Below are positions 1 to 64,000 of a stretch of 64,000 nucleotides of DNA, in pieces; position 1 is the first letter of the stretch; each line of letters begins with the position of its first letter. This DNA comes from Acholoe squamosa (Eukaryota; Annelida; Polychaeta; Phyllodocida; Polynoidae): positions 41,764,002 to 41,828,001 of the forward strand of contig OX439046.1 of assembly GCA_949317995.1 (NCBI GenBank), written 5' to 3'. Made by a program: the position numbers and the translations under genes. The notes beneath the pieces are model-generated. The model did not search any database. It saw only the letters and a program-made list of their open reading frames with translations, and was not told the DNA's origin.

Positions 1-13
1 CCGAGACGCCTTA

Positions 14-229
14 GTGTCTGTGGATCAACAGTGGCAGTTAGATTTGATGGACATGCAAGCTTTGGCGTCTTACAACGACGCGTTCCACTATGTGGTCACG
101 GCCATCGATGTTTTCTCCAGGTACGCGCGGGCTGGTCCTTCAGTCAAGGGTAAACGCTTAGCTTCCGTGCGTTGGAAGGGTTACGGCAACAAGTTCAACG
201 AGTGGATTCCTGTTAAGCAAATTACGTAG
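14..229 (+). pseudogene. Polinton integrase remnant with chromodomain tail
   Basis: The 71-residue frame begins with WQLDLMDMQ and continues to VVTAIDVFSRYA, the start of a retroviral-type integrase core including the first catalytic Asp region. It then jumps directly to VRWKGYGNKFNEWIP, a chromodomain-like segment normally more than 100 residues downstream. The second Asp and the Glu of the catalytic core are therefore missing, and the copy cannot be functional. Polinton integrases have exactly this core plus C-terminal chromodomain architecture. The N-terminal zinc-binding part lies outside the window or is lost. Confidence 0.75.
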
Positions 230-240
230 GAGGAAAAAAA

Positions 241-1316
241 AATGATCATCACCCTAGCTAGCAACAGTTCTATGGACTATTACCCTGACAACACCTTGAC
301 TACTTTCGGAATGTGCTTCGACTCGCTGCTCCTTCTGTCAGAGGACCACGAAGCGGCTCTTAGTGAAATCATCCTCCTGACATAATGGAGCAACGTGCGA
401 GATGACGACATGATCATGGTTGTTCCTCTGCGCACAGTGAACTCGCTGGCTAAGGCGAGAAAAGTTTTGAAAAGAGACGAAAATGCCAAACAGGAAACCG
501 ATCGCGGTGAACAGGCAAATTGACCTGAAGAAAATCCTCTACAGCACTAATCCTCTGAATGAAACGGAGAACTTTTCTGGTGAGAACCCAATGACGGAGC
601 TCTTAGAAAAAGAGTTGGAGGACCATATATTAAAACCTGGGAAGAAGTCGAAGCACCACGTCGTGTTGACATGGGAAAAATCGCAGTTCAAAGTCTACCT
701 GTCGACTTTCCAGAAAAGGCAGAGAATGAGGAGTCTGCTGGCGCAAAACTTGGTTCTGAAAATGGAGCGAACAAGGAAGGTGTGAACATTCAACCGAACA
801 TATTTCCTGTGCCACCCGTTTTCACGGCGACCAACGCTCGGAGGTGAAAACTTCCTAGTGCGGGGGTTCAAAGAGATTTTCTCTTACAACTCGCTGACGA
901 GGCGTGTCACCATTAACATGCCTTGATTCACGGTCATGATCATCACCAAGCATCTGGCACACATTCTAGGATTCAGGAACAAGACTTAATTTGTGACGCC
1001 GACCACCGCCCTCTATATCATGGACCCCTTCAGAGACATGTACTCTGTGTATGTGTACACGGACGCCATTCAAGAGAGACCCGTGGGTGATATGCACGTG
1101 CCTCTGTAACACTGCGTCGCAGTCGATAGAAGCGGAAAGCAAAGAGGGGAACACAAGCTGTGAGTTTTCCATATTTGGATTATTTTCCCTTGAAATCCAG
1201 AAGGTTGGACTAGATTGGGGTCTACTTAAGAGACAGAACTGGCTGACCCATACCATTCATGAGAGACAAGGTGACGGTGACACTTCATTTGAGACCCGTC
1301 GAGCGTTAACTGAAGA
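241..1316 (+). pseudogene. Polinton capsid-associated protein remnant
   Basis: The block starts with MIITLASNSSMDYYPDNTL, a common opening of a Polinton structural protein of about 350 residues. Further pieces appear in order but in shifting frames: a VRDDDMIMVVP stretch near 395-430, MDPFRDMYSVYVYTDAIQE at 1,020-1,075 followed by a VGDMHVPL motif, and a terminal RDKVTVTLHLRPVER near 1,262-1,305. Stops and frame changes between them show decay. In published Polinton work proteins of this group are treated as minor capsid or penton components. Identification here is from remembered family sequence, not from a search. Confidence 0.6.
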
Positions 1317-1329
1317 GGTGCAGACATGA

Positions 1330-1637
1330 TATGTACGTACTTTTTGTAGTCGTAGAAGTGTACCGCCGGAGGACAGGGGTACAGCGATTACTACAACGCT
1401 CAGTTCGGTGGCGGTATCGACGTACACAGTGGACGACCTTCCCAGAAAGGTCACGGTTTTGGAGGTGCGCTCTTGGGTCTCATGATGGCGGGAGGGACTT
1501 TTAAGAAGAGCGTGAAAGAAAGAGGGGTAGGTGCTCTAAAGAATCTGGCGGGTAAGGTACTCTCTCCGGGGGAAAAAAAAGGCGGCTACCAAACGTCGGA
1601 CGTAAAAGACGCCGGGGTGACAATTTTTGTTTGCTAG
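1330..1637 (+). pseudogene. Small glycine-rich Polinton protein remnant
   Basis: Downstream of the capsid-associated block, one frame reads GHGFGGALLGLMMAGGTF and then a basic/amphipathic stretch (KKSVKERGVGALKNLAGKVL) ending near 1,637. Small proteins of this kind sit between the two capsid-type genes in Polintons that I recall. The N-terminal half, around 1,330-1,440, is in other frames and poorly preserved. The function in the family is not firmly known to me; a DNA- or membrane-active virion peptide is a guess. Confidence 0.45.
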
Positions 1638-1714
1638 GCGACCGACCTATAGATAAAAGGACTAGGTTAGCGGTCACCGGCGTCAGTCTACCAACGACGT
1701 GAAGAGGGAGCGCA

Positions 1715-2937
1715 ATGGCCTATGTACACGAGAACAGCAGAGAGTGTGCTCTCTCTGAGCTCGACCTGCACGCCATAGCACCGACTCAGACCACTATCCT
1801 GAAGTCGATCTTTGTCGGGTTAGAGATGAAAAACTCTTTGGGAGACGGAAGCAACATAAATTTTACTCTCAGTAAGTCGCAAGAGTACACGGACCTAAAC
1901 GAAAACTACCTGCATCTAGAATGGGAGGTCCTGAAACCAAACGGCGAAGCTCCGGACGCTAACGACAAGGTGGCTCCGGTGAACAACTTGGCTCACTAGC
2001 TCTTTATGGATGTCCAAGTCTCCATCGGAGGTTTCAAAGTGTCTGGCAACACCGAAACCTACACCTACAGAGCTTACCTGGAAGGTTTACTCAACTACGA
2101 CAAAGGCACCAAGACGCGGCTGGTAAATTCCACACCTTATCCGAAGAGAACCTGTGGTTCAAGGCGCACAAAGAACTCATCTCCAATGGGCGCTTTCTGC
2201 TGATGGTGAGACTCCACTTTGACCTGGCTGATCAACCAAAGTTCATAGCTGGAGAGACAGAAATCAATCTGACTCTGAAACAAGCTTCGCCTAGTTTCTA
2301 TCTGACGAGCGACGGCGACAAGGCATACAAACTCAAGATTTACAAAGCTAAGCTCTACGTGCGTTGCGCACTGGTAGCAGATGCTGTGGTGGAAACGCAC
2401 GAAAAGGCTGTGATAGAACAGGGTCCCTTTGACTACCCAGTCACCAGTGTTGAGGTGACGAGCTACGCCATCCCTGCAGGTAACAGAGATCACACCTACA
2501 CACACTCCAACACAGGTCAACTGCTCAAGTCCTAAGCCAAGAACCCGTTCGAACTGAAACATTGCAATGTCAACTCGCTTCAAGTTACCAGAAGGTGCCG
2601 AACGATGCCTACGTGCCCAACTTTGCCAAAAAGGAAGCGGTGAGAGAGTACCTGGCACTACACACGGAAACGGGGATGTACGAGGGTTCACGCTCCTGGG
2701 ACATTTCCTACAACGATTTCCTGAACGGGTAACGCTCTTCCCGCTGGATTTAACTCCGGACAGGCCGCCCGACGGGTGTAGAGTGAACCTTATAAAAGCG
2801 GGTCAACTGAGGGTGGTGCTCAGTTTCGGCGCGGCGCTGGCGGAGACGACAACGGTGCTCTTGTACTTGGTGTACGACAAGATCGTCGAGCTGACCAGAG
2901 ATCGACATCCCATCACAGACTACCATATGAACTGAAG
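1715..2937 (+). pseudogene. F54H12.2-like Polinton capsid-type protein remnant
   Basis: The frame at 1,715-1,999 starts MAYVHENSRECALSELDL and continues through LDLHAIAPTQTTILKS, the typical opening of the F54H12.2-like family. Parts continue at 2,006-2,203 (VSIGGFKVSG, YTYRAYLEGLLNY), 2,203-2,535 (a beta-rich segment ending GNRDHTYTHSNTGQL) and 2,567-2,937 (LFPLDLTPD and LRVVLSFGAALAETTTVLLY near the C-terminus). All the family blocks are present in order, separated by at least one stop (at 1,997-1,999) and several frame changes. The full-length relative would be about 400 residues. The protein is thought to be a virion shell component; this copy is dead. Confidence 0.7.
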
Positions 2938-2984
2938 ACGAGAGAGTAGTGCATGAATACAGTCGAAATAAACAAAACATCATT

Positions 2985-3300
2985 TACTAGGTGTTTTCTC
3001 TTGTGACACTATCCCCAAGCACCCTGTCAAGGACACTTGTTTCGTGAGTAAAACGGATCCTCAACATTTACCAGGTCAACATTGGGTGGCGTTTTACATG
3101 TCAAGGACAGGAGAGGCGTACTACTTTGATTCATTCGGTCACCTCTGCTGAGCACAGAGTTCTTATCTTTCCTGAGATGTTCTGCTCTGTTCAAGTGGCA
3201 AAGAAATCATATTCAACTCCAAGACACTTCTGCTGACACCTGTGGACCTCATTGCTTGCATTTCCTGATCGAAGCATATCAAACAAGACACCCCAAAAAG
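2985..3300 (+). pseudogene. Adenovirus-type cysteine protease remnant
   Basis: One frame gives GVFSCDTIPKHPVKD, then PGQHWVAFYM (candidate catalytic His before Trp) and YYFDSFGHLC. After a stop and a frame change comes LQDTSADTCGPHCLHFLIEA, with the catalytic Cys candidate at 3,241-3,243. The spacing and the His-Trp and CGPHCLHF motifs fit the C5/Ulp1-like protease that Polintons use for virion maturation. A stop after GHLC and a disrupted middle make it a pseudogene. The ORF continuing to 3,461 is low-complexity acidic sequence without recognisable family. Confidence 0.65.
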
Positions 3301-4226
3301 AGCGTCATGCAAAAGAGCAGAAACCCAAAACTGAGCGACCGGTCAGTGAGTCAAAGGCTCGCGATGATGACGATGATGTGAAGACAGAAGAAGGGTGCTG
3401 GAAACATGTGCAGGTCAAAAATGGTGTTGGATTTATCCAAACTAGTGCAGAGTATGTCTAGAGTCAAAATGCAGTATGTGTGAGCACTTGTAATGTTTAA
3501 ATTATGCAGTGGAGTATTCTGATGACATAACCAGCTTGGAAACCATTCAAACATGGGAATTTCAGTGTATCATTATATAATGACAATTACTTAATATATT
3601 CCAGGACATCACTCTATGGGGTACTACTCCACCTCCACCTCACAAGTATTAGGATTTAAGACCAACAGAATACATGTAAAAGTAAGAAAAAAACAAGCTG
3701 ACAGGTGGGCAATTCTAGGTATGTGGTCGTCTTTAGGTTAATCTAACCTAGAAGTGCAGAGGAGAGAAGAGGAAACCATGCTGAAGGTGATGCTAAATGT
3801 GATTGATTGTTTAGGCCTCTGTACATGATTCTATGACATTGTTAGCGGTTAGAATGAAGGATAGTCAGTTTTAATCCCAGGTCATCTATCGGTCACCATA
3901 ACTGAGGCAGACCTACTGCCAGGATGTGACGTGAATGAGCGTCATGCAACGCCGTGGTATAGACAGTGAGCAGCAACACATAGTTTCGTACATTAAAAAT
4001 TATTTTCATTTTATTCATAAATTACCCCGGACATTTTGATGTGGAACCAAATTCAGAATTGGGGTAATATTGTTCCAGGGGTTTTTCTCAGAAGTTAGTA
4101 TGTTATTTATCGCATTCTTATGTTATTCTACTGGTTCCATAACATACAAGTACAAATTATTTTTCGACCCCCCTGTCACAGAAGATGTATTGCATTTTAT
4201 TAAAGACAGATGAGTGTTATTGCAAG
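3301..4226. other. No gene seen
   Basis: AT-rich sequence without a coding frame, splice pattern or repeat that I can support. An acidic run of Asp codons near 3,360-3,380 is low complexity and probably trails the Polinton remnant. Confidence 0.6.
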
Positions 4227-4538
4227 TTATTTTAATGTCAGTAGTTTTATCGCCAAGAAAGTTACCGGGCACCTGGATGCAAGACCATCCTCACTACAAC
4301 TGGTACTTCTGAATGAACAATATTCTATAATCGGTCTGATTGTACAACAGTATATCTTTACACTTTGCTCTTGTGTCAAAAACTTTCTTAACTTAGCAAA
4401 CCTAAAAATTTTATTCCATACATTTCTCTTAATAATTTTAATCTGTTTATCAAAACTAAGTTTACTGTCAATATGTACACCTAGGTATGGAAGGTAGTAG
4501 TAGTAGTAAGGAATTTTATTGATCAAAAAGATACACAC

Positions 4539-5311
4539 ATACTAGTGCTATTTTCATGATGATCAATGTGAAATGAATTGTCTTTCTAATAACAATATAT
4601 GAAAAATTACCATGATTATTATTCAATGGACATTCTTAGTGAAAAATACACTTATTCACACCATAAAATAAACAAGAAAATATAAAAGTACATTTCTGGA
4701 TCCAATCATATACAACAGTTCATGCCAATTGGTAAGACTTATGGCCAAATAACTCAGCTTTTGGTGCTTCTGCCTTTTACCGGTTGAGCGGATGAAATCA
4801 CCACACCCATTTAAATACTTTCAAATAATAATATAACATATGGTCTAGTGGTTGGTTGATGAATCACCAGCCTTCCACCTAGACCAGTTAATACAGATAA
4901 ATTACATGAGAAACCCAGGACTAATTCCATAGGGTCCAATATTTCAAGGCTTCACATGTCAATACATTTTTTCATTTAATACCATCTCTGAATTTACTTA
5001 TGTCACGAGCCTTCTGTTGCTAGGCTGTCAGGGTCTGCCAGAGAAGGTTGCCCCTATACAGTGGACTGCTCCTGAACAGTGCATAGTGGGGCATATCCAC
5101 CCTAAGACGGACCCCATCATTACCCCTCAGTACCCTCGGTGGTTGAGCAACGAAGGTGACAGTTTGCACAGTGCTGCCATCCCAGCTAGCACAACTCGTG
5201 CGATTTACGTCATTCTTACGTGAAAACTCATGTTATTTACGTAAAAAAGATATCATTTGGATGAGTAGTGCTAGCAGGGATTGAAGTCTATAGTAGAATC
5301 CGGACATCTTT
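4539..5311. other. Insertion splitting the RT remnant
   Basis: This stretch separates the YADD block from the YLGVHID block. It begins next to a short (GTA)n run at 4,492-4,508 and contains the 99-bp inverted-repeat element at 5,181-5,279. An imperfect inverted repeat (GGTCTAGTGG / CCACCTAGACC) lies at about 4,841-4,886. No coding frame is supported. Confidence 0.5.
5181..5279. repeat. 99-bp MITE-like inverted-repeat element
   Basis: The segment starts CCCAGCTAGCAC and ends GTGCTAGCAGGG, 12-bp terminal inverted repeats with one mismatch, flanked on both sides by AT. The inside has no coding capacity and holds an imperfect TTACGTcattCTTACGT repeat. Small size and paired ends suggest a non-autonomous DNA transposon. 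It lies inside the insertion that splits the LINE remnant. Confidence 0.5.
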
Positions 5312-6317
5312 TTAATTTATGAGCACTACAAAACCACATAAATTTTGTTTACTTGGATTTACTGTTAGTCTGTTTTCGATAACCCAACGTTTAAAGTTAA
5401 TTACATCCTCATTCAAATTCTCAGTAACCAAGTCTACATCTTTGTTAGAACTATAAATCACAATGTCATCAGCATACAGTTTAATCTTGCATTTTTTATA
5501 CCTTAACAACATCATCAATATATAGGACAAAAGAAAACTGATCCTTAAGGAACACAGTAATCAATATCTTGGTTTGAGGACAATTTACTACCATAGCTAG
5601 TTTGTTGTTTTCTATTTTCGAGTTAACTTTTAGACCATAGAAAATAAGATTTACTCAAACCAAGTTTACTGAGTTTAATTAGCAATTTTGAATGTATTAC
5701 TCTATCAAATGCTTTAGTGAAGTCTATAAATAGGGCCCCTGTTACCAGACCATTGTTTCTACATTCATAAAGCTCATTAACAAAGTCAAAAGTGGCATCA
5801 CCAGTACCAGTCCCTTTTTTGTAACCATATTGGTTGTCACAAAAAGTACCATTTTTATTCATACTTTCACATAAGTAATAATACATAATTTTCTCAATGA
5901 CTTTTGATGGCATTGGTAGTATTGATATTGGTCTCCAATTTTTTACCATTGCCAAGTCTCCATCCTTAGGTAATGGTCTTACAACTGCCTTTGCCGAACA
6001 TTTTGGAAAAATACCCCTGTCCAGACTAATTTGTATCAGATGAGTGAATTGATTTATCAACAACAATAATGCCGACGAGACGATATATCAGTTGATGCTT
6101 AAACCCCTCTACCATATATTGAATGGATTGCTCTCCTGCATCCCCAGGGTAGTCCTCTGGTCAAAGAACAGGGCCATCACCTTGATAGGAGTCCTGGTAT
6201 TGACTGTTGTCATCTGGGTAAGACTGAGCAAAAATCATATTATTTTTACAATTGTAGGTTCTATGTAAATCTTAAGTTTCACTTTTGCTGTACCTTCTTT
6301 TAGTTCATCTATGATTC

Positions 6318-6318
<1 letters not shown>

Positions 6319-6356
<38 letters not shown>
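6319..6356. repeat. (AT)n microsatellite
   Basis: Nearly pure AT dinucleotide run directly abutting the LTR at 6,357. A matching TATATATATAT follows the partner LTR at 21,308, so the gypsy element probably inserted into an AT tract. Confidence 0.85.
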
Positions 6357-6360
<4 letters not shown>

Positions 6361-6713
6361 GGGGCTCGTAGATCGTGATATAGTGTGAGCGTCTTCCTCG
6401 AGAGGATGTTTTGAGCGGTGCGCCCATGACCGGTAGTCACTAGAGGTCCTCATGACCCCTGGTCGCTGCGGGGTGCCGGCAGCACTGTTCCCCTCGCTCC
6501 AGCTCCTACCTGGGGCCAGAGAAGGCGTTAGTCTTGCTCTACCTGCCAACGGAGTCGGACCACTTCCCACTGAACTTAATATCACTTTAAGCAACCTTCT
6601 TTGAGGAAGATGTAAAACATACACCAAAATAAATATGTGCCGGTTGCACTAAACCGAGATACTTTGTCTGGTTTTACTTCAAACCATTCGAGTCATACAT
6701 TCGAACCACTACA
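6357..6713 (+). repeat. 5' LTR of gypsy element 1
   Basis: Begins TGTAGGGGCTCG and ends CGAACCACTACA (TG...CA). It has the same length as, and about two to three dozen differences by eye from, the copy at 20,951-21,307, so this is an old insertion. An AATAAA lies near its 3' part. Confidence 0.9.
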
Positions 6714-6714
6714 C

Positions 6715-6726
6715 TGGTGCCGTGAC
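6715..6726 (+). promoter_or_regulatory. Primer-binding site, tRNA-His type
   Basis: TGGTGCCGTGAC starts one base after the LTR end. It is complementary to the 3' end of metazoan tRNA-His (…GTCACGGCACCA). The same 12 bases follow the 5' LTRs of elements 2 and 3 in this window. Confidence 0.75.
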
Positions 6727-7116
6727 CAGTTCTTGGTGTTAGTGCGCGGCCCTGGAGGCCAAACACACGCACGATAGAACCCCAGAAAGAAGTTCGAGCA
6801 CCTCGAGAAAGTAATTTCTTTTATTATACTGTTACATTTTAAGACTTTATCTTATTGATAACCTTATATCCTGGCTGTATGAAAAGGTCCAATCAAGTCA
6901 TTAACTCCCAGGATGTCAGTTTTTATCACAGTCGCAGTAAAAAGGTTTAATTTGTGTAACACGCTCGATCGATATAACTTCTTATGCATAGAACTTCTTC
7001 AATAATGTCTCTGTAATTACTATATTCCATGTCCAATCTAGTATAGTAGTTCTTCATATGTGTACCAAAAAATTAGGACTGAGGGTTGAAAAATTTTGAA
7101 AACCTTAACTTAAAAA

Positions 7117-7382
7117 GTACTTAGACCTTTCATACCATAATGCTGCTTCATACACAACTACTTAAGCAATGGGAAACACCAAGAAATGTACATTCAATAC
7201 CTACCTGGGGTCTCCTGTATGGCTCAGAAAATTAAATTTCACTTTTTTGCGACTAATTTTTTTACATCAATCAAACCAGAAGGTCCAAAAATTAACTAGG
7301 AGTATCCAAACAGGCCTAAAATACCAGCCACACATGTAAAGTAACATATTAGATAGCAGTAGTATAGCTCAGACAACTCTCA
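7117..7382. repeat. Direct repeat, copy 1 (copy 2 at 7,490-7,764)
   Basis: Both copies open with GTACTTAGACCTTTCATA and close with AGACAACTCTCA. They differ by a handful of substitutions and short indels and are offset by 373 bp. No coding capacity. They probably mark a local duplication in the flank of the decayed DNA transposon to the right. Confidence 0.8.
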
Positions 7383-7849
7383 GGTTGACCACAACCAATG
7401 AAGCAATACCATGTCAAATCCCCTCCGCGGAGGCGGATACCGGTCAAGTGCGTTACACACAGTCACTCATAGATAGAGGCTCCATAGAGGTACTTAGACC
7501 TTTCATATAATAATGCTGCTTCATACACAACTACTTAAGCAATGGGACTTCTGTTTAACACCAACAAATGTACATTCAATACCTACCTGGGGTCTCCTGT
7601 ATGGCTCAGAAAATTAAATTTCACTTTTTTGCGACTAATTTTTTTACATCGATCAAACCAGAAGGTCCAAAAATGAGCTAGGAGTATCCAAACAGGCCTA
7701 AAATACCAGCCACACATGTCTAGTAACAGATTAGATAGCAGTAGTATACCTCAGACAACTCTCAAGCAAGCATATCTCAAGCAAGCTATACCATAACAGA
7801 TATCGGTCAAGCGTGTTACACGCAATGTCATGCAGTGAAACATAGGTAG

Positions 7850-7990
7850 GTAATACTGGTTATGAATAATATATAATATAATGAACTATAGCAGCCCACC
7901 AGTGTATTGGGTCTGCTGTACAATGCTAATATACTTCGGGGTGTCTTTGGGGTTTTAGCTGCTTGTCTGCAGATCCATTCGGCAGTCGAA
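7850..7990 (-). repeat. Inverted copy of gypsy 3' non-coding region
   Basis: Read on the minus strand this matches 20,200-20,345 (the sequence just after ORF3 of element 1) almost base for base, for example GGATCTGCAGACAAGCAGC and ATTAGCATTGTACAGCAGAC. It is a scrap of a related gypsy element in opposite orientation, about 1.1 kb inside the 5' LTR. Confidence 0.85.
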
Positions 7991-8151
7991 GAACTTGGCG
8001 GTGTGTGTTGTGCCCTAGAGAAGATGGGAACATGTAGATTCGTCCATTAGGTTTCCCGGGTCTGCATCCGTCCGGGATCCTTCGATTGGGCAGTTTTGGT
8101 CTTAGTTATAGTGGGCAAAGTAAAACAGGTGATAACCGGGATCAATGACAT

Positions 8152-10392
8152 CTAACTAGTGCATGCGCTGCGGTACTTGAGAAAGCTTCCGATCAGCCAG
8201 TTGGATGGTGAGGGGATCGAGTTCTCAGTGTTGCCATTACGACTTTGCTTTGGCCGAGTGCCTCTGCCAAAAACGTTGAGGGGATGGACCCTAGCTGGGA
8301 TAATCTCCTTCCCCCACTTGAAGCTTCTCTTGTCCGACACCATGTAGCGCAGCATGTAGTGCACTTGGTAGAAGTCATTGTACTTGGCTACCACCTTACC
8401 CATAAGCCACTCGTCCTTTGAGCTGGTACTGGCGAGGCTGGCAGTGATAAGAATGTCACCTACATGGTACTCATCCTGCACCAGTACCAACTTCCCTACA
8501 CTGCCCATTGGTTGTACATCCTCCTGAGGGAGGGTCGAGGTCCATGGATCCTGTCGTGCTCGCTTGGTTGTAGGGACGGCGACGGCACGCTCCACGGCAC
8601 GCTTTCGTGCGGCACACGGGGCAACGTTCTCCTTGTCAGCCCGGTCACTTCGAATGCGCTTACGTGGCACGACTGTTGCGCACAACAGGATCATAATCAG
8701 GGTCGCCGTCTGCCACAGCAGAGGCCCTCGCAGGCCGCGTTTTCATCTGAACCAGGGCTTGCTTTGGCGGGGGAGAGGTGCTGGCATCCGCGTTGTCCAC
8801 CTCTGCAGGGACACTGGCAGGCCGCATTTTCTTCTGCTGTGTTTGCTTTGGTGGGGGAGGCTTCTTGTTCTTGGTGAAAACCAGCTCATGCTCAATCCAT
8901 CCTGAGCAGCCAGTCACGGACCTAAGGTCAACCGAGCAGCACCACGAGTGAGGCGGGCAGAGGTGACATCCTGCAGAGGGTTCGGTGTGGTGTACGAGTA
9001 TCGAGAACACTGAGATGTTTCGATACAGGCTGGAGGGTGAGTCAGAAGCATAATGGACCACCTTGACATGTGACAGGTTCTCCCTGATGAATGCTGCCAG
9101 GCAGCGGAGAAACGCCAAGATGGCACCAGTGTCATGCTTCCGGTGCACTGAGCCACAGAGTGGTGCTTTGTGGCGCCAGTGTCCTCATCACAGTAGTGGA
9201 TGACTGCAGGGTGCAGGGTCACTGGCTCCTTCGCGTAATACATACTCTGTGGGGCATCGGGGTATGATACCATCCAGTTCTCCGCAAAGACCATCTGGAT
9301 GGTAACTTCCAGTGACGACACACTCGCTCGCAGCTCACGTACGATGCGGTCTTGGTTGTGAGCACGGTTAACATGGGCAGCCATGGTGAGGAACTCCAAT
9401 CTGCTTTTCTTGATGAAGTCCGCCTTGAATGCAATCTCTGTACAAGGGCGGAGCTTCTTGATGGTAGTATTCTTCTGAGTTCCATCTTTGCCTGTCGACA
9501 CATACTCACAGTCCACATTCTTCCACAATTCATACTTGACAGTCTCGGAGGCTTTCTCCTGGAGAGTCCGTTCGAAATCCTCCCAGGTCATTGTCACAAA
9601 CATCTCGTCTTTGAAAGATGGCAGCAAGCCGGAGTGCAAAGTTCTGGTGCTTCTGGCAAAGGCACAGGTCAGTACTTTGGAGATCCACGGGGATGAACCA
9701 GGGAAGGTGGTTCTTCCGGATGTTATAGAAGAGTGACTGGGAGACCTGCAAGTGAGGAGGGTGTGTCGCCTCGTACCTTTTTATGGATGAACTCCCTGAG
9801 GTACATTTGCTGGTGCTTCACCTTCTTCCAGGTCTTAGTGTCTTTCTTACCAGGTCTCATTTCGGAGTTCTCCGGGTCAGACAAGAACTCCTTCACACTC
9901 TCTATCTTGGCCTCCTGGTTTACCATGTGTGGAGATGGCTGGTCTGAAGGGTTTTTGAGTAGTGACCTCCTGTCCATGCCAAGGGTCTTTGCCAAGCTCA
10001 CCGCGATCCGCGACGCGCTCCTCCCCGTGCGCTACAGCAGGTTCACCATCCAGTGAAGCTGCTGCAACTCGCTCCTCTGTGTGCGCTACAGCAGGTTCAG
10101 CGACAGGTGGACGGTTCGACTGGGCATGGGCAAGCTGAGCTTGCAACTCCTCGATCTGTAGATGTGCCTCAGTCAGGTCTCTGTTCAGTAGCCCTTGTTT
10201 GTAGTAGTGGTTGGTTCTGGGAGAGTTGGTCTTCCTTTGCTGTTTCTTCAGGTTTTTAGGAGTGGTCGGTGTCGGTTTGGTGGTCAGTCCTTGTTTCGTC
10301 ATTGTGTGGTGAGGCTGTGCACGCAGGCTGCAAACAAATGAACAATCATTAATTTTCAGTTTCATCATGCCCCATTTATTTATAAGATACAT
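8152..10392 (-). pseudogene. Decayed transposase related to gene A
   Basis: Pieces on the minus strand run from 10,392 down to 8,152. First comes an Ala/Glu-rich N-terminal stretch with tandem EPAVAH.EERVA units. Next (9,723-10,001) is SVKEFLSDPENSEMRPGKKD, then DLCLCQKHQNFALRLAAI, matching AICLCKPHANMGMLLEAV of gene A. The middle (8,914-9,639) has VFAENWMVSYPD and KEPVTLHPAVIHY, equal to the DYAENW...DQITLHPMVVYH block of gene A. Then SDSPSSLYRN (near 9,030) matches TDSPTSQYRN. The third block, with the Glu before GHGKGP, is absent. The C-terminal piece at 8,694-8,152 has a YHVGDILITA...DEWLMGKVVAKYNDFYQVHY region. Frame changes between pieces make it non-functional. It represents an older, different family of the same transposase type. 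Confidence 0.7.
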
Positions 10393-10877
10393 GTAAATGG
10401 AAATAATCGATTTCGATCAAGCATGTTACACTTGGTTACTCATACATGTATTTAGATTAAAGGTTTGAATGATACATACATCATTAAAATGGCAGTATAC
10501 AATAATCTTAATTCTAAAAATTCAACAAGCAAGGAAACATTCTACATAGAACAAACTATTTTAATCTCAGATTTATTATATTCATATAATAATTACATTC
10601 ACTGAGGTACACTGCCTTTACGGAGGGTGGCACTGTAAATTGATAACAATTAGTTAAATAATGTCATTGATTAAGTTAAGTTAAATAGAAGTGTGTTATA
10701 AATCATACTAGGTAACACTTTATATTACTGATCAAGAATTTTAAGGCCAATTTGAGTTTTAGAATTATTATAAATTTAATATTTTAGGGCCAATTTTAGT
10801 TTTAGAATTATTATAAATTTAAGATTCTTCACAGATAAGAACACAAAAGAAGGGACTATGATTCAAATACTTACACA
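10393..10877. other. No gene seen
   Basis: AT-rich. It contains one more TCAAGCATGTTACAC motif near 10,416, in inverted orientation to the one near 6,955, and a short duplicated AATTTTAG.TTTAGAATTATTATAAATTT segment near 10,740-10,820. Confidence 0.55.
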
Positions 10878-11575
10878 ATGTCCTCGAAGAGTTCTACGTT
10901 GAACCCCGGTGGGGAGTCCTCCTGGACCCGGCTGCTTCGGTGCCTCTCTGGGGAGTTGTGCCGAGCTGCCTGGCGAACAGGCCGGGCCTCCGCAACTGGG
11001 GCCCCCTCCTGTGTTGGGGCCTCTGTAGGCGGCTGTGGTGGTGCAGCACTACGGGGGCCTCCTCCTCCTCGGACAGCAGGAGGGGGTTCTTGGGGACATT
11101 GCCTGCCAGCGCCCATTCCTCCTTGTCCGAGATCACCTCAGGATCTTCAGCCGTCTCCTGATGTATAGAACAAGGAAAACATTCATGAATAACATTTACA
11201 CAATGCACCAATGCAGTGCTGATGAGTTACTCTTTAAGTACATAATTCTACTTTGATAACCAATTGCCAAAATAACACTTTTTATAATGATGCACCAATG
11301 CAGTGCTGATGAGTTACTCTTTACATATATAATTCTACTTAAATGACCAATTACCAAATGACACTTTTAATTCATACTTACTCCATAGCCCTCATAGGCC
11401 ACCGACCCAAAGGAAGGGGTGGGGGAGCGGGAAGTGAACAGCGCGACTGGCAAGCCGCGCCCACGCCCACGCGCTGGGCGACCTGCTGGTATCTGCTTCT
11501 TGGTGCTCTTGCAGTGGCAGGCATCTTGGTGGCGGGTATCTTGGCCACCTTGGCTGGGGGACCAGCAGGAGGTGC
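10878..11575 (-). pseudogene. Exons of an acidic/Pro-rich minus-strand gene
   Basis: On the minus strand an acceptor-like CTATACATCAG ends at about 11,161, followed by an exon reading ETAEDPEVISDKEEWALAGN, then a Pro/Arg-rich part ending GFNVELFEDI just before a GTGTAAGTA donor-like site near 10,875. A second Pro/Ala-rich block (PAKVAKIPATKMPATARAPR) lies at 11,575-11,400, and an 87-bp offset duplication (GCACCAATGCAGTGCTGATG) sits between. The exons fall in different frames, so decay is likely. By position these could be the 5' exons of the transposase gene at 8,152-10,392; gene A likewise has a long low-complexity N-terminal part. Function unknown. Confidence 0.4.
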
Positions 11576-11579
11576 TTGT

Positions 11580-12571
11580 CTAAGGAAAACTTAGATAAAG
11601 AGGTTCTCCAGACACAGGTCCGACATTTAACCATAACTTTAGAACAGACAGAGAAAGAAAGAGATTCCAAAATGGCAGATATAATTGCTGATAGCCTTTC
11701 TCACGTGTCAGAAGTAGTACACGAAGCTGTTGTGAGATATAAAGAGGCACACAGTTGTACGGATGGACTGAATGTCTCGATGAAGAAAGATTTAGATAAG
11801 AATCATGCATCTCTAGAGAAAATAACCACAGAAATGACTCAAATGCTATACCAGAATAGCATATCAGTAAATGGTAAATACTTTAAAATGTCTAATTTTA
11901 TCTTGTCACTTAACATTTTACTATATACATAGTACTAATATAAAATACAAAACAATTAGTCTTTATTTCCTTTCCTTTTAAGGATATGAATTTATTTTTT
12001 ATTTTTATTTTTTTCTAATATAAGTCTACTTGTCTTTCAGCCTTTTGCAGTTTACTTTCTGCTTTAAATGGAGTAGAGCAACAAGGAGGTTGTGAGCAGT
12101 TGGATAAAGAGGAAACCATTAATCCACCACCAAACGGTAAGTATTATATTTTTTTCCCCATATTTTCCTTTATTATGTTTGCACGTTAGACAATATAGAA
12201 TACCATTCTTTTATACCCCACATATACTACGTTTCCCCTATCTTTTACTAATTTTTTTTTAGTACATCAAATGGGGCGTTAATGCTTTTTATATTATATA
12301 ATAAATATTTATGGCCTTAACGAAAAAAAAATCTAATTTGTGACAATTCCACCTTTCTTACCTTTTGACCCTGTACTTTAATACCTAAAAAACAGTTCTG
12401 ATGTTGTCAGTTGTCGCTAGATTGCGGCAAAAAAAAACAAAGAAAACAAGTAGATTCCCAGGCCTTCCCTCACAAGTCCCTTCTAAATTTGGGCGTGGAG
12501 GTCGTGGAGTTAGAGGTGGAGGACGTGGAGGAGGAAATACGGGATGGTCTTCAGCTTTACCATGTCATTAA
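11580..12571 (+). CDS. Three-exon coiled-coil/RG-rich protein, 5'-truncated
   Basis: Exon a (11,580-11,873) encodes a charged helical stretch (TLEQTEKERDSKMADIIADS, later MKKDLDKNHASLEKITTEMT) and ends at a GTAAAT donor. Exon b (12,041-12,136) follows TTGTCTTTCAG and ends at GTAAGT. Exon c (12,411-12,571) follows ATGTTGTCAG, reads VVARLRQKKTKKTSRFPGLP then KFGRGGRGVRGGGRGGGN, and stops TAA. Both introns are phase 1 and the joined frame is open, which supports a real gene of at least 180 residues. The first in-frame ATG is at 11,671; the true start is probably lost at the junction with the minus-strand gene near 11,575. RG repeats suggest nucleic-acid binding. The gene is not recognised, but may belong to the Harbinger element downstream. 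Confidence 0.55.
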
Positions 12572-13565
12572 AAATAAGAAAAACTTCAACTTCTAATTTG
12601 TACATGTAAACTCCATATTATTTTGTGGTTTTGCGTAAGGGTTAAATAACATAAATAGATTCTGTTAGTGGATAAGTTTAATATTCACTTCATATCAAGG
12701 TAAAGTCATCATCATACACCAAAGATATATACGCATAATGATTTTGTTTGGATGGAAACTTGTTGCCTTAAAGCAGGTTTCTCTCTTCTTTTTTTTTGTG
12801 GATATAATATATAAGGTATCTCATTGTCCCTTTAGTTCTGCATACAATATGTGACATATCTATGATACTATTTATTTGGAAGAACCATATCTTGCTCGTA
12901 GATGATATAGTTTATTTTTGGAAGAAAAATAGATTTTTTTTCCTTGTTTCTAGCTATTTTTTAAAGACCATATTGTGTACTTTTTTTAGAGAAAAGTCTT
13001 ACGAGAAAGGTTTAAAGGCCCTATAATCGTGGTAGTTATATATAGAGAAGGAAATTATCCGACCTTAGTAGTAGTATTAATACCAAGCTATAAGATAATC
13101 TATCGCTAATAAGTGGGACCAAGTTATACCAAATTGTATTCTACTCCTATATTCATCTGTGTTCAAATAAAAAAGATTTTCAGTTCTTATCCCTTATTCG
13201 AATTTCTTCACTTATGCCATTGGGAAAATATAGTTATAAAATACCTTTTTACAGTGTAAATATAACTAGAGATATTATACAATTTATATTCTTTTTTATA
13301 TAATAAAAGAAGGAATAAAAGCGAACCAATTTAAACCAATGAGTAACGTGCGAAAAGAAAGAATCCTTAGCGAAAGTGTTGCCCCCTATGCGTTAACGTA
13401 TGTACTACTCAACAATATTTTGGGCATTAACGCAACTCCCCCTAGTGGTAGGGACTGAAAGACGATTTCTCGCGTTAGTATGACGTAAAAGGCAGACATT
13501 TTGAAATTGGAACTAGATGTCATAAGGAGAAGAGATTTATATTATCCTTCTTCATCCTTTTCATC
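12572..13565. other. No gene seen
   Basis: Very AT-rich intergenic stretch with no supported exon. It separates the coiled-coil gene from the Harbinger Myb-like gene and may hold the promoter of the latter. Confidence 0.6.
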
Positions 13566-14460
13566 ATGAATGTGAGTACACGGTTAAGGGCATGCTTTTT
13601 AACTAGAATGTATAAGGTCTCTTTACAAAGTTTATATAGTCTATACCTACTTATTTACTCTTATTTGGATTTTTTTTCCCTGCAGCCTTCTAAAATAGGA
13701 AAGAGAGCCTCTACTAGCCAAGCTAAAGGTCCTGCCCGAAAGAAGACTAAACTCAAGCAGGCCAAAGCAGCTCAGAGACAAGTGCAGGTAGGTCCTAATA
13801 CTATACCGGAGAACATAGATATGCAAGAGTCCTCTGCAGGTAAAGAAGATCAACTAGACCAAGAGATGGCCCGACAGCCCAGTTGGAGTTATGCTGAAAG
13901 GAATGCACTGATGTTAGCTTCAAATGCCCGAAGGTCTATTTTACGGGACTCTTTCAAAATTGCTTCCATAGGTAAACGTATGAAGGACAAGGCTTGGGAG
14001 CCGGTGGCTGGTGAGTAGTTTTATATATGGCCTATATTTTTCCCCTGTACCTGCCAAAATTTTTTATTGCTATATACTTGATTTTTCCGTATTTTGAATA
14101 GTTTCTTCGTTAACACCTCCTCCTGATATATTTTTATGTAGGGTATAGATCATATCAAGCTCTGTTGGAAAAGAATAATTTATTTTTCCTTATTATTGCA
14201 TGTATATTGTTTTATATTTTGTCCAAATTTTTATTCTCTTTCCTTCTTATCCCTTTTTATAGAGTATGTTAATAAGTCCTCTCAATCTCCCGAAATACGA
14301 CGGCGCAAAGTGGGTAAATTCTGTTCCGAGGTAAAAGCCAAGCACACTCCCCTAATATACACCCAACGACAGACAGGAGGAGGAAGGATATCAGCTAATA
14401 TGATTCTGGGTCCGGATGAGTGTATGGCACTGGACTATCTAGGAAGAGAAGTAGTCATAG
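13566..14460 (+). CDS. Harbinger-type Myb/SANT-like DNA-binding protein
   Basis: Exon 1 is just ATGAAT (13,566-13,571) before a GTGAGT donor. Exon 2 (13,686-14,010) follows TTTCCCTGCAG and encodes a basic tract (KKTKLKQAKAAQRQ) and then PSWSYAERNALMLASNARRS, the first helix region of a Myb/SANT-like domain. Exon 3 (14,263-14,460) follows CTTTTTATAG and gives EYVNKSSQSPEIRRRKVGKF and YTQRQTGGGR, the usual continuation in PIF/Harbinger accessory proteins, ending at a GTAAGT donor. Intron phases are 0 and 1 and the spliced frame is open. A downstream exon is not found. In this superfamily the Myb-like protein assists nuclear import and DNA binding of the transposase, which is encoded on the opposite strand just downstream. 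Confidence 0.65.
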
Positions 14461-15032
14461 GTAAGTATTCAAATAATTAAAAGTAATATATTTTTAATCC
14501 ATTCTATCCAAGTGCAAATGTTAAATCATTGAAATGTTCTTTTCCCTTCAAACACGAGGAATAAAAGTCTAAAAAAGTAATCACATACAGTAGAACTAAT
14601 TTTTCCCCTTATTTTTATCCAATGTTTATTGCATTTCACCCCCTAATACAGAATGTACATTATTTATTCTACTATGACTTTCTCAAATCTGGCCATAGCG
14701 AAATTTTAATTTTATTATGCGTATTTAATTATAGTAAGAATAGAAAGAAACCTTAAAGTGTCCACATATTATAGCTTCAACAACATTTTTTATTTCAAAC
14801 TATTTTTCATAATCTCATAACAGAGGAGACATAACAAGATACAATAACATGGATAAAACTGTGTAAATTACCAAATTTTTACCATTGAACTTTACTTGTA
14901 TCTAGTAAAAGTTAGAGGTGGTATATAACCCTATAAGGGGGTGTAAGCCTTTTACATATCCCACCTCTACTTTTAGATTCTAACTATTTTACTATTTTAA
15001 CTGTTGTTTAAACAATTATCCTTCCTTTCTTC
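14461..15032. other. No gene seen
   Basis: AT-rich spacer between the convergent Harbinger genes. A palindromic segment (AAAGTTAGAGGTGG near 14,908 and its complement near 14,960) brackets ATATAACCCTATAAGGGG. The last exon of the Myb-like gene could lie here but is not evident. Confidence 0.5.
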
Positions 15033-15795
15033 TCAACCAAATCTGTCATGGATGAAGTTATCTCGGTCAAGAAAGTTAATGTCTTGAGCCCGGGGGGGGG
15101 GTAAGTTTGGTTCAGGGCCTGGATCTCTATGATGGGGTCGGAACTGGTCATAATCCTCGTCCTCCAAGAGAGGAACCCCATATGTAAGAGCAACGTTCTG
15201 TAGACAGCAGCATGCTACTATGTTGGGCCACAAACTTCTTGGGTGTGATACAGGTACCCTCCATGGTGATCTAGAGTTCTTAAGAAAAAGTTTTTTATTA
15301 TAATCTCAGTTGACTTCATTATCAGGTAATAATATAGGAAACTCATACTTCTTTTTAATTTAGCTTTAGCACTGTAAAATTTAGTCATACCTTTAAGGAA
15401 GAGGAAATAAATTCTTTTTTTATATTCTCTATTGTAAAAAACCAAATAGTTTTTTCCCCATTTTTTTTCCTTATTAATGAAATATTTTTTTACAAAGTTC
15501 TATACCTACATCTCTGCTTTAATCCTCCAAAAGACCTCTCAACAGTAGACTGTGCTCTCCTGTGCCAACGATTGTATTCAATTTCCTCATCATTAGCAGG
15601 ATTTCTCACAGCAGTAAATAAATTCCTTCTCTTCCCATACCTTAAAAATAATATTAAATAAACATTTTAGTTCTTCTTACAGTAATAGATGTCATTGGAA
15701 CTTATACGTCATACAATTTTTCCTTACCCTCCATCTCCTAACAGGAAGAATGGATCCAAGTTTCCCTGCTCGGCCTCATTGTTAATAAGGCTGTG
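15033..15795 (-). pseudogene. PIF/Harbinger transposase, N-terminally truncated
   Basis: Minus-strand exon 1 (15,795-15,728) reads LINNEAEQGNLDPFFLLGDG and ends at GTAAGG. Exon 2 (15,640-15,506) follows TTTTTAAG and gives YNRWHRRAQSTVERSFGGLK, the signature region containing the last catalytic Glu, before a GTATAG donor. Exon 3, ending at a TGA at 15,033-15,035, gives PNIVACCCLQNVALTYGVPL and a Pro/Asp-rich tail. This is the C-terminal half of a DDE transposase like HARBI1. The N-terminal half, with the first catalytic Asp, is missing, cut at the junction with gypsy pol near 15,800. The truncated gene cannot transpose on its own. Confidence 0.75.
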
Positions 15796-15809
15796 GGCAT
15801 ACGCATGAG

Positions 15810-17275
15810 CATCACCAGTTGAACCAGCCCAACTTCCAACATCGAGTGGGTTCGAAGCATGTCAATACGGACGCCCTATCCCAAAGGCATATTAGAAAAT
15901 GCCAAAAGATTGATTGTGATGATTGTGGAGCCCACAATGCGGTAGTCGCTGCAGTTTGAAATGGACAGTTCGAACCCCTATCGTATGCCTGTTGTGGAAT
16001 GGCCAACAGAGACCATCCAACAGTTCCAACTAGCCAACCCCTCAATCAAGAGAGTGATTTCGTTCTTGAACACCAAGGCTAAGCCTGAACGGCCTGCATT
16101 ATCCCTCAAAGACAGAGAAACTCCTAAATTTCTAGCCCAATGGATTGAGCTAGAAGTTCGAGACGGGATACTGTGTCGATGGAAAACCTGCCCTACTAAG
16201 GATAAGGTTCTACAGATAGTGATACCTATGTCGCTAAGATGAGATATTATGTTCTATTGTCATGGACATAAGACCAGTGGACACTTTGGGAAGAAGAGAC
16301 CCTAGAACGCCTTGCTCGTAGGTATTACTGGCCAGGCATGCACAATGACATCACAAGATGGGTAATGACCTGCCCCGAATGTGGTAAGAACAAACCTAGC
16401 CCTGGAATGGGAAAAATACCCCTGATGCAGGAGCTTTTTGGTGTCCGATTTGCTCGAGTAGCAATTGATATCATCAGCAGAATCGAACCTACTTCACGTG
16501 GGAATACTTGTATGATGGTAGTGACCGACTACTACACCAAGTACACTCGAGTATACCCTTTACCCGACCACAAAGCGGCCACTTGTGCAAGTGCCTTTGT
16601 GAGAGGATGGGTTCTACACTTAGGGGCACCTTTAATGATGCACCAAGGAAGAGAATTCGAGTCTAACTTGTGGCAAGAAATGTGCCATTTTCTAGCCATC
16701 TGCAAAACTCAAACTAATCCATATAGACCCCAGTCTGATGGACAGGTAGAGAGATTCAATCAAACATTGATCCAAGTCCTAAAACCCTTGGTAAATTCTT
16801 GCCAGGACGATTGGGACGAACAATGTGATTTCGTAGTGCATGCTCATAATAGCACCGTACATTCTGCAACAAACTGCTCTCCAAACTGTTTGGGGAGGAT
16901 ATCATAATGCCCGCAGATCTAGTATATGGAGTTAAAGGGGTAAGCCCAGAAGCCCCATGTACCGTGATGTTTGTGGAATCTCTTAGAGATCAGTTTAAGG
17001 GAGCAAATGAAATAGTTCAAAATGAGCTACTAAGAATGCATATTGGCAGAAAGTTGGATATGATACTAACCTGAAGATGCACCAATTTAGTGTTGGCGAT
17101 CGAGTATTCAGGATACACTAACCTTTAAGGTGTAAGAAATTAATTTTGAGCTGGGACGGCCCACATGTGGTAACCCGCATCATATCTAAAAGTACAGTGA
17201 TGCTTATGAGCTTGACAACTGGCCGAATAAATAAGTCTATTGTATGCAGACTGAGAAGATGGAGATGCCGCTAAC
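15810..17275 (+). pseudogene. Gypsy element 1 pol remnant (RNase H end and integrase)
   Basis: The block starts in the last RNase H region (GSKHVNTDALSQ; element 2 has GVKHLNADALSR) and runs through the zinc-binding H2C2 region (HGHKTSGHFG; CPECGKNKPSPGMGK) into the integrase core. Catalytic Asp1 (AIDIISR) and Glu (QVERFNQ) are present, but the second-Asp site reads LMMHQGREFE where element 2 has LMLHSDQGREFE, so Ser-Asp is deleted. A TGA near 16,240, a frameshift near 16,300 and another near 16,890 break the frame. The GPY/F-like end (SWDGPHVVTRI) is at about 17,150. Protease and RT are missing upstream. Confidence 0.85.
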
Positions 17276-17683
17276 TTCGATTGTGAGAAAATTTCAAGAA
17301 AAATGACTGAAGAAAAAGACAAGATCTTAATGAAGACCAATGAGTTGGCAAGAAAACTGAAGGAGGACCGCTCGAGACGGAAAAGGGGCCTTCTCAAGAT
17401 TTTCAGTTGAAAAACAAAAATAGAAAGGTGATGCGCAGAACCGTCTTACAGGGGTAAGACGTGCCGCTGTTTTCTCCCAAGTTCCCATATCAAAGAAGTC
17501 CAGATACCACCGAATAACTTGCACCCCCTTAGTCTTTGCAGGAAGGAGGGCAAACCCTGAACCGTCTGAGCCCGAAATATGACTCAGTCGGAGGTGGTGG
17601 CGACCGTAACGGCCAATCCTGATGGGCACCCGACCCCACTTCGAGCCCAGGACTAGGCACCTTGAAGTCCAGCAGTTGAGCTG
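17276..17683 (+). other. Spacer between pol and ORF3, element 1
   Basis: No gene supported. It corresponds in position to the 490-bp spacer at 33,108-33,598 of element 2. Confidence 0.5.
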
Positions 17684-20120
17684 ATGGACACCACTGAAAT
17701 GGAGCCGTCTCTCCCTGAGTCGACTCCAGATATCTTGAGCATCCCCATGGGTGCAGAATTAATCGCTCCAGCGACACCCTGATTGAAGGTGTCTGAAGGA
17801 ACCACCCCTTCAGTCATCATCGAAGTCCCAGTGACTCTGCCTGATCGACCTCCAGCCGTCAGATACGTGAATGTGACCAAAGGATTCATCCGGACGGCCA
17901 CAGGTAAAAACCGATATTGTCCCCCGAAGTATCTGGGACTCAAGGGCGAGCCACCACAGCTGATCCCCTACGACCCGCACACTAGAATCTATAGAGGATG
18001 CACCGAGTTGGGGGTTTCTGATGTTACCGACATCTGGTTCGAAAACTACTTCGGACTAGCTGAAGCCATGTGCATCAGCGATGGCCTAGTGGCCGTCGCT
18101 GATGCCATCTGTGAGGACGACTGAATTAGGTCACAGGTTGTTTACCCACTGCTATACGGCCTAGTGGTGTTTGAGGAGTGCTTGCCAAGCATCCACTCAC
18201 CCGAAGTCCTGTCACCACAAGGAGATAAAAAGGAACGCACTTATGCGTTCATTTCAGATTCCCAGAAAAATTCTCTGATGATAGATGAAAAAGATGCCTT
18301 ACTGGCAGACCCCGAGCTCAAAAAGGAGGAGCAACGAATGATGAAGGAAACAGCTCATGATGGGGAAGAAGCCAGTAGAATCCCCGACGCTGCCTCGAGC
18401 ATGGAAGGTGGAGCCTGTTACTCCACCAAAGTGACCACTGCCCACACTTCCAAGGAGATGAGCCTCGAAGAGCTTAATCCTTGACAGGAGGAGATCGACA
18501 AGGAACGTAAAAAGCTCATGAAGCGGAAAACAAAAATAAGAAAGGAGGTCGAAAAGGCTGTGAAAGAATCCAAGGATAAGCCCGAGACTAAAACCAAATC
18601 AAGCCGCCGGAAAAAGAAGGTGGTAGAGGAGAAGGCAGAGGACAGTGACAACTCCAATGCCTCAGCTTCATCTCTAAGCTCGCGGAGTCGAACTCGAGGC
18701 AGTAAGACTACCAAGAGAGATGATTCCTTCATCTCCAGGTAGATCCACCCGATCAAGAACTACTCGAATGGTCATTCCTGTACCCCCTGAGCCTGTCAGT
18801 AGCACTGCAGTCGAGGAGGAGGAGCTTCAGGAAGAATCCAAAGACGGAAATGAAGATCAAGACCAGCAGCTCGCAGAGATGAGCCGGCAACTGCTGGAAA
18901 ATATCTACTCTTTGGAGGAACCCCTGAAAGATGCTCCTGATGAATCCAGTCTGAATAAATGGGTTAACACCCGGACTGGATTCCCCAACTTCATCCAAAA
19001 ATGCTTCATGGACTGCCAGCGCTACACTGACAGTTACTCGATTCCTCCCACCACCAACCGTGATGGTGAGAGTGATGACGAGGAATGGATGAAAATCCTC
19101 AGAAAAGATGCTGGCCTAGCGAAATTTTATCCCGTGTGGGTGGCTTCCCTGGGCAACATGGTAAAGACACCTAAGTCTTACTATGGCTTCGAGCTGCAGT
19201 ATACCGCTTTGAACTGGACTCCAACCAACCCAACCTGCCCCTTTGAGATTTGCGTCAACAAATCAGAAAAAGACAGAGTCTGGCCTGGCAAGGACTCCTT
19301 TTTCCGACACCAACCATTACCCTAGGCTGGAAGGGGGCGTGGCATCACCATCGACGAGAGAGGGCCTGTAGTGGGATCGTCCCGACGACCCGGCACCGAT
19401 AGCCCATCCCCGAGTGCCACTGCCACTTCAAGCTCTGCCTACGAGAGTGGTTCTGATTCTCACACGACTCCCCAGACAGCACCTCCAGTCAGGAATATGA
19501 GAACCACCAACATGCTACACTTGGTGAAATCAAACCTCGAACTGGAGGATCCTGATGATTACGTCAAACAGCGAACACAGGAGTCCTGTGGCATCCAGGC
19601 TGATGTCTTTAAGACATGGCAAGACCGACATATCAGTCAGGCTACCGGATACCTTCGTGGTGTGACCGAAGGTGTTTTTGAATGCCTGCATGAAATTCAG
19701 AGGCGGGAAATAGCCCGAATCTCCCAAGACATGCAGGAACAAGCGAGAGATCAACTTCGAGCCCCGCCCCAGTGTGAAAACGAGGCGAAAGCCATGAAAC
19801 TGAAGTATGAGACTGAACTTCAGGAGCTACGGAGGTAGTACAACCACCAGGATGTCTGATTCATGGCAGCATTTAGCTGTTTCATGAAGGATTGGGATGG
19901 CACTCCGGAAAGTGCATTCGAGAAGCTCCAGAGTAAACTCCAGGAGGCTAGACAGCTTAAGGCAGACATAGAATCCTTTGGATTCATGAGTGTGTCCACC
20001 CCAAAGCACTCTACCACTGAGCCTGGAGACCCAGCAGGACCTCAAAGGGAAACCGAAGCTGCGACTGCTTACCCGACTACTGCCACAACTAGTTCATCCC
20101 AAACCCAAACCCCGAAATAG
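17684..20120 (+). pseudogene. ORF3 of gypsy element 1 (zinc-finger/coiled-coil protein)
   Basis: Starts at an ATG (MDTTEMEPSLPESTP). The frame runs to about 18,742 with TGAs near 17,780, 18,122 and 18,482, then shifts by one frame and runs to 20,120 with two further breaks (19,323 and 19,836). It shares with ORF3 of element 2: W.N..GF with CF.DC, ESDDEEWM, CPFEIC followed by FFRHQ (zinc-finger start; the rest is lost), a helical stretch (VFKTWQDRHISQATGYLRG), and near the C-terminus KDWDGTPESAFEKL. The central part is strongly basic (KSSRRKKKVVEEK). There is no signal peptide or membrane segment, so it is not an envelope gene. Function unknown. Confidence 0.75.
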
Positions 20121-20950
20121 TCACTGCGGCTGCTATTCCAAATTCAGCCCCAGTAGTCCACACAGCGACGCCGCTTGCCACAGCTAAGTCCTTCGATGGC
20201 CCGATTGGATCTGCAGACAAGCAGCTAAAACCCTGAAGACACCCCGAAGTATATTAGCATTGTACAGCAGACCCACTACACTGGTGGGCTGCTATAGATC
20301 ATTATACTGTATATTATTCTTAACCACTATTACCTACCTGATGTATAATAGTTACTCTATAGACATATTGAACTTAATATAGTCTACTAAGTTTGATCTC
20401 ATAAAATATTTTTCTATTTATTACTACAAAAATGTTAATTGGTGCTACAAACCTACGAGATCTGTAACTCGAATTATATTTTTTCTTTAAAAGTACATCT
20501 CAGGTACCAACCTAATGTGTTCACTAAATAGTTCAGGTTAATAGTGGTAGATATAAATGTAAAAACCCATAGTTACTGTAAACTGTGTTAAAAAAAATAA
20601 CATATAGGGTTCATATGTGAACTATTAAAAATTTTCTTTTCGGGTTATGTACAAACATATACTATTATAAATAACTACCATCTTGGTATGTTATCAATCA
20701 TACACGTTAATATTCTAACTTGTTCTTTCAAACTTGTTTCAATCCCTTTCTAATCATGTTCATAGTGTATTGTTATGGTTAATTTACCTCAATAATTTTA
20801 TGTGGTGGACTCATACTATTAAGACGTCACACAAATAACATATCACATTCTAACTCTTGTTTACTACTTCGAGCCCTTAGTGTAGAATAAATCGTTCTAC
20901 TACTTTAATATGTTTTTTGTACACCCCTTTCCTTATTCTGGTGGGGGTAG
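20121..20950 (+). other. 3' untranslated region and purine tract of element 1
   Basis: AT-rich non-coding sequence after ORF3. The first 150 bp also occur inverted at 7,850-7,990. The last bases, GGTGGGGGTAG (20,940-20,950), form the polypurine tract directly before the 3' LTR. Confidence 0.7.
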
Positions 20951-21307
20951 TGTAGGGGCTCGTAGATCGTGATATAGTGTGAGCGTCTTCCTCGAGAGGG
21001 AGTTTCGAGCAGTGCGCCCATCACCGGTAGTCACTAGAGGTCCTCACGACCCCTGGTCGCTGCGGGGTGGTGGCAGCACTGTTCGCCTCGCTCCAGCTCC
21101 TACCTGGGGCCGGGGAAGGCGTTAGTCTGGCTCTGCCTGCCAACAGAGTCGGACCACTTCCCACCGAGCTTAATATCAGCTAAAGCAACCTACTTCGAGG
21201 TAGATGTAAAACATACACCGAAATAAATACATGCCGGTTGCACAAACCCGAGATACTTTGTCTGGTTTTACTTCAAGCCATTTGAGTCATACATTCGAAC
21301 CACTACA
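20951..21307 (+). repeat. 3' LTR of gypsy element 1
   Basis: Begins TGTAGGGGCTCG right after a purine tract and ends CGAACCACTACA; 357 bp like its partner. Followed by TATATATATAT. Confidence 0.9.
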
Positions 21308-21316
21308 TATATATAT

Positions 21317-21538
21317 CCCAGCAAATTGTCGTCATCTGTTGCCATGATTGGTCATCAATGGTGACTCCTTTTTGAGTGATAACTCATTCCATCATCTTTC
21401 GCCACTGTGTGTTAGACTCATGTGGCATAGCAATTGCTATTCCTGGTGATCTTGTGCTATAACGACGTCATGTTTCATCTAGCGACATGTGTGAGCCACT
21501 TCACACAGGTTGACGAGGACTCATGACAATTTGCTGGG
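21317..21538. repeat. 222-bp MITE-like element
   Basis: Starts CCCAGCAAATTGTC and ends with the exact inverse, GACAATTTGCTGGG: 14-bp perfect terminal inverted repeats, flanked by AT tracts on both sides. No coding capacity. The CCCAGC ends resemble those of the 99-bp element at 5,181, so the two may belong to related families. Confidence 0.7.
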
Positions 21539-21584
<46 letters not shown>

Positions 21585-21921
21585 GACTACTATATGTACA
21601 AAGGAACGGAGTAGATATAGGGGTATATTTCCCCACTAGATGGACCTCCCCACCACCTGGGTCAGGTGGTACTGTGCTGCCACACCAGATGGCACTGCAC
21701 TGAGACTGAACAAAGGAACTGAGTCATGGACTCCATGGACATTTGGTCACAAATATATATATATATGTATATATATATATTTGTACGGTCTTAAAACACC
21801 CCCATTTAGGCACAAAAAAAATTGTTTTTTGAAGATTTTTTTAAGTCAGAATCATAGTAAAAAACATAAATGTATGGGTATATTTGGTATGTAATTAAAG
21901 GTACCAATGTCAGGAGAGTAA
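21539..21921. other. Microsatellites, no gene
   Basis: AT dinucleotide tracts at 21,539-21,584 and about 21,754-21,782 with unique sequence between them. The last four bases, GTAA (21,918-21,921), are the left copy of the target duplication of the large TIR element. Confidence 0.7.
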
Positions 21922-22048
21922 GGCTCGTTCTCACCAACGTGATGCAATTTTTTCGGGGAGGTTTCTGACCGAGGTTTCTGACCGAGGTTTCTGACCGAGG
22001 TTTCTGACTGAGGTTTCTGACCGAGGTTTCTGACCGAGGTTTCTGCCC
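21922..22048 (+). repeat. Left TIR of the large element
   Basis: A 36-bp tip followed by seven contiguous units of GAGGTTTCTGACC starting at 21,958, 21,971, 21,984, 21,997, 22,010, 22,023 and 22,036. The last unit has CCC in place of ACC. Confidence 0.95.
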
Positions 22049-23097
22049 GTTGACCAAAGTGCTCCAAACAGAAAAATTCTTTTGACTTAGGTGACAAGAA
22101 GTTTTCTAATATCTGTTTCAGAAGAAAAAAAAAACTGAAACGCTTTTCTCTCCCCCTTTTTACCTACAGTTAAGCAAGCAATCCTAAGCTGTGTGAGGTT
22201 TCTGACCGGCAAATTAAAAACGTCCTAAAAAGCGGGTAATTTAAGTATTTAAGAGACAACAGAAAACAAACAGACTTTTTGTTAGTTCTTTCAGTCACTC
22301 ACTTCTTCATGTGGTTTTAATTATATTATTTCTTTTATTTTTAAGTCCTTGAAGACTCCCGAAAGCTCCAGTATCGCACAGAAAAAATTTCCCTCTTTTT
22401 CTTGTTTCTGTCACGGTCCTGCTTTCAGTAGATAACTTGAACTTCTCTTTCCTCCTGTCAGAGTCATATCTGAAGAACGCCCTTGTGCTTTTGTTTCAGA
22501 AAAAAACTTTCCTTTTTCTCTGTGAACGCTAAAAACCCCCGAGCAGAAACCTCGTCGGTCAGAAACCTTACAGCAGTCCTTCGGTCAGAAACCTCGTCGG
22601 TCAGAAACCTCCTCTCCCGGGCAGAAACCTTGGCGTAACTGGATACATGTATGCTTGCACACACGTATGAACATGGACAGAAACCTTGTCGGTCAGGAAC
22701 CTTGGCACAAAGGATAGATCATTAGAACTGTCTACATGTGAATGGCAACTTGTACTCTGAGACCTTCCTTTGTTTTTTTTTTCTTTTCTTCCTCTGAGGT
22801 AAATTTATGTCTGAGGCAGAGACACATATTAAAAGAACACTAGCTGTCCTCCGGTAAGAGCTTCATGTGGCAGACACGGGTCATGAAAGAACACTAGCTG
22901 TCCTCCGGTAAGAGCTTCATCTGGTAGACACGGGTCATAAAAGAACACTAGCTGTCCTCAGGAAAGAGGTGGAGGAGTCAGAGACTGGTTATAAAAGAAC
23001 ACTTGCTCTTCTCAGAGAAGACATCTGTCAGGCAGACACATGTTTTTTTTTCACAAACCATGGTCCATTCTTAAATTGAAAGATAAATCTGGGTTTC
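22049..23097. other. Left non-coding region of the large element
   Basis: No gene seen. It carries 13-bp motif copies at 22,195, 22,541-22,634 and 22,675-22,712. Four tandem 54-bp units (each opening AAAGAACACTAGCTGTCCTC or a close variant, at 22,832, 22,886, 22,940 and 22,994) lie just beyond the 3' end of gene A. Confidence 0.75.
22832..23047. repeat. 54-bp tandem repeat, four units
   Basis: Units start at 22,832, 22,886, 22,940 and 22,994. The first two are nearly identical and the last two are diverged. The array lies just after the stop of gene A, in its presumed 3' untranslated region. Confidence 0.75.
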
Positions 23098-26000
23098 CTA
23101 AGGTCTGACGTCACGGTTGAATCCCCAGTCCACATATTTCCTGAGAGATATTGTATCTGTGACAGCCCAGTCGTCGCTCGATGTCTCTCCGTCCAACAGC
23201 TCATTGACAAATTCTCCTTGTCGACGGGCTGCGGCTATTCTGTCGAAGTGGGCCCTCTCAGTGTCACTTAGGTCTTTATCAGGATAATAGTCAGAATCGG
23301 AGTCACAGGAGGAGGAGGAGGAGTTCTCCGAAGAGTAACCCTCAGACTGAACGTTGTCGTTGTCACAATCGCTATCGCCAGGTGTAGGTGTAGGAGCAGG
23401 TGTAGTAGCAGGTGTAGGAGTACCTGTTGGAGCAGCTGTACGAGCAGACTGTGCAGCAGAAGGAGCAGGTGTACGAGGAGGTGTACAAGCAGACTCTGTA
23501 GCAGTAGGAGCAGGTGTCGGAGCAGACCCTGTAGCAGCAGAGGCACTCTTTTTCCTTCGCTTCGCTGACCGGCGTTTCCTTCTTTCTGCAGCACGACATA
23601 TGTTGAAAACATAGTCTTCCAGATGGCCGTACTCCTCATCACTGCTGAAGACCTCCTCTGTGATGCCGGGAACGTTGAAGCCTGCTGCGTCCTCGACTAT
23701 GTCATCGTCTGGCTCAACTTCCGGTTCGACAGGAGCATCCTGGACAGTAACCAAGGGCATCTCTGTACCTTCATCTTCGGGTTCCCCCGTCGATCTGACT
23801 GTGCGCCTTTTCTTCCTCACGGAAGTAGCCTTTCGTTTTTTCACAGGCTTCGCGTCCCAGGCGTCACATGTCGGCCGCAGGTCCCCGTCTCCCATGCAAC
23901 ACTCCTGGTAGCACGAAGTTCCTCTCAGGTAGAGCTTCTCCGTGAACACAGTAGCATGGTGGTAGTAAAGTATGTCCTTGACAGGGGGAGATTTCCACGA
24001 CTTGACGAGATTCCTGGCAGATTCTACCTCTGCTGACTTTGTCCTTAGGAGGGAAAGCTTCACTGTCTCAGGTTGTACCTGCTCTATAAACTCGTCAGCG
24101 TTTTGAATATGACCTGACTGCTTTATTATGCGGTCAGCCATACCCTTCACAGCTCCCCCGATGCCATCACACGGACCTTTTCCGTGGCCCGCCTCTAGCC
24201 AATTCCATGTGATGCGTACGCCAAACAACCCAAACGCCCTCCGCAGCAGCTCGCAGGAGTACCTGTTTCTGTACTGTGACGTTGGGGAGTCGGTGACAAG
24301 GTGGATGTGCTTGAGGTTCGGTTCCACTTTCCTGATCTGATCAACAAGCTGTTTGATGAAAGTCAGTGTGGTCGGGAACGAGTGAGAAGTCACCTCACTG
24401 ACACCTACATAGTTGACATTTTTCAGCTTCTCACTGTCTGGTACTCGGTGGTAAACTACCATAGGGTGTAGAGTGATCTGGTCCTTGGCGAAGAAGGCGG
24501 AGGAAATCTCTCTCATAAAAGAAGTCGCCCAGTTCTCCGCGTAGTCCATTTGACAGATGACATGCTGCTCAGGAAGATTTTCCTTCAGTTGGCGGATGTT
24601 CTCGTACTGAGCGACCACACGGGCTTGATGTTCCCGGAAAGGTTCCAGCTCAGCCAAGAAGTGCAGCTTGAACTGGTCCGACGTGAGCTTCTTCTTGACC
24701 AGGACGGTATGGTACACAGTCCTACCTTTGTATTTTCTCTCCTCTGTCTCCCAACGCTTAAAGCTGATTATAGAGGAAGGAATCAACTGCAGACGAGCAG
24801 TGACTTCACCGTCTGTCAACTCCAGGAGTTGTGAGGTGCGGTTTGGCAAAGCGTCCACAGCCTCCAGCAGCATCCCCATGTTAGCGTGCGGCTTACAGAG
24901 ACAGATGGCCCTCTTCAGGAACACAGAGGTGCGCACTGTCCTTTTGTCTCGCGCCTTGCAGAAACTAGGGAATGAGACAGTGAGTGCCGTCTCGACGACA
25001 AACTTCTTGTGAAGATTCCTGAGAGAGTCGACAAGAGCTACAACTGGGACAAAGTCTCCTGTTATTTTGCGGTAGTATTTCTTGTCGGGAAGCACATAAC
25101 TGTTATCCTCTCGTCGCAGGAACTCGTTCACTGCCTTCTGCTTACTCTGGGAGATGTCCTTCCTAGACGTGGCCTTTCTTCTGACTTTAGTAGGAAATAC
25201 GGAGTTCCGGCAAAGGCGAAGGGCTTTGGCTATAGCAGATTTCTGGCCCTACCTTTTCCTAGAACCGCCACACCGAGCACTGAAAACTCTTTTCTTGGTG
25301 TCAGTGTCTATGTGTTTTAACTGCTCTTTAATTTCTACTAGGTGAATCAGCTTCTTCAGTTTCGATTCCTGACTGCCAGCTTCATCCAATTCCCTGAGCA
25401 GATGCAACGTCAGAGTTCTAACAGAGGTTTCCAGAGGGTCAATTTCCATCTGAGAACAGTCAGGATCAGGTTCATTTCTTGGAGGGGTGTCAGAAGGCTG
25501 CTGGTGGTCACTGGGACAAGGTGACGCCTGCACGGGGCCGACTGACACAGCCTGTTCCTCGTCGTCCGTGGACTGGCCAAACTGGTGGGTATAAGGGTCT
25601 ACCTAATGGGGACACAGTTCAACTTCCGGGTAAGGGGTGTCAGAAGGCTGCTGGTTGTCACTGGGACAAGGTGACGCCTGCACGGGGCCGACTGACACAG
25701 CCTGTTCCTCGTCGTCCGTGGACTGGCCAAACTGGTGGGTATAAGGGTCTACCTAATGGGGACACAGTTCAACTTCCGGGTAAGGGGTGTCAGAAGGCTG
25801 CTGGTTGTCACTGGGACAAGGTGACGCCTGCACGGGGCCGACTGACACAGCCTGTTCCTCGTCGTCCGTGGACTGGCCAAACTGGTGGGTACTCGGGTCT
25901 ACCCAATGGGGACACAGTTCAACTTCCGGGTAAGGGGTGTCAGAAGGTTGCTGATTGTCACTGGGACAAGGTGACGCCTGCACCGTGTATAACGAGAGAT

Positions 26001-27533
26001 CCTCTCCGTCCTCTTCATGGGGGGGCTCACCAGAGGAGTCTCTTGTGGTACCAAACCAATGCCGAGACTGTTCCTGTTGTGAGTCAGGCGTATCAGATTC
26101 CTGCTGGTTGTCGGTGAGACAAGGCGACGCCTGCACCGTGTATATAGAGAGGTCCTCTCCTTCGTTGTCATTGGGGGGGTCGCCAGAGCAGTCACTTGTG
26201 CCACCTACCCAATGCCGAGACTGTTTCTGTTGTGAGTCAGGCGTATCAGATTCCTGCTGGTTGTCGGTGAGACAAGGCGACGCCTGCACCATGTATATAG
26301 AGAGGTCCTCTCCTTCGTCATCATTGGGGGGGTGGTCAGAGCAGTCACTTGTGCCACCTACCCAATGCCGAGACTCTTCCTGTTGTGAGTCTGGCGTATT
26401 AGATTCCTGCTGCTTGTCGCTGGGACAAGGGGACGCCTGCACAGACGTACATGACAGTTCCTGTAGGGACTCACTAGAGGGCTCAGTTCTGCTATGAACC
26501 GAAAGGGGAGACACATGGGCAGGACTAAATGACTGTTCCTCTCGTTCGTCTTGAGAGTTGTCTGACTTGACAGAGGCAGCTGACACAGGGCCTTGGGGGA
26601 ATATCTCACCCTGTCTTAAATCAGAGGAACCTTCGCTGTCTGAAGGTAAGAAGACTGGGTCTTCAGGGAATGACCCTTCTTCCCAGTTCACCACTTGTCA
26701 TGCCTGAGTAGGAGTTTCCTCCTTGTCTGATGTGGAATCATAGTCAGGTACATCCACAAGGAGAGACCTGTCAGGTTGGGTTAACAACCGAGGCTCTGAA
26801 GCAGGTACATGTTCCTGGGTACAGGCATCCTGGTCACCCTCATTTTTCCTGTCTTCTGGCGAAAGAGGAGAGGCCAGCGGACTATCAGTGTCTACAGAGT
26901 ACTCTATGCAGGGGGTACACAGAGGTACTGGTTCACCGACAGGTGTTGAAGTGAGAGGGCCAAAGAAGGTCACACCCTTGGGAGTACAGGGAGACTTCTT
27001 CGGTTGCACTGTTGATTTCTCCTGAGAGCCAGAAGGGAGACAAGGACTGTCCTGTTTGTCATGAGATGACTGTGAAGTGTTCTGTAGAGGACAGCTATCT
27101 GCCTGGTCTGTGAAGTTCACTGAAGTGTTCCACTCATCTTCCGATATGCCATCCAGAAGCCTATCTAAACTGTCTTTAGAGTCTGCTTTAGTAGGTGAAG
27201 CGGCGTTCAGCTCCCCTTCAGGATTGCATGGTTCTCCTTTATCCGTAGGCTTTGATGCATGATCTGCTTCACCATCTCGAGGGACAACCTGTCCAGAAGC
27301 TGCAGGTTTCTTGGGTACCCGCCACCCCATTCGACCTATGGTAGTTACTACTTGGTCTGTGCTCCCAGATGTAGCTGATTCCTGTAAAGAAACTACCGGT
27401 TTTGGCGGTAGCTTGAACTCCACAGAGTCAGCTGTTTTGGGGGTTTTGGACGACTTGCCTCGGTCGAGTTTAGACTTCCTCTTCCGTGGGACAGACGTCT
27501 TTCCTTTCTTCTTTATTGTCAGCACGAGAGGTC
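23098..27533 (-). CDS. Gene A: transposase-like protein of the large element
   Basis: One minus-strand frame runs from an acceptor (TTATTTATTCTGCAG, ending at 27,534) to a TAG at 23,098, broken only by in-frame stops: TGA at 26,698 and TAG at 25,753, 25,603 and 25,249. The N-terminal third is basic then Ser/Pro/Glu-rich, with 50-residue repeats containing VQASPCPSDNQQ. The conserved part, from about 25,220, has IAKALRLCRNS, VNEFLRREDNSYVLPDKK and ICLCKPHANM (possible Cys/His site). A DDE-like core follows: CQMDYAENW (Asp), HLVTDSPTSQYRNR (Asp), TWNWLEAGHGKGPCDGIGG (Glu). The tail is Lys/Arg-rich then acidic. The core recalls an uncharacterised transposase-like family spread in invertebrates that I cannot name firmly. 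The stops mean either a silenced copy or introns I could not place. Confidence 0.7.
25491..26440 (-). repeat. 150-bp coding minisatellite in gene A
   Basis: Three near-identical 150-bp units (boundaries at 25,491, 25,641, 25,791 and 25,941) are followed by three or four more diverged units of about 147-153 bp up to about 26,440. Each unit encodes about 50 residues with VQASPC.S..QQ.SDTP. Because the period is a multiple of three the opposite strand is also open, giving false plus-strand ORFs. Two units contain the same TGG-to-TAG change. Confidence 0.9.
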
Positions 27534-28252
27534 TGCAGAATAAATAATGTGACATAAATATAACTTTTCAAAGTCATCTGGGGTGGGATTTTAATTCTTT
27601 GAGAGGAAGAGATGTTCTTGTGTAAGCAGAGTAAAATCATGAATGTCTTTTATAACTTGACTAAAGAAAGAAGGCACTGTTTTTCTAAGATTTTATTTTC
27701 TGTTTTTCCTTTCACATGTCGGATTGATGTGCGGTCCACCTTCTAGCACACTGTGTCTATGCATGACATCTTCTGTACTGCTTGTTTGCCTTTTCACTCA
27801 ACTTAATTCACATCTTTTAGGACCCCCCTTCAACCAAGACAGAAAGCCGAGCAGAAACCTTGCCGGTCAGAAACCTCGTCGGAGAGAATCCTCGCTGGTC
27901 AGAAACCTCCTGGAAGAAGTTGAAGAGGACACGCTTTTCGTCTATACACTTTGCTTTCATTGGGTTAGAAGAAAGAAATTTAGAGCATACCAGACACAGG
28001 TTGGGAATGCTTTCTGTTTGACTTGTGAACCGAAGTTAAGGTATGCCTCCACGCTTAGAAACTTCTTTAAGAGAAGGTTTCTGACCGGTCAGAAACCTCC
28101 TAAGAATGACGTTTATAAATGTTACAACAGCCTACAGCACCCTGGTCCATCTTTTCGAAGAATTTCTTGTTTGGTGTAACTTGCAACGTGTGCAGAAATA
28201 ATGGTTCTATCAGTTGAAGATGGTTACCACCTTTTCTTCAAAAATTTAACTG
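27534..28252. other. Upstream region of gene A
   Basis: No supported exon, though the acceptor at 27,534 implies a 5' exon of gene A here or further right. Motif copies lie at 27,850-27,912, and a perfect 24-bp palindrome (AGGTTTCTGACC plus its complement) is at 28,075-28,098. ACTG at 28,249-28,252 is one half of the target duplication of gypsy element 2. Confidence 0.6.
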
Positions 28253-28629
28253 TGTAAGGGTTTGTGGCCTTACGGACCTGGGGGGTTCGGGTCTTACGAT
28301 TCGGAAAGAAAGAGTAAGACAGTATTCCAAGTGTATGCCAACGGTTAGGTTTATTACTTAATGCACACTCACGGCTGCCGAATGATATCAAAGAGGCAGC
28401 TAATATTAAAAGACAGTGGTTTACATAATGTGGAGGCCAGAAGGGCCTCTGACGTAGCGGCTGAGCCCTGGGCTTTATATACGGACCCAGGTGTTCGTCG
28501 TCAGATGTCCCCACAGACCCGGATCGGTGCTGCCACCTATCCGGAACCTGAGGAACGTCCGACGACTCGACTCACCCGCCACGTCAGACGGTACCCAACT
28601 CCTATGGTTTAGTAAAGTGTACCTCTACA
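28253..28629 (-). repeat. 3' LTR of gypsy element 2
   Basis: On the plus strand runs TGTAAGGGTTTGTGG...CTCTACA. Identical by eye to 40,718-41,094. On the element's own strand it follows a purine tract. Confidence 0.95.
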
Positions 28630-28642
28630 CCACTCCCCCAGA
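28630..28642 (-). promoter_or_regulatory. Polypurine tract of gypsy element 2
   Basis: On the minus strand CTGGGGGAGTGG directly abuts the start of the 3' LTR (TGTAGAGG...), the expected plus-strand primer for reverse transcription. Confidence 0.75.
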
Positions 28643-30140
28643 CATTTAGGAGGGTGTTATACGTATAATATTACTAGGATAACATTTCTACATGTCTAAA
28701 CCTTTAGTAATAGAGGTACAACCATAGGTATAACATTAGCACTAAATAAATTGTGAACCAGATGTCATATATATATATTCGATAGTGAATTTTAGTTACA
28801 TATAACGATTAGGATGTTGAAATATTATACGAATTACTTGAAGAAGAGACAGTTATGTGAAACGGAACTGTCTATTTAATTATTATACCACATAATATTG
28901 TATTATATTTCAGGTATAATTAATAAGACAAGTAATATGAATCGTATACATGTGATGATGACAGCTATATGTAACGGAACTGTCGATAATAAAACATATC
29001 ACAAAATAACATCCGTATGTGTGTTTGTAGTCATTGACAACACATTTGAATATGTAGTCTTAAAGAAGACTGTTATAGTAACATCACTATCTAATGACAT
29101 GTCGTATATTAATATTATACGAATCCGTTAAGGATTCCGTGAGTAGTACGAATATGATTATTTATAACATACACTTGAAAAAAAAACATCACGGTGTGGT
29201 AATGAATATAATAATATATTATCACCGTGTACCTAATAACCTTTATAGCACCAGATCATTATACTTATTATATATTTTGTCTCGCAGGACAATAATATGT
29301 GTTATCTGGTGGAGTTTAACGGATCTTATAATATAAATACTAATAGTGATTAGAGATCCGTATCAGGAAATGTCTATGTACCCGTATTATAATATGTATC
29401 TAGTGGATATGTACATACATATAATATTATAGAAAAATAGAAATATGACATTATATACAATATACAGGAATTATAAATGCTGCTGGAGTCTTCTGCTGTA
29501 TCCTCCGGGTACTAGTAGGTAGGTGTGGTCAGCTAACCACGGGATGGACGTGCTAAAGTTTATAGTTTCCTTATATTGAGTGAACACGGTAGTTGATTTG
29601 GGGCAGCTACCCACAATCCTCTAGTAGTGCTAAAGTTTATAGTATATCCGAATGGTGTAGATTTGTAGAATATTAGTCCGGATGTGTCAACTGTGTAGAG
29701 AACGTAATCCTTTTTAAGTTTTAGTTGACATAAGTAAAATAATAGTCCGATATAGGTTGATCCGGAAGTAATAGTAGTAGAGATATAAGTCCATTCGGGA
29801 GTACAGATGAGTTGTAGAGGTAAATCGTAAAGTCCATCCTAGTAATTGGTTAGCACGGGTAACAGCAGGAGTCTGGAACTGGCATCCGGATACGTCTCAC
29901 AGCAGCAAGTCTACTATCGGATTGTTCATGGATGAAATTATAAATCCGAATAGGCTATTCAGGGTGTAATAAATGTTATACAACCTGAATAATAGACTGG
30001 TCAAAGGAACCCGGAACACATAGCATAGGTGTTCATGCACTAGTAAAAGCATTCGCAGACCTTTAGGGTTCCGCAAAGACTATATCTGGTCATTTGGTGT
30101 TGGAAAAAAAAAATTATGGAAGAAATAACCCTAGCATGCT
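28643..30140 (-). other. AT-rich 3' region of gypsy element 2
   Basis: About 1.5 kb between the ORF3 stop and the purine tract without a coding frame longer than about 80 codons. The base composition is sharply AT-rich compared with ORF3 and pol. It includes repeated TATTATACGAAT / TAATATTATACGAAT-like words near 28,820 and 29,110. Its role is unknown. Confidence 0.7.
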
Positions 30141-33107
30141 TTAAACGGATTTCTTAGCATGCTTCTTCTTCAGAAGAGCTAAAGCCGACTCGGGAGTGCC
30201 GTCCCACTCGTCCAAGTCGACTCCGAACACCCTCATGAACTTAGTGTTCAGGTTGGTGTTCCGAGTGATCTCCTCCTTTACACGCTTTTCCAACACGTGT
30301 ACATCCATAGCTGCTTTTTCTTGAGCAGCTGAGGCAGCCTCCTCCTGGGCCTTTACATCGTCCCGGATGAGAGTCTCGAGACGTTGCTTTTCAGCGTCGC
30401 CCACCTGTTTCATACACAACAGAGTTTCGTTTAGGAGACCCTGATGAAACTCGATCGCTTTCTCCCGAACGGTCTTCTCCCAATGGGTGTAGATGGCCTT
30501 CTGGACATCTGCCTCCCCTTGGCGAGACTTCTCAAACCAAACTTCCGCATTACCAGTTTTAATGGTAATGGCGTCCTTCGGTTTCTCAGGTGCCGCGACA
30601 GCCTTGGGAGGAGTCGAGGCGGCCTGTGGACCACTTCCGGGTTTAGGACTCCCGGACACACCTGTCGTTGGTACACAGAAGGCAGGTGGTACATTCTGTT
30701 TCAGTCCCATTTGCAGGTACATGTTTAACTGCTCCTGGGTAAAGGTAACTGGTGGGGCGGCTGGAGCGGATGCAGATCCGGCGGCAGCAGATGCGGTGGT
30801 CTTCTTTGGCATAAGGCGACCATCCTTTCCTACCACCAAGGTCTGGCTCTCAGGTCCAGGTCCCTGGTTTAAGGACGGAAAGTTTCGAGAACTCACTTTC
30901 CCAGGTTTAGATACGGCTCCAGCGTATCCGGCAGGTTCAGGCTTCTTGAACACCGGAGTGCCCTGAGCCTGTTCTGCGGGGTGCCTTGTCAGAGGGGACC
31001 TGGAACGGTCCTCTGCTCTGACCTTTGGTTTTGTCGTGCTCTGACCATTGCCGTTGCCGCCACGGTTCTGGTCTCTCCTGCTCCTTTCACGAGCTCTCTT
31101 TGCATCCTTTCCGGATTCCTCGCATTTCTGCCAGAGAGACTCGTGCATGTCCAATTTACCCTTTCCAGGAGTCAGGACTATCTTTGCTCGGAGTTTCGAA
31201 TCCTTGGTCTTCGGAACTTCGCAGAGGACTTGGTCCCCTGGTCGGATCTTAGACCAAGCATCCTCGCTCAGGCTATCGAACTCCTTCATGAGTTCCTGAT
31301 GAAGCTCCATGATGCGCTTCCGGGCCCCGTCCAAACCTTCTGCGTGGCATTTCTTCTGGTGTCTAGCCAGATCACTACGTCGGTTGTATTGCACCTTCGT
31401 AGTACACTTCTTGCCCTTCTTACCATAACTCGGATCACAAATGTAAACCGGGTGATGGTGGAAGTGGGCCTCTACCAGATGCCTTTGGAACCGGGCTGGA
31501 GTACTCCAGGTCCGGATCGAGACATCACTCGCATCCTGGCAGATAGAGAAGGGACAGGACTTTTGATCGTCACCGTACCACTTCTCTAAAGCCCAACGCA
31601 GCTTCCTCCTCTGGGTATAAGTGTAATACCCTTCGGTGTGGTTTAGCATAAGCCACATCTTTCGATAGGCTTTGCTCGGATTGGGGTCCTCGTCCGAAAG
31701 GCGCATCCAATCTTCATCATCCGACTCATCGTTCTTATTGATTGAGTCTGGACAGGCATAGAGGGTAGAGCCGTCCTTCTTAACTCCGTACGCACAGTCG
31801 GAGAAACACGTCGGGATCCGGGTTTTGAATCCGGATTTGGCGTTAGCCCAACGTTCGGCCTCGGTTTGAGTTGATGGAGTGGCCTTCTCATCATACTCAA
31901 CCGAGGATTCGTGCACCGACTCCTCGTCAGACGACTCAACCTCCATGGCAGTACTACCAGTGGTTGAGGTGCTGGGTTTCGGCTCGGCTCTCGCAGAATC
32001 CGGGAGATTCTTGAGCTTCCGAGCAGCGGATCGTCGGTTCTTACTGACCTTCCAGTCTTCCTCCGGTTCCTGGGTTCCGGATGTGCTGGAGGTCGTGGCT
32101 TCTACTGGAGTAGTAGTGCTGCCGGTAGCTGATGTAGCACTGGCGGAGCTTCTGGTGGCAAGCTTCAGGTCGGGGATAGGAGGTGCGGGTGCTTCCGCGG
32201 CCCTCTTAGCCTCTTCCTGTGCCTCCTGTTCGGCAGTCATGCGGCGGACAATAACCGTCCGAAGGGCTGCAGCTCGGTCCAATCCGATTAGTGAATTGTT
32301 CTGGACATCCACCAATTCCTGTTCGGTTATGTAGTAACCGTCGTCCCACTGCTCGAAGTTAGCAGCGGCCTCCCGGAATTCCTTAGTGGTCCGGCACGGC
32401 GTCCGGATAGCACTAGGGCGTGGGTAGGTCTGGCCATCGGTATCCCAGACACAGCCTACCCAGTTAATGTTCGTAGCCTTGACGTTCCACAGGGACTTGT
32501 CAGGCTTCGGATACGCTCCGAGCTCGAAGGCTCGGTTAGCTGCGTACACGGTTTCACGGAAACCGGCGTCCACCATAAGTCCCCGTTGGAACCACGGCCA
32601 GTCTCGAAGCCACTCGGGAGGCATCCTGGTCAGCTGTTCGGGAGCCATGACGCCCTCGATAGCTATCCTGACTTTCGGGTCCATCCTGACTGGTGTCCCG
32701 TCCGCGTAGGTCACTTGTGCCTGCAGTTCCGGGTGGACATACAGGTAGCGACCATCATAACTAGCTGGAAAAGGCTCCGCCACTGCTGGCTTCCACTCAT
32801 CCTTCTGTCCGTCAACTTGGGTAGTTTCGGACTCTGTCGCTGCGGGTTCAGCACTCGCAGTCGCTCCGGATCCCTCTGCTGGGAGTGGAGATAGCAGTTT
32901 CTCTGGCTCATTGAGTGAGAATGAAGCCAGCTTCTCCTCGAACGAGCGATCCGTGGGTTCCTCCACGTCCATCATCTCGCTCTCTTCCTGTGTAACAGGC
33001 GACAAAGCTTCCGGAAAAGCTTCTGCGGACGGAGTCAGCTTATCCGGGTCACCGGATAGCTTGGCTGCAGCTACGGATTCCTCAGCCATGACTGGGGAAT
33101 CGACCAC
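30141..33107 (-). CDS. ORF3 of gypsy element 2: zinc-finger/coiled-coil protein
   Basis: An intact 988-residue frame in the env position. Residues 1-100 are acidic and Pro/Ser-rich. A folded-looking region follows (YLYVHPELQAQVTYADGTPV; WLRDWPWFQRGLMVDAGF). A Ser/Thr-rich linker leads to ANAKSGFKTRIPTCFSDC and DESDDEDWM. Then come two C2H2-type fingers: CPFSIC...FQRHLVEAH and CDPSYGKKGKKC...LARHQKKCH. A charged, RNA-binding-like basic part (RARERSRRDQNRGGNGNG) follows, then a long helical region and the C-terminal motif DLDEWDGTPESALALLKKK. No signal peptide, furin site or membrane segment is seen, so it is not an envelope protein. A diverged copy of the same gene lies at 17,684-20,120 in element 1. 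Probably an intracellular nucleic-acid-binding protein of the element; the actual role is unknown. Confidence 0.85.
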   Translation of the reverse strand: MVDSPVMAEESVAAAKLSGDPDKLTPSAEAFPEALSPVTQEESEMMDVEEPTDRSFEEKLASFSLNEPEKLLSPLPAEGSGATASAEPAATESETTQVDGQKDEWKPAVAEPFPASYDGRYLYVHPELQAQVTYADGTPVRMDPKVRIAIEGVMAPEQLTRMPPEWLRDWPWFQRGLMVDAGFRETVYAANRAFELGAYPKPDKSLWNVKATNINWVGCVWDTDGQTYPRPSAIRTPCRTTKEFREAAANFEQWDDGYYITEQELVDVQNNSLIGLDRAAALRTVIVRRMTAEQEAQEEAKRAAEAPAPPIPDLKLATRSSASATSATGSTTTPVEATTSSTSGTQEPEEDWKVSKNRRSAARKLKNLPDSARAEPKPSTSTTGSTAMEVESSDEESVHESSVEYDEKATPSTQTEAERWANAKSGFKTRIPTCFSDCAYGVKKDGSTLYACPDSINKNDESDDEDWMRLSDEDPNPSKAYRKMWLMLNHTEGYYTYTQRRKLRWALEKWYGDDQKSCPFSICQDASDVSIRTWSTPARFQRHLVEAHFHHHPVYICDPSYGKKGKKCTTKVQYNRRSDLARHQKKCHAEGLDGARKRIMELHQELMKEFDSLSEDAWSKIRPGDQVLCEVPKTKDSKLRAKIVLTPGKGKLDMHESLWQKCEESGKDAKRARERSRRDQNRGGNGNGQSTTKPKVRAEDRSRSPLTRHPAEQAQGTPVFKKPEPAGYAGAVSKPGKVSSRNFPSLNQGPGPESQTLVVGKDGRLMPKKTTASAAAGSASAPAAPPVTFTQEQLNMYLQMGLKQNVPPAFCVPTTGVSGSPKPGSGPQAASTPPKAVAAPEKPKDAITIKTGNAEVWFEKSRQGEADVQKAIYTHWEKTVREKAIEFHQGLLNETLLCMKQVGDAEKQRLETLIRDDVKAQEEAASAAQEKAAMDVHVLEKRVKEEITRNTNLNTKFMRVFGVDLDEWDGTPESALALLKKKHAKKSV

Positions 33108-33598
33108 GGGAGTAAACTACTCCTTTTTCCGGCTTTTACGGCGCCGGGGCCGGCACAAACGGAGTCTGTCTACCAGGAGACAGACTCTGGAGGAGCAGCG
33201 GGGGGTTTGCTTAGCCGGTAAAATCCAAGAAGGGAGCGAGCTCGACCGTCTTGGACGTTACCGAAAACAAATATGGCGACAGGCCAGCTTTCGTGACGTC
33301 ATTTCCCCGCGGTCCGCGAGGTCACGAGAGGTCAGCCGAGACTGGACACGGTGACGTCATGCGGAAACGCACGTGCTACAGGCGGTACATCAACAAACTG
33401 ATTGTTTTTAGGTAATTATCGCTCACCCCGATGACTCGACTGGGGATTTAAGTGGAGATTATGGAAAGCTTAAGCAAATCCACCGGATTATCCGTCCACT
33501 ACCCATTGGTACATCATGCGGGGGCGACAAATAAGCCTTTAGGGTCAGTTGTCATCCGTTCCTCTAAATGTAAACATTACACTCGTTGTGTATACAGG
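33108..33598 (-). other. Spacer between pol and ORF3, element 2
   Basis: No gene seen. It could hold an internal promoter or splice acceptor for ORF3; neither is evident to me. Confidence 0.6.
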
Positions 33599-36500
33599 TT
33601 AGGTCACTGCAGTCCTCTGGGCAATTCGGGGGCTGCGGCGAACGTATCTCCCCTTCTCGGATAGTTCTTTATCGGACCTGACAGTCTGAAGAGCTTTCTC
33701 TAGGTGTTTCTTAGCCTTAGAAACACCTTTCCTCTTCTTTTTGTCTTCACCTGCCGAGACTTTTTTAACTCCCCCACGCTTAATCGGTGTTGGCGTGGGT
33801 GTTACTGATTCGGAACACTTTTTGGGTCTACCCTGACCACGCTTCACTGTAGTGTTCTTTACCTGGTCTATTATGCGATTCTGATTCAGGATCCTTTCGG
33901 AACCTTCACCATACATTTCTGTGGAGGTCTCCCTCCCAGACCATCTCCTTAATCTAGCCACATTTGACTTATAGAGTCGACCAAGGTCAGATTTAATAAT
34001 TACGGTACAATCACTGATAATTTGTGTTATAGTAAAGGGACCGTCCCAATTAGACGCTAATTTTATGTGTCTAAGTGGTTCATGTAATCTAAGGACTCTG
34101 TCTCCGGATTGGAATTTCCAATGTTTTAGATCGGTATCGTATCCTACTTTCTGCCATTTGGCACTTTTCTCCAAATCAATTCGGACAGACTCATATGCTT
34201 TTCTAAATCTGTCTCTTAAACATTCCACAAAAACTACATGGCAAGGTAGTTCAGGGTCCATTCCTACGACTCCAAAAACTAGGTCAGCAGGCATTATCAA
34301 ATCTTCTCCGAATACTAAAAGGTTCGGAGAACAATTTGTACTTGAATGTACTGTACTATTATAAGCATGTGTCACAAAATGACATTGCTCATCCCAGTCA
34401 TCCATATGTTCATTAACGAGTGACTTTAGGACTTGGATGAGGGTTCTATTGAACCTTTCCACCAATCCGTCGCTTTGTGGTCTATACGGATTGGTTCTAG
34501 TCTTGCAAATAGCCAAGTACTCGCACATACCCTGCCAGAGATTTGATTCGAATTCTCTGCCTTGGTCACTGTGTAACATTAATGGTACACCGAAGCTTAG
34601 TACCCAACCTTTTACAAAAGCTTCGGCACAAGTAATTGCTTTGTGGTCCGGTAGTGGAAATACTTTAGTGTATTTCGTATAATAATCACACACTACCATC
34701 ATACAGGTATTATCATTAGCGGTTGTATTAAATCCACTAATAATATCTACCCCGATTCTTGCGAATCTAACTCCGAAAAGTTCTTGGGATAGGGGAAGTT
34801 TGCCCATCCCGGGTCCGGGTTTGTTTTTACAACAATCCGGACAGGTGGTTACCCATCTTTGCAAGTCCCGTGTCATGCCAGGCCAATAGTATTTCTTGGA
34901 AAGTCGTGCTAGCGAGCGTTTCCTTCCGAAATGACCACTGTTCCGATGTCCATGACAGAAGTACATAATGTCATGTCTCATGGCATGTGGTATCACCACT
35001 TGCATGATTCTACCACCATTATTACATGGCTTCCAACGGTATAACACGCCTTTCCGGACTTCAAGCTCGGTCCATTGAGCAAGAAACCTTCTCATTTCTC
35101 GATTTTCCAGAGAGACCTCTGGTCTAACTGGACGTATACCCTTTGGTACTAATTGCAGTAGCTGTGCAGTTATCGAGTCAGCTTCCTGGAAATGTCGTAT
35201 GTGATCCATAGACCAATCCAGTATACTGGCAACTAGGGGTACGAATGGTCTTCGAATCCCTGCTAACACTGCCTTATGAGCTCCACAATCAGTACAATCC
35301 GGATTATCACATTTCCGGATTGGTATTCGAGACAAAGCATCAGCATTTAAATGCTTAACTCCGGGTCTATGCTGAATCTGTTGATGTTCAAGCCCATATT
35401 CGGATAAATGGGCTAGCCATCGGCCTAACATGCCTTCAGCATCTCGGAAGTTCAGTAGCCACCTTAAAGAGGAATGATCCGTACGCAAAGTAAAGTTCGT
35501 TCCCCATAGAAAATGTTTGAACTTCTTGGTATATACGACTACTGCTAACAACTCTCTTTTGGTTGTGCAGTAATTGCGCTGGGTCTTGCTCAGTGTATTG
35601 CTGGCAAAGGCAATTGGCACTTCTCTCCCATTTTGGACTTGCGAGAGAGCTGCACCAATGCTATCATTACTAGCATCAGTATCCAGTATGAAATGATCCG
35701 TCTCATTCGGATATTGCAATACGGGAGTACTCGTGAACAGGTCTTTTAGCTTTTGGAAAGCGGTTTCCTGTTCATGCGTCCAAGGAAATTTTTCCTTGGT
35801 ACTTCCTGGAGTCCAGTTAGCTATTGCTTGTAATGGGTAACTGACTCTAGAATAATTCGGAATAAATTCCCTGTAATAGGAACAGAATCCTAAAAAGGAC
35901 CTCACTTCTTTGGGTGTTTTAGGTCTATTCCAATTCGTAACTGATTCGATTTTTTCCGGATCAGCCTTTATTCCTTCATCACTGATGATGCGGCCCAAAT
36001 AATTTATGGACTTTCTAAACATGTGGCATTTCTTAGGTTTCAATTTGAGACCATTTGAAATAATACGTTCTAGTACCATTTTTAGGTTATTAGAACATTC
36101 TTCGAATGTTTTTCCGAAGACAATGACATCGTCTAGATATACAAGACATCTTTTCCACAATAAATCACTTAGAATTGTTTCCATCATTGCTTCAAATGTT
36201 GCAGGTGCATTGCACAATCCAAACGGCATTACATTATATTGGAATAATCCAATATGACTTGAAAATGCAGTTTTCTCCATATCTGAAGGGTTCATTCCCA
36301 CTTGCCAATAGCCTGATTGCAAGTCTAGGGTACAAAACCAACTGTTTCCTCCTAAGGAGTCAATGGTTTCATCTATTCTCGGTAATGGATACGAATTCTT
36401 TTTCGTTATTCCATTCAACTTCCTGTAGTCTATGCAGAAACGGATAGTACCGTCTTTTTTTGTTACCATACACACAGGACTACTCCATGGACTATTAGAA

Positions 36501-37684
36501 GGGACTATTACATCCTGTTCCAACATCTTATTTATTTCATCCTCAGCTACTCTCTTTTTTGCTAAGGGTAACCGTCTATACGGTATCTTAAAGGGTTCGG
36601 CATCCCCAGTATCTATTTTATGTAATACCTTATTTGTCGTACCTAGTTTTTCACCAGGTTTGGCAAAGGCAGTATGATACTGACAGAGCATATCATAGAA
36701 CTCTTTCCGGTGTTCCGGATCTTCTAATGAAGTTTCTTCATACAACTTAAGTAAGTCTTCCGAAATTTCATCATCTCCTGTTACCTTCTGTAAGCTTAGC
36801 TTGCTATCCGTTACAGTTTCCGAAAGGGTCACGTTTCCAAAAACTTGTCCCTTTTTCAAGTAGATAGTAGTGTTTCCAGTATTGGAGACAGGTACTACCG
36901 ACCAGGATGCATTCGCTACTATCGTGTCTACAGAATTTAATCCAATACCTGACAAAGTAACTACATCCGGTTCTATCACTGCAGGTTTGTTACGCATTGC
37001 AGGATCACTTCTTACAAGCACATCACAGGCTACTCCCGGAGGGATTCGCACAGTGTGTGCCACACTAGCCATACTGCTCACTTGTCTCAGTGCACATCTA
37101 ACCTTCACGGGGTACGGGTATCTCACACTCAACACTCCTGTTTGGGGTTCCAATACAGCACCATACAGGGATGCGAAATCTAACCCGAGTATCCCCTCAT
37201 CTGCTATATCCGCAACGGTGGCGCTCATGACATAGTCATGTATACCATCTAACTGTAGTCTCACACAAGTTCTACCATACGTTTGCAAGGTACTGCCGTC
37301 GGCCGTCTGAGCACTTCCTCCCGATTTGAGAGTATCATGTTCATCCGGTATAAGGTCGTAGAACCCCTTGGAGATACAAGAGTGGCTAGCTCCCGTATCC
37401 ACAAGGAATTCGGCAGACCTTCCGTTAACAGTAAGGCAAACATACCACCGCCTTCCGTTTAGAACAGAGGGCATGTCCGTGACAATCGGAACGTCATTTT
37501 TCACACCAGGAGTCAATCCACATCCTTTTAAGAATTCCAGACAAGGATGACCCGGGGGCAGGTGGGCACCACAGACCTTGGCTAACGAATAGCCGCCTGC
37601 CTCGTTACTGATATTGGGTTTCCCCTGTGCTCCCATAGCACCTGTTATATCAGCTTCCCTAACCTTCCGGGTGTCTACAACCAC
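33599..37684 (-). CDS. pol: Pol polyprotein of gypsy element 2
   Basis: 1,361 residues from the annotated start; the frame is open further upstream into the gag end, in the -1 frame relative to gag, so translation by frameshifting is likely. Order: aspartic protease (FLVDTGASHSC), reverse transcriptase (KKDGTIRFCIDYRKLNG; YLDDVIVFG active site), RNase H (FILDTDASNDSIGAAL; RTDHSSLRWL; HLNADALSR), integrase zinc region (HGHRNSGHFG; CPDCCKNKPGPGMGK), and integrase core with Asp (GVDIISGF), Asp (HSDQGREFE) and Glu (SDGLVERFNR). A GPY/F-like module (NWDGPFTITQI) and a basic tail follow. All catalytic residues are present. This is the enzyme set of a Ty3/gypsy element, acting in the cytoplasmic particle and nucleus. 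Confidence 0.97.
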   Translation of the reverse strand: MVVDTRKVREADITGAMGAQGKPNISNEAGGYSLAKVCGAHLPPGHPCLEFLKGCGLTPGVKNDVPIVTDMPSVLNGRRWYVCLTVNGRSAEFLVDTGASHSCISKGFYDLIPDEHDTLKSGGSAQTADGSTLQTYGRTCVRLQLDGIHDYVMSATVADIADEGILGLDFASLYGAVLEPQTGVLSVRYPYPVKVRCALRQVSSMASVAHTVRIPPGVACDVLVRSDPAMRNKPAVIEPDVVTLSGIGLNSVDTIVANASWSVVPVSNTGNTTIYLKKGQVFGNVTLSETVTDSKLSLQKVTGDDEISEDLLKLYEETSLEDPEHRKEFYDMLCQYHTAFAKPGEKLGTTNKVLHKIDTGDAEPFKIPYRRLPLAKKRVAEDEINKMLEQDVIVPSNSPWSSPVCMVTKKDGTIRFCIDYRKLNGITKKNSYPLPRIDETIDSLGGNSWFCTLDLQSGYWQVGMNPSDMEKTAFSSHIGLFQYNVMPFGLCNAPATFEAMMETILSDLLWKRCLVYLDDVIVFGKTFEECSNNLKMVLERIISNGLKLKPKKCHMFRKSINYLGRIISDEGIKADPEKIESVTNWNRPKTPKEVRSFLGFCSYYREFIPNYSRVSYPLQAIANWTPGSTKEKFPWTHEQETAFQKLKDLFTSTPVLQYPNETDHFILDTDASNDSIGAALSQVQNGREVPIAFASNTLSKTQRNYCTTKRELLAVVVYTKKFKHFLWGTNFTLRTDHSSLRWLLNFRDAEGMLGRWLAHLSEYGLEHQQIQHRPGVKHLNADALSRIPIRKCDNPDCTDCGAHKAVLAGIRRPFVPLVASILDWSMDHIRHFQEADSITAQLLQLVPKGIRPVRPEVSLENREMRRFLAQWTELEVRKGVLYRWKPCNNGGRIMQVVIPHAMRHDIMYFCHGHRNSGHFGRKRSLARLSKKYYWPGMTRDLQRWVTTCPDCCKNKPGPGMGKLPLSQELFGVRFARIGVDIISGFNTTANDNTCMMVVCDYYTKYTKVFPLPDHKAITCAEAFVKGWVLSFGVPLMLHSDQGREFESNLWQGMCEYLAICKTRTNPYRPQSDGLVERFNRTLIQVLKSLVNEHMDDWDEQCHFVTHAYNSTVHSSTNCSPNLLVFGEDLIMPADLVFGVVGMDPELPCHVVFVECLRDRFRKAYESVRIDLEKSAKWQKVGYDTDLKHWKFQSGDRVLRLHEPLRHIKLASNWDGPFTITQIISDCTVIIKSDLGRLYKSNVARLRRWSGRETSTEMYGEGSERILNQNRIIDQVKNTTVKRGQGRPKKCSESVTPTPTPIKRGGVKKVSAGEDKKKRKGVSKAKKHLEKALQTVRSDKELSEKGRYVRRSPRIAQRTAVT

Positions 37685-37794
37685 CTCGGTGTTAGGCGAT
37701 CTTGTTACTTCATGTGAACTATCATCACGGATGGTGATATCATGGCAAGATTTGTCACTGGGATCCCCTTCTTTGCCCCTCGGGAGACCCCTCC

Positions 37795-40692
37795 TTAGTT
37801 TTCCTCTGTACTTACTCCAGAGACACTCTCCTGTCTACGAGGGACAGGTTTTTCAGCCATACATTCTGGAGCATAATGCCCCAGTTTCTGGCATCTGAAA
37901 CATCTCCTCTGGGATTTGTCAACTCTCGGTCTCTTTAGAGCTTCTGTTAATCCGGCTAATAATGTTTCCATCATGTTAGTCGGAGCAACAGTGGCTGCTA
38001 CAGTTGGGTTCGCCGTAGAGGCTACACTGCCAGGTTGAGTTGATCCGGAAGCTGTTTTACCAGCAACTGATCCTCCTCTCCCTCTCGAATGTACTTTCCT
38101 ATACCGCTTTTGTCGGTAATATTTTCCAGCTACATGCACTGAACCAATATAATCTCCGTTTTCATCGGAGACATATTCATCATTCTCATCAACTTCATTC
38201 GATTCAACCGGAGCTAATTGGGAAGTATCGTATACCGGAGCAGGTGTACCTCCGTATTGGAATGGAGCTGCTCTTATTGGATTAGGTCCGAGACCTACCA
38301 GACGTTTCTTCATGTCATGTCCATCGATTGCTATGAACAGATCACTGAAGGAAGTGTCATCTTTCCAAGAGTCCCAGACCACTTGCTTGTGATCCGGATC
38401 ACGCAATCCACTGTAGAATTGTATAAACAATTCTTGTAGATAACAATCATCATCATGAGCCCAATTTGGACGTGCTTTCGAAAGCAAGTCCTGTAGCTCC
38501 AAACCAAAGACTTTGTGTGATTCTTTAGGTTTTTGTGTCCTCTTCTTAAAGCTTACCCACGGATCTTCTCTAACGATTGATCCGAAAAGGTATGCGGCAC
38601 ATTCGACCAATTGATCATAGGTACCATATATTCCGTAAGCTGCTCTCCATTGGTTGAGAGCTACTTTTCCGCCTTTATTTAACCAACAAATCAAATATGG
38701 CAGAGCTTCTTCTTTTGTCCAGCCACTACAATTGACTTCGTCAACAAAAGCTTGATACCTGTCCTTCCATGGATCATTAGAATCATATGGAGGGGGTATC
38801 CGTGCCTGCCTACGTGCCGGATTATTACATCCGCGTAGTCTATCTGCTTCTCGCATGCTCCAGTTCATGACTTCCATGCCGTCTGCTCCCTTTCGGTAGC
38901 AGTCAATGCCAAGGTTTTGTATACATTGGCTTCTATCAAAGATGGTTTGCATCCCTGCAGGCATAGAAGTTCTCCTGTTAGGTTTCCTGCCATCTCCTCC
39001 TGATCCTGATCCTCCGAATCCGGATCCTCCTGGGCCGCCTGGAGGGTTTCCTCCTGGTGGACCATTATTATTATAGCCTCCAGATGAACCACCAGGGTAT
39101 CCACTATTGTGACCGGTGTTTCCAGAAGAAGCATATCTAGGGTAAGAATCATTTTGATTCCATCCCTGGTTATAGCTATTACCATTCTGATAATTGCCAC
39201 TTCCCGATGGATTATAATTATTTCTATATCCATAGGAAGATGTTCTCGGTTGGTACGTACCGCCGTTGATATTGTTTTGTGGCGGATTTGGTCTCGGAAA
39301 ACGTCCATCAGTAGGACCATTACCAGAACCTGGGGGTGGATTCGGTAATCTTGGTACTGCTGGTGTACTGTGGCCGGGTTGGGGGAAATATGAAGGTGGT
39401 GTCAACATATGTCTCATTGGTCCGGGTGCTCTTGGTTGTGCCACGGGTGAATTATTATTATTCCCTGTAGCACCATCGTGAGTCGCTTTGATTTTGTGAC
39501 TCAAATCTGGTATGGGTGGTGCTGGTCCTATCGTATCCAGCATTGGAACTACTGGTTTAGATGCGGTTCCATTTACTGCAGCATTATCCGGTTTCTTATA
39601 GATTCCGGATACCACATTCTTGTCAGCCCCATCATCAACGAATGGGCTGTATCTAATTGGGGTTGCATCTTTAGATGTCTTTCCCAACATTGTAGATACC
39701 ACAGCTGGGTCTATATTACCTATAGTTAACTGGGCTGCTTCTACATATTTATCTAGAGTTATTGCAGTGGCCTGCAATTCCTGAAGCTCATTCGTGAGTT
39801 TCTGTCTATCCTCCTCCAGTTGTTTGTTGTAAGCTATGATGCCTACCCGGATGGTTTCATTATCTTCAGCTTGTTTACTGCACTGAAGTTTCAATTTATC
39901 CAACTCCTCCTGATAATGGCGAATTTCGGATTCGAATTTTGTCTTATCAAGGTTTAGTTGGTCGTTCGTATCTATGTATGTTTGGATACGAATGTGCCTA
40001 TTATCATATTCTTTATTGAATGAATCTCTCATAGATTGAAGTTTTAGTTCTTCACTCTCGAGTTCTTTCATGTACTCGCTCCTTCTGGCTTCGAATTCCT
40101 TTCGCATGCCAGTTAGGTCCTCTTCCATTTGAAGTTTTTCATGCAATACTTCATCCTTAGCTTTGACCAAGGTATTTAAATTCTCGTTCAAAGTTACATA
40201 AGTTTCATTCAACAACAGGACATCCGGTCGTTTTAATTCTTCACCTTCCGGTACCGCATAGGTTAAGTCGCCATCTATAGCGCTATAATCTAATATTGGT
40301 AATTCGGGCCTGGGTAACCTATAAGGTAGTTCTCCGAATGTTACCCTTTTTCGCATTGGTGCCGGATGTTCTGGGTTAGTACTACCACCGACTTCGAACA
40401 TCGAATCACATAATTCGTCAACAATTGAATGCTGGCCTATTAAGTTACTATGTCTCTGTATGGACTGTTCGCGTCGTACAGAGTCTGGCAGATTCTCTTC
40501 ACTATCATTATAGTGGGGTCCGGGATCTCTCCAGGATGCTGATTCTGCATCTTGTGAGTCCGAATGGGCTTGGAGCATTAGCGATCCATTTCCATTCTCT
40601 TGGGCAAGTGATTGCCCTGCTGGGTTAGCTTCCCTAAGGGTGTCTAACCCATGTACTAGCCGTTCGGACGTTATAACGTCCGGGCTATACAC
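37795..40692 (-). CDS. gag: Gag of gypsy element 2, unusually long
   Basis: The frame covers 965 residues, but its first codon is GTG. The first in-frame ATG is at 40,578, and the frame stays open back to within 12 bp of the primer site. The N-terminal 200 residues are polar, then come heptad-rich coiled-coil segments (residues ~150-330: NETYVTLNENLNTLVKAKDE), a Pro/Gly/Asn-rich linker, and a capsid-type helical domain (NDPWKDRYQAFVDEVNCSGW; KKRTQKPKESHKVFGLELQD). Near the C-terminus is a CCHC zinc knuckle, CFRCQKLGHYAPEC. Typical gypsy gags are 300-500 residues; the extra N-terminal coiled-coil half is shared with element 3. It assembles the virus-like particle and packages RNA. Confidence 0.93.
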   Translation of the reverse strand: MYSPDVITSERLVHGLDTLREANPAGQSLAQENGNGSLMLQAHSDSQDAESASWRDPGPHYNDSEENLPDSVRREQSIQRHSNLIGQHSIVDELCDSMFEVGGSTNPEHPAPMRKRVTFGELPYRLPRPELPILDYSAIDGDLTYAVPEGEELKRPDVLLLNETYVTLNENLNTLVKAKDEVLHEKLQMEEDLTGMRKEFEARRSEYMKELESEELKLQSMRDSFNKEYDNRHIRIQTYIDTNDQLNLDKTKFESEIRHYQEELDKLKLQCSKQAEDNETIRVGIIAYNKQLEEDRQKLTNELQELQATAITLDKYVEAAQLTIGNIDPAVVSTMLGKTSKDATPIRYSPFVDDGADKNVVSGIYKKPDNAAVNGTASKPVVPMLDTIGPAPPIPDLSHKIKATHDGATGNNNNSPVAQPRAPGPMRHMLTPPSYFPQPGHSTPAVPRLPNPPPGSGNGPTDGRFPRPNPPQNNINGGTYQPRTSSYGYRNNYNPSGSGNYQNGNSYNQGWNQNDSYPRYASSGNTGHNSGYPGGSSGGYNNNGPPGGNPPGGPGGSGFGGSGSGGDGRKPNRRTSMPAGMQTIFDRSQCIQNLGIDCYRKGADGMEVMNWSMREADRLRGCNNPARRQARIPPPYDSNDPWKDRYQAFVDEVNCSGWTKEEALPYLICWLNKGGKVALNQWRAAYGIYGTYDQLVECAAYLFGSIVREDPWVSFKKRTQKPKESHKVFGLELQDLLSKARPNWAHDDDCYLQELFIQFYSGLRDPDHKQVVWDSWKDDTSFSDLFIAIDGHDMKKRLVGLGPNPIRAAPFQYGGTPAPVYDTSQLAPVESNEVDENDEYVSDENGDYIGSVHVAGKYYRQKRYRKVHSRGRGGSVAGKTASGSTQPGSVASTANPTVAATVAPTNMMETLLAGLTEALKRPRVDKSQRRCFRCQKLGHYAPECMAEKPVPRRQESVSGVSTEEN

Positions 40693-40704
40693 CAGAATTA
40701 ACTG

Positions 40705-40716
40705 GTCACGGCACCA
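40705..40716 (-). promoter_or_regulatory. Primer-binding site of gypsy element 2
   Basis: On the minus strand TGGTGCCGTGAC begins one base after the 5' LTR, matching the 3' end of tRNA-His. Confidence 0.8.
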
Positions 40717-40717
40717 G

Positions 40718-41094
40718 TGTAAGGGTTTGTGGCCTTACGGACCTGGGGGGTTCGGGTCTTACGATTCGGAAAGAAAGAGTAAGACAGTATTCCAAGTGTA
40801 TGCCAACGGTTAGGTTTATTACTTAATGCACACTCACGGCTGCCGAATGATATCAAAGAGGCAGCTAATATTAAAAGACAGTGGTTTACATAATGTGGAG
40901 GCCAGAAGGGCCTCTGACGTAGCGGCTGAGCCCTGGGCTTTATATACGGACCCAGGTGTTCGTCGTCAGATGTCCCCACAGACCCGGATCGGTGCTGCCA
41001 CCTATCCGGAACCTGAGGAACGTCCGACGACTCGACTCACCCGCCACGTCAGACGGTACCCAACTCCTATGGTTTAGTAAAGTGTACCTCTACA
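40718..41094 (-). repeat. 5' LTR of gypsy element 2
   Basis: 377 bp, identical by eye to the copy at 28,253-28,629, TG...CA ended. On the minus strand it reads into the primer-binding site. Confidence 0.95.
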
Positions 41095-43787
41095 ACTGGC
41101 ACACAGACACCGGGCAGAAACCTCCCGGTCAGAAACCTTCTCTGTCTTACTTGTACTGCACTGAGCTTCACATATCTTGAACACAACAAATTTATTCATG
41201 AAAGGGCTAACTGTTCTTTTATTGAAGCCTCACTCTTAAGTCTTTTGGGGAATATCCTCACTCTCACCACTTAAATCACCGACAGGTACATCTTATCACA
41301 GAATCAAGTATCACATTTGAATGTCACTTTTATTTTAATACAGCGAAGAACACATTCAATCAAAGTATATATATGTGTAACGTCATGCAAGTTTGTTTCT
41401 CCTGTCAGAAATTTACATGAAGTATTGTACTCTTATCACATATATATGAGGCATGAAAGAACCCTGACATCATAGAAGACATAATAAAGATGAAGCATGT
41501 GCTGCCTTAACAATTTAACTCCTGTCACACGTACATTTTCATTATGCATAGATCTGGACGTTTATCTGTCAGTGCGTGTCAGATTACAACTTAACGGGAA
41601 AGTCTTTTATAAACAATTGGACAGGAAAATGGTAAGAATCTGTATCCATATATCGATTAAAATGTGTACCGACAATTTAATGGGACGCAGGTGTGTCGAA
41701 ATTGTGCGTTTCTTTCCAACAAAATCATTATCAGAGATTCCCTTTTCTCTAGTTCCATGGACTAAAATTTTCTGAGCATGAACACCTTATAATCCAAAGA
41801 AGTCACAGAGTCCCAAGGAAAATGCTCTTCTATATTTTGTGTCGTCTTAATGGAAAACATATACGCTTTTCATATGTATATCAGTTAAACATAAATGGCA
41901 CAGGTAACAACGCTTTATAATCACAGACAAATTAGCACCAATCATTGTATATGACGTGAAGAAACACGGAACGGTTCCCATTTATTATTAAAATTTCCAG
42001 AAAAAATTCACCTCCTACAAGAAGTAGGGTAACATTTTTTTTCTGCTTCTGGTTTTTCGATGCTTGGTTGAATAAGCTATGACTTTTTTCTGCTACTACA
42101 ACTTCCCTCTGATGCCATGTGTAACAGCGTAATACAACTATGTTTATCAGGTAAATATAATAATCCCCCCTCCACTGAGAACCGTCTCATGTATGGATGA
42201 ACATCTGCAAAATTCCTCTCTGTCTATATGTACCATGACAAAATCTCTGCTACAGGAAGCATTTGAAAGATGGACAGAAGGGGAGGCAAACTCGTGTGGC
42301 ATAAGAAATGTATCTTGCAGAAGCTTTGTCTAAAAGATGTATCGCTCTAACAGAGCAAATAACACGCTCAACATAGCACAAGAGGTATGACACCGAGGTT
42401 TCTGACCGAGCAGAAACCTTGGTCAGAAACCTGGTACTCCCTGTCTGACAGCGTGCTTACAGAAAACAGTACAGTTCAGTCAAGAGTAACACGGAGCTTT
42501 CTGACCGAGCAGAAACCTCGGTCAGAAACCTCGTCGGCCCTTTTAAAATTGCTCATGAAGTCTAAACCATACAGATTACAGAACCATTTAAAGCAGCTTT
42601 CTGACCGAGCAGAAACCTCGGTCAGAAACCTCGACACTCCTTCATAAATTGTTCTGAAAGTAAACCATACAGTTCCCTGAAGGATATGAAGAAGGTTTCT
42701 CACCGAGCAGAAACCAAGGTCAGAAAACATTTTCGTTAATAGTTTGCCACAGACGTACACACGCACAAAGAATTTATTCCTGTTTTTGTTTTTTTTTTAA
42801 TTTTGAAAAGTAGCTCTGTTGCTCTCCTCTCATGACAGGGAGTATGACAATGGTTTAATAGGACACTTTTACACTGTACAACTACGGGTGTTCCGTCTCT
42901 CCACAAAACCAAAAGTGAAGATTTCCTGTATACATGCAGGTCAGTCTACCGACAGATCGACGGGAGACTGGGGTCAGGGAACCCCTATACACAATAAAAT
43001 TCAGTCATATTTTTTTCTTTATTGGGAGGGGGGCCCATACCTATATATTGCTGAAAAACAAGTCGCCATCCAATTCAAAGAGATTCTTCTTTAGCTCAAA
43101 GGGGGTACTTAAAGTGTAATCAGCAAAACAATGGCCAGGCTCCTGTTGATCCGTCGGTAGACTGACCCACATACAGACACGAACATGTATACATGTAAGT
43201 TAGTGGTGTTTTTCTACAAACTTGTTAACTTGATAACAATTGAACTTGAACCTTCAAATCAGATGAAACGTCAGCGGGATGACGCATTTCAGCAGAATAA
43301 CCTCGGTCAGTTTAGTCGCTAAGAAGCTATATGATGACCGATTGTTACATGAACCAATATATCCTTACATGAGAAAAACAGTTCTTCAGGAAAACTCTTT
43401 AACATTGAAAGTTTAACATTTGAAGACATCCCACGGATAATGCTCCTACAGTCTGAGACGGATGGCAGTTGACTGTAGCATCCTAAGGCTCAGGACGGAC
43501 GGGACAAACGACACCATGCAGCTCAGGTCCTATGACTGTAAACAAGGTTGCATTATGTTAGAGTTAAGCCAATTAATTATATTGTAACATGTTAAAAAAC
43601 AATTACCCGGAGACAGCCGTTTCAAACGGCATGAGTCATAGGTCAACCTATAGACCAGGGACGTCCATCATCCGCCTGATTTGGGAATTTAAGGCATACA
43701 TGTCATGTAAGTTAAAAGTTAGTGTTCAACTGTCAACGGGTTTTTTTTTTGAACAAACAGAACTTTGAAACTCTGAACGCCATTTAT
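41095..43787. other. Non-coding part of the large element with motif clusters
   Basis: No gene supported. Motif copies lie at 41,111-41,142. Four clusters about 100 bp apart are at 42,395-42,733. An inverted repeat (GGTCAGTCTACCGAC at 42,938 and GTCGGTAGACTGACC at 43,145) brackets about 200 bp. Confidence 0.7.
42395..42733. repeat. Four spaced motif clusters, about 100-bp period
   Basis: Each cluster reads TTTCTGACCGAGCAGAAACC followed by a GGTCAGAAACC copy. The TTTCTG cores start at 42,399, 42,498, 42,598 and 42,696. The spacers are partly similar (AAACCATACAG appears in two), so the array arose by tandem duplication. Confidence 0.9.
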
Positions 43788-46700
43788 TCATACACACCGT
43801 TCTGGGTCTCTTGAGACCTGCACAGTTGTTCCTGATGGGGTGCAAAAAGTAAAGACATTGAAGGACTGAAATTTGTTTATCATTTCACACAACACGGTGT
43901 CAGCGGAAAGGAAAATTTGAAGGGGATCTGCCGTTTCCTGAGACTACTGTTAAATTAGACTAAGCAAATGAAGAGAAATAGTTGATAACCTTACCTGACA
44001 CAGAGTTATTGGTGGCCAGGGGTGCTTGTTCATCTGCAGGTGCCACAAGTGTCTTATCCACCTGTACCCTGCTGACCTGTTGTGAGGTGTCGCCAGTTTG
44101 AACAGGGAGGGCTGTCACCAGAGTCTTTTCCTCCTCCTGCCCGGTCCTAACCCGAGGGGAGGTGGCCTCAGAGTGAGTGGTGACGCTTTCACCCTGAAGG
44201 GGGGTGACAACAGTGTTCTCCTCCTCCTGCCCGGTGCTCACCTGAGGGGAGGTGGCCTCAGAGTGAGTGGTGACGCTTTCACCCTGAAGGGGGGTGACAA
44301 CAGTGTTCTCCTCCTCCTGCCCGGTGCTCACCTGAGGGGAGGTGGCCTCAAAGTGAGTGGTGATGCTTTCACCCTGAAGGGGGGTGACAACAGTGTTCTC
44401 CTCCTCCTGCCCGGTGCTCACCTGAGGGGAGGTGGCCTCAGAGTGAGTGGTGACGCTTTCACCCTGAAGGGGGGTGACAACAGTGTTCTCCTCCTCCTGC
44501 CCGGTGCTCACCTGAGGGGAGGTGGCCTCAGAGTGAGTGGTGAAGCTTTCACCCTGAAGGAGGGTGACAACAGTGTTCTCCTCCTCCTGCCCGGTGCTCA
44601 CCTGAGGGGAGGTGGCCTCAGAGTGAGTGGTGACGCTTTCACCCTGAAGGGGGGTGACAACAGTGTTCTCCTCCTCCTGCCCCGTGCTCACCTGAGGGGA
44701 GGTGGCCTCAGAGTGAGTGGTGACGCTTTCACCCTGTAGTTGAACGTTGCTGACCTGTGGTGAGGAGTCATCGGTGGTGTCGGGGAGGCCTTGAACCTGA
44801 ACACCAGCCACCACGGTCTTGTCCAGTACGGTGCTCGCCTGTTCGGAGGTGTCCTGACAGTGGGTAGGGAGGTGTGCTGGAGTTTTACCTGAAGAATCAA
44901 TGTAACATAAGTCATGCTGAAGGAAGGACAAGGACGGAAGGCAGCCTAAACTTCAGAAAGTTAGTATAACTTAGCCGGACATGGCGGTCAGAAACCTCTT
45001 TGGACAACTTGGAGAGCTTGACAGTTACATTGTTCAAGACAAACAGCACGAGGATTTCTGACCGAGCAGAAACCTCGGTCAGAAACCTCGTCGGCCCTTT
45101 CAACATTGTTCTTAAAGTGTACCACGCGTTAGTCAAGTACTCGACGGAGGTTTCTGACCGAGCAGAAACCTCGGTCACAAACCTCGTGTGACTGGCGGAC
45201 AGGTTAAGACATATAACGACACAAAGAGCAATGAGGTATGTACATGGAGGTTCAAGAAGCACTTCTGACAGATAAAATGTCTGATATCACTGCTCACCTG
45301 ATGGACCGTCATCCTCTTCCATCACGAAGGACCGCTCGCTATAGCTGTGGTCCAAGGAAACGGCACATGCTCGACCTGAACCGACAAAATAAATGAGATG
45401 AATTAAACATGCTTCAGTAAATGGCAGTAAGAAAAAAAAGGGGGAAATATGCCTGTCTTGTCGCAGTCGTTCACAGAGGTCAATTCACTGTCAGGAAACT
45501 AATTATAGACTCTTAGGCAGGATAACAAATTTGACTGGAGATTGGTACAGTACTCTGTCTGAAAGTAAATTGACGGTGGGACTTAGAAGACTAGTAAAAA
45601 TTTCTGTGCTTTTGTTGACTTAAGGTGTGTTGGATGACCCTGGTTCATCTAAGTGTGTCAGACTGTCCGATAGCAGATGAAAGAGACGCAACTGTACTTA
45701 CTTAACGCCGGGGCCTTCTTTGGCTCCGGAGAAGAGGAGCGAGACGAAGAGGGGGAACCACCACCTTCCATAAAACGGGATACCTCGAGAGATGGAGTAT
45801 AGTCCAGGGACAAGCTCCCTTTGTCCGTAAAGGGTATAGGCATGTACTGGGGTCTCTCCTCGTCTGAGGAGGCAGGAACAATCTCGGTCTCTGAAGAACA
45901 GTAGGAAAGAGGACATGTTGTTTATTTCATGCAGAAAAAAATAAGCAGGTACAAATTATCTTTGTCCACCTGAAGAAATTTAACAGATATTTACACTTTT
46001 CAAGGGGGAACAGTGAAGTCTGGACATATATCGGTCTTCAATGGCTCGGTTCATGGAGCAATGAGTCACCTGTTCCACCTTACACATCTGATAACAACCA
46101 GAACTATTCAATAGTTTTAATGATTCAGGAAATAAACAGATCAAAGAACATGCCAAAATCTATCTGAAACACTGGTGGGCGGTTCATAGAGACAAAATTA
46201 ACTGTCATGCATACCTTCCGAGGAATAGTGTTCTGCTTCTGTCTTAATGTTAAATACCGTCTCATCTGGCTTCTCTAGAAAAATAAAAAAAAAATTGACA
46301 ATCAGAGGGAGGGCAAAGAAAAACCTACTGGCTGAAAAGCAAAGAAGATGTTATGTCTTGTCATGTACACAAATATGTTTAATACAGACGTCTTTCTATA
46401 GTTGGTTGTCGACGTCGGTCAGAAACCTCGGTCAGAAACCTCGGTCAGAAACCTGATGCATACAGAGATCAGATAATAATATGACGGAGGTTTCTGCCCC
46501 AGCAGAAACCTCCGTCAGCAACCTAAGTCGAACCATTCAAACAGACTAGGAACTGTAGTACCTGCGCGAGCAGAAACCTCGGTCAGAAACCTCGCAAGAT
46601 AGAAGAAGGAATAGCATAAAACTTACCACGCTCAGCTGCTGATGACTTTGCCATCTTCGTCGGAGTAAGGGAGGCCAGCTCCTCTGGGGCCAAATCCTCT

Positions 46701-49700
46701 GGAGGCCATCTGAAGACTGTGGCGTTGCGACTCCTTCGGGTGGACACTCGACGCTGTTGATGCTGGCTGACACTCGGACTGCCTGCAGAAGATGACACAG
46801 ACTTTACCACATCCCTGCTGGCGGCTGTACTTTGGTTTCGATTCAAGGCGGCTGAGGAAGAGCCAGGAGACGTACGTTTGCTCGTGCTTTGTGGTGTTGC
46901 CTTTTGTGCTGTTGAATGTGAGGCGGGGGAGGAAGATACAAGACATGTTGTCTGTTTAGTCGTTCTGGGTGTTGCCTTGGCAGCACTAGAACCTGTAGAC
47001 TTGACTACGATACTCGTAGCTGTGGTAGTTTTGTCACTGTTGGAGGCAGGTGTGGCACTAGGTCGACCAGCTTTTGCTCCTGTGGGATGAGAGGATGTGG
47101 ACTTGACATGAACTGTAGTACTTTGTTCACAATTCGAGGTGCCGGAGGAAGTCCCCGGGGACATCTTCGTCTTCCTCATGGCAGGTGTTGAAGTTGGTTG
47201 AGCACCTTTGGCTGCTGTGGGGTTAGTGGATGTGGACTTGACATGAACTGTCCTAGCTGTATTACTTTGTTCACGATTCGAGGAGCTGGAGGAAGTCCCC
47301 GGTGACGTCATCGTCTTCCTCATGGCGGGTGTTGTAGTTGGTCGAGTACCTTTGGCTCCTGTGGGGTCCGAGGTCGACTTTGCGAGACGACCGGCTGTAG
47401 TTACGTTACGATTCCTATCAGATGAAGTCCCAGAACATGTCGTCCCTTTGCTCGAGCTTGGTCTGCTCGTTTTTGGTGTCGCACAGGGTGAAGCAGAGGA
47501 TGAGGAAGACCTTTGGTCTCGATGGGAGGCAGCGGACGACCGGGTCACAGCTCTTGTAGTCCGATCATGACCTGTCACAGGTGTCGACTCTGGTCCTGAA
47601 GAGAAAGAAGTCCAAAAATTTGCAGTTCTGAGAGGAAACATTTAGCTCTCTGATAGGCACAAAGTGCACGAAACTATGGAGAATTCTCGTCTAGTCCACC
47701 TCAGATCCTACAGCAGGCAAGGCAACATGATTAAGTACCACACGCAGCAAGAGTAAACTAATTACGTCACCTTGCAGTTCATCTGCCTCCAATCGGGACG
47801 GAAGAACAGCCGCACGAAACTATGGCTTTAAGTTTAAAATTGCACTTACTTACTTACTAAATATTTAAGCATGACAGCCTTTGGTCATTAGGGCAAAAAT
47901 GAGGACTGAAGGCTTTTTAGTCATAAGGTCATTAATTACAGTAGTAAAAGATTTTTGATTTGAAGGTTTGCTTGTATGGGTGACAGAAAGTAGTACATCA
48001 TCTATGTCAGTGCAATAACTTGAAGAGAAACGTATAGGAGGTGGCAGCAGGACACCATCAAATTTCATACACAAGACAAGAAAGATGTACTCACTTGGAA
48101 CTTCGTTGTCTTCATCGGAAGACGAATCGCGATGAGACGGGACAAAGAAAGGGCTTTTACGGGAAACCACTGAAGGAAGAAAAGAGAAGAGGAAATAAAC
48201 GTCTGACTGATGTTTATGATTTCATTTTCATAAGTCATGCTTCAGACGTGAAAAGGCTCACTTATTTACCAGGTCAGGGTCTGTCATTAATAAGGTTACA
48301 GTGCTTCTGGCTGATCTGTATTCTGTTTTTTCGAAAAGGGCTCAAGAAATCAGGTTGGAGACTGTGTGGCCACTTCACACCAAGGCAAAGAGAAATTGTG
48401 CCCAGCAGGCAAGCCCTGTCCTCCCCACCTTCAAATTGTCCTATGAAAATTACGCGTTCAGATGAAGTGAAACACATAGTTTAAAAGAGAGAAAATGATT
48501 CTATTTCAATCTAAAATTTTATTAAGTACTGCACCCTGATCTTTTCCGAACCAGAATAAAATACAACATAGGTCAACGAAAAATGGAAATTAACTTTTGG
48601 ACAGCTGTGCCCAGTTGATTTATTTTGAGGGATGGGTATAGGGGAGAAACATTTGGTGACCCAAGTTGAAGTGTAGGGACTGAAATAAACTCACCGGGGT
48701 CTGATTTTCTTCGGCGTTTCTGGTCAGGGAGAGGGCCGGGAGCACACACATCTGCTGAACGCCGGCGAGTCACTCGTCCGCCGGATGCTTCTGCCTCCGT
48801 TCCTTGCGCCCGCCTTAGCGCAGCAGATGCCCTGTTGAGTTCTTTCTTCCTCTCCCACTGAGGAGTACCAACTGCAGGACGGTGTTGCTGAAAAGGGAAA
48901 CATTTTTATTTCTCATGAATTTTGTGTGACTTCAAGGACAAGTACTGTGATAAAAAAGTCTGATGTTGAGTTTGGGAAAGAAAGAAGACAGGTCCGGGTG
49001 ATCTCTCCACAGATGTAGGATATCAGTTGAACGTATTGGGTAGTAATTTTCAATTTGAGATGACAGGCAGAAAGGGTACATGTCTAGGATCGCTTCTAAT
49101 GAACGAGGTTTCTGCCCGAGCAGAAACCTCGGTCAGAAAGAGGGTGGGCAAAAATTACAGGGTTTGAGCAAAGACATTATAAATACAGGGATGTAAGTGG
49201 GGTCTTGAGAAAAACCCTGAAAAAACAGACCCCCCCCCCAAGGAAATCGTTGATATTCTTAAAAATGTCTGGTGCATTTTAGAGATTTTTATCTACTTTG
49301 GCTGATAGCGATATATCTTTTTTTCAAATAACATATATTTTTCCTTTAATTGAAAAGTGTCAAAAGCAAATACATTTTATAAATCCATACATCTCAACCC
49401 AGCAGACTGAGGGGGTCAGTGACAGACACCCATAGGGTTACTCCCTGTGGTTACTCAGTGAGAGTGCCACATCTTTGTGTACATGTTGATGTGGGGGGGG
49501 GGGCAGGGTCATCTATACCCATTATAGAACAAACATGAATATACCATTTTTAGGCATTTAAATGCATAGAACAACATCTTATCCTTCATGTAAAATGTGT
49601 AATGTGTCATTAAGAGATGACAGCTGTATGTTTTGGTCCACACACCTCCAGTGTCTGGTGTGTGACCACTGCCCCCTGTGGTGCTGACATGTGGTGCTGA

Positions 49701-51296
49701 CACAGGGGAGAGGTCCCACATGTGGCATCCAACCCAGATCAGCTTACATCAGCCTCTACTCTCCAACAAGTAAAACAGTTCCGATGGTTCGGTGTTGCGA
49801 AATAGGGATTCCCCCACCTCCTTTTTGAGCTTACAGCATTTCCCTCTTTTCCTCAAAATTAACAATAACAATGACACCGAAAACATTTTAAAAAGATCAA
49901 AGCCAATGTTTCTCATGTGCCCCTGCAAAACTTTGTAAAACATGGACATTTGCAGATCAAAAAATTTATTCAAAGTTAAAGTTCCCCATAATAGGCCGAA
50001 CGGTGAAGGATGAAATAGTTGGTGGGCCAACCACGGTGGGGCCGCTGACGCATGCTGTCGAGCGGGCGCACGTAGGAATTCGCTTCTGGGTAGTTTTTAT
50101 TTTTCTGTGGTCTTAGTCTTCCTAAAGGAATAGAGGACGGAGTTTTCTGACCGAGCAGAAACCTCGGTCAGAAACCTCGGTCAGAAACCTCAGCTGACTA
50201 TCATCTACAGCCTTTCGCTGTTCAAATGCAGACTGAGGTCACAGAATAAAATCCACCCAGAAGCGCAACTCTACGGTCACCACCCCCACGCCATTGGGGA
50301 GTGGCCCCCTGGTGGTTGGCCCACCAACTACTGCACACTTCAACGTTCCGCCTATGGCAGCTCACTTCGAGATTCAATTTTGATGTGTAAATGTCCACAT
50401 TTCACTATCTTGTGGAAATATGGCTTAAACACATATATATCAGATTGATTATTTGAAAGCACTTTCAGCGGCATTGTTATGGTTACTTAAGAGGAAGAGA
50501 GGGGAATCCTGCAAGTTTAAAAAGGAGGTCGGGGAACCCCTGTCTTGCAGCACTCACTTTTCGGTCTTAACTTTTTTCTCTTGTAACCAAACTTTAACTT
50601 TTGAACGTATATATGACATTTGCGGACCTTCTGAAGTAGGATTTAGTTGCCGTGAATGCTATAACAAATTATTCCTTCTGATCCAAAACATGAAAAGATA
50701 TTAAGAACACAAAAAAGAAATCCTTGTTCACCTGACTTGTATTGGTACATAAGGGTGCATTACATTGATTATCGTTTCAGTGGAAACTTTTTTAAAAAGT
50801 AGTGGGAGGGAGGGAGGCTGCTTTTTTATTTAATTTGTTGTGTCGTGATTTTGGAAAGAGGGAGGTAACTTTTTCTTTTCTCGCCAGTATGATTGTTATC
50901 AAAAAATGATTTCTCCCTTACTTGTCTTCCCAAGCAGCCTTATAACCTTGAACAAAAGAATAATATGTGAATAAATTAAAATATGACAACTAATAATATA
51001 GTTCAAGAAGTAAGGGAAAGAGAAAGATGTAATTTTTACCTGTGCTCTCCCCCGATACTCCTGTCTCTTTTCCTCCGCCTTCTCCTTGTCGTCACCATGT
51101 ACCGTTGATTAATAACTCGTCCTGCTGTTCCTTGCGCTGCGGGCATTTTGGTATATTCTGGTGTCAGCTGCATTGAACAGATGGAGGTAACCTGCCCACA
51201 ATTTGACGACTTTGTCTAGCTCCGGGAACGGCATCCGAGGTCTGGGTTGTGCCAAAGGTACATGAAACGGAAACTGGGCTTGGTAATCCTGCTCTC
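43788..51296 (-). CDS. Gene B: multi-exon Ser/Thr-rich protein of the large element
   Basis: Exons on the minus strand: 51,040 upward (reads DDKEKAEEKRQEYRGRAQ), 48,887-48,695, 48,169-48,095, 47,595-46,627, 46,274-46,215, 45,890-45,702, 45,375-45,298, 44,888-43,995 and 43,831-43,788 (TGA stop overlapping an AATAAA). Each junction has an AG acceptor and a GT donor. From the exon at 48,887 on all introns are phase 1 and the joined frame is open for about 820 codons, strong support for a real gene. The protein is hydrophilic: a charged N-terminus (KKELNRASAALRRAQ), a long Ser/Thr/Lys-rich part, and 30-residue tandem repeats near the C-terminus. The 5' exon region (51,040-51,296) has WAGYLHLFNAADTRIY, an in-frame TAA and an unclear start. 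No known domain is recognised. Confidence 0.7.
43995..44888 (-). repeat. 90-bp coding minisatellite exon of gene B
   Basis: Six near-identical 90-bp units plus diverged flanking ones (about 44,100-44,740). Each encodes a 30-residue unit, e.g. LQGESVTTHSEATSPQVSTG plus QEEENTVVTP. As the period is a multiple of three, the plus strand is open too. The exon has a TTCTTCAG acceptor and a GTAAGG donor. Confidence 0.9.
46627..47595 (-). CDS. Largest exon of gene B
   Basis: 969 bp, phase 1 on both sides, between CTCTTCAG and GTAAGT. It encodes a Ser/Thr/Ala/Lys-rich stretch with loose 50-60-residue repeats (TPAMRKTKMSPGTSS, TPAMRKTMTSPGTSS, and VHVKSTS / VVKSTGS), ending with FRWPPEDLAPEELASLTPTK. 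The composition suggests a disordered, heavily modified chromatin- or DNA-associated protein, but nothing identifies it. Confidence 0.8.
48888..51039 (-). other. Long intron of gene B with motif copies
   Basis: No exon supported. Motif clusters lie at 49,106-49,138 and 50,142-50,192. Two inverted segments (around 49,980-50,060 and 50,260-50,345, containing GTTGGTGGGCCAACCA and GGTTGGCCCACCAACT) form a large palindrome. Confidence 0.6.
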
Positions 51297-53219
51297 TTCA
51301 TTCGCCATGGTGAACCTGGAGAAGAAAAAAAAATTAATAGAGCAAGACAGGCAACACATACATGACAAAATATACTAGATATAAGACACTATAAGATGTC
51401 ATTTAAAAAGGGAGGAGTAAAAAAGGGTATGGAGGAAGGCAATTTTTTTTTTTTATCCCCCCCTTTTGAAGGACCGAAAGGCTGTTTGGATTAAAGAGAA
51501 CAAAATACCCCCCCCCCCTATGTTTTACCCCCTCCTGCCCGTCCCGTGAAGAAACATTTCTTATGAACTTCAGTGAAGGTAAAACTTCTCAGTCAGAAAC
51601 ATGGCAGAAAGGAAGGAGAAGCCACACATGGCTTCTTCTTGCAGCAGGAAGGAGAGGGAGAGAGGGTGACCAAAAAAGAGAGGCAAAGTCCTATGAAGAC
51701 CTCTTTTGAAAAAGGGAGAGCCACATGGGGGGGGGGTTTCAAATAACTGGGGGGGGCATGAGGGTCAAAAATATGGCTATTTCAAGATGACTTGACTTAA
51801 GTTTATACTGTGTTTAGAAATATACTGAAGGGGGGTCCCCAGGGAAAATTTTAGAAGTGACATGGTGCATTCTGAGCCCACAACAGGCCTATTTTTCTCA
51901 ATATTTAGCACAAAGGATACCTTAAAATGTATGAAGAAGTTTTATCAGTTTCATTTTGTCTTTTGACCATCATCTAATAAGCAGAAGAAAGTCCCCCAAA
52001 ATGTTGGGGGGGGCCTAAACATAGTCTGGCCCCCCCAACTTTGATTTCGGGGGGCCGTGGCCCCCCTGGCCCCCACCCCCCCGTTCCGCCGCCCCTGATT
52101 TCATCATCGATCACAAAGCTTTCGAGCAGAAACCTCGCGACGAGGTTTCTGACCGGCTTCTGACCGGGCGCCTCGACGGCGGGGGAAGAGGGGACCGCGG
52201 CGTTAGAACGACGAAAAACGCTTCTAAAGAGACAAACAACCATAAATCTACGTGTTATATGTGTCCCCCTACCTCTGTCCACCCTATGAGCAAGTTTTAC
52301 TTACAGTTGCACTCCTAAGTCAGAGGAAATTTGGCTTCGTCGAGCAGAAACTTGAGAAAGGCATCCTCCCTTGCAGCCAAAATGTCTCCAGAGTGCCAGA
52401 AAGAGGCCAGGCTTGGAGCTGGTTACCTGCGGGTGGGGGGATTAGTTCCAAAGAAGGACTGTAGGGGGCTTTTTCGCGCGCTATCTGCCCGAGCAGAAAC
52501 CTCGTCCGACTCGACCTGGAACACAAAGGGTGGGGGCTGAGGGAAGGGAGGGGCCCCTAAAATTAAGAACATGACTTGGGAAGACGCAAAAAAAAAAGGA
52601 CTTACGAGAGGACCCCTACCCCACAGTTAAATACTCCCAGGAAAGGCCCCCCGGGCAGCCCAAAGATGGAAAAAAGGACCCGGTCAGAAACCTTGTCAGG
52701 AGGGCAGAATAAGAGTTCCCCCCCCCCCAAGTGTCTCCTTCAGTCTCGAGGTGAATAAAAGTGAGACAGAGGGACAGATGAATAAGGAGGGCTGCGTGTA
52801 GGACAGTGACCCCCATAGAAAAATATGGACACGCCCTTCTACAGGGTGTTTTAGGTTCCCGGTCAGAAACCTCTTCAAGGAAAAAATTTAGGAAAGGGGG
52901 GGAATGCATGGAAAAAATTGGGGATGACGCATGAAAAAAAAACAAACACAGGCTGTTATGTTTACTCACCTTTCCATCTGAGAAGAAGACACAGGAAGTC
53001 CTGCAGTCATTTTCTCCAGTTGTATTGCCACGAAAACCCGCTGTCTGAGGGACAAGGCAAAAAAAAAGGAAGCCCTCTTCCGAAAGAACAGCACGGCCCC
53101 CCTCACCTGTCACAGGAAAACTTCACTTTCTGCTTAAGGAAAGTGGGGGTCAAGAAAAAAGTGTGCCTTTCAGTCACCAAATTTGAACTGGAGCATGAAA
53201 TAACTTTTCTCCAACGGTC
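51297..53219. other. Right non-coding region of the large element
   Basis: Low-complexity G- or C-runs and poly-purine tracts. Motif copies lie near 51,593, 52,121-52,170, 52,490, 52,683 and 52,861. It could hold the 5' exon and promoter of gene B; a TTTTCTTCTCCAG acceptor near 51,320 points that way. No other gene seen. Confidence 0.55.
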
Positions 53220-53346
53220 GGTCAGAAACCTCAGTCAGAAACCTCGGTCAGAAACCTCGGTCAGAAACCTCGGTCAGAAACCTCGGTCAGAAACCTCGGT
53301 CAGAAACCTCCCCGAAAAAGTTGCATCACGTTGGTGAGAACGAGCC
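53220..53346 (-). repeat. Right TIR of the large element
   Basis: Seven contiguous units of GGTCAGAAACCTC from 53,220 to 53,310, then the 36-bp tip in inverse orientation. It matches the left TIR with one mismatch in the tip. Confidence 0.95.
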
Positions 53347-54774
53347 GTAAAGGCCTACAGAGCAGGTGCATTTGCACAATCTTCTTCTATCAGTAAACTT
53401 TGAAGTACTTAAAATAAATTTTTTGGGGCTCAGTAAACTGCTACACCCAGCTTATGACCCCAGTATGATATAAAAAATCAGAGGGAAGGGGGGGAAACAT
53501 GCATGACTTTGTTCTTTTCTTGGCTGTTTGTAGGTAAACAATGCTCTCAGAAATGTTTGAGGTATCTCCAAGGTCAAATGGAGTGGTCATTTTCTAAAAA
53601 AGAGGGAGAGGGGGGGCGGGGGAAGGGCTAGCAAAATTTTGTTTCCCTCTTCCCCGCGGACAGGTGAAAAATCTTTGAACCCTCCCCTTAGGGCTACAGC
53701 TAAGGACGGGCTTTTCCACAAGAAAAAGGTCAGATTTGCTTCCCCCTACCCCAAGACAGGTACACTTTTTTTGACTCAAAAAAACAACTACCCTACTTCT
53801 TTTATTTACTGTCACAGACCTTCCTTGAGAGCCCTATATATATATCTCACAGGGAGCCCTAACCCATTTCGTTAGGGGCCAATTCAAAGGAGGGGGAAGA
53901 GGGAGAGGAATAAAGGCTTGTTGAATAAAGTCAGAAAGACACCGAACATGGTGAATATAGTTTGGATTCAACCTTTGACCTCGATTTACGCCGATAATCA
54001 CCTAATGTGCTAGAAATATCTAAAACACAGTGTAATGTGGGCATCATGATATTCTGCTTATATTTACCTTTCTAGGCAGTAGCTACATGTTTGTGTTGTT
54101 CCAATCTTGTTGTATACACGATACAGGTGTATTTCCTTCCCCGGAAGTGACGTATGCAGGGGGTTTTCACAAGGTGAAACAGGGGATTCCCTTCTTTTAG
54201 TTGGGACACACAGAAACATGGCTCCAAAAGCAGACATGAATACGGAGTTCCGCGTTTGAGGCCGTATTTAATTAAATGCGTTAGGTAGCACTTCCCTGTT
54301 TCTATTTTAATGACTTCGGACACGGATGTAAAAAATAATGGGAGCAAAAACGCTTTTAACACTTTAAGGGCAGAGCAAAAATGGTCATCCTGGCCATGGG
54401 GATGGCCTCTGTAAAAGGTGTAGTTCCTAGAGGAAGAGCCTTTTTTCAATTCCTATACAAATCCTTTATAATGGGCATCGACTATAGTCGATGCTAGGCC
54501 TGCCATGATGTCGACTGTAGTCGATGCTAGGCCTACCATGGTGTCGACTATAGTCGATGCTACCCCTCAATGGGTTAATTATCAATAAAAAATTTTACAT
54601 TTTAATTCCGGATTTATATGCCATATTTATTATTTATTAAATAAATGGGGAAAAACAGGACCCAGATGTGGTTAACAGCAAAGGAAACAATGGCCGTACA
54701 TACCCTAAAATGAGGAAGCAGATAAACGATTTCTCTACCTTTTGCAAGAGAAAGGTGAGCTTTTTTATTTTATT
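53347..54774. other. Flank of the large element with palindrome triplet
   Basis: GTAA at 53,347-53,350 is the right target duplication. No gene is supported until a possible exon at 54,668-54,754 (see the next remnant). Three palindromes lie at 54,478-54,557. Confidence 0.6.
54478..54557. repeat. Three 14-bp palindromes, 33-bp period
   Basis: TCGACTATAGTCGA at 54,478 and 54,544 and TCGACTGTAGTCGA at 54,511, separated by TGCTAGGCCTRCCATGRTG. The first and third are perfect dyads. Confidence 0.9.
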
Positions 54775-57700
54775 TTTGCGATACCCCGTTGGTACAAGAG
54801 GGGGCAGCACCATGCCTCGCGTCCGGCTTCTACTAAGAAGCCGGACAAGCGGCAGAAAGGGACTGGACATGGTCCAGTCAAGACACTAAGTTATTATCTA
54901 CTAAGAAACTTGAATAAAGTCCTACCCGAGAGGTAGGGGTATCCGGGGCTTTGCCCAACCCGAACTACTCGTGTTGTGTTGGTATCTCTAGTGATAAGCG
55001 AGCCAACGAGCCACCCAACATATAAGTCGATACGAACCATTACACTGGTGCCATGACCAGTTGGTTCGGGGGTGGAGCGCGGCCAAATTGACCGAAAGCC
55101 TCGGGAAACCCGATGCGGATCCCCCCAGCCCTGGGCTAGAGGGATTTGAAGAGGATGGCTTTACATCCCAGCATCTGTTGTTAGACTGGAAGCCCGGTCA
55201 ACAACAAATGTTCAACCCAGAGGGTGTCCAGACTGTTTTCTCGACACCCGGGTTAATGGACGGTGCCACTAGTAATGGAGGTGGCATCGTAAGATTGTAT
55301 CCGGGTACACCTCAAACGGTGGCACCGGACACAGGACTGTTTAGGGGGGTATTAAGACCCCCAACTTTGGACTTAAGCGATTGGTCCCAAGTTATAACTA
55401 GCAGGCGCCAGCTGGGTCCTATTAAACCAGCAGGCTCGGCTAGCAGCTTGGGTACCCCAATGGCACAAAGCCCTATGCAGTGTACCGCAACCCCCCCGGC
55501 AGCGGTACCAGAGGGGGCAAACGGAGTAGCCCCATTAATGACATCGTCGGATCATGATAGCGACGATGGTAAAGCTATAAAGGACCCATCGGTCCCTAAA
55601 GCAACCCCGAAGACTAAGCCTCGGGATGCCAAACCGAGAAACTCGGAAAAGCATTACCTAGGCCTATCTTTGGACGAAGGCTTGTCTGACTCCATGTTCA
55701 ACCCTGGAGGCAGCCGCAAGTCGATATACGGACGTCGGATGGGCCCCGGGTATAAAACTACCTCGGCCTATTTGAAAGCCAAGGAGCAGGTAGAGTTACA
55801 AGCTAAGAGGCAACATGAACAATTCATGGCAGCCCAAATGAAAATAGAAGAGGAGACTAAATCTCGGATCGGCAAATTAAGATCCGTTGAACAGGAGGCG
55901 ATTCTAAAAGAATCAGACCTAAAATATCGTCTGACTTCCGTAGCCCACCGATTGGAGCGAAAGGAGAAAGACGAACTGGAAAATGAGAGAAGATTGGCTG
56001 AGTTGGAGCTCGAAGAAGCCAATAAACTCAGAGCAATCGAAAAGGCTAGAGCCGAGGAGGTTGCTAAGGCCCGGGATGTAAACAAACTACAATCCGAGTT
56101 GCATGCCATGGAGGAGAAGTTAAAGAAACTTCAACTCCGAAAGGCAGAGACAGAGGCCAAGTTGGTCTCGGAACAATCCGAGATCAGAAGAGAGACCAAC
56201 GAATATCAGAAGGAGAAAGGTGAAAAGTACCGTCTGTTGAAGGATACTTTTAAGCGGGAGGCATTGGCCGCCCAAGAGGAGCGTAACCGAGCTGTTGCAG
56301 AAAACGAGAAGATTCGATCCGAGATCTTATCGGAAAACGCACAGCTAAGACCTTGTCTTTAACAGGTCACAAAGAAACTAGTTTATGGTCATCAAACAAA
56401 AGAGGAAGAGGAGAATGATGAGCTAAATAAAGAAGAACCTAAGTAGAAAAAAGACACAAAGCATAAATCAATAATGTTCAAGTCTCCCAAGAAGACCCCA
56501 AGAAGGGTACACTAAACAAGATCCGCAAGACTCCTGTCTCCAAGAAGCATAGAAGAGTCAGGAACAGAGCCCCCTCCCAGACATGACGGACGATGTGCAG
56601 ACTTTGAACTTGTACTGAGGCAAAAATTCAAGGTGACTTACTTTTCTAACTCTGTGTCAACAGACAGCGTCGTTGACCTGACCAATCAACCAAAGACTTC
56701 TACTCCTTCAGTTGTCCCTAAGAGGAACCCTTGCCTGAAAGGTTCAGACGAGAAGAAGGTCCCAGACACAAAGGAACAGGAGACCTCTAGGGAGCTTCCT
56801 TCTCTAGGGAGTCAGTGTAGCCTGTAACAAGGGCAAGTCAGCTCGGAAGAGCTTAAGTTATGTAGAGGCCTCTGGTTCAGGTGAGAGTCTGTCTACTTAT
56901 CATAAAGGGCTGTGTTCTTCTTCTGCTCGAGTTGATGATAACGAGGAAGCAGACATGCGGTTGGCCAAAATCGAAACACTTGTGATCCCCATGGAGCAAC
57001 AGAGTATAAAATCAGTCCACTCAGAACGCGTCCATATTCAGAGGGAGATGGACGACAGGCAGACACTCTATCAAGCCCTCCAGATGAGCATAGACAATCA
57101 GAAGCAAGTCATGAAATGTAAGAGGAGCTTATGTTTACTTAGTCTTTAATATGTACAGTGAAATAAAGTACAATTGTCTTTACGTATTAACATCAGTTTG
57201 AATTATTAACATCACTTTTTTAAAAATAAAATCCCACCTTTCATATACTTATGTGAAAACCCTCATAAAAGTCAAGCCAGAGGAGAAAATATTTAGCCCC
57301 CCAGGGGAAGTAGCTTTTGTTTCTTAACTTTACACCATGAGTTCAATACCTTGTGTGAAATGTATGGGTGAAATATATTACATTGTGTCTCACAATTTTT
57401 TTCAGTGATGGCAGGCTTAATTCGGATGGAGGCGCTGAGCACCCCCCCTGCGAGCCAAGGACAGAGTCTTATGAAGGGCTGGGAACTTTAGGTTCTAACA
57501 CAGTCGCTGCTGTGCTAGTGGACCAAACGGGGACCACTTCCCTGCCGTGTCCCTCTACCTCAGGGGAGGTAGTTTCTGTGAAAGTCATACACCCACCCTC
57601 TACCGATCAAGATCTTGTCAGGCAAGATCAGGTTCTTGTTCAACATGGTCCAGATGAAAATCTCCCTTCTCAAGATTTCACCAACCAACCACAGGGTATA

Positions 57701-58586
57701 ACAGAGAACAATACAAAAGGAGGACAACAGGCAGACCCCGTCGAATTACAAACTAACTCTGATGCAGAAGTTGTAGGTCAGGAGATAAGGTCAGAGGAAG
57801 CGTTACCTGTCGAAGACCAGCAGCCTGTCACCTCTAGTGGTGGTCATTTCAGTACTCAACTAGCTGTGTCATATAAGAATGTGCCCCCTGTTGGTTCTAG
57901 CATCAGTTTCCAGTCATCTGGACTCAACTGAAACTCTCAAAACCAAGTCACACAACAGACCTACTTGGTTTCTCAGTCTCAAGCAGTAACAGAAGGAGCT
58001 TCTCAGGCAGCCCAGCAGCCTGTCCCTCTAGCAGTGGTATTTTAACTGCTCCACTAGGTGTGTCATATAACCAAGTGCCCCGCTCTAGCATCAGTGTCCA
58101 GTCATCTGAACTCAACTTTATGTCTCAAAATCAAGTCTCTATACCGACCTATTTTTTCCTCAGTCACAAGGAGTAAGTGTAGCAGGTTCTCAGGTAGTAG
58201 GAGAGGTTATATTGGTAGGTTCTGGGTTTCCTGTAGAGGCTCATGCAGCATGCCACATTGCTTACTACAGAAGAGTTACTATTTCCTCCCCTCCTCAGCC
58301 GCCTATGGAAGAACAGGTAAATGAGGAGTTGGCAGAGCCAGTCCCTAAAGGGCGCGTAACACAAGCTGAACAAGGTGAACAAGGAGCACCTGGAGATAAG
58401 ACAGTGAATAAGTTAGCTCATGCTCTCCTGTCCCTGGACCTCTCTTCTGTAACCAAGAGAGAAGCGGAGACAGAAAGTGAGGAGGGTGCCATGGCAGAAA
58501 CTAAAGACCAAAAAACTACAAAGAAGCCTCCCAATAAAAAAAAAATAAGAAGAGGAGGAACTAGACAAGCTTTGCAAAATGTGTAG
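54668..58586 (+). pseudogene. Remnant of an unrecognised multi-exon gene
   Basis: Possible exons: 54,668-54,754 (GRTYPKMRKQINDFSTFCKR, donor GTGAGC), 56,366-56,443 (after TGTCTTTAACAG; VTKKLVYGHQTKEEEENDEL), parts of 56,660-57,117 (SVVDLTNQPKTSTPSVVPKR; IQREMDDRQTLYQALQMSID, donor GTAAGA), 57,406-57,931 (after TTTTTTTCAG; Gln/Ser/Pro-rich) and 58,300-58,586 (basic C-terminus KKPPNKKKIRRGG, stop TAG). A segment with GSSISFQSSGLN recurs in changed form near 58,090. Stops and mismatched intron phases suggest decay. The style (hydrophilic, Ser/Thr-rich, repeats) resembles gene B, but there is no clear similarity. The duplicated gypsy fragment sits in its first intron. Confidence 0.4.
54775..56349 (+). 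pseudogene. Duplicated gypsy element 3 fragment (partial LTR and gag)
   Basis: Nearly identical to 59,141-60,724: the right two thirds of an LTR, the primer site (with GTG to ATG: TGGTGCCATGAC) and the first 430 codons of gag. Differences include a 9-bp deletion (the RSQ codons) and a few substitutions. It lacks the LTR start and ends abruptly at CAGCTAAG. It begins 20 bp after a GTGAGC donor-like site and ends 16 bp before a TTTAACAG acceptor-like site. The ORF's first codon is TTG and its last residues, PCL, come from flanking DNA. Confidence 0.85.
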
Positions 58587-59045
58587 ACCTGCTATCTTTG
58601 AGATTTTACAGTTTGCCTTAAAAGGTGGTAACATATATCCAAGAACTCTGTCAGTGTTCATACTGTTCCAGAAGTCATAAAATTGTGCCTTTTCTTATCA
58701 TATTTGTTATGGTAAAACATGTTTGCACAACCAAGAAAAAATAAATCTCTGACTTTTAGACAACATCCATCCTCCTCTCACGTTGCTATAGACAATTAAT
58801 TATTAGTTCATTTCAAAAGTGCTATATCTCAGAATGTTTCTAATAACCATGTCAATATAGTATACTTGAGAAGTCGTTATGTACCTGAAAATTGATTCCT
58901 GAGTTTCCATAAAATAAGATGGCATGTATGACATATTTATCACAATGTACATCGACAAGTGTCTTGAAAAGTGTTCTCAAGTAAATGTCATGGTAAGCAT
59001 GCAAATTAATGAGTTAGTAAAGAAAATATCTTCATTCAATGGTAG

Positions 59046-59410
59046 TGTAGGGGCCGGCATCGTTGTATATATATTAGTGCCGTTCATCCGAGAGACGTGT
59101 TCGTGTGGTGCTTGTTCCTTCTATGCCAGCTAGGTGTCGCTTTGCGATACCCCGTTGGTACAAGAGGGGGCAGCACCATGCCTCGCGTCCGGCTTCTACT
59201 AAGAAGCCGGACGAGCGGCAGAAGGGGACTGGACATGGTCCAGTCAAGACGCTAAGTTATTATCTACTAAGAAACTTGAATAAAGTCCTACCCGAGAGGT
59301 AGGGGTATCCGGGGCTTTGCCCAACCCGAACTACTCGTGTTGTGTTGGTATCTCTAGTGATAAGCGAGCCAACGAGCCACCCAACATATAAGTCGATACG
59401 AACCATTACA
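59046..59410 (+). repeat. 5' LTR of gypsy element 3
   Basis: 365 bp, TGTAGGGGCCGG...CGAACCATTACA. The first bases match the LTR of element 1 (TGTAGGGGC) but the body differs. A fragment of the same LTR is at 54,775-55,045. Confidence 0.85.
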
Positions 59411-59411
59411 C

Positions 59412-59423
59412 TGGTGCCGTGAC
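59412..59423 (+). promoter_or_regulatory. Primer-binding site of gypsy element 3
   Basis: TGGTGCCGTGAC one base after the LTR, complementary to the 3' end of tRNA-His, as in elements 1 and 2. Confidence 0.8.
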
Positions 59424-59426
59424 CAG

Positions 59427-62400
59427 TTGGTTCGGGGGTGGAGCGCGGCCAAATTGACCGAAAGCCTCGGGAAACCCGATGCGGATCCCCCCAGCCCTGG
59501 GCTAGAGGGATTCGAAGAGGATGGCTTTACATCCCAGCATCTGTTGTTAGACTGGAAGCCCGGTCAACAACAAATGTTCAACCCAGAGGGTGTCCAGACT
59601 GTTTTCTCGACACCCGGGTTAATGGACGGTGCCACTAGTAATGGAGGTGGCATCGTAAGATTGTATCCGGGTACACCTCAAACGGTGGCACCGGACACAG
59701 GACTGTTTAGGGGGGTATTAAGACCCCCAACTTTGGACTTAAGCGATTGGTCCCAAGTTATAACTAGCAGGCGCCAGCTGGGTCCTATTAAACCAGCAGG
59801 CTCGGCTAGCAGCTTGGGTACCCCAATGGCACAAAGCCCTATGCAGTGTACCGCAACCCCCCCGGGAGCGGTACCAGAGGGGGCAAACGGAGTAGCCCCA
59901 TTAATGACATCGTCGGATCATGATAGCGACGATGGTAAAGCTATAAAGGACCCATCGGTCCCTAAAGCAACCCCGAAGACTAAGCCTCGGGATGCCAAAC
60001 CGAGAAACTCGGAAAAGCATTACCTAGGCCTATCTTTGGACGAAGGCTTGTCTGACTCCATGTTCAACCCTGGAGGCAGCCGCAAGTCGATATACGGACG
60101 TCGGATGGGCCCCGGGTATAAAACTACCTCGGCCTATTTGAAAGCCAAGGAGCAGGTAGAGTTACAAGCTAAGAGGCAACATGAACAATTCATGGCAGCC
60201 CAAATGAAAATAGAAGAGGAGACTAAATCTCGGATCGGCAAATTAAGATCCGTTGAACAGGAGGCGATTCTAAAAGAATCAGACCTAAAATATCGTCTGA
60301 CTTCCGTAGCCCACCGATTGGAGCGAAAGGAGAAAGACGAACTGGAAAAAGAGAGAAGATTGGCTGAGTTGGAGCTCGAAGAAGCCAATAAACTCAGAGC
60401 AATCGAAAAGGCTAGAGCCGAGGAGGTTGCTAAGGCCCGGGATGTAAACAAACTACAATCCGAGTTGCATGCCATGGAGGAGAAGTTAAAGAAACTTCAA
60501 CTCCGAAAGGCAGAGACAGAGGCCAAGTTGGTCTCGGAACAATCCGAGATCAGAAGAGAGACCAACGAATATCAGCGGTCTCAGAAGGAGAAAGGTGAAA
60601 AGTACCGTCTGTTGAAGGATACTTTTAAGCGGGAGGCATTGGCCGCCCAAGAGGAGCGTAACCGAGCTGTTGCAGAAAACGAGAAGATTCGATCCGAGAT
60701 CTTATCGGAAAACGCACAGCTAAGGGAGGAGCAGCGAAATCTCACTACGGACGTAGCTACCCTCACAATAAATAAGTCTGCTATGGAGAGTTATTTACAG
60801 GAGCAAGAGCAGGTGAATGCTCCTCCTGCGAGTAAGGACCTAAACCCGAACTCGACGATTGTTAAACAGGGTGACCCAGTTTCCTGTTCTACACCTAAGC
60901 ATCCGCAATACAATCCTTTTGTCAATGACAATGCGACGCGGAATGTAGATCAAGGGGGAGTTTATATCAGAACCCAAGATAAGCACTGCCGAACTAGTAG
61001 AGTCCGGATAAGCGAAGTCCCTATAGTCCACAACCTAGACCCGGATTATGCACCTCGGGATGCCTCCGACAGTAGCGGGGAAACTAGTGGTTTCCACATA
61101 CATGTGGATCAGACAGAAAGTGTTGGGTTGGGAGCTGGTAATGACAGCGGCCAACAAACTCCACCAAGCGATGGTAGTCAACCGACGGGGAACCAGCCAT
61201 CCGATGGCGGTCACCAAGGTACACAAGGGGGGGGCGGTGCTACGGGTACTACAGGTAGCAATAGTACCTCGGGTACCGGCCCTAACCAGGGTGGTGGAGG
61301 CTATACGAATCACAGTGGTTCACAGTGGACGTATACCCAGCCGCCACCACCGCCTCCACCGGGCAACACAAGCTTTGGTGGAATAGGGGGCAATCGAACC
61401 TTGAACGAAACCAAGGCGATTGAGTGGAGCAAACAACAATGCACTAGATTGATGTATGCTCATAATTCCGCCCGAAGGGTAGCCGTGATTCCTAGGGAAT
61501 ACGACGGTACTCGACCATGGAAAGAATGGTTCGAAGATTTCATCGATGTGATGAATTGTAATGGTTGGACCCTATACGAGGCCAAGCCGCATCTGGTAAG
61601 ATGCTTGAAAGGCGGGCCGGGTCGCATGGCTGTAGAGCAATGGCGGACCTGGTACGGTCTCGTAGGTAGTTTCGAGCAGTTAGTGGAATCTGCTAGTGGA
61701 CTGTTGTGTAACATGGTCAAGGAGGATCCGATGGTCCGCTTTAAAAAACGCACGCAGAAGCCTAACGAAGCTTTCAGAGCATACAGTATGGAGCTCCATG
61801 CCCTGCTAAGCAAGGCCAGGCCCGGTACTGAAAACCAGGACTGGTACATGGACGATTTAATTACACAATTTGTCAAGGGTCTGAGAGACCGAGACGAGCA
61901 GATTGCTGCGAGAGATGCCTGGAAAGAAGGCATAACACTGCACGGCATATTTAATGGTATAGATATGGCCGTGAAGAAGCGAACCATGTTAGCTGGGGAT
62001 ATACCAAATGCCAGTGGTTCGGCTCCCCTAGCATCAGTAGCTCAGCAGTCTGAGGTAAATAGTACCTCGGACGACTTTGAACTGATTGAAATTGAACAGG
62101 AGGACGGCACCTTCTGTTCGATGCAGCTAAGGAAAAATGCTTCAGGTAGGAAGTATATTCCGAGGAAGGCGTTTAATAAGCCAAGGGATTCTAGACCATC
62201 ATCCGAGGTCAAGAGTGACCCGAAAGTTGGTGAGAAGGCAGCCAAGCCCCTTGTAAGCACTGATAAAGCGACGAGTCAGTCTCCGGACATGACCAAACTT
62301 ATGGAGGATATGTGTAAGAAAATTACAGATGCCCTCCAAGCCAGTCGGCAAAGGCCCCGAGTGGATCGCCGAACGGTTAAGTGTTTCAGGTGCCAGCACA

Positions 62401-62519
62401 TGGGACACTACTCTTCTGAATGTACCGCTGCTAAGCCGGTAATGGCTGCCTTCTATGAAGCCGAAGACAACAGCGAAGGAAGGGAGAACGCTACAGGTTC
62501 CACTGATGTGGAAAACTAG
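59427..62519 (+). CDS. gag: Gag of gypsy element 3, unusually long
   Basis: 1,030 codons; the first codon shown is TTG and the first in-frame ATG is at 59,574, with the frame open upstream through the primer site. Residues ~240-480 form a strong coiled coil (LERKEKDELEKERRLAELEL). A Gly/Thr/Pro-rich linker follows, then the capsid-type domain (TRPWKEWFEDFIDVMNCNGW; FKKRTQKPNEAFRAYSMELH), homologous to gag of element 2. The CCHC knuckle CFRCQHMGHYSSEC is near the end. The frame closes GAAAACTAG, much like GAAAACTAA of element 2. Roughly twice the usual gag length. Confidence 0.93.
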   Translation: MVRGWSAAKLTESLGKPDADPPSPGLEGFEEDGFTSQHLLLDWKPGQQQMFNPEGVQTVFSTPGLMDGATSNGGGIVRLYPGTPQTVAPDTGLFRGVLRPPTLDLSDWSQVITSRRQLGPIKPAGSASSLGTPMAQSPMQCTATPPGAVPEGANGVAPLMTSSDHDSDDGKAIKDPSVPKATPKTKPRDAKPRNSEKHYLGLSLDEGLSDSMFNPGGSRKSIYGRRMGPGYKTTSAYLKAKEQVELQAKRQHEQFMAAQMKIEEETKSRIGKLRSVEQEAILKESDLKYRLTSVAHRLERKEKDELEKERRLAELELEEANKLRAIEKARAEEVAKARDVNKLQSELHAMEEKLKKLQLRKAETEAKLVSEQSEIRRETNEYQRSQKEKGEKYRLLKDTFKREALAAQEERNRAVAENEKIRSEILSENAQLREEQRNLTTDVATLTINKSAMESYLQEQEQVNAPPASKDLNPNSTIVKQGDPVSCSTPKHPQYNPFVNDNATRNVDQGGVYIRTQDKHCRTSRVRISEVPIVHNLDPDYAPRDASDSSGETSGFHIHVDQTESVGLGAGNDSGQQTPPSDGSQPTGNQPSDGGHQGTQGGGGATGTTGSNSTSGTGPNQGGGGYTNHSGSQWTYTQPPPPPPPGNTSFGGIGGNRTLNETKAIEWSKQQCTRLMYAHNSARRVAVIPREYDGTRPWKEWFEDFIDVMNCNGWTLYEAKPHLVRCLKGGPGRMAVEQWRTWYGLVGSFEQLVESASGLLCNMVKEDPMVRFKKRTQKPNEAFRAYSMELHALLSKARPGTENQDWYMDDLITQFVKGLRDRDEQIAARDAWKEGITLHGIFNGIDMAVKKRTMLAGDIPNASGSAPLASVAQQSEVNSTSDDFELIEIEQEDGTFCSMQLRKNASGRKYIPRKAFNKPRDSRPSSEVKSDPKVGEKAAKPLVSTDKATSQSPDMTKLMEDMCKKITDALQASRQRPRVDRRTVKCFRCQHMGHYSSECTAAKPVMAAFYEAEDNSEGRENATGSTDVEN

Positions 62520-62521
62520 TG

Positions 62522-64000
62522 GGGGTTGTACCCACGGCATTGGGTATAACCCCTGAGAGGAACGAATGTCAAAATGCTACCGGGGGTGACCCGGTGGAAG
62601 ATTTCGAATCAATTTCACCTGGAGGCCGGGTGGCTGTGGGTGCGCACCCCTGCACCTTGGCCGGGGCCAAGGACCCTAGTGCTTATGTGTACGGTGGTGA
62701 ACATATGGAGGCGAGTGGCCGCACTGGGGGAGAGGAAGGATGGATCAAAGAGTTGATCCGAGTGTGTGGGACACACCTTCCCCCAAGTCATCCGTGTCTG
62801 GAATTTTTGAGAGGACTCGGATTGAATCTTGGTGATTCGGGAGACTTTCGCCAGTTTACAAGTAACCCCTCTCCTTTAGGGGGGAGACGGTGGTATGTAC
62901 TCATATCTGTGGAAGGCCGGGTAGGTGAATTCTTGGTGGATACTGGAGCCAGCCACTCCTGTGTGTCCAAAAGATTCTTCGACTCGGTGGCCGGCAGCCA
63001 TGAGAACCTCAAAACGGGGGTAAATGCTTGCACAGCCGACGGAAGCAGTATGCGTACTTTTGGTAGGACGTTTATGCCTATCCGTATAGGAGGCAAAGAA
63101 TTTGTTCTTTCGCCAACTATAGCAGAGGTTAGTGATGACGGAATCCTCGGATTGGATTTCGCAAGCTTATATGGGGCCGTCTTGGACCCCAGGGATGGTA
63201 TGATGAGTATACGGAACCCGTATGGCTTGCATGTCCAATGCGTATTGAGACAGGTCGCATCAGTGATACATACGGTGAAGATCCCACCGGGTACCACCTG
63301 CGATGTCCTCTGTGGCGGATCGATGTCCCAGAAGAATGAAACTGGAGTCTATGAACCCGACACGGTGTATTTATCAAGTATCGGGTTGGACTCAGTGGAT
63401 ACATTAGTGGCTAATGCAGCTTGGACTGTATTACCCATGACTAACCGAAGCGGTTCAGTGGTTTACTTGAAGCGAGGCGACAGTGTGGGTAGGATGAGTT
63501 CGGTTGAACACGTCGCCGAAGCCAGGTTCAATAAACCACTAAACCCTGTTAGTAAGCATCCATTGGATGAAGAATTTCAAAAACTGATTGAGCAATCAGA
63601 TTTGCAGAATACGGAGGATAAGGAGTGCCTGGCGAGACTCCTACAAAAGTACGAGAATGCTTTTGGTAGGGAAGGGGGGCCGGTAGGCAGATCCGACAAG
63701 GTGTTGCACACCATAGATGTGGGCAACGAGAAACCTTTTAAAATCCCGTATCGCAGACTTCCTCTTAAGAAGAAGTTAATTTGCGAACAGGAAATACAAA
63801 AACAGTTGGACCTAGGGGTCATCGTGCCGAGCTCGAGTCCCTGGTCCAGTCCTGTTTGTATGACCACTAAGAAAGACGGTACAATCCGCTTTTGTGTCGA
63901 CCACCGAAAACTGAACGGTATGACAAAGAAGAACTCGTATCCTTTACCAAGGATAGACGAGACATTAGATAGCTTGGGTGGGAACCAATGGTTCTGTACC
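62522..64000 (+). CDS. pol: Pol of gypsy element 3, cut by window end
   Basis: Open frame in -1 relative to gag, first in-frame ATG at 62,705. Motifs: THLPPSHPCLEFLRG (element 2: AHLPPGHPCLEFLKG), aspartic protease FLVDTGASHSC at about 62,930, DDGILGLDFASLYGAVLD, then RT palm entry SSPWSSPVCMTTKKDGTIRF and KNSYPLPRIDETLDSLGG. YLDD, RNase H and integrase lie beyond the window. No stop in the visible 493 codons. Confidence 0.92.

Follow-up and report, generated by a model that had tools for sequence, protein, structure and literature searches.

The locus examined here raises the question of whether a stretch with mirror-image ends in the genome of the polynoid annelid Acholoe squamosa is a single mobile element, and of what the short units repeated at its ends may do within it. 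The stretch lies in a 64-kb window (the whole segment of DNA that was analysed, C12:41764002-41828001), and the genome searched comprises 1.48 Gb. An earlier sequence-only reading had described 127-bp mirror-image ends, composed of a 36-bp tip and 13-bp units and flanked by GTAA, and each of these features was re-found in the sequence. The interval 21922-53346 is a real, unusually large cut-and-paste DNA transposon (Table 1). Our explanation, which we regard as probably correct, is that it is an autonomous transposon of ~18.6 kb with a single intron-rich DDE/D gene and 4-bp target site duplications (TSDs), and that a motif forming the core of its end units marks predicted protein recognition sites.

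Table 1. Features of the element and of the insertion within it (positions in the window)
Feature	Position	Strand	Basis
TSD GTAA, left	21918..21921		sequence inspection
Left TIR: 36-bp tip, then seven 13-bp units	21922..22048	+	sequence, Tandem Repeats Finder
Interior motif sites, 7 at ≤1 mismatch, downstream of gene	22195..22687		
ORF of the predicted transposase core (gene A, 716 aa), with D235 (MDYAENW), D320 (TDSPTSQ), E352/D361 (WLEAGHGKGPCDG)	23098..25248	-	
Coiled-coil-like segment directly before core, kept in L024	25249..25602	-	sub-cutoff Pfam CLZ match
Probable exon, ~50-aa peptides repeated in tandem (150/153-bp units)	25753..26697	-	
Probable exon, 289 aa, N-terminal part basic	26698..27567	-	
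Interior motif sites, 5, upstream of 289-aa exon	27852..28099		
Nested gypsy-type LTR retrotransposon, not part of element	28253..41094	-	identical 377-bp LTRs, TSD ACTG
Interior motif cassettes, 10 sites; -16+13+ arrangement at 42395 and 42494	41115..42632		
ORF holding in-frame tandem repeats of 30 aa (90-bp units; copy-variable number)	43960..44952	-	
Interior motif cassettes, 6 sites	44989..45185		
Interior motif cassettes, 7 sites, last overlapping 3' edge of 352-aa ORF	46420..46593		
Ser/Thr-rich ORF, 352 aa (gene B region)	46583..47641	-	
Probable exon(s) (TPQWERKKELNR...LPDQKRRRK), counterpart of sister exons 2-3	48576..48905	-	E 0.006 and 0.2, each weak by itself
Interior motif cassettes, 6 sites	49105..50191		
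Conserved N-terminal exon (...DTRIYQNARSARNSRTSY), counterpart of sister's first coding exon	51112..51297	-	E 4.7e-7
Interior motif sites, 5, toward gene's 5' side	52127..52873		
Right TIR: 36-bp tip, then seven 13-bp units	53220..53346	-	sequence, Tandem Repeats Finder
TSD GTAA, right	53347..53350		sequence inspection

Boundaries, copies and target site duplications

The interval spans 31,425 bp, and subtraction of the nested gypsy and one 4-bp duplicate leaves a native length of ~18,579 bp, in agreement with the ~18.6 kb that had been estimated from the sequence. This size is unusual among cut-and-paste transposons; the longest groups of a curated bivalve library average ~5.5 kb (PMC10294476). 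The gypsy contains RT, RNase H, integrase and protease domains, and its empty site is present in all six element copies tested, the C2 and C9 copies, which are without that stretch, having been left out. Downstream of the gypsy pol lies a 991-aa ORF (30141-33116, minus strand) that has no Pfam match at E ≤ 0.01; the gypsy is young. On the right side of the window, a 1051-aa ORF (59364-62519, plus strand) has a weak sub-cutoff zinc-knuckle match and might represent gag of another gypsy-type element.

A search of the assembly with the terminal repeat, as the sequence-only reading had proposed, returned at least 45 matches to the left end (40 of 698 candidates scored) and eight copies with paired ends, 7-31 kb long and including the window element (C12:41.8M, C5:50.3M, C9:7.24M, C5:16.67M, C2:111.4M, C12:12.27M, C3:20.76M and C11:27.07M). 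Perfect TSDs flank six of the eight (GTAA, TTTA, ACTT, ATAT, TCAT and GGGT), with A or T at 18 of their 24 bases, and the other two are flanked by imperfect ones (ATGA/ATAT and ATAT/GTAT). Since copies possess both ends within differing flanks and differing 4-bp TSDs, the two ends form one mobile unit. The eight paired copies thus speak against a lone copy or ends belonging to separate elements, and the proposal of a large TIR transposon with 4-bp TSDs is borne out by a family of several copies.

In their main blocks, the remaining seven paired copies, and likewise 10 kb of an eighth copy at C10:65.6M, are ~91-99% identical to the window element, with one end block of the C12:12.27M copy at 85%. 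Without the gypsy, five other copies measure 16.0-18.4 kb; the C5:50.3M copy, which carries other inserts, measures 24.8 kb, and the C9 copy has been shortened by deletion to 7.1 kb. Five further loci (L024-L028) are diverged relatives. In one of these, L027, two right ends with an identical 12-bp flank (at 7570 and 9751, ~2.2 kb apart) represent a local duplication.

The two TIRs of the window element amount to 7.1 and 7.2 units of 13 bp according to Tandem Repeats Finder. In the other seven paired copies the ends carry 5-9 units by a loose count, and the two ends are always unequal. The seven units per end noted previously therefore hold for the window copy and not as a general feature, and the seven/seven match is a coincidence. 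Equal unit number as a sign of TIR copying was ruled out by the same inequality.

The transposase and its gene

With 62 of 4,870 candidates scored, the genome holds at least 99 stretches that match the core ORF, among them two groups at ~50% protein identity to the core with open frames of 892 and 909 aa. In a three-way alignment of the core with these two sister groups, QMDY.ENW, TDSP.SQYRNR and ITWNWLEAGHGKGPCDG are invariant, and E352 and D361 are each invariant in the three compared sequences. This D...D...E/D order is that expected of a DDE/D catalytic core, and we predict catalysis from it; the DDE-like core noticed earlier in one gene is thus DDE/D-like and conserved across sister groups. 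Comparison with the diverged loci L024 (dN/dS 0.072/0.464, 368 codons) and L032 (0.068/0.455, 465 codons; L032 itself contains stops) indicates that the core protein has been under purifying selection. Against close copies the signal is weaker (0.008/0.022, 0.006/0.026 and 0.012/0.026). In one other copy the core frame is open for 1,047 aa.

The profile search that had been suggested for this core did not yield a family, as Pfam gave no match at E ≤ 1. The sister transposases had just weak, irrelevant Pfam matches, and a PDB sequence search with the core returned nothing relevant. AlphaFold models of the 716-aa ORF and of a 232-aa core were poor (pLDDT 40 and 48), the low-confidence core model having the strand/helix order b-b-b-a-b-a-b-a, and the best of 459 Foldseek matches had an E value of 0.12. 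The assignment of an RNase H fold therefore rests on motif order and on this low-confidence strand/helix order, from which the core is predicted to be an RNase H-like (DDE/D) transposase.

The sequence-only reading had described two minus-strand genes, A and B. Its strand and its ORFs stand; exon order in the sister family leads us to revise the separate genes to what are most likely exons of one intron-rich minus-strand gene, with provisional exon boundaries and splicing predicted from the sequence. Peptides of sister exons 1, 2 and 3 (LPDQKRR) are matched in the window at 51.27-51.09, 48.89-48.80 and 48.73-48.71 kb, respectively, in the same order and on the same strand. Exon 1 is likewise present in the relatives L024 and L027 (E 4.8e-10 and 2.9e-11), where exon 2 is also matched. 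For exon 3, low-complexity matches elsewhere score better (E 0.011 versus 0.2), and sister exons 4 and 5 gave nothing convincing; among the upstream exons, only the first is a clear match.

That A and B are separate, with B a captured or accessory gene, we consider unlikely. The ORFs at 43960-44952 and 46583-47641 have no above-cutoff Pfam match and no convincing sister counterpart, the sole sister match of the latter being compositional (E 2.3e-4 with filtering off), as such a gene would allow; against it, these ORFs are bracketed, on the same strand and in the same order as in the sister, by sister-matching stretches, upstream at 51.1 and 48.8 kb and downstream in the core. The Ser/Thr-rich ORF is open, at 265-448 aa, in six of the seven other copies listed, and the C10 stretch stops short of it. 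A single long minus-strand gene, beginning close to the right end and reaching almost to the left one, would encode a transposase that combines the conserved core with a long repeat-rich N-terminal part. Tandem repeats in this N-terminal half are in frame and encode disordered-looking peptides. As coding minisatellites (25483-26442, 150/153 bp; 44122-44736, 90 bp), they vary in copy number among element copies.

A family-specific motif in the interior

The 13-bp units had been noted at the ends alone; the dispersal of their motif through the interior is an addition to that reading. The window contains 47 exact copies of the unit core, CAGAAACCTC, where 0.20 would be expected, and none of 100 shuffles reached this number. 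Of these copies, 14 lie in the end arrays and 33 in the interior of the element, with none in the gypsy and none in the other 32.6 kb. At ≤1 mismatch, 60 sites are found in the element, none in the gypsy and one elsewhere in the window; the specificity of the motif refers to the 64-kb window and the fetched loci. When no motif was named beforehand, CAGAAACCTC emerged as the most dispersed interior 10-mer, with 12 clusters >200 bp apart; no 10-mer exceeds 3 such clusters in the gypsy or 5 in the flanks.

Nearly all sites are non-coding. Outside the presumed coding set lie 32 of the 33 exact interior copies, and a single one of the 60 sites at ≤1 mismatch, the exact site at 46584 on an ORF edge, falls within this set, which was chosen by the analyst, covers 6.8 of the 18.6 kb and has provisional exon boundaries. 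The 46 interior sites (≤1 mismatch) form 19 clusters; the binomial probability of at most one coding site is 1.4e-8, or 0.0012 if 20 independent clusters are assumed. Spacing is also recurrent: among 27 adjacent pairs at most 60 bp apart, ten are plus-plus at 13 bp, seven minus-plus at 16, three plus-plus at 16, and two lie at 15. A minus-16-plus-13-plus cassette recurs, and the flanks of most cassettes look unrelated. The clusters at 42.5-42.7 and 45.07 kb, which have short common flanks, are probably duplicates. Nested short elements were ruled out as the origin of the interior motif, the tip being absent inside the window element at ≤4 substitutions in 26 bases.

In 17 comparisons with diverged loci, which cover 15 of the 46 interior sites, identity was 96% at the motif versus 70% in its flanks; usable sites came from four of the five loci, eight of the 15 sit within a single repeat-rich stretch (42395-42623), and repeated words are favoured by the alignment seeds. 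When other non-coding decamers were resampled 10,000 times, no resampling reached the 96%. Among close copies, motif sites showed no excess conservation over the rest of the non-coding DNA (higher in three of seven).

A sister element at C13:46993612-47005972 (12,361 bp) starts GACCAAGTTTACTG and ends CTAAACAGGGTC, with the TSD ATTT; a second sister copy ends CTAAACAGACTC, with the TSD TGTT, the ends being those read by the analyst. The TSDs are thus of 4 bp in both sister copies read, and the sister TIRs are ~29 bp and imperfect. Of 41 matches to the left end of the sister (the L039/L040 family), 21, distributed over 13 contigs, show no difference across 188 or more of 190 bases, the mark of a very recent spread of the 12.4-kb sister. 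Its own motif, GAGCAGACGCGG, is placed likewise: the 10-mers AGTGAGCAGA and GAGCAGACGC lead dispersal there, with 12 clusters, and none of the 25 sites at ≤1 mismatch falls in the 909-aa exon. GAGCAGA is common to the element and sister motifs (CGAGCAGAAACCTC; TGAGCAGACGCGG).

The third family, with the 892-aa transposase (L041/L042, C1:79.1M and C4:59.6M), carries long arrays of ~644-bp and 373-bp units, which flank its gene on both sides. The array units are ~98-99% identical, and the element seeds satellite-like arrays. In this family, CAACAATTG recurs widely across the 9.9 kb read; since 11 of its 17 sites occur one per 373-bp array unit, it was not counted as support.

Known systems and the role of the motif

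Among the groups compared by their published text, Sola2 fits a 4-bp TSD other than TTAA, and its AWWT target and short TIRs fit poorly. Sola2 elements have AT-rich 4-bp TSDs, a large transposase (888 aa in DFa-2), lengths of several kb and variable cargo, with TIRs of 12-21 bp and, in Dictyostelium families, AWWT targets (PMC3627910). The 4-bp TSD agrees with our element (six of eight perfect) and with the sister (two of two), a similarity by description. In contrast to Sola2, TIRs are 127 bp in the element and ~29 bp in the sister, lengths are 12-19 kb, and only two of the eight perfect TSDs fit AWWT (ATAT and ATTT; the rest are GTAA, TTTA, ACTT, TCAT, GGGT and TGTT). Sola transposases were reportedly found to be DDD by Bao et al. 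in 2009. Kolobok shares the DDE/D character; KolobokP/Kolobok are described as using TTAA targets, with long terminal direct repeats in KolobokP (PMC9587614). Unlike Kolobok and piggyBac, none of the eight perfect TSDs of element and sister is TTAA, and long terminal direct repeats are absent.

A virus-derived origin is suggested by the length and the long inverted ends. Polinton/Maverick elements have a 6-bp TSD and encode polymerase, integrase and capsid. The TSD here is 4 bp, the eight ORFs scanned hold no Pfam domain of polymerase, capsid, protease, ATPase or integrase, and a search of viral contigs for relatives of the core gave 155 pattern matches and none confirmed, which makes a Polinton/Maverick-like or other virus-derived element exceedingly improbable.

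Two published systems bear on the motif itself. The Galileo transposase (P superfamily, Drosophila) is described as binding multiple repeats within long TIRs (PMC3688188); our TIRs are similarly long and internally repetitive, but no THAP match was found in the ORFs scanned and the sites here extend throughout the interior. In Arabidopsis, the non-coding DNA of VANDAL21 contains repeats of a nine-base motif to which VANC21 binds, removing methylation, and related VANDAL families use other motifs (PMC5735166). The present case resembles this system in a short, family-specific motif that is dispersed as well as tandem, non-coding and different between related families; it differs in its host and in the absence of a MuDR-type Pfam match among the eight ORFs scanned. 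The VANC precedent fits the interior distribution better than Galileo does; the CpG ratio lends it no support. A literature search on dispersed transposase-binding motifs found no paper, and no animal case of VANC-type anti-silencing was found in the literature seen on VANC work, which is not proof of absence in print.

In the mechanism we propose, the transposase would bind the end arrays, cut at the tips and join with a 4-bp stagger; the TSDs are observed, and the binding is what we infer. The 13-bp end units and the 46 interior copies would be recognition sites of a protein that the element encodes, in the simplest case the DNA-binding part of the transposase itself, and another element-encoded protein might bind the interior sites. 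End arrays would serve synapsis and cutting. Interior cassettes could load protein along the whole element, giving stronger end finding or keeping the element open to transcription.

Two other accounts of the interior sites were weighed against this one. The motif may be an anti-silencing self-mark as in VANDAL/VANC, along which an element-encoded protein binds non-coding DNA and counteracts repressive chromatin by removing or blocking it, a view that we hold to be possible but doubtful. It is favoured by a motif that is near-confined to non-coding parts, clustered and family-specific, that of the sister differing yet keeping the GAGCAGA core; by the very recent spread of the sister family; and by tandem peptide repeats in the element protein, as reported for VANC proteins (PMC5735166), VANC21 motifs being described as lying in non-coding regions and forming tandem repeats (PMC5735166, PMC10398659). 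However, Pfam recognised no separate VANC-like gene among the eight ORFs scanned, and the CpG observed/expected ratio of the element (0.57-0.59) and of the sister (0.53) is below that of the flanks (0.64-0.67) and the gypsy (0.81), and thus gives no trace of methylation protection. Slippage and gene conversion of the end arrays alone could also have produced a motif without function inside the element: unit numbers vary freely among copies, some interior clusters lie within ~98-bp repeats, and close copies lack excess motif conservation. We judge this origin still less likely, given that the tip is missing from the window element's interior, that most cassette flanks seem unrelated though spacings recur, that sites exceed their flanks in conservation against diverged relatives, and that the sister has another motif in the same distribution.

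Going beyond the preferred reading of a transposon with predicted recognition sites, we suggest only tentatively that the element may belong to an undescribed lineage of giant transposons, in which a lone transposase with rapidly evolving peptide repeats would paint its own element via a family-specific word recurring in introns and elsewhere in the non-coding DNA, as a counterpart of VANDAL/VANC self-recognition and anti-silencing outside plant MuDR, and in which sisters would have switched words. The motif makes self/host discrimination by transposons and anti-silencing testable outside the plant system. Furthermore, a natural comparison is offered by the presence, in a single genome, of two sister families whose motifs differ and of which one has been active very recently.
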